Shown: in pieces, positions 1 through 17,254 of the stretch | How the letters are laid out: every line of letters starts with the position of its first letter | Position numbering within the stretch: position 1 is the stretch's first letter | NCBI GenBank assembly: GCA_946886365.1 | Contig: CAMPIM010000084.1 | Coordinates: 1 to 17,254 of the forward strand | Direction: 5' to 3' | Length of the DNA: 17,254 bases | Origin: an uncultured Novosphingobium sp. | Lineage (GTDB): Bacteria > Pseudomonadota > Alphaproteobacteria > Sphingomonadales > Sphingomonadaceae | Notes under the pieces: model-generated | What the model saw: only the letters and a program-made list of their open reading frames with translations | Told to the model about the DNA's origin: nothing | The model's database searches: none | Made by a program: the position numbers and the translations under genes

Positions 1-154
1 TCGTGATCGCCCCCACAATCACCACCGCCGCAATCGCATTGGTCAGCGACATCAAAGGCGAGTGCAAAAGCGGCGACACCTTCTTGATCAACTGAAAACC
101 CAAAAAGGCCGCCAATATGAAGACGAACAGATAATCTGCATTGAAAGCGTTCAC
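1..154 (-). CDS. pntAB: NAD(P) transhydrogenase alpha subunit part 2 (PntAB), 5' part only
   Basis: This is the beginning of a small membrane subunit of the proton-translocating NAD(P)+ transhydrogenase, which uses the proton gradient to make NADPH from NADH. The frame opens with GTG at 154-152 (VNAFNADYLFVFILAAFLG) behind an AGGGGA ribosome-binding sequence, and runs off the window edge after 51 codons. A hydrophobic segment at about residues 8-18 is followed by the family-typical short KKVSPLLHSPLMSLTNAI stretch and a second hydrophobic segment. In many alphaproteobacteria the alpha subunit is split into a soluble NAD-binding part and this transmembrane part. The complete pntAA gene ends only 17 bases upstream, so the two are surely cotranscribed. 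pntB is expected outside the window. The truncation comes from the window, not from the gene. Confidence 0.9.
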   Translation of the reverse strand, partial: MNAFNADYLFVFILAAFLGFQLIKKVSPLLHSPLMSLTNAIAAVVIVGAIT

Positions 155-171
155 TGAATTATCCCCTGTGT

Positions 172-1317
172 TCAGGCCGCCGCTGCCTGCACGAAGCGCG
201 GGTGGACGATCTCGCCATGGCGGGTCAGCGTAACCGCTTCGATCAGCGCGTCATCGGCGGGCATCGCCAACCTCTTTTCCGCCTTGCCCCAATAGGCTTC
301 GATGAAATTATAGCAGTTGCGCGCGAACAAGTTCGACGCGTCGACGGCGACCTTTGCCGCCCCATCGACAAGCCCGATAAGCTTGACCCCGTGACGCAGC
401 ACCATTTCCCCGGCGACGACACCTTCGACATTGCCGCCGTTTTCGGCGGCCAGATCGACGATTACGCTGCCCGGTTTCATGCTTGCGATCTGCGCGTCGC
501 TGATCAGGCGCGGAGCGGGCCGTCCGGGGATGAGGGCGGTCGTGACGACCATGTCCTGCCCGGCGATATGCCCGCTGACCAAGGCCGCCTGACGCTGCCG
601 ATAGGCTTCGCTCATTTCCCCGGCATAGCCGCCCACCGCTGCGGTCAGCTGGTCGCCGTCCTGAATCTCTTCGAATATGGGCTTGGCGCCCAGAGACATG
701 ATCTGCTCGCGTGTTTCGGGCCGCACATCGGTGGCGGATACGACCGCGCCCAGCCGCCGCGCAGTCGCGATCGCCTGAAGACCCGCAACGCCTACGCCCA
801 TGACGAACGCCTTGGCCGCCGCGACCGAGCCTGCGGCCGTCGTCATCATCGGCAGGCAGCGATTGAGTTCGGTGGTGGCTCGCGCGACGGCATGGTAGCC
901 AGCGAGATTGGCCTGGCTGGACAATATATCCATTGCCTGCGCGCGGGTCGTGCGCGGGAGCAGTTCGAGCGCCATCGCTTCCACTCCCAGATCGGCATAG
1001 GCGGCCATCCTGCCCGGATCCGCAAAGGGCGCCAAGCCACCGACCAGCTTCGTTCCCGGACGAAGCCCGAGCAGTTCGGCGGCAGCCGGAGGACGCACCG
1101 TGACCACGACATCCGCCTGCCCAAGCGCTTCCTTGCGATCCACGATCAGGGCACCCTGCGCGGCATAGGCGTCATCGGAGAAACCCGCCGCAAGACCTGC
1201 ACCGCTTTCGACCAGCGTCGACAGGCCGAGCTTTGCATATCGGGCGACAATCGAAGGCGTCATGGCTACACGATGTTCACCAGCCACCTGTCCGGCCAGG
1301 ACGGAAATATTTACCAT
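172..1317 (-). CDS. pntAA: NAD(P) transhydrogenase alpha subunit part 1 (PntAA)
   Basis: This 381-residue soluble subunit binds NAD(H) in the proton-translocating transhydrogenase, on the cytoplasmic side of the inner membrane. The N-terminal half carries the alanine dehydrogenase/PNT domain with the signature region at residues 122-146 (AQAMDILSSQANLAGYHAV). A Rossmann domain follows, with GVGVAG at 174-179 and Asp197 at the end of the second strand, which fits NAD rather than NADP. The ATG at 1317 has a GAGAGG ribosome-binding sequence just upstream. The length is normal for the split form of PntA. The gene belongs to general redox metabolism. However, a consensus TTGACA promoter at 1417-1444 overlaps a palindrome that is shared with the catabolic genes of this window, which suggests that NADPH supply is co-regulated with the pathway (inference). 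Confidence 0.95.
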   Translation of the reverse strand: MVNISVLAGQVAGEHRVAMTPSIVARYAKLGLSTLVESGAGLAAGFSDDAYAAQGALIVDRKEALGQADVVVTVRPPAAAELLGLRPGTKLVGGLAPFADPGRMAAYADLGVEAMALELLPRTTRAQAMDILSSQANLAGYHAVARATTELNRCLPMMTTAAGSVAAAKAFVMGVGVAGLQAIATARRLGAVVSATDVRPETREQIMSLGAKPIFEEIQDGDQLTAAVGGYAGEMSEAYRQRQAALVSGHIAGQDMVVTTALIPGRPAPRLISDAQIASMKPGSVIVDLAAENGGNVEGVVAGEMVLRHGVKLIGLVDGAAKVAVDASNLFARNCYNFIEAYWGKAEKRLAMPADDALIEAVTLTRHGEIVHPRFVQAAAA

Positions 1318-1416
1318 CGATCCTCTCTCTGCCTCAGTCAGCCGGACAAAGATCGCCGCAGCTGATATGCCTCGCTATGCGGGAGTAGCCCGATTCAGCC
1401 TTCGCGGGCCGCGCCA

Positions 1417-1444
1417 GTGATACATGTTATCTGACATATGTCAA
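1417..1444 (-). promoter_or_regulatory. Candidate promoter of pntAA-pntAB
   Basis: On the minus strand a perfect TTGACA (1439-1444) is followed, after 16 bases, by TATCAC (1417-1422), which matches TATAAT at four of six positions. It points at pntAA, whose start lies about 100 bases downstream. The palindrome at 1433-1442 overlaps the -35 hexamer, so a bound protein would block RNA polymerase. Predicted from sequence only. Confidence 0.5.
1433..1442. promoter_or_regulatory. Operator candidate 1 (GACATATGTC), upstream of pntAA
   Basis: Exact match to GACAnnTGTC, here part of a perfect 12-base palindrome TGACATATGTCA (1432-1443). It lies between SDR1 and pntAA and overlaps the -35 element of the pntAA promoter. 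The same core occurs exactly at 2554, 2806, 10726 and 16063. Assigning it to the TetR-family regulator at 16212 is inference. Confidence 0.6.
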
Positions 1445-1487
1445 TTATCGATGCAGCCCACAGGTGCGTGCAGCGGGCCGTCATGGA

Positions 1488-1517
1488 GCAGGCGCCGTCA
1501 TGAAGACTGGCGCCTGC
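1488..1517 (-). terminator. Hairpin after SDR1
   Basis: GCAGGCGCC (1488-1496) pairs with GGCGCCTGC (1509-1517). An inner GTC/GAC pairing extends the stem past a one-base bulge. It begins nine bases after the SDR1 stop codon. No run of T follows on the minus strand, so it may end transcription only weakly or protect the 3' end of the message. Confidence 0.4.
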
Positions 1518-1525
1518 CCAAAGGT

Positions 1526-2344
1526 TCAAAGCGAAATGCCGCCGTCGACGCAGGTGATCTGGCCGGTGACATAGGACGCCTGTTCAGACGAAAGGTAGAG
1601 CACCATGCTGGCAAGCTCCTCGCCCCGACCCGGCCGATTGCCCAAGCGAATGCGGCTGGTCATCCATTCCAGCGCTTCGGCCCCAGCGTCGCCGCCGGTC
1701 ATGGCACGACCCGGATCATCGAGCGAAGCCTCCGTCTTGTCGATCGCGCCCATACCGAAGTTGAACCAGCCCAGGCGGACGACATTCGCGCGCACTCCGT
1801 AGACAGCCTCTTCCGCCGCCAGATAAAGCGCCATGCTTTCCAGACCCGCCTTTGGCACCGCCGACTGACCGTCGCGATCGAAGCGACGGGCGTTGCCGAA
1901 GCTGGTGCAAACAGTGATGACGCCCTTGTTGGCGCGCATCTGTTCCTTGGTGGCGCTGATCACATTGAAGAAGCCGAACAGTTCAGTCTTGACGAGAAAC
2001 TCCATGAAGCTGGGCTTCACGTCGGCCAGTTGCAGAGTGTTGTCCCACATCGGCCCGGACGCATAGATGACCGTGTGGATATGGCCGAAACGCTTCACCA
2101 CGCCGCTGATACATTGTTCGACAGCCTGCAAGTCGGTTATGTCCAGCTTGCGGGCTGATGCCGTTACGCCTTCGCTTTCCAGTTCATTCACCAACGCATT
2201 CGCCTTGGTTTCATTGCTGTTGTAGGTGAAGGCGATATTGGCGCCAGTCTTTGCAAAGGCGCGCACGATCGCCGACCCCGCGCCGCCGGTTCCGCCGATG
2301 ATGAACACGGCACCTTCGCGCCGCACCGTCAAATTATAGGTCAT
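1526..2344 (-). CDS. SDR-fold protein lacking the catalytic tyrosine (SDR1)
   Basis: This 272-residue protein belongs to the short-chain dehydrogenase/reductase family. The start is the ATG at 2344 (MTYNLTV), chosen for its GGAGAG ribosome-binding sequence; an upstream extension has none. The cofactor loop is GGTGGAG at 17-23, and the end carries the usual SYVTGQ...VDGG motif. The active site is unusual: Ser148 and Lys165 are in place, but the Tyr of YxxxK is Ser161 (SAVPK), and the usual Asn position is Glu121. I read these codons directly (TCG GCG GTG CCA AAG). There is also no Tyr seven residues before the Lys, as enoyl reductases have. It could be a redirected enzyme, a lyase/hydratase-like relative or a non-catalytic partner. 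It stands alone, divergent from VOC1, with an operator-like palindrome 84 bases upstream of its start codon. Confidence 0.85.
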   Translation of the reverse strand: MTYNLTVRREGAVFIIGGTGGAGSAIVRAFAKTGANIAFTYNSNETKANALVNELESEGVTASARKLDITDLQAVEQCISGVVKRFGHIHTVIYASGPMWDNTLQLADVKPSFMEFLVKTELFGFFNVISATKEQMRANKGVITVCTSFGNARRFDRDGQSAVPKAGLESMALYLAAEEAVYGVRANVVRLGWFNFGMGAIDKTEASLDDPGRAMTGGDAGAEALEWMTSRIRLGNRPGRGEELASMVLYLSSEQASYVTGQITCVDGGISL

Positions 2345-2427
2345 TTTTTCTCTCCATAAGTCCGCGTTGCAAGCACCCAATCCGCCAGCGAACGCCCGTC
2401 AGCGCCAAAGGTGTTGGCATATTACCT

Positions 2428-2437
2428 GACGGTTGTC
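2428..2437. promoter_or_regulatory. Operator candidate 2 (GACGGTTGTC), upstream of SDR1
   Basis: Matches GACAnnTGTC at seven of eight defined positions. It lies three bases upstream of a minus-strand TAATAT (2419-2424) that could be the SDR1 -10 box. A TTGACT at 2446-2451 is 21 bases from that box, too far for an ordinary promoter, so the promoter assignment is weak. A seven-of-eight match alone is not significant; its position is what supports it. Confidence 0.35.
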
Positions 2438-2553
2438 GTTCATTTAGTCAATGACCAATGCGCTGTCCCGCCACCCAAAGGGCCGCCTCCCCCGCCCCAT
2501 TCAGTCGACGCCGCCATTTATCAATTTGACGAATGGAGGCATATTCGTTAGCA

Positions 2554-2563
2554 GACATTTGTC
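2554..2563. promoter_or_regulatory. Operator candidate 3 (GACATTTGTC)
   Basis: Exact match to GACAnnTGTC, followed at once by a further TTGTC half-site (2566-2570). It lies midway in the SDR1/VOC1 divergent region, 23 bases after a plus-strand TTGACG. It could control VOC1, or act as an auxiliary site for both genes. Confidence 0.55.
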
Positions 2564-2805
2564 GTTTGTCGAGAAATCAGCGACGGAGGAGCAGGGCATG
2601 AGCCGCTCCGGGTAGAGGATGAATGATCATCAAAAGGTCACCAAAAGCGCTGCATAGCGGAGGGCCAGCTCGCTCAAGGGCCAGGAAATACGCTGGTTTT
2701 CGGACCTGCGGCATGTCCTTGGCCACCGGCGGCCGACATGGTCCAATGCCGTCGGCGAAGATCGGATCCCTCGCGCGATTACCCTCACCGTCGAATCAAT
2801 CATCT

Positions 2806-2815
2806 GACAATTGTC
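2806..2815. promoter_or_regulatory. Operator candidate 4 (GACAATTGTC), just upstream of VOC1
   Basis: Exact match and perfect 10-base palindrome, 18 bases before the VOC1 start codon and three bases before its GAAGGA ribosome-binding sequence. A protein bound here would block transcription elongation or sit at the transcription start. I could not identify convincing -35/-10 boxes immediately upstream. Confidence 0.6.
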
Positions 2816-2833
2816 TTTGAAGGAAGCAACGCC

Positions 2834-3385
2834 ATGAGTGATTTTATCTTCACACCCGCCCTCGCGATCACGCAGATCGCTTTTGTGGTGCCGGACGCCA
2901 TCGAAGCGGCCCGCGCCCATTCCCGCCGTTATGGATCCGGGCCGTTCTGGGCAGTCGAACATTATCCGCTTCACGTCCATCGCTATCGCGGCAAGGACAG
3001 CGTCATCGACGTCACCTCCGTCTATGGTCAGTGGGGCAATATCACCGCCGAATTCGTGCAGCAGCATGATGATGAACCGTCCGCCTATCGTGATCTTGTG
3101 AAGAAGGGCGAGTCGCGGATTCATCATTTCGCCATGTTCGTCGACGATCTGGACAAGCGGATGGCTCAATATGAAGCTGAAGGCTGCGAGGCTGCGCTTT
3201 ATGGCGAAACCTTCCCCAATGGTATGGGCCGCTACGCTATCATGGATACGTCGAAACAACTTGGCGTGATGACTGAACTTTATGAAGAAGAAGGCACCCG
3301 TCCCTTCTACGAACATATGAAGAAGTCTGCAGAAGGATTTGATGGCACCGATCCGATCCGCCGGATGCAGTTCACCGACCTTTAA
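2834..3385 (+). CDS. VOC-superfamily (glyoxalase/dioxygenase fold) protein, VOC1
   Basis: This 183-residue protein has the paired beta-alpha-beta-beta-beta modules of the vicinal oxygen chelate superfamily. Its members include glyoxalase I, methylmalonyl-CoA epimerase and extradiol dioxygenases. The first module opens with ITQIAFVVPD and the second with RIHHFAMFVDD. Candidate metal ligands by position are Gln14, Glu73, His97 or His98, and Glu148; Gln14 stands where the superfamily usually has His. The start at 2834 has GAAGGA nine bases upstream, so the longer reading from 2738 is rejected. It is a clear paralogue of the protein at 8563-9123, with the same QIAFVVPDAIE, GSGPF, YRGK, GQWG and DGxDPIR blocks. 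It is monocistronic, with two operator-like palindromes in its leader. The reaction is unknown; I favour an isomerase, epimerase or hydrolase acting on a pathway intermediate. Confidence 0.85.
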   Translation: MSDFIFTPALAITQIAFVVPDAIEAARAHSRRYGSGPFWAVEHYPLHVHRYRGKDSVIDVTSVYGQWGNITAEFVQQHDDEPSAYRDLVKKGESRIHHFAMFVDDLDKRMAQYEAEGCEAALYGETFPNGMGRYAIMDTSKQLGVMTELYEEEGTRPFYEHMKKSAEGFDGTDPIRRMQFTDL

Positions 3386-3395
3386 GACGAGGTGG

Positions 3396-3428
3396 AGCCG
3401 CCCCGACAGCTAACAGGTCGGGGCGGCT
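3396..3428 (+). terminator. Hairpin after VOC1
   Basis: A perfect 12-pair stem, AGCCGCCCCGAC (3396-3407) with GTCGGGGCGGCT (3417-3428), and a nine-base loop. It starts ten bases after the VOC1 stop. There is no T-tract, so termination may rely on the second hairpin downstream. Confidence 0.5.
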
Positions 3429-3500
3429 GCTGCTGATAGAAAATGGGTTGTTCAGGCGGTGCCCACTCGGCACTGCCCCCGCCGAATTCAGAAGCAAAGT

Positions 3501-3530
3501 AGGGAGGGTAGCCAGCGCTACCCTCCCTTT
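3501..3530. terminator. Convergent terminator between VOC1 and SDR2
   Basis: A perfect 12-pair stem, AGGGAGGGTAGC (3501-3512) with GCTACCCTCCCT (3517-3528), a four-base loop, and a short T-run on the plus side. It lies between the convergent ends of VOC1 and SDR2 and could serve both strands. Confidence 0.6.
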
Positions 3531-3591
3531 CTGCATTCCCTGCGCGTTTGCGGACGGAAGCAATGCTCCCGCCCGCACCGCTGTGTCGTTG

Positions 3592-4386
3592 TCAGCTGCT
3601 CAGATGCGCCGTGGCACGCGCGGCCACCTCGCCCAGTTCGGACAGGATCGGGTTGCGGCGGAGCGTGAGCCCGCCATTCACCTGAAGATTCTGGCCGGTC
3701 ATGAAACATTCGTCGGATGCCAGCCACACCACGGCAGCCGCAATATCTTCGCGCGTGCCAAGGCGGCCGAGCGGATATTCCTTTGCAAAGGCGTCGATCA
3801 GTTCCTTCACGCTGAAGCTGTCGCCAGCCATCGGCGTTTCGGTGAGGCCCGGCGAAATGGAGTTCGCCCGGATGCCCCGCGCGCCATATTCGTTCGCCAC
3901 GGTACGGATCACATGGTCGATTCCGGCCTTGGTGCCCATATAGGCGGCGTGATTTTCGAGCATGATAGTCGCGGTGGCGGAGGAAATCTGGATGATCGAT
4001 CCGCCCTGCCCCATTACCCGCAACATCGCCTGGATGAAGAAGAAGGGACCTTTGAACTGGATGTCCATGATCTTGTCGAGATCAGCCTCCGTCGTTTCAT
4101 GGGTCGGCTTCATCAGGCCCCAGCCAGTCGCGTTCACCGCGACGTCCAGTTTGCCATAGGTTTTGACGGCAAAGTCAGCGGCGGCATCGACATCGGCCTT
4201 GCTGGTGATGTCCATCAATATGTAGCTGCCGCCGATCTCTGCCGCGAGCTTGCGCAACGGCTCTTCGTGACGACCGGTCACGACGACCTTCGCGCCTTCC
4301 TGGGCGAGGCGCTCGGCGATCTTCTGGGCCATGTTCTGTTCGCCCGCGGCGCCGGTGACCAGTGCTACTTTTCCTTCAAGCCTCAT
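3592..4386 (-). CDS. Short-chain dehydrogenase/reductase, SDR2
   Basis: A 264-residue classical-length SDR. The catalytic set is present: Ser136, Tyr149 and Lys153 (AAYMGTK), with NATG at 85-88 and the C-terminal GQNLQVNGG. Gln110 replaces the usual Asn. The cofactor loop is atypical: TGAAGEQNM at 11-19 has Glu and Asn where TGxxxGxG has its last two glycines. Arg39 after the second strand favours NADP(H). The start is the ATG at 4386, six bases after AGGAG. A TTG six bases upstream in the same frame is less likely because it would touch the ribosome-binding site. The gene follows the TonB receptor after 100 bases, but a strong terminator lies between them, so expression needs read-through or a promoter I cannot see. 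It is probably a ketone/alcohol oxidoreductase of the pathway; the substrate is unknown. Confidence 0.9.
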   Translation of the reverse strand: MRLEGKVALVTGAAGEQNMAQKIAERLAQEGAKVVVTGRHEEPLRKLAAEIGGSYILMDITSKADVDAAADFAVKTYGKLDVAVNATGWGLMKPTHETTEADLDKIMDIQFKGPFFFIQAMLRVMGQGGSIIQISSATATIMLENHAAYMGTKAGIDHVIRTVANEYGARGIRANSISPGLTETPMAGDSFSVKELIDAFAKEYPLGRLGTREDIAAAVVWLASDECFMTGQNLQVNGGLTLRRNPILSELGEVAARATAHLSS

Positions 4387-4435
4387 ATTCAACTCCTGGG
4401 ATTTTCGGTGCCCCGCCGCAGCCTGATGAAAAGCG

Positions 4436-4476
4436 AAAAAGGCCGGGCCGCCTCGCCAGGCTGACGAGGCGGCCCG
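4436..4476 (-). terminator. Rho-independent terminator after the TonB-dependent receptor
   Basis: On the minus strand a 12-pair stem (4465-4476 with 4444-4455, CGGGCCGCCTCG and CGAGGCGGCCCG) has a nine-base loop. It is followed three bases later by TTTTTCGCTTTT. It begins 10 bases after the receptor stop codon and is the best-formed terminator on this strand. Confidence 0.8.
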
Positions 4477-4486
4477 CCATGTCGTG

Positions 4487-6871
4487 TCAGAAGCGCGCGG
4501 TCAGCGACGCGCCCCAGGTCCGGCCCGGCGACGGGTTGGCCCAGTCGATGAAGGTGAATACCGCCTCGCCCGACGTGTAACCGTCGTACGTGGTGTTGTC
4601 GGTCACGTTCTTGACGAAGCCCGAGACCTCGAGCGTGGTGTTGCCGCTCACCGGGAACTCGTAGCGTACACCGAGGTCGACCTTCGTCACCGGCGGGATC
4701 GACGCACGCGGGTCGTTGATCACGTCCGTTTGGTACCGCGACGTATGGAACAGAGCCGCGTTCAGGCCGATGGTCCCCGGACCGGCGTCGAAGCTGTAGT
4801 CCGAAATCAGACCACCGGTCCATTTCGGGGTGCGCCGCAGCTTCAATCCGGAAAGGTCCGTCTCTCCCTGCCCCAGATTACCGATGAAGTTCAGATACTT
4901 CGCTTCAAGATAGCCGAGCGATCCGGAGATCGTCCACCCCCGCATCGGCGCAACGGCCAATTCGGCTTCGATGCCCTGATAGCGAGCCTTGGCGGCGTTC
5001 AGGGTGTTGGTGACGTTCGTGGTTCCGACGACCTGCAGGATATTTTCCTGCTTGTCGCTCAGCGTGTTGTGGAACGCGGAAAGGTTCAGGCGAACCCGGT
5101 TATTGAGGAATTCGGTCTTGAGGCCGACCTCGAACGCATCCATCGTTTCGGGCAAATAGGCCTGTGTTGCGGTAACCAGGTTGCCAGGACGACCGTTGAA
5201 GCCGCCGGTGTTGTAACCACGGCTGTATTGGGCATAGGCCATGACGTCGGGCGTAAACTTGTATTGCAGGTTCACCTTCGGCGTAAACTTTTTGAACTTG
5301 GCGCGCCCTGCAACGCTTCCGACCAGCGGCCCGATAACATCATTGTCCCGCACGGTAGAAAATACGGGGTCCCACAAACTATAGGCAGTCGTCTTCCTGT
5401 CCCAGGTCTGACGGGCACCAACCGACAACTGCAGTTTTTCGGTGATGTCATAGTCCGCCTGGAAGAACAAGGCGAAGGTCTTGTTTGTCTGATGCGTATC
5501 GTAGCGGTTGAGTGAATTGAGGAAGCCTACGCCCGGCGGAGTCGAGAAAGTCGGCAAGCCGTTCGTGAGGATCGGACTCCCCGTGGTGAGAAACCCGTCG
5601 GGCAGCATCGACACGTCAAGCGACGGATCTTGCACCTCCGTATAGGAGTAGTTCATGTAAAATGCGCCGGCAACGACGTTGAACGGCCCCTCGAACGACG
5701 TTGCGAAGCGGGCCTCCTGCGAGAACTGCTTGGCATCGACCCGGGCCTTGTCGCGGAACAGCGCAAAGCGGGTTGCGTCGAAATCGCTGGTCTGCCGTTC
5801 GTGGAACTCGCGATAGCCGGTCAGCGAAACGAATTTGACCTGATCGGTCAAATCGTACGACACTTCACCGGTCACCGCAGTCATGCGCAGAGATGCGGGA
5901 AGCTGGGTCGTTTCGACGACATTCTTGCCCTTGTCGAGATTGGCAAGCGGGCCGCAGACGATGCTCGTCGCCGGATTGTAACAGGTCGCGTTTGCGCCAC
6001 CGACATAGCCCGGCAACGGATAAGGGATGAAATCGGGGACGTTAAGGGGCGTATAGGGCGGAATCTGGCTGTCGTTTTCCAGCCGGTCGAATGCCAAATA
6101 GATGTTCAGGCGATCGGTGGGGGTTGCAACAGCGGCGAGCGAGTATTGCCGGACATCACGATCGCCCTCCCGTCCGCCGGTCACGATGTTGCGGAACTGG
6201 CCATTATCCTTGCGCACCGAAACGGTCGCCTTGACCGCAAGCACGTCCTTGATCACCGGGGCCATGATGTAGCCTTCGTAGTCGTTCTGGCCGAAGCTGC
6301 CCACCGTTAAGCGCACCTTGCCCGTCGTGTCCGCCGACGGGTCGGGCCGGAGGCGGATCACGTTGATCACCCCGCCGGTCGTGTTCTTGCCGTTCAGAAC
6401 GCCCTGCGGGCCGCGCAGAACCTCCACGCGCTGGACATCGAACGCATCGATGAGCGCGCCGCGCTGGAACGCGATCGGAATGCCATCGAGCGTGATGCCG
6501 ATACCGGCCTCGACGCTGGGCAGGACGTCCTGAATGGAAATGCCGCGCAAGCTGATCTGGGGCACGTCGACGGCGGCGCCGGAACGCGTGACGGTCATGC
6601 CCGGCACAAGGCCGCGAAGGCCGGTAAGGCCATCGACGCGGGCCTTTTGAAGCGTGTCATTGCTGAACGCGGAAACGGAGACAGGCACACTTTGCAGTGG
6701 CTCGGCACGCTTCTGCGCAGTTACGATGATGTCCGAAAGTCCTTCGGATTGCTGCGGCTGATTGGCTGCGGCCGCGTCCGGCGCTTGCTGCGGCTCTGCG
6801 GCCAATGCCGCCTGAAAGCCGCCCAACGCAGTTGCGATCGCTATCGCCGACGAAAATGCCAGGCCTCGCAT
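4487..6871 (-). CDS. TonB-dependent outer-membrane receptor
   Basis: A 794-residue outer-membrane beta-barrel receptor that would import a substrate using TonB-ExbBD energy. Residues 1 to about 25 form a signal peptide (hydrophobic AFSSAIAIATALGG, ending ALAA before EPQ). A Gln/Ala-rich linker leads to SDIIVTAQKR (46-55), the TonB-box and plug start typical of sphingomonad receptors. The plug continues through VPGMTV, SLRGIS and VEVLRGPQGVLNGKNTTGGVINV, and the barrel ends with a terminal Phe (SLTARF). The start ATG at 6871 follows GGGGAGG. No siderophore-specific feature is visible. Its place inside a catabolic cluster, with an operator-like palindrome upstream, suggests uptake of the hydrophobic growth substrate rather than iron, but this is inference. 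Confidence 0.95.
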   Translation of the reverse strand: MRGLAFSSAIAIATALGGFQAALAAEPQQAPDAAAANQPQQSEGLSDIIVTAQKRAEPLQSVPVSVSAFSNDTLQKARVDGLTGLRGLVPGMTVTRSGAAVDVPQISLRGISIQDVLPSVEAGIGITLDGIPIAFQRGALIDAFDVQRVEVLRGPQGVLNGKNTTGGVINVIRLRPDPSADTTGKVRLTVGSFGQNDYEGYIMAPVIKDVLAVKATVSVRKDNGQFRNIVTGGREGDRDVRQYSLAAVATPTDRLNIYLAFDRLENDSQIPPYTPLNVPDFIPYPLPGYVGGANATCYNPATSIVCGPLANLDKGKNVVETTQLPASLRMTAVTGEVSYDLTDQVKFVSLTGYREFHERQTSDFDATRFALFRDKARVDAKQFSQEARFATSFEGPFNVVAGAFYMNYSYTEVQDPSLDVSMLPDGFLTTGSPILTNGLPTFSTPPGVGFLNSLNRYDTHQTNKTFALFFQADYDITEKLQLSVGARQTWDRKTTAYSLWDPVFSTVRDNDVIGPLVGSVAGRAKFKKFTPKVNLQYKFTPDVMAYAQYSRGYNTGGFNGRPGNLVTATQAYLPETMDAFEVGLKTEFLNNRVRLNLSAFHNTLSDKQENILQVVGTTNVTNTLNAAKARYQGIEAELAVAPMRGWTISGSLGYLEAKYLNFIGNLGQGETDLSGLKLRRTPKWTGGLISDYSFDAGPGTIGLNAALFHTSRYQTDVINDPRASIPPVTKVDLGVRYEFPVSGNTTLEVSGFVKNVTDNTTYDGYTSGEAVFTFIDWANPSPGRTWGASLTARF

Positions 6872-7200
6872 ATATCCTCCCCATTCAACGCTGATTTTTG
6901 ATCCGATGTGGCCGCGACTCTTTTTTGAATCGACTTGTCGCTACACAAGTGTGCTAGCTAACTGCTTTTCGCCGGAGGGTCAACAGTGAAGCGCCCGCAA
7001 CAAGCGCTTATGAGCATTTTTATATGACATATGACGGTTATTTTTTCATTTCGTGGCGGGTTAAGCGGCTATCCCTGTCACGCGAGTGACCAGTCTTTGA
7101 TGCATCATGTCGTCGCTTGAATATCAGACGTTCGTCATTTATCGTACGAATGTGCGGTGAGAGCCAGGCTCTGGCCGCGATCGCAAGGAGTGGATATCAG
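6872..7200. other. 329-base divergent region between TonB receptor and NIPSNAP-like gene
   Basis: No gene is visible. It contains the operator-like site at 7026, an ACTTGT/ACAAGT inverted repeat (6933-6938 and 6945-6950, six bases apart), and a TTGACC (6978-6983) 17 bases from TAGCTA (6955-6960), a poor -10. It also contains a weak symmetric GACGTTCGTC (7127-7136) and a TGATGCATCA palindrome (7098-7107). Both flanking genes must start transcription here. Confidence 0.5.
7026..7035. promoter_or_regulatory. Operator candidate 5 (GACATATGAC), upstream of the TonB receptor
   Basis: Matches GACAnnTGTC at seven of eight positions. On the minus strand it lies one base before TATAAA (7019-7024), a good -10 box facing the receptor, giving a leader of about 140 bases. 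The -35 position (GAAAAA) is poor. The string TGTCATATAA read here also occurs at the 16063 site. Confidence 0.4.
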
Positions 7201-7515
7201 ATGAGCGTTTATCTTCAGGCAACGTTGGAACTCGATTATGAGACGCTTCCCGTCTTTTTGAACATAGTTCCTGAGATGAAGCGCATCGCCGAAGGCGCGG
7301 GTTGGGAGATGATCGCAGGGCTCGTCACCAAGATCGGGCGGGCCAATACCGTCATCCATCTTTGGAAATTGCCGGACATGAATGCTTTCGATGCCGGTAT
7401 ACAGGCGATGGCGAGCGCGCCTGAAGGTGGCAAAATCTATCAGGAAATCTGCCGGAGCGGTGCGAAAGAAACGCTGATCTTCGCTGATGCAGCGCCCTAT
7501 TCACCGGCGCATTGA
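7201..7515 (+). CDS. NIPSNAP-like small protein (dimeric alpha-beta barrel)
   Basis: A 104-residue protein resembling the NIPSNAP group of the dimeric alpha-beta barrel (ferredoxin-like) fold. The best-recognised part is the stretch around residues 46-60 (GRANTVIHLWKL), where relatives have a similar N-x-V-x-H-L-W strand, followed by a helix and an A-S-A-P-E-G-G turn. The start ATG at 7201 follows AAGGAG ten bases upstream; the longer reading from 7117 has no such signal. It is a single-gene unit ending in a strong terminator. Members of this fold in degradation clusters are often small accessory enzymes or of unknown function, and I cannot name a reaction. The family call is from pattern recognition and is moderately sure. 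Confidence 0.75.
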   Translation: MSVYLQATLELDYETLPVFLNIVPEMKRIAEGAGWEMIAGLVTKIGRANTVIHLWKLPDMNAFDAGIQAMASAPEGGKIYQEICRSGAKETLIFADAAPYSPAH

Positions 7516-7531
7516 CGCAGAGCTGAAAATG

Positions 7532-7567
7532 AAACGGCGGGAGGCTTAGAGCTTCCCGCCGTTTTTT
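7532..7567. terminator. Bidirectional rho-independent terminator
   Basis: A 14-pair stem (7532-7545 with 7551-7564, including one G-T pair; AAACGGCGGGA against TCCCGCCGTTT) has a five-base loop and a run of six T at 7562-7567. It lies between the convergent ends of the NIPSNAP-like gene and the aldo/keto reductase. On the minus strand the stem is followed by TTTCATTTT, so it can act in both directions. Confidence 0.9.
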
Positions 7568-7610
7568 ATACTGGTGCTCCCCGGCCGCAGTGACCGGGGA
7601 CCGTCGCTAA

Positions 7611-8546
7611 TTACAGCTGATCCAGCTCGGCCATTATGTCTTGCGGCAAGACTGTCATGCAGGCCTGCGCATTGGCGTAAACCTGTTCGGGCTTGGTCGC
7701 CCCGGCGATCACGGATGAGACGAAGGGCTTTGCGGCGAGCCAGCCGAGAGCAAGCTTCACCATCGGAATGCTCGATTTGCGGGAAATCTCGCCGAGACGG
7801 CTGACTTTCTCAAACCTTTCGGGTGTCAGGAACTTGTCGAAGAAAGGTATCTGCTTGAGGGTTTCCAGACGGCCCGAACTGTCGTCGCCACCCAGATATT
7901 TGCCCGTCAGCAACCCGTTGGCGAGGGGGAAGTAAGGCAGAAATCCGACGCCATTGGCGACCATCAGGGGCGCAAGTTCGCTTTCGACATCGCGTGCCAG
8001 CAGGCTGTATTCGGATTGGCATGATATGAAAGCCGCACGGTGGGTGGCTCCCGCCGCGTCCAGTGCTTCAGCCAGTTGCGCGGCGCTGTGGTTCGCACAG
8101 CCGACATAGCGCACCTTGCCCTCCTGAATCAGCTGGTCGAATGCGGCCAGCGTTTCGCTGATAGGCACCTTCGGATCGGGATAATGCAGCTGATAAAGAT
8201 CGACATAATCGGTGCCCAAATTGGCAAGGCTCTCTTCCAGAGCCTGCCGCACATAGGCAGGGGCCGCACCCTGATTGTCGTCGCTGTCACCAACCTTGTC
8301 GCCGACTTTCGTGGCGACGATCACAGAATCCCGACGACCGCGAAAAGCTTCGCCGAGAATGCGTTCCGATTCTCCGGGAGGAAAACCATAGTTGTTGGCG
8401 GTGTCGAAGAAGGTGATCCCGGCGTCGAGCGCAGCCGAGATCACCTCAAGGGATTTTTCCTTGTCCAGGAACCAGCCGAAATTATTGCAGCCAAGACCGG
8501 CAATAGAGACTTTAAGGTCGGATTTCCCGAGATTACGCTTTTCCAT
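7611..8546 (-). CDS. Aldo/keto reductase
   Basis: A 311-residue member of the aldo/keto reductase superfamily, an NAD(P)H-dependent (beta/alpha)8 barrel that interconverts carbonyls and alcohols. The catalytic tetrad is visible: Asp48 and Tyr53 (FFDTANNYG), Lys80 (ATKVG) and His121 (LYQLHYPD). The signatures GLGCNNFG near the start and RYVGCANHSA in the middle are typical of the bacterial group that includes YhdN and aldose dehydrogenase-like enzymes. The start at 8546 (MEKRNLGKSDLKVS) follows AAGGGGAT and comes 16 bases after the VOC2 stop. An in-frame ATG at 8576 has no ribosome-binding site and would overlap VOC2. It is the last gene of the run, before a strong terminator. The substrate is unknown; pathway ketone or aldehyde reduction is inferred. 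Confidence 0.93.
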   Translation of the reverse strand: MEKRNLGKSDLKVSIAGLGCNNFGWFLDKEKSLEVISAALDAGITFFDTANNYGFPPGESERILGEAFRGRRDSVIVATKVGDKVGDSDDNQGAAPAYVRQALEESLANLGTDYVDLYQLHYPDPKVPISETLAAFDQLIQEGKVRYVGCANHSAAQLAEALDAAGATHRAAFISCQSEYSLLARDVESELAPLMVANGVGFLPYFPLANGLLTGKYLGGDDSSGRLETLKQIPFFDKFLTPERFEKVSRLGEISRKSSIPMVKLALGWLAAKPFVSSVIAGATKPEQVYANAQACMTVLPQDIMAELDQL

Positions 8547-8562
8547 GTCGAGAATATCCCCT

Positions 8563-9123
8563 TCAGGGTTGGCCATATATGTAACGGATGGGATCGGACC
8601 CGTCCCAGCCTTCGGCGGCATCCCGCACCATTTTGTAGAAATCGCTGACAACAGCCTCTTCATAGAATTCGGTCAGCATGCCGAACTCCTTGCGCGTGTC
8701 CATCATCGCATAGGGGCTGGGTTTGGAGTCGCCGAGCGGTGACACGACGGAATAGAGGATGTTATCAAAGCCCTTGCTTTCATAATCCTTGATCGCCGCG
8801 TGAATGTCGTCAACGAACACCGTCATGTGGTGCAGGCCGGGACCACCTGTCGGATAAAGTTCACTATAGGCCGATGGCGTGTCACAATGCTGTTCCACCA
8901 GTTCGACCATCACGTCGCCCCATTGGCCGACGACACCTGTCGTATCGAGGTCGATTTCCTTGCCGCGATAGGTTTGCAGGTCATGGGGAAGGTGCGCGAG
9001 CACAAAGAAGGGGCCAGAGCCGAAGCGGGCCATGTGTCGGCGCGCCCATTCGATCGCGTCCGGTACAACGAATGCGATCTGCCGCACCTTCTTGAGTTGG
9101 CCTGAAACAGGGTCCAGGAACAT
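8563..9123 (-). CDS. VOC-superfamily protein, VOC2 (paralogue of VOC1)
   Basis: A 186-residue two-module VOC protein: VRQIAFVVPD opens module one and LHHMTVFVDD module two. Candidate metal ligands are Gln15, Glu74, His98 or His99, and Glu152, the same set and spacing as in VOC1, again with Gln in the first position. The start at 9123 (MFLDPVSG) has AAGGAGAGG directly upstream; an in-frame start at 9147 would lie before that ribosome-binding site. It is followed closely by the aldo/keto reductase, so these two are likely translated as a pair. It comes 138 bases after the Rieske oxygenase, across a strong hairpin. I see no clear copy of the shared palindrome upstream, so it may depend on read-through from the oxygenase. 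Function beyond the fold is unknown. Confidence 0.87.
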   Translation of the reverse strand: MFLDPVSGQLKKVRQIAFVVPDAIEWARRHMARFGSGPFFVLAHLPHDLQTYRGKEIDLDTTGVVGQWGDVMVELVEQHCDTPSAYSELYPTGGPGLHHMTVFVDDIHAAIKDYESKGFDNILYSVVSPLGDSKPSPYAMMDTRKEFGMLTEFYEEAVVSDFYKMVRDAAEGWDGSDPIRYIYGQP

Positions 9124-9226
9124 CGAGCCTCTCCTTTTAATCGGCAATCGTCAGTTCGCCGCCCGAGGGTGCGGGCGCAGGTTTTTTGCATTTCAGCAAC
9201 CGCTGACCGAAGCTGCCACGCCTATC

Positions 9227-9256
9227 GGCGCTGCGGGCGCTTACGCCCGCAGCGCC
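9227..9256 (-). terminator. Long perfect hairpin after the Rieske oxygenase
   Basis: GGCGCTGCGGGCG (9227-9239) and CGCCCGCAGCGCC (9244-9256) form a perfect 13-pair stem with a four-base loop, five bases after the oxygenase stop. No T-tract follows on the minus strand. It may attenuate or stabilise the message between the oxygenase and VOC2/AKR rather than end it. Confidence 0.55.
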
Positions 9257-9261
9257 GTTCG

Positions 9262-10590
9262 TCATTCAGCGGCGATGGACATCCCATTTTCGACGATCAG
9301 TTGATCGATGCGGTCGTGATAATGGGAAATCCGCTTTTCCTGCCCGGCCAGTTCCGCGCCATTCCACCCGCGCGAATGCATGCCGCGCTGCTGCGCCTCC
9401 ATGATACCGGCGTCGCCATCGAGCGTGATGCCAAGGCTTCCTTCGCCGAAGTTGCGCCATTCGCGTTCTACAGGCGCACGCACAGTGTCGGCAACGCCGC
9501 CCGCCGAGGTCAGCATCTTGGTGAAGAAGTCCTCTGAACCCGTCGCATAGAACCAGGTGTCGAAGGTGCATTTTTCCGGGTCGGTCGGATGCGGCCAGGC
9601 GCGCAGGAACAGCATGCCGTCCGAAAAACAGGTCAGCGTCAGGTTGGGGAAGATCGAATAGAGGAAGGTGTCGGTCAGTTGCGCGTCTTCCATCCGGTCA
9701 TAATGGCTATGGCCGCGCTCGACGCCCAGCTTCCGCTTTTGCGCGATGATCGCTTCCCGGATCGCCAGCGGCTTGTCCTTGAAATCTTCCGGCTGCAATT
9801 CCCAGGTCTTAAGGTCCTGGATCAGATACTCGTCGATCGCCAGCTTGCCATCGGGCAGATAGCGCGAAGGCTGGCTGCCCGGCGTCACAAGGCGCGCATG
9901 GCCGTTCTTCAGCGTTTCGATGACCGCTGTCACATAATAGGGCTCGTTCACATACAACCCCTCCGGATGCGCGGTGGGGATGTGATATGTTTCGCGGAAA
10001 TTGTCCGAAATGATCTTCCAGTTGCAGGGCATCCGCACTGATATGGCCTGGGTGCAGTGCATCTGCTCGAAGGGATAGCGCGCCAACGGCTCGTACAGTT
10101 CGCCCAGATACTCTTTGAGAGGCATCGGGTTGGCGTCCATGTTCACCCAGACGAAGCTGGCGAAGGTCTCACTGTTGATCTGGGCGAGCCGCTTGCGTCC
10201 GCATGGGGAGCCCGCAGAGAAGTCCTCCGGGTCCTGCGCGCCGATGCATTCGCCTTCCAGCGACCATTTCCAGCTATGATAGGCGCAGGTGAAGGACGGC
10301 ATCGAGCCTTCCGCCACGGACACCAGCTTGTTCCCGCGATGCTGGCAGACATTGTAGAAGGCCTTGATGCCGCCATCTTCCTGACGCACGACCAGAATGG
10401 ATTCCGTGCCAACCTCTTCCACCAGGAAGTCGCCCGGCTCAGGAATCTGGTCTTCGCGGCAAACCACGAGCCAGCTTTTGGTCCAAACTGCGTCCCATTC
10501 CCGCCCCGCGAAGTCGCGGTCGAAATAGCGCCAACCCTGAAGTTTCGAAGACCGTCCGGCTCCCGCCTCGGCGACCAGATTTTCCGTCAT
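9262..10590 (-). CDS. Rieske non-heme iron oxygenase, alpha (catalytic) subunit
   Basis: A 442-residue ring-hydroxylating-type oxygenase. The Rieske [2Fe-2S] ligands are Cys82, His84, Cys102 and His105 (VCQHRGN, then CAYHSWKW). The mononuclear iron site is NFRETYHIPTAH with His203 and His208, and a C-terminal Asp (probably Asp393, in DAGIMEAQQRGM) completes the triad. Glu200 is in the position of the residue that links the two metal centres across subunits. The ATG at 10590 is six bases after AGGAG; an ATG at 10596 is too close to it. The family hydroxylates, demethylates or desaturates aromatic and alicyclic substrates with O2 and electrons from a ferredoxin. No beta subunit follows, so an alpha-only oligomer is likely. 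The ferredoxin at 14911 is the probable electron donor, and no reductase is in the window. Confidence 0.95.
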   Translation of the reverse strand: MTENLVAEAGAGRSSKLQGWRYFDRDFAGREWDAVWTKSWLVVCREDQIPEPGDFLVEEVGTESILVVRQEDGGIKAFYNVCQHRGNKLVSVAEGSMPSFTCAYHSWKWSLEGECIGAQDPEDFSAGSPCGRKRLAQINSETFASFVWVNMDANPMPLKEYLGELYEPLARYPFEQMHCTQAISVRMPCNWKIISDNFRETYHIPTAHPEGLYVNEPYYVTAVIETLKNGHARLVTPGSQPSRYLPDGKLAIDEYLIQDLKTWELQPEDFKDKPLAIREAIIAQKRKLGVERGHSHYDRMEDAQLTDTFLYSIFPNLTLTCFSDGMLFLRAWPHPTDPEKCTFDTWFYATGSEDFFTKMLTSAGGVADTVRAPVEREWRNFGEGSLGITLDGDAGIMEAQQRGMHSRGWNGAELAGQEKRISHYHDRIDQLIVENGMSIAAE

Positions 10591-10712
10591 TTCCATCTCC
10601 TGTCGATTCAATCCAGGCGCATCCCGGCGCGCTGATCCTGTTTCCAATCGTCCAGCTACATCCAACGGCCCGCTTTACGCGCACTAGGCAAAAGGCGGCC
10701 AGGTTCCGGACG

Positions 10713-10741
10713 ATCATGCATAACGGACATTTGTCCGTCAA
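10713..10741 (-). promoter_or_regulatory. Candidate promoter of the Rieske oxygenase gene
   Basis: On the minus strand TTGACG (10736-10741) and CATGAT (10713-10718) are 17 bases apart, each one base or so from consensus. The palindrome 10726-10735 occupies the first part of the spacer. The start codon lies about 120 bases downstream. Confidence 0.5.
10726..10735. promoter_or_regulatory. Operator candidate 6 (GACATTTGTC), in the oxygenase promoter
   Basis: Exact match to GACAnnTGTC within a longer symmetric site, ACGGACA-TT-TGTCCGT (10723-10738), whose arms of seven bases are perfect. It sits directly after the -35 hexamer and between it and the -10, the usual place for a repressor site. Confidence 0.65.
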
Positions 10742-10799
10742 TAGCGGAGTATCCTTCCTTCGCGGAGTCCGCGCCTTTACGGCCGACCCCGCGCTAGAT

Positions 10800-11408
10800 T
10801 TATCCTTGTGACGGCTTGTCCACCGCCTGAGCGATCTTCATCGCCAAATCTTCAGCAACCGGCTTCAGCATCGGTCCCAGCAGCAGGTTGAGAACCGGCC
10901 CGGTGGCTCCGCCCGCCTGAACGTTCAGCCGGAAAGTGATCTGCGTGTTCGGATCGCCCGCATCTGCCACGGGCGCTGCTGCTTGCACATCGACGCTGTT
11001 GGTGACGCGCCGCAGCAACCAGCGGGACAGGCGTTCCCACAATCTGCTCAGCCAGCCGCCTGAGGGTGAATGTGCGGGAGCGGGGGCGGGTGGCGCGGCA
11101 TTCGCGATGCCGGCGCCCAGGTCGATCGCCAGAAACTCGCCCGATCCGGTGACAGGCTCCTGCAAACCCTGCATCACGAAGGTGACGCGGCTAGGCTCGT
11201 TCCATTCCGTGACCTGGACCTTGAACTCCGCGCTGCGAGTCAGGCCGCCCAGCTCGCCCTTCACAACCCAGATGGATTCATCGCGGTTGATCTTCTCGTG
11301 GCGCTGATACCCTGTGAGAAACGGCGCCCAATTGTCCATGTCCTCGACGAAATTCCAGACCTGAGGCAGGGAGGCGGTGACCGTTGTGGTATGTTCGACT
11401 TCGGGCAA
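10800..11408 (-). CDS. SRPBCC-superfamily (CoxG-like) protein with an inserted amphipathic segment
   Basis: A 202-residue protein with the START/SRPBCC helix-grip ligand-binding fold. PEVEHTTTVTASLPQVWNFV and an NWAPFLTG segment form the start, strands follow to about residue 97 (GSGEFLAID), and the last strand (TQITFRLNVQ) and long C-terminal helix (LLGPMLKPVAEDLAMKIAQA) end it. The C-terminal pattern resembles CoxG-type members. Between residues about 98 and 154, where the fold normally has a short turn, lies a Pro/Ala-rich linker and a Trp/Arg-rich helix (WLSRLWERLSRWLLRRV, 119-135). The start is TTG at 11408, chosen because AGGAGG lies five bases upstream and the frame has no ATG nearby; the reading from 11582 lies inside the upstream gene. 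It follows the KstD-like gene by 13 bases. Its role may be to bind a hydrophobic intermediate; this is inferred. Confidence 0.75.
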   Translation of the reverse strand: MPEVEHTTTVTASLPQVWNFVEDMDNWAPFLTGYQRHEKINRDESIWVVKGELGGLTRSAEFKVQVTEWNEPSRVTFVMQGLQEPVTGSGEFLAIDLGAGIANAAPPAPAPAHSPSGGWLSRLWERLSRWLLRRVTNSVDVQAAAPVADAGDPNTQITFRLNVQAGGATGPVLNLLLGPMLKPVAEDLAMKIAQAVDKPSQG

Positions 11409-11421
11409 TGTCGCCTCCTTT

Positions 11422-13044
11422 TCAGAACCTGTTGACGCTGGACGCCGCCTCGCGTCCGGCGATGTGGCCGAAGACCAGGCCCGGCCCGATCGTGGCCCCG
11501 GCGCCCGGATAGGCCATGCCGGTGAACCCGCCGGAGACGTTCCCCGCCGCGTAAAGGCCGGGGATGCGGCCGCCCCTGACATTCACCACTTCCGACTTGG
11601 CGTTGATCTTCGGGCCGCCCTTTGTGCCGAGCACGCCGGAATAGACACGGCAGGCGTAGAAGGGGCCTTGCTGGATCGGCCCCAGCGACTGGAGCGCACC
11701 TTCGCGCGACGGGTCGCCATAATGACGGTCATATTTGCTCCGGCCGCGGTGGAAGTCGGGGTCCTCGCCCCGTTCGACATTCGCGTTGAAACGCGTGACC
11801 GTGTCTTCAAGGCCATCTGGGTTTACGCCGATTTTCTCGGCCAGTTCGCGCAGCGTCGGCGCGGATTCGAGCCATGCCGGAATCGGATCGCCCGGATAGC
11901 GCGTGCCGAACGGATATTTGTCGAGGAAAGTCGAATCGAGGATGATCCAGGCGGGCAGGTTCGGATAGTCGAACGCCACTGGGTCGAAGTTGCGGAAGGA
12001 GCGGCCAACATCATTATAATTGTGGGCTTCGTTGACGAAGCGCTTGCCCGCACGGTTGACCATGATCGAACCGGGGGAGGCTCTTTCGCCGACCACCATG
12101 CGGTTGAGCTGCTGCCCTTCATATTCGTCGCCCGGAATGCGGATCATCGGCATCCACCAGGCTTCATGGGCATTGGCCATGCTCGCCTGCGCCTCGGCCG
12201 CCATGATGAGGCCATCGCCCTCATTGAAAGGCGGGCTGAGCGGACCTTCGATGGGAGCGCCCATCAGGTCGGTCGCCATGTCCTTGTTCCATTCAAAGCC
12301 GCCGCTTGCCAGAATGACGGCGCGACGGGCGCCGATCCTGACCATGCGGCCATCCTGTTCGACCTCAATACCGACAATGGCGCCATCGTCGATCACCAGG
12401 CGGCGGCCACGGGCGTTGCGGCGAAACTCCACGCCCTTGTCCACCGCGCCCTTGATAAGGCCAGCCATCAGCGCCATGCCGGTGCCCACCATGCCCTTGG
12501 CAAGGCGGTCGCCGATGATTTCGGGGTCCAGCATATTGGTCCCGTCATCAATGTCGGTCATCGCGACAGGCAGCGGGAAGCAGGGGGCCGAACGCAGATG
12601 CGCGCGCAGTTCACCCAACTCGCCCGCCGGGAACAGGCCGGGGCTTACGGAGCGGCCGAAGGTGCCGCCGGGATGTTCTGGGTGATAGTCCGGCGTCTTG
12701 AGCGCCCGGAACGCCAGCTGGGTCTCTTGCTCGAGATAACGCAACACGCCCGGCGCTTCATCGACATAGGTTTCGGCCAGTTCGATGTCCATTTTGCCGA
12801 GCGAAAGGCTGCGAAGATAGGTGAGCGCCTGTTCGCGCGAGTCGGTCGTTCCAACCTCGTGCATGTGGTGATTGTTGGGGATCCACGGCACGCCGCCCGA
12901 CACGGCGCTCGTCCCGCCCAGCTTGTCGCTGCGCTCCAGCACCAGCGTCTTGCAACCGCGATGCTGTGCCGCGATCGCCGCCGACACGCCCGCCGCGCCG
13001 GAGCCCATGACCACCACGTCGAAAACCTCATCCCATACCGGCAT
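11422..13044 (-). CDS. KstD-like FAD-dependent dehydrogenase
   Basis: A 540-residue flavoprotein of the 3-ketosteroid delta1-dehydrogenase/fumarate reductase family. The N-terminal FAD site is GSGAAG (14-19), with Glu37 for ribose binding and GGTSAVSGG at 43-51. A second FAD motif comes late (YAAGNVSGG). Near the C-terminus, MAYPGAGATIGPG places Tyr512 and Gly516 where 3-ketosteroid dehydrogenases have the catalytic Tyr and Gly of YPxxG. No signal peptide is seen, so it is not a periplasmic fumarate reductase. The ATG at 13044 follows GGAGAG. It lies 54 bases after the GMC oxidoreductase and just before the SRPBCC gene, an evident operon. It probably introduces a double bond next to a ring ketone; whether the substrate is a steroid is not shown by the sequence. 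Confidence 0.9.
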   Translation of the reverse strand: MPVWDEVFDVVVMGSGAAGVSAAIAAQHRGCKTLVLERSDKLGGTSAVSGGVPWIPNNHHMHEVGTTDSREQALTYLRSLSLGKMDIELAETYVDEAPGVLRYLEQETQLAFRALKTPDYHPEHPGGTFGRSVSPGLFPAGELGELRAHLRSAPCFPLPVAMTDIDDGTNMLDPEIIGDRLAKGMVGTGMALMAGLIKGAVDKGVEFRRNARGRRLVIDDGAIVGIEVEQDGRMVRIGARRAVILASGGFEWNKDMATDLMGAPIEGPLSPPFNEGDGLIMAAEAQASMANAHEAWWMPMIRIPGDEYEGQQLNRMVVGERASPGSIMVNRAGKRFVNEAHNYNDVGRSFRNFDPVAFDYPNLPAWIILDSTFLDKYPFGTRYPGDPIPAWLESAPTLRELAEKIGVNPDGLEDTVTRFNANVERGEDPDFHRGRSKYDRHYGDPSREGALQSLGPIQQGPFYACRVYSGVLGTKGGPKINAKSEVVNVRGGRIPGLYAAGNVSGGFTGMAYPGAGATIGPGLVFGHIAGREAASSVNRF

Positions 13045-13098
13045 TATAGCTCTCCAGTCGCTCGCGGTTCGCGCCGCTTCCTATGTCGTTTGCACTTG

Positions 13099-14694
13099 TC
13101 ACGCATGGCTGCGTCCCTTGATCAGGTCCGCCGCCTTTTCGCCAATCATGATGGCGGGCATGTTCGTATTTCCGCCGACGAGCGTCGGCATCACCGACGT
13201 GTCGGCCACCCGTAGCCCGCCAATGCCCCTGACCCGCAGGCGGGCATCGACGACGCTGTCATCGTCCGATCCCATCTTGCACGTACCGGCCGTGTGATAA
13301 TCTGCACTTGCGTCGGCACGGATGAAGGCGTCGATCTGGCTGTCGGTCTGTACGGACGCGCCCGGCGACAATTCATCGCCGCGATAGGGATCGAAGGCGG
13401 CCTGTCCGAAAATCTGGCGGCACACGCGGATGCCATTGCGGAAGTCGACCATGTCCCGGGCATCGCTGAGGTAGCGGTGATCCACGACCGGCGCGGCATG
13501 CGGGTCGGGCGAGGCCAGCGTCACATGCCCACGGCTGTGGGGCCGGACGACGCAGACATGCGCCATGAAGCCATGACGCGGCATCAGGCCTGTCAGCGTG
13601 TCATTCATCAGCGCCAGCACCAGCGAGAGCTTTATGTCCGGCTCAGCGAGGTCCGGTTGCGATCGCACATAGGCGACCGCTTCCATGCCGGTGCTGGCGA
13701 GCGGCCCCTTACGGAAAGCCAGATATTGCGCGAAGGCCAGCGCCCCCTTCAGCGGGCTGACATATTGATAATGGGATACTGGCTGCGTCACCGCCTGCTT
13801 CACATAGGTGGACAGATGGTCCTGAAGATTCTGACCGACGCCGGGCAGATTATGGACCGGGTCGACGCCGACCTGCGACAGGGCCGAAGCGTCACCGATG
13901 CCGGACAGCATCAGAAGCTGGGGCGAATTGATGCCGCCACCGCAGAGGATCACCTCGCCGCCCGCACGGAGGTCAAGCTCCTGCCCTTTTTCCCGAATGC
14001 GAACGCCGACGGCGCGGCCATTTTCGACCAGTATCTTGAGCACTTGCGCGCCCAGACGCACCTCCAGGTTCAAGCGCGAGCGGAACGGCTTTATGTAGGC
14101 GGTCGCCGCGCTCCACCGGCGGCCCCGGCTGACGAACATGTCGACGGGACCGGCGCCATCGCGAACCGCGCCGTTGGTGTCGTCATTATAAGGGTAGCCA
14201 GCTTCTTCGCAGGCTTGCAGGAACGCCTTGGCGAGTGGATTGTGGACGCCGGGGCGGCTGATCCTGACCGGCCCGGAGTGACCGTGCCACCGCGCATCGC
14301 CGCCCGGCTCGTAACTTTCGGCCCGCTTGAAATAGGGTAGCACGTCCTCATAGGACCAGCCGGAATTGCCCAGCGCCGCCCACCGATCGTAATCGCTCGG
14401 CGTGCCTCGATCATAGATCATGCCGTTGATCGAGCTGCCGCCTCCCAGAACCTTGCCACGGGGGAGGAAAAGGACGCGGTCGTTCAGCTCTTCCTGCGGC
14501 GCGCTCCTGTAGTTCCAGCTATGCTTGCCCGACGTCAAAAGCGGCATCAGCCCGCCGGGCGCATGGATGAGGGGATCACGGTCAGTGCCCCCCGCCTCAA
14601 GCAGGATTACCTTGTGGCGGCTGTCTTCCGACAAACGGTTGGCGACGGCACAGCCCGCCGCTCCCGCGCCCACAACGATATAGTCCGCGTTCAA
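13099..14694 (-). CDS. GMC-family FAD oxidoreductase (alcohol dehydrogenase type)
   Basis: A 531-residue glucose-methanol-choline oxidoreductase, closest in look to choline dehydrogenase and AlkJ-type alcohol dehydrogenases. It has DYIVVGAGAAGC with GAGAAG at 9-14 and Glu33, the first GMC signature RGKVLGGGSSINGMIY at 79-94, the second around GGGINSPQLLMLSGIG, and the C-terminal DYHTAGTCKMG with catalytic His467 and Asn511 (GNTNMPAIMIGEKA). The start is TTG at 14694, with CGGAG eight bases upstream, and no in-frame ATG precedes the FAD motif. It heads the GMC, KstD-like and SRPBCC run. The family oxidises alcohols to aldehydes or ketones using FAD and a membrane or soluble acceptor. The substrate is probably a hydroxylated pathway intermediate, possibly the product of the Rieske oxygenase. 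Confidence 0.93.
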   Translation of the reverse strand: MNADYIVVGAGAAGCAVANRLSEDSRHKVILLEAGGTDRDPLIHAPGGLMPLLTSGKHSWNYRSAPQEELNDRVLFLPRGKVLGGGSSINGMIYDRGTPSDYDRWAALGNSGWSYEDVLPYFKRAESYEPGGDARWHGHSGPVRISRPGVHNPLAKAFLQACEEAGYPYNDDTNGAVRDGAGPVDMFVSRGRRWSAATAYIKPFRSRLNLEVRLGAQVLKILVENGRAVGVRIREKGQELDLRAGGEVILCGGGINSPQLLMLSGIGDASALSQVGVDPVHNLPGVGQNLQDHLSTYVKQAVTQPVSHYQYVSPLKGALAFAQYLAFRKGPLASTGMEAVAYVRSQPDLAEPDIKLSLVLALMNDTLTGLMPRHGFMAHVCVVRPHSRGHVTLASPDPHAAPVVDHRYLSDARDMVDFRNGIRVCRQIFGQAAFDPYRGDELSPGASVQTDSQIDAFIRADASADYHTAGTCKMGSDDDSVVDARLRVRGIGGLRVADTSVMPTLVGGNTNMPAIMIGEKAADLIKGRSHA

Positions 14695-14861
14695 TGCGCG
14701 TACTCCGGCAACGAGGTCCGTCCACCGTTAAGGGGAGCCGCGCCGCAACAGCCGACCAGCGCACAGTCGCGGAAATGCAAATGACCTTGCAACGATCCTA
14801 CTCCTCCAGGACGCATTTCGCCCCAATTTTTCCCCGGACGCCGTGATGCGCCCCGATCCAC

Positions 14862-14889
14862 TTTATGCGACCCTTGTCACATTACGCAA
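14862..14889 (-). promoter_or_regulatory. Candidate promoter of the GMC operon
   Basis: On the minus strand TTGCGT (14884-14889) and CATAAA (14862-14867) are 16 bases apart, facing the GMC start about 165 bases downstream. The -35 begins inside the gap after the ferredoxin stop. An operator-like site fills the spacer in the same arrangement as at the oxygenase promoter. Confidence 0.35.
14869..14878. promoter_or_regulatory. Operator candidate 7 (GACCCTTGTC on plus), in the GMC promoter
   Basis: Read on the minus strand as GACAAGGGTC, it matches GACAnnTGTC at seven of eight positions. It lies between the predicted -35 and -10 boxes. Weak alone; supported by position. Confidence 0.35.
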
Positions 14890-14910
14890 TGGCGGCCGAC
14901 CGCAGCTGTC

Positions 14911-15237
14911 TCAACTTACCTCCGCAGGCACCGCGACCTCTACCTGGCCATCCACGACACGTGTTTCGAACGTGCGGAGCGGCTTGTCCGTCAGCTGACC
15001 CTTGGGATTTCCGGTTCGCAGGTCGAAGGGCATGCCATGTTCGGGGCACAGCACCATGCAGCGCCTGATGCGTCCGGCTGCCAGGGAAAAAGCGCGATGC
15101 GTGCATTCATTTTGCACACAGAAAAACTCTCCGTCCGCATGACACAGCAGAAGGTCCAAGCCGTTCACTGTTATCGGCTTGCTGCTGTTGTTCGGCAGAT
15201 CGGCGGCCGCAGCGACGGGAAGGAAGTCGGCGCTCAT
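14911..15237 (-). CDS. Rieske-type [2Fe-2S] ferredoxin
   Basis: A 108-residue stand-alone Rieske ferredoxin. The cluster ligands are Cys45, His47, Cys64 and His67 (CTHRAF ... CPEHGMPFD), a C-x-H, 16 residues, C-x-x-H arrangement. The fold continues through TGNPKGQL and a closing strand (GQVEVAVPAEVS). Length and lack of other domains fit the electron carriers of Rieske oxygenases, which pass electrons from a reductase to the oxygenase; the oxygenase at 9262-10590 is the likely partner. The ATG at 15237 overlaps the stop codon of the SDR3 gene in an ATGA arrangement, so translation is coupled. Because its ribosome-binding sequence (GGAGG, 12 bases upstream) is distant, coupling probably matters. 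No cognate reductase gene is present here. Confidence 0.93.
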   Translation of the reverse strand: MSADFLPVAAAADLPNNSSKPITVNGLDLLLCHADGEFFCVQNECTHRAFSLAAGRIRRCMVLCPEHGMPFDLRTGNPKGQLTDKPLRTFETRVVDGQVEVAVPAEVS

Positions 15238-15998
15238 GCTATGGTCAAGCCTCCATCAACGACAAATTCGGCACCCGTCACATAGGACGCCTCTTGCGAT
15301 GCCAGGAACAGGGACATGTTCGCGACATCTTCCGGTCGGCCCAAGCGACCGAGCGGGATCGGCGCAGTGGCGGCGTCGATAGCGGCCGGATCGCCCTGAA
15401 GCAATTGATCGACCATCGGCGTTTCGATCGTACCGGGGTGCACCGAATTGCACCGGATGCCATAGGGCGCTTCATCGAGCGCGACACTTTTGGTCAGCGC
15501 ACGAACGGCCCCCTTGGTAGCGGCATAAGCAGCGCTTCTGTGAACGCCCGTCAATGCGGCAATGGACGAGATATTGACGATGGAACCGCCGCCATTGGCG
15601 CGCATGTACGGGATCACCGCCTGGCAACCCAGGAACGTGCCTCGCAAATTGATTTCGAAAAGGCGGTCAAGCATGGCGACAGGTGTGTCAGAAACATATG
15701 CCGCATGATAGATGCCCGCATTGTTCACGAGAATGTCGATGTGCCCGAACCGTTTAAGGGCGTCGGCGGCGAGTTCCTGCCATCCTTCTTCCTGACGGAC
15801 ATCCTGCGATCGGGACAACGCAATGCCGCCCTCCTGCGTGATGGATGCCGCGACCGCCGCAGCACCCGCTTCGTCAAGGTCCGTCAGGATCACCGACGCA
15901 CCTTCCCGAGCGAACAGGCGGGCAGTTGCCGCGCCCATGCCGTGCATCGAGCCAGCGCCTGTGATAATTGCCGTCTTGCCAGACAGTCGACTGCCCAA
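15234..15998 (-). CDS. Short-chain dehydrogenase/reductase, SDR3 (NAD-type)
   Basis: A classical SDR of 254 residues from the chosen start. The nucleotide loop is TGAGSMHGMG at 13-22, two residues longer than TGxxxGxG. The acidic LTDLDE after the second strand indicates NAD(H). NNAG, the Ser of NISS, and YAATK give the full catalytic set, and the protein ends SYVTGAEFVVDGG. I chose the TTG at 15998 (MGSRLSGKTAII) because AGGGAGAGG lies just upstream and the N-terminus then matches the family. The ATG at 16025 would add nine residues but has no ribosome-binding site, and a TTG at 16067 falls inside the operator palindrome. It is divergent from tetR and coupled to the ferredoxin. It is probably an alcohol dehydrogenase acting after hydroxylation (inference). 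Confidence 0.92.
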   Translation of the reverse strand: MGSRLSGKTAIITGAGSMHGMGAATARLFAREGASVILTDLDEAGAAAVAASITQEGGIALSRSQDVRQEEGWQELAADALKRFGHIDILVNNAGIYHAAYVSDTPVAMLDRLFEINLRGTFLGCQAVIPYMRANGGGSIVNISSIAALTGVHRSAAYAATKGAVRALTKSVALDEAPYGIRCNSVHPGTIETPMVDQLLQGDPAAIDAATAPIPLGRLGRPEDVANMSLFLASQEASYVTGAEFVVDGGLTIA

Positions 15999-16062
15999 CG
16001 CACCTCTCCCTACAGCCCGCTCCATACCCGGCGTGGTCGACCACCACAGCCTTTCAGAGACA

Positions 16063-16072
16063 GACAAATGTC
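16063..16072. promoter_or_regulatory. Operator candidate 8 (GACAAATGTC), between SDR3 and tetR
   Basis: Exact match to GACAnnTGTC in the divergent tetR/SDR3 region. On the plus strand it is followed by TATAAG (16074-16079), a fair -10 facing tetR, with a poor -35. It is 64 bases from the SDR3 start codon, so it can affect either gene. Confidence 0.6.
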
Positions 16073-16152
16073 ATATAAGGACCATCTATCGCGCCAGCGG
16101 AAAGCTGTAAAGCGATATCGTGCGCTAGGATACTATTTTTGCAACATCGGAG

Positions 16153-16181
16153 TTGACAGCTGTTTTCGAACCGACTTCACT
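16153..16181 (+). promoter_or_regulatory. Candidate tetR promoter with operator candidate 9
   Basis: A perfect TTGACA (16153-16158) is followed after 17 bases by TTCACT (16176-16181), matching three of six -10 positions. The -35 box is part of GACAGCTGTT (16155-16164), a seven-of-eight match to the shared palindrome. This is a layout expected for a repressor that limits its own synthesis. Confidence 0.4.
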
Positions 16182-16211
16182 TGAAACCTCACCCCGCTAT
16201 GATATGGTTCA

Positions 16212-17135
16212 ATGATGAAAAAACAGGGACTGGCGCCGCTCAAAGGTAAAGCGGAGAAAATATCGGCGAAGATCAAACCTCACAGTTTGAAAACAGATTC
16301 CGAGCCCAATACCCTTCAGTTTCTTCAAAGCGAGTTGCTTTCCGAACGGGAGAAGCTGGGGCAGCGCGCGCCGGGCAGAGCCCGCGTCGACCGGATCATC
16401 GAAGCGACGATTGAACTGCTCAAGGCGCATAAGCCAGCTGACATCTCCATCGCCATGATCGCCGACCATGGCGGCATCACCCGGACATCCATCTATTCCC
16501 ACTTCGCCAGCGTCGACGAGATATTGGGCCAGATCGCCATCCGCTTCGTCCAGCAGACTGGCGTCGAAGTTGAACGCTATGTTCGGCGGCGCAAGCCGGA
16601 AAGCCTGGAGCAACTGGTCACGTTGATGATCAAGGGCATCCAGGATTATTTCAACCAACCAAGTCCAGCAAAGCCAGGCGCGCTGGCCCGTCACATTCCG
16701 TTCGAATCCCGCCATTTGGTGCGGGATTTCGACAAGGTTGCTGCCCTGCCCTACCATACTTTGTGGCATACGGGCTGGGCGATCGAACCGCTGTCGGAAG
16801 AAGACCCGTTTCGTACCCTTGTCATCATCCAGTCAGCCATTTTCGAAGCCAGCATCCAGCAGCAGGGCAAGATAACGGATCTGGCGGTAAAGCAGGCGAC
16901 AGAAGTCGCGCTGGATTTTCTCGCCCGGGCCGAAGCGCGTTACGGTGCGGCGCCGGAAGAAACCACGACCGCAGAGCCCACGCCGGAAGACAGAATAATG
17001 GCGGCCGCCCGAACCCTGGCCGCGCACGACGACCCGGCACTCATTGAGATGGCCACGGCGCAGATCGAGTTGCTCGCGTCCACGGTCACCAAATTGGCGG
17101 CCAAGCCCGCAGCGAGGCGTCGCAAGAAAGCCTGA
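16212..17135 (+). CDS. TetR-family transcriptional regulator with long terminal extensions
   Basis: A 307-residue TetR-family regulator. The DNA-binding domain occupies about residues 55-105: RIIEATIELLKAHKP, then the helix-turn-helix MIADHGGITRTSIYSHF (82-98). TetR proteins are usually near 200 residues. This one adds about 50 residues in front, rich in Lys, and a tail beyond about 245 (TTTAEPTPEDR..., ending RRRKKA). The C-terminal ligand/dimer domain shows no recognisable motif. The start at 16212 (MMKK) has no good ribosome-binding sequence, so the first ATG or the next codon is uncertain. Palindromes at 16063 and 16155 lie upstream, suggesting autoregulation, and the same core precedes six other transcription units. 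It most likely represses the cluster until an intermediate binds; activation cannot be excluded. Confidence 0.9.
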   Translation: MMKKQGLAPLKGKAEKISAKIKPHSLKTDSEPNTLQFLQSELLSEREKLGQRAPGRARVDRIIEATIELLKAHKPADISIAMIADHGGITRTSIYSHFASVDEILGQIAIRFVQQTGVEVERYVRRRKPESLEQLVTLMIKGIQDYFNQPSPAKPGALARHIPFESRHLVRDFDKVAALPYHTLWHTGWAIEPLSEEDPFRTLVIIQSAIFEASIQQQGKITDLAVKQATEVALDFLARAEARYGAAPEETTTAEPTPEDRIMAAARTLAAHDDPALIEMATAQIELLASTVTKLAAKPAARRRKKA

Positions 17136-17159
17136 ATTGAGCAATGCCGACGCTGGGTG

Positions 17160-17204
17160 GGCACTTTCGGTGCCGTTCCCCGGCGCGGAGGTTCCCCGGC
17201 GCGG
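17160..17204. repeat. GC-rich direct repeat after tetR
   Basis: GTTCCCCGGCGCGG occurs at 17175-17188 and again at 17191-17204, a 16-base period. A five-pair hairpin, GGCAC (17160-17164) with GTGCC (17170-17174), lies just before. The 119 bases after tetR are more G/C-rich than the rest and show no gene start; the window ends before their context is clear. Confidence 0.5.
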
Positions 17205-17254
17205 CGTGCCCGTGTGCGGGGCGGGAGGCGGGGTTGGCGGAGTCGGTCGGGTGC

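Follow-up and report, generated by a model that had tools for sequence, protein, structure and literature searches.

Gene and palindrome content of the window

The window, i.e. the whole stretch of 17,254 nucleotides that was analysed, belongs to a catabolic island carried by Sphingobium megaplasmids, and about 56 kb of this island is common to S. vermicomposti. Searches of ten island proteins against NCBIfam gave no equivalog; among the matches listed, subfamily cut-offs were passed by the GMC oxidoreductase (choline dehydrogenase subfamily) and the SDR at 15234-16067 (glucose 1-dehydrogenase subfamily). That the island encodes the alpha-tomatine pathway was considered and set aside as unsupported: in PMC10653915 tomatine was degraded by every strain, and between the TomTYG65 plasmid and the window there is a match of 169 bases only.

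The palindrome GACA-N2-TGTC is present well above chance in the window, with six exact copies compared to 0.18 expected (200 dinucleotide shuffles, largest count in a shuffle 2) and 17 copies with at most one mismatch, 11 of them inexact, compared to a shuffle mean of 5.2. The relevant features are as follows (core matches out of eight; scores are from a matrix trained outside the window, see below; palindromes are given without strand).

1427..1448, core 1433-1442 (exact): predicted operator upstream of pntA (172-1317, minus strand); score 29.9; arms the same in 8/8 sequences
2422..2443, core 2428-2437 (7 of 8): predicted operator upstream of an SDR gene (1526-2344, minus strand); score 19.2
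2548..2569, core 2554-2563 (exact): predicted operator in the SDR/VOC divergent gap; score 15.5; 7 of 8 in S. vermicomposti
2800..2821, core 2806-2815 (exact): predicted operator 18 bp upstream of the start codon of the VOC gene (2834, plus strand); score 16.4; 7 of 8 in S. vermicomposti
7020..7041, core 7026-7035 (7 of 8): predicted operator upstream of a TonB receptor gene (4487-6871, minus strand); score 21.2
7121..7142, core 7127-7136 (6 of 8, flanking TA twice): newly predicted operator upstream of a NIPSNAP gene (7201-7515, plus strand); score 20.2
8932..8941 (exact core): judged not to be an operator; inside the VOC gene 8563-9123; score below 5; no TA flanks
10720..10741, core 10726-10735 (exact): predicted operator 135 bp upstream of the start of the Rieske oxygenase gene (10590, minus strand); score 18.3; arms the same in 8/8 sequences
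14863..14884, core 14869-14878 (7 of 8): probable weaker operator upstream of the GMC oxidoreductase gene (13099-14694, minus strand); score 11.4; two mismatches in S. vermicomposti
16057..16078, core 16063-16072 (exact): predicted operator in the SDR/tetR1 divergent gap; score 20.0; arms the same in 8/8 sequences
16155..16164 (7 of 8): doubtful copy between 16063 and tetR1; score 8.8
16212..17135, plus strand: tetR1, the proposed repressor (recognition helix ITRTSIYSHF), on the basis of Pfam TetR_N, the helix-palindrome association and the ortholog distribution

A sequence-only reading of this DNA had placed exact copies at 1433, 2554, 2806, 10726 and 16063, where all five were found, and had seen none inside genes, which is wrong because the sixth copy (GACACCTGTC at 8932) sits in the VOC gene 8563-9123. 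Its view that inexact copies mark promoter regions concerned the four that it listed (2428, 7026, 14869 and 16155), i.e. 4 of the 11, while the other seven (1283, 9029, 9922, 11913, 14956, 15678 and 16898) are all genic in our own gene map, and the claim therefore drew on a selected list.

A predicted extended operator

The site profile and the held-out matrix were built with 19 sites from TYG64, a complete relative. According to this profile the operator is longer than the core noted before, TA-N3-GACA-N2-TGTC-N3-TA or about 20 bp; TA stands at positions -4/-3 in 18 of 38 half-sites compared to 0-3 at 13 other offsets. The eight top-scoring window positions are all intergenic. They include site 7127, which scores high with two core mismatches and TA on both sides and which had been missed; the genic copy at 8932 is rejected. 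Among the four inexact sites listed before, 2428 and 7026 score high and 14869 moderately, while 16155 scores low. For the S. vermicomposti counterparts, the G049 and G011 sites and the control loci discussed below, we used a later matrix based on 17 TYG64 and six S. vermicomposti sites (without 675460 and 717402). Four of the 15 intergenic inexact TYG64 sites (646688, 650299, 654457 and 654790), which lie outside the conserved block, are in no profile.

Conservation in related genomes

The expectation that the palindrome prefers the space between genes was borne out in TYG64, where 8/9 exact copies in 80,930 bases (10.8% intergenic) are intergenic (binomial 1.5e-7) together with 15/49 inexact copies in the same bases, and GACA-N2-TGTC ranks first among 4+4 palindrome types in these 81 kb. 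In the alignment with S. vermicomposti the arms of the sites have changed at 2/40 columns compared to 543/1078 of the other intergenic columns, and 14 of the 17 intergenic TYG64 sites align with a copy that departs from the palindrome at no more than one base. A conserved site with at most one mismatch is present in 11 of 31 TYG64 gaps, so some units are without one. For individual sites, the position aligned with 2428 has an exact core in S. vermicomposti, the 7 of 8 core of 7026 is present in each of eight aligned sequences and the core of 7127 is identical in all five Tom loci searched.

That the copies arose by chance, or are -35 elements (TTGACA) that look palindromic by accident, is very improbable: GACA is similar to the -35 hexamer, Sphingobium genomes contain the core with moderate frequency and the window copy at 16155 behaves as a -35 element would, but both palindrome halves are conserved where half of the background has changed, the outer TA is symmetric around the core and the window counts exceed those of the shuffles. 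As to 16155 itself, its right half varies among Tom strains, it is exact in TYG64 and G001, and the S. vermicomposti counterpart scores 17.5 although the window copy scores low; in the window this doubtful copy resembles a -35 element more than an operator.

The TetR1 protein and its recognition helix

TetR1 has an N-terminal helix-turn-helix (Pfam TetR_N, PF00440; 26.4 bits, gathering cut-off 24). Its predicted model is all-helical, as expected for a TetR fold (pLDDT 79.4, pTM 0.66), and its best PDB matches are TetR regulators with TM scores by query of at most 0.43. As is characteristic of the TetR family, there is a site at its own promoter: 16063, between the SDR gene and tetR1, is kept in eight sequences.

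Further support for an assignment to TetR1 comes from remote TetR loci. Those encoding an RT[ST] helix, a class that was defined after the loci had been seen and in which two of the five loci are orthologs, have an exact copy nearby in 4/5 cases and 7 of 8 in the fifth. The 33 other non-island TetR loci without this helix, many of them near-copies of one another, have no exact copy, while a one-mismatch copy lies within 700 bp in 8/33. Counting three independent loci the association gives a Fisher p of 0.005. The G049 sites score 20.0, 19.9 and 19.0, compared to one match of at least 12 in the 136,831 bases of the control loci, and the G049 TetR is only 24% identical. In G011 the site beside the TetR gene is without the outer TA and scores 10.7, and G011 has no half-extended match.

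Distribution across Sphingobium genomes

TetR1 orthologs are present in two of 94 Sphingobium genomes, G001 and G503, and these are also the richest in the half-extended pattern (9 and 5 matches; the remaining 92 total 67, with a maximum of 4 each). The G001 scan took in all 20 exact copies outside the island, of which 17 were scored with the matrix (one on C2 and two on C3 were left out). The bare 10-bp core averages 16.7 copies per genome compared to 13.3 for the reversed control and reaches at least 29 copies in 7/94 genomes; it is not specific across genomes and we rejected its counts as evidence. A class-wide search for TetR1 relatives found G001 only among 385 genomes, and none were found in the viral contigs searched. 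Relatives of TetR1 from metagenomes (P0006-P0021) show 37-83% identity. The G049 and G153 TetR searches returned only the query itself (2 and 298 genomes, respectively).

Proposed regulon and candidate regulators

The proposal of a regulon of the TetR protein at 16212 is the best-supported reading, backed by sites at its own divergent promoter and before most transcription units that are conserved in diverged relatives, by the site-rich ortholog-bearing genomes (2/94) and by the remote TetR proteins that share its recognition helix. What did not stand is the bare core as a specific marker, with 8932 out and 16155 doubtful, and the regulon extends past the window.

Two other regulators were weighed. 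It is unlikely that TetR2 (L051:40144-40806), the island's other conserved TetR, is the protein that uses the operator, with tetR1 as one of its targets. S. vermicomposti has a conserved TetR2 (86-87%) and TYG64 sites 685670 and 685703 precede a VOC gene and tetR2, but neither is kept at the aligned S. vermicomposti position (another site in that gap scores 20.1). Moreover, the recognition helix of TetR2 differs from that of TetR1, the loci of its remote relatives in G011 and G460 have neither an exact copy nor a matrix match of at least 12, and TetR2 leaves the palindromes beside the TetR1-like genes of G011, G049 and G153 unexplained.

We consider it distinctly unlikely that a Crp/Fnr-type regulator acts on TGAC-N4-GTCA, be it encoded at L047:10555-11274, approximately 3 kb outside the window on Tom plasmids, or by an unlinked gene. 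In PMC1274295, HcpR of the Crp/Fnr family has the consensus TTGAC-N4-GTCAA, i.e. a TGAC-N4-GTCA core with a similar half-site and equal spacing, but this different protein family requires an outer TT/AA while the sites here have an outer TA three bases off, which the HcpR consensus lacks. The TT before GAC is dispensable (T in 53% and 18% at those positions, 25 sites), and at the Rieske site seven of eight sequences have CGGACA..TGTCCG as their shared arms and flanks. Furthermore, a search of 80 kb of S. vermicomposti sequence found no relative of the Crp/Fnr gene.

Proposed mechanism and known systems

Our data suggest that the palindrome is probably the core of a roughly 20-bp operator for a TetR1 dimer that represses the island until it is released by a substrate or an intermediate. 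The TetR1 dimer (16212-17135) is predicted to bind TA-N3-GACA-N2-TGTC-N3-TA, presumably with its N-terminal arm in contact with the outer TA. It would act by repression, not activation, and its targets are most likely its own divergent promoter and the island's genes for TonB uptake and oxidative enzymes, which would be expressed once substrate or pathway intermediate frees TetR1. From the enzyme set we guess at an inducer that is cyclic and terpenoid- or steroid-like. On this model the TonB receptor, oxygenase and dehydrogenase genes of the island, which are poorly annotated, would form a single regulon that comes with a candidate regulator, a defined operator and a ranking of targets, and the substrate of the island could be sought as the ligand that releases TetR1 from DNA.

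The system is best read as one of a known kind, a TetR repressor regulon. KstR of actinobacteria is likewise a TetR repressor and controls a large catabolic regulon through a short palindrome whose centre has two bases, but its core is AAC-N2-GTT and the profile here is GACA-N2-TGTC. EdcR of Caenibius tardaugens, a TetR repressor of estradiol catabolism, is similar in that palindromes are proposed at several promoters of a sphingomonad catabolic cluster, including its own; its proposed operator TnnCnnTACnAnTnGTAnnGnnA has no core in common with the TetR1 operator, comparing the operators alone, consensus against profile (PMC8700777). PheR of Sphingobium sp. SHPJ-2 is a catabolic repressor from the same genus, but differs from TetR1 in being of the IclR family with the minimal motif GCAACG (PMC13273656). 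Our literature search found no report of the operator TA-N3-GACA-N2-TGTC-N3-TA.

Chromosomal paralogues

There is an even chance, in our judgement, that the megaplasmid TetR also governs chromosomal paralogues of the Rieske oxygenase and the acyl-CoA dehydrogenase, which would join two replicons in a single pathway. If so, these targets would provide a testable case of a plasmid regulating chromosomal paralogues in plant-associated Sphingobium. Two half-extended matches in G001 stand before chromosomal paralogues of island enzymes, the Rieske oxygenase (71% identical) and the acyl-CoA dehydrogenase (70% identical), and the operator copy at the chromosomal Rieske gene lies at 135 bp, equal to the distance on the plasmid.

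Palindrome copies in the window and in related islands

The palindrome GACANNTGTC is present in the window in six exact copies (0.18 expected) and, with at most one mismatch, in 17 matches (5.2 expected). All five exact copies listed in the sequence-only reading (1433, 2554, 2806, 10726 and 16063) were recovered, while its statement that none lies inside a gene fails for the sixth, at 8932, which is intragenic. The four inexact copies it named are real, but they were picked from eleven, and the gene map places the remaining seven within genes.

In 80,930 bases of TYG64, a complete relative, eight of nine exact copies are intergenic, with intergenic DNA constituting 10.8% (binomial 1.5e-7). GACA-N2-TGTC, with 8 copies, is the most frequent palindrome of its kind in this intergenic DNA (4-base arms, spacer 0-10; runner-up 4). 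Nine of the ten exact copies on replicon C2 (1.02 Mb) of G001, which among the genomes compared is nearest to the window, fall inside one 57-kb span.

Gene content of the island

The window aligns over at least 80% of its length with ten Sphingobium "Tom" plasmid records (92-97.5% identity). The TomTYG65 plasmid (AP027331.1), whose strain PMC10653915 counts among its tomatine degraders, matches it over 169 bases only, in a transhydrogenase gene. TYG64 and S. vermicomposti, whose TetR1 is 85% identical, share a 56-kb block from pntB to an acyl-CoA dehydrogenase gene, with identical gene order except for one small unmatched hypothetical gene. According to the annotation this block encodes three TonB receptors, several glyoxalase-type proteins, FAD-binding and choline-dehydrogenase-type proteins, short-chain dehydrogenases (SDRs) and CoA-thioester enzymes; leaving hypothetical proteins aside, TetR1 and a second TetR protein, TetR2, are the sole regulators recognised. 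In the window, Pfam confirmed a TonB receptor, a Rieske oxygenase and ferredoxin, GMC and FAD proteins, three SDRs, two Glyoxalase_4 proteins, an aldo-keto reductase, a NIPSNAP and a CoxG-type protein. The models closest to the FAD protein are 4-oxocyclohexanecarboxylate and 3-ketosteroid dehydrogenase, with scores under their cut-offs.

A probable extended operator

A profile of 25 sites (19 from TYG64 and 6 from S. vermicomposti) has T at -4 and A at -3. Specifically, TA occupies these positions in 18 of 38 TYG64 half-sites vs 0-3 at each of 13 other offsets, the baselines being the intergenic TA frequency (0.036) and genic near-copies, where 5 of the 70 half-sites have it. A held-out matrix, trained on 11 sites beyond the window and its orthologous stretch, ranked 1433, 7026, 7127, 16063, 2428, 10726, 2806 and 2554 as the top eight, all intergenic, followed by 9922 within the Rieske gene; 8932 scores below 5. 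Scores near 8 carry little weight, since 14 window hits reach at least 8 and so do 6 hits in other loci totalling 60 kb (the G153 TetR locus among them). Site 7127 was found in all five Tom loci searched. With a TYG64-trained matrix the S. vermicomposti block gave 18 hits of at least 15, 15 of them intergenic (14% of bases are intergenic), a test that is not independent because many hits are orthologs of training sites.

The start of the SDR gene at 15234-16067 is uncertain: the longest frame begins within the operator, at 16067, and the start annotated in relatives, equivalent to ~15947, lies within the nucleotide-binding motif.

Conservation of the sites

When the window is aligned with G001 and five Tom loci (out of ten hits), the five exact sites between genes are invariant at all 40 columns of their arms, vs 151 variable columns among the 1078 others in the four gaps that hold them, although TYG64 and G001 are alike at the sites displayed and these are therefore not seven independent sequences. 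Adding S. vermicomposti changed 2 of 40 arm columns vs 543 of 1078 others. The centres vary with constant arms (TT or AA at 10726; GACGGTTGTC or GACATTTGTC at 2428). The 31 gaps of the common block hold 17 TYG64 sites that deviate from the core by no more than one base, and 14 of them stay within this limit at the aligned S. vermicomposti place, the exceptions being 674174, 685670 and 685703. The VOC/SDR2 gap (3386-3591) varies in length by up to ~280 bp between aligned strains.

Proposed assignment to TetR1

Across the genus the bare core lacks specificity (mean per genome 16.7 vs 13.3 for the reversed control; at least 29 copies in 7 of 94 genomes). The half-extended pattern TANNNGACANNTGTC peaks in G001 and in G503, taken to be S. 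vermicomposti. G001 has nine matches (eight different palindromes, one of them counted twice, once from each side), seven in the C2 island stretch and two chromosomal, and G503 has five, all within the island; the remaining 92 genomes total 67, with at most four each. The reversed control gave 160 matches across those 92 and zero in G001 and G503. Among the 94 genomes, TetR1 relatives (E < 1e-20) were found in G001, G503 and, remotely, G011.

An RT[ST] recognition helix is present at five of 40 TetR loci, and four (L016, L060, L017 in G011 and L018 in G049) have exact palindromes; the fifth, L057 (G153), has a 7-of-8 copy. In G011 the exact copy lies between the TetR gene and a divergent TonB gene, and G049 has two exact copies ~1 kb upstream and a near copy at 162 bp. 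The 35 loci without this helix include two of TetR2; none of the remaining 33 has an exact palindrome, and eight of these have a one-mismatch copy within 700 bp. The class was defined post hoc on loci already seen and gives a Fisher p of 0.005 for three independent loci. Seven further plasmid TetR loci (one read in the wrong frame) lack exact copies. Matrix scores at TetR1-like loci are 20.0, 19.9 and 19.0 (G049), 16.1 (G153) and only 10.7 (G011); control TetR loci (136,831 bases) gave one hit of at least 12, and no hit reached 15 in 98,131 bases of further sphingomonad DNA.

The G049 sites are at L018:565, 591 and 1408. Two of them are exact TGACAGGTGTCA copies, spaced 26 bp apart, which precede a divergent TonB gene and the TetR-containing unit. 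The G049 TetR is only ~24% identical to TetR1.

TetR1 carries a TetR_N domain, and its fold is predicted, with moderate confidence, to be that of a TetR protein. Some 50 residues precede the domain and might contact the outer TA. As judged from sequence, TetR1 would be a putative repressor of uptake and oxidation genes, released by a ligand, and would also regulate tetR1 itself. The literature found on the motif, Sphingobium TetR operators, similar gene sets and sphingomonad TetR regulons, mostly titles and abstracts with few subscription papers, does not describe this operator.

Candidate chromosomal targets

Exact S. vermicomposti copies beyond the island score at most 12.5 (eleven) and below 12 (the twelfth, C4:106462). 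The two chromosomal half-extended sites of G001 score 29.6 and 26.8. The former is 135 bp upstream of a Rieske oxygenase gene whose product is 70.8% identical to that of the island, the same distance as from 10726 to the window Rieske gene. The latter lies 39 bp before an acyl-CoA dehydrogenase gene adjoining a TonB gene; its product shares 70.4% identity with the enzyme encoded at 702054 in the island, whose gene has an exact upstream site in S. vermicomposti (53083) but no site within one mismatch in TYG64. An epimerase-like gene neighbouring the chromosomal acyl-CoA dehydrogenase gene has a third site (19.6) in front of it.

Two chromosomal stretches of G001 hold these genes:
L087:4205-7145, a tandem pair of Rieske oxygenase genes, the first being the 70.8%-identical one behind the strong operator (29.6)
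L088:2651-8815, a small epimerase-like/TonB/acyl-CoA dehydrogenase/enoyl-CoA hydratase cluster with the operator-like sites of 26.8 and 19.6
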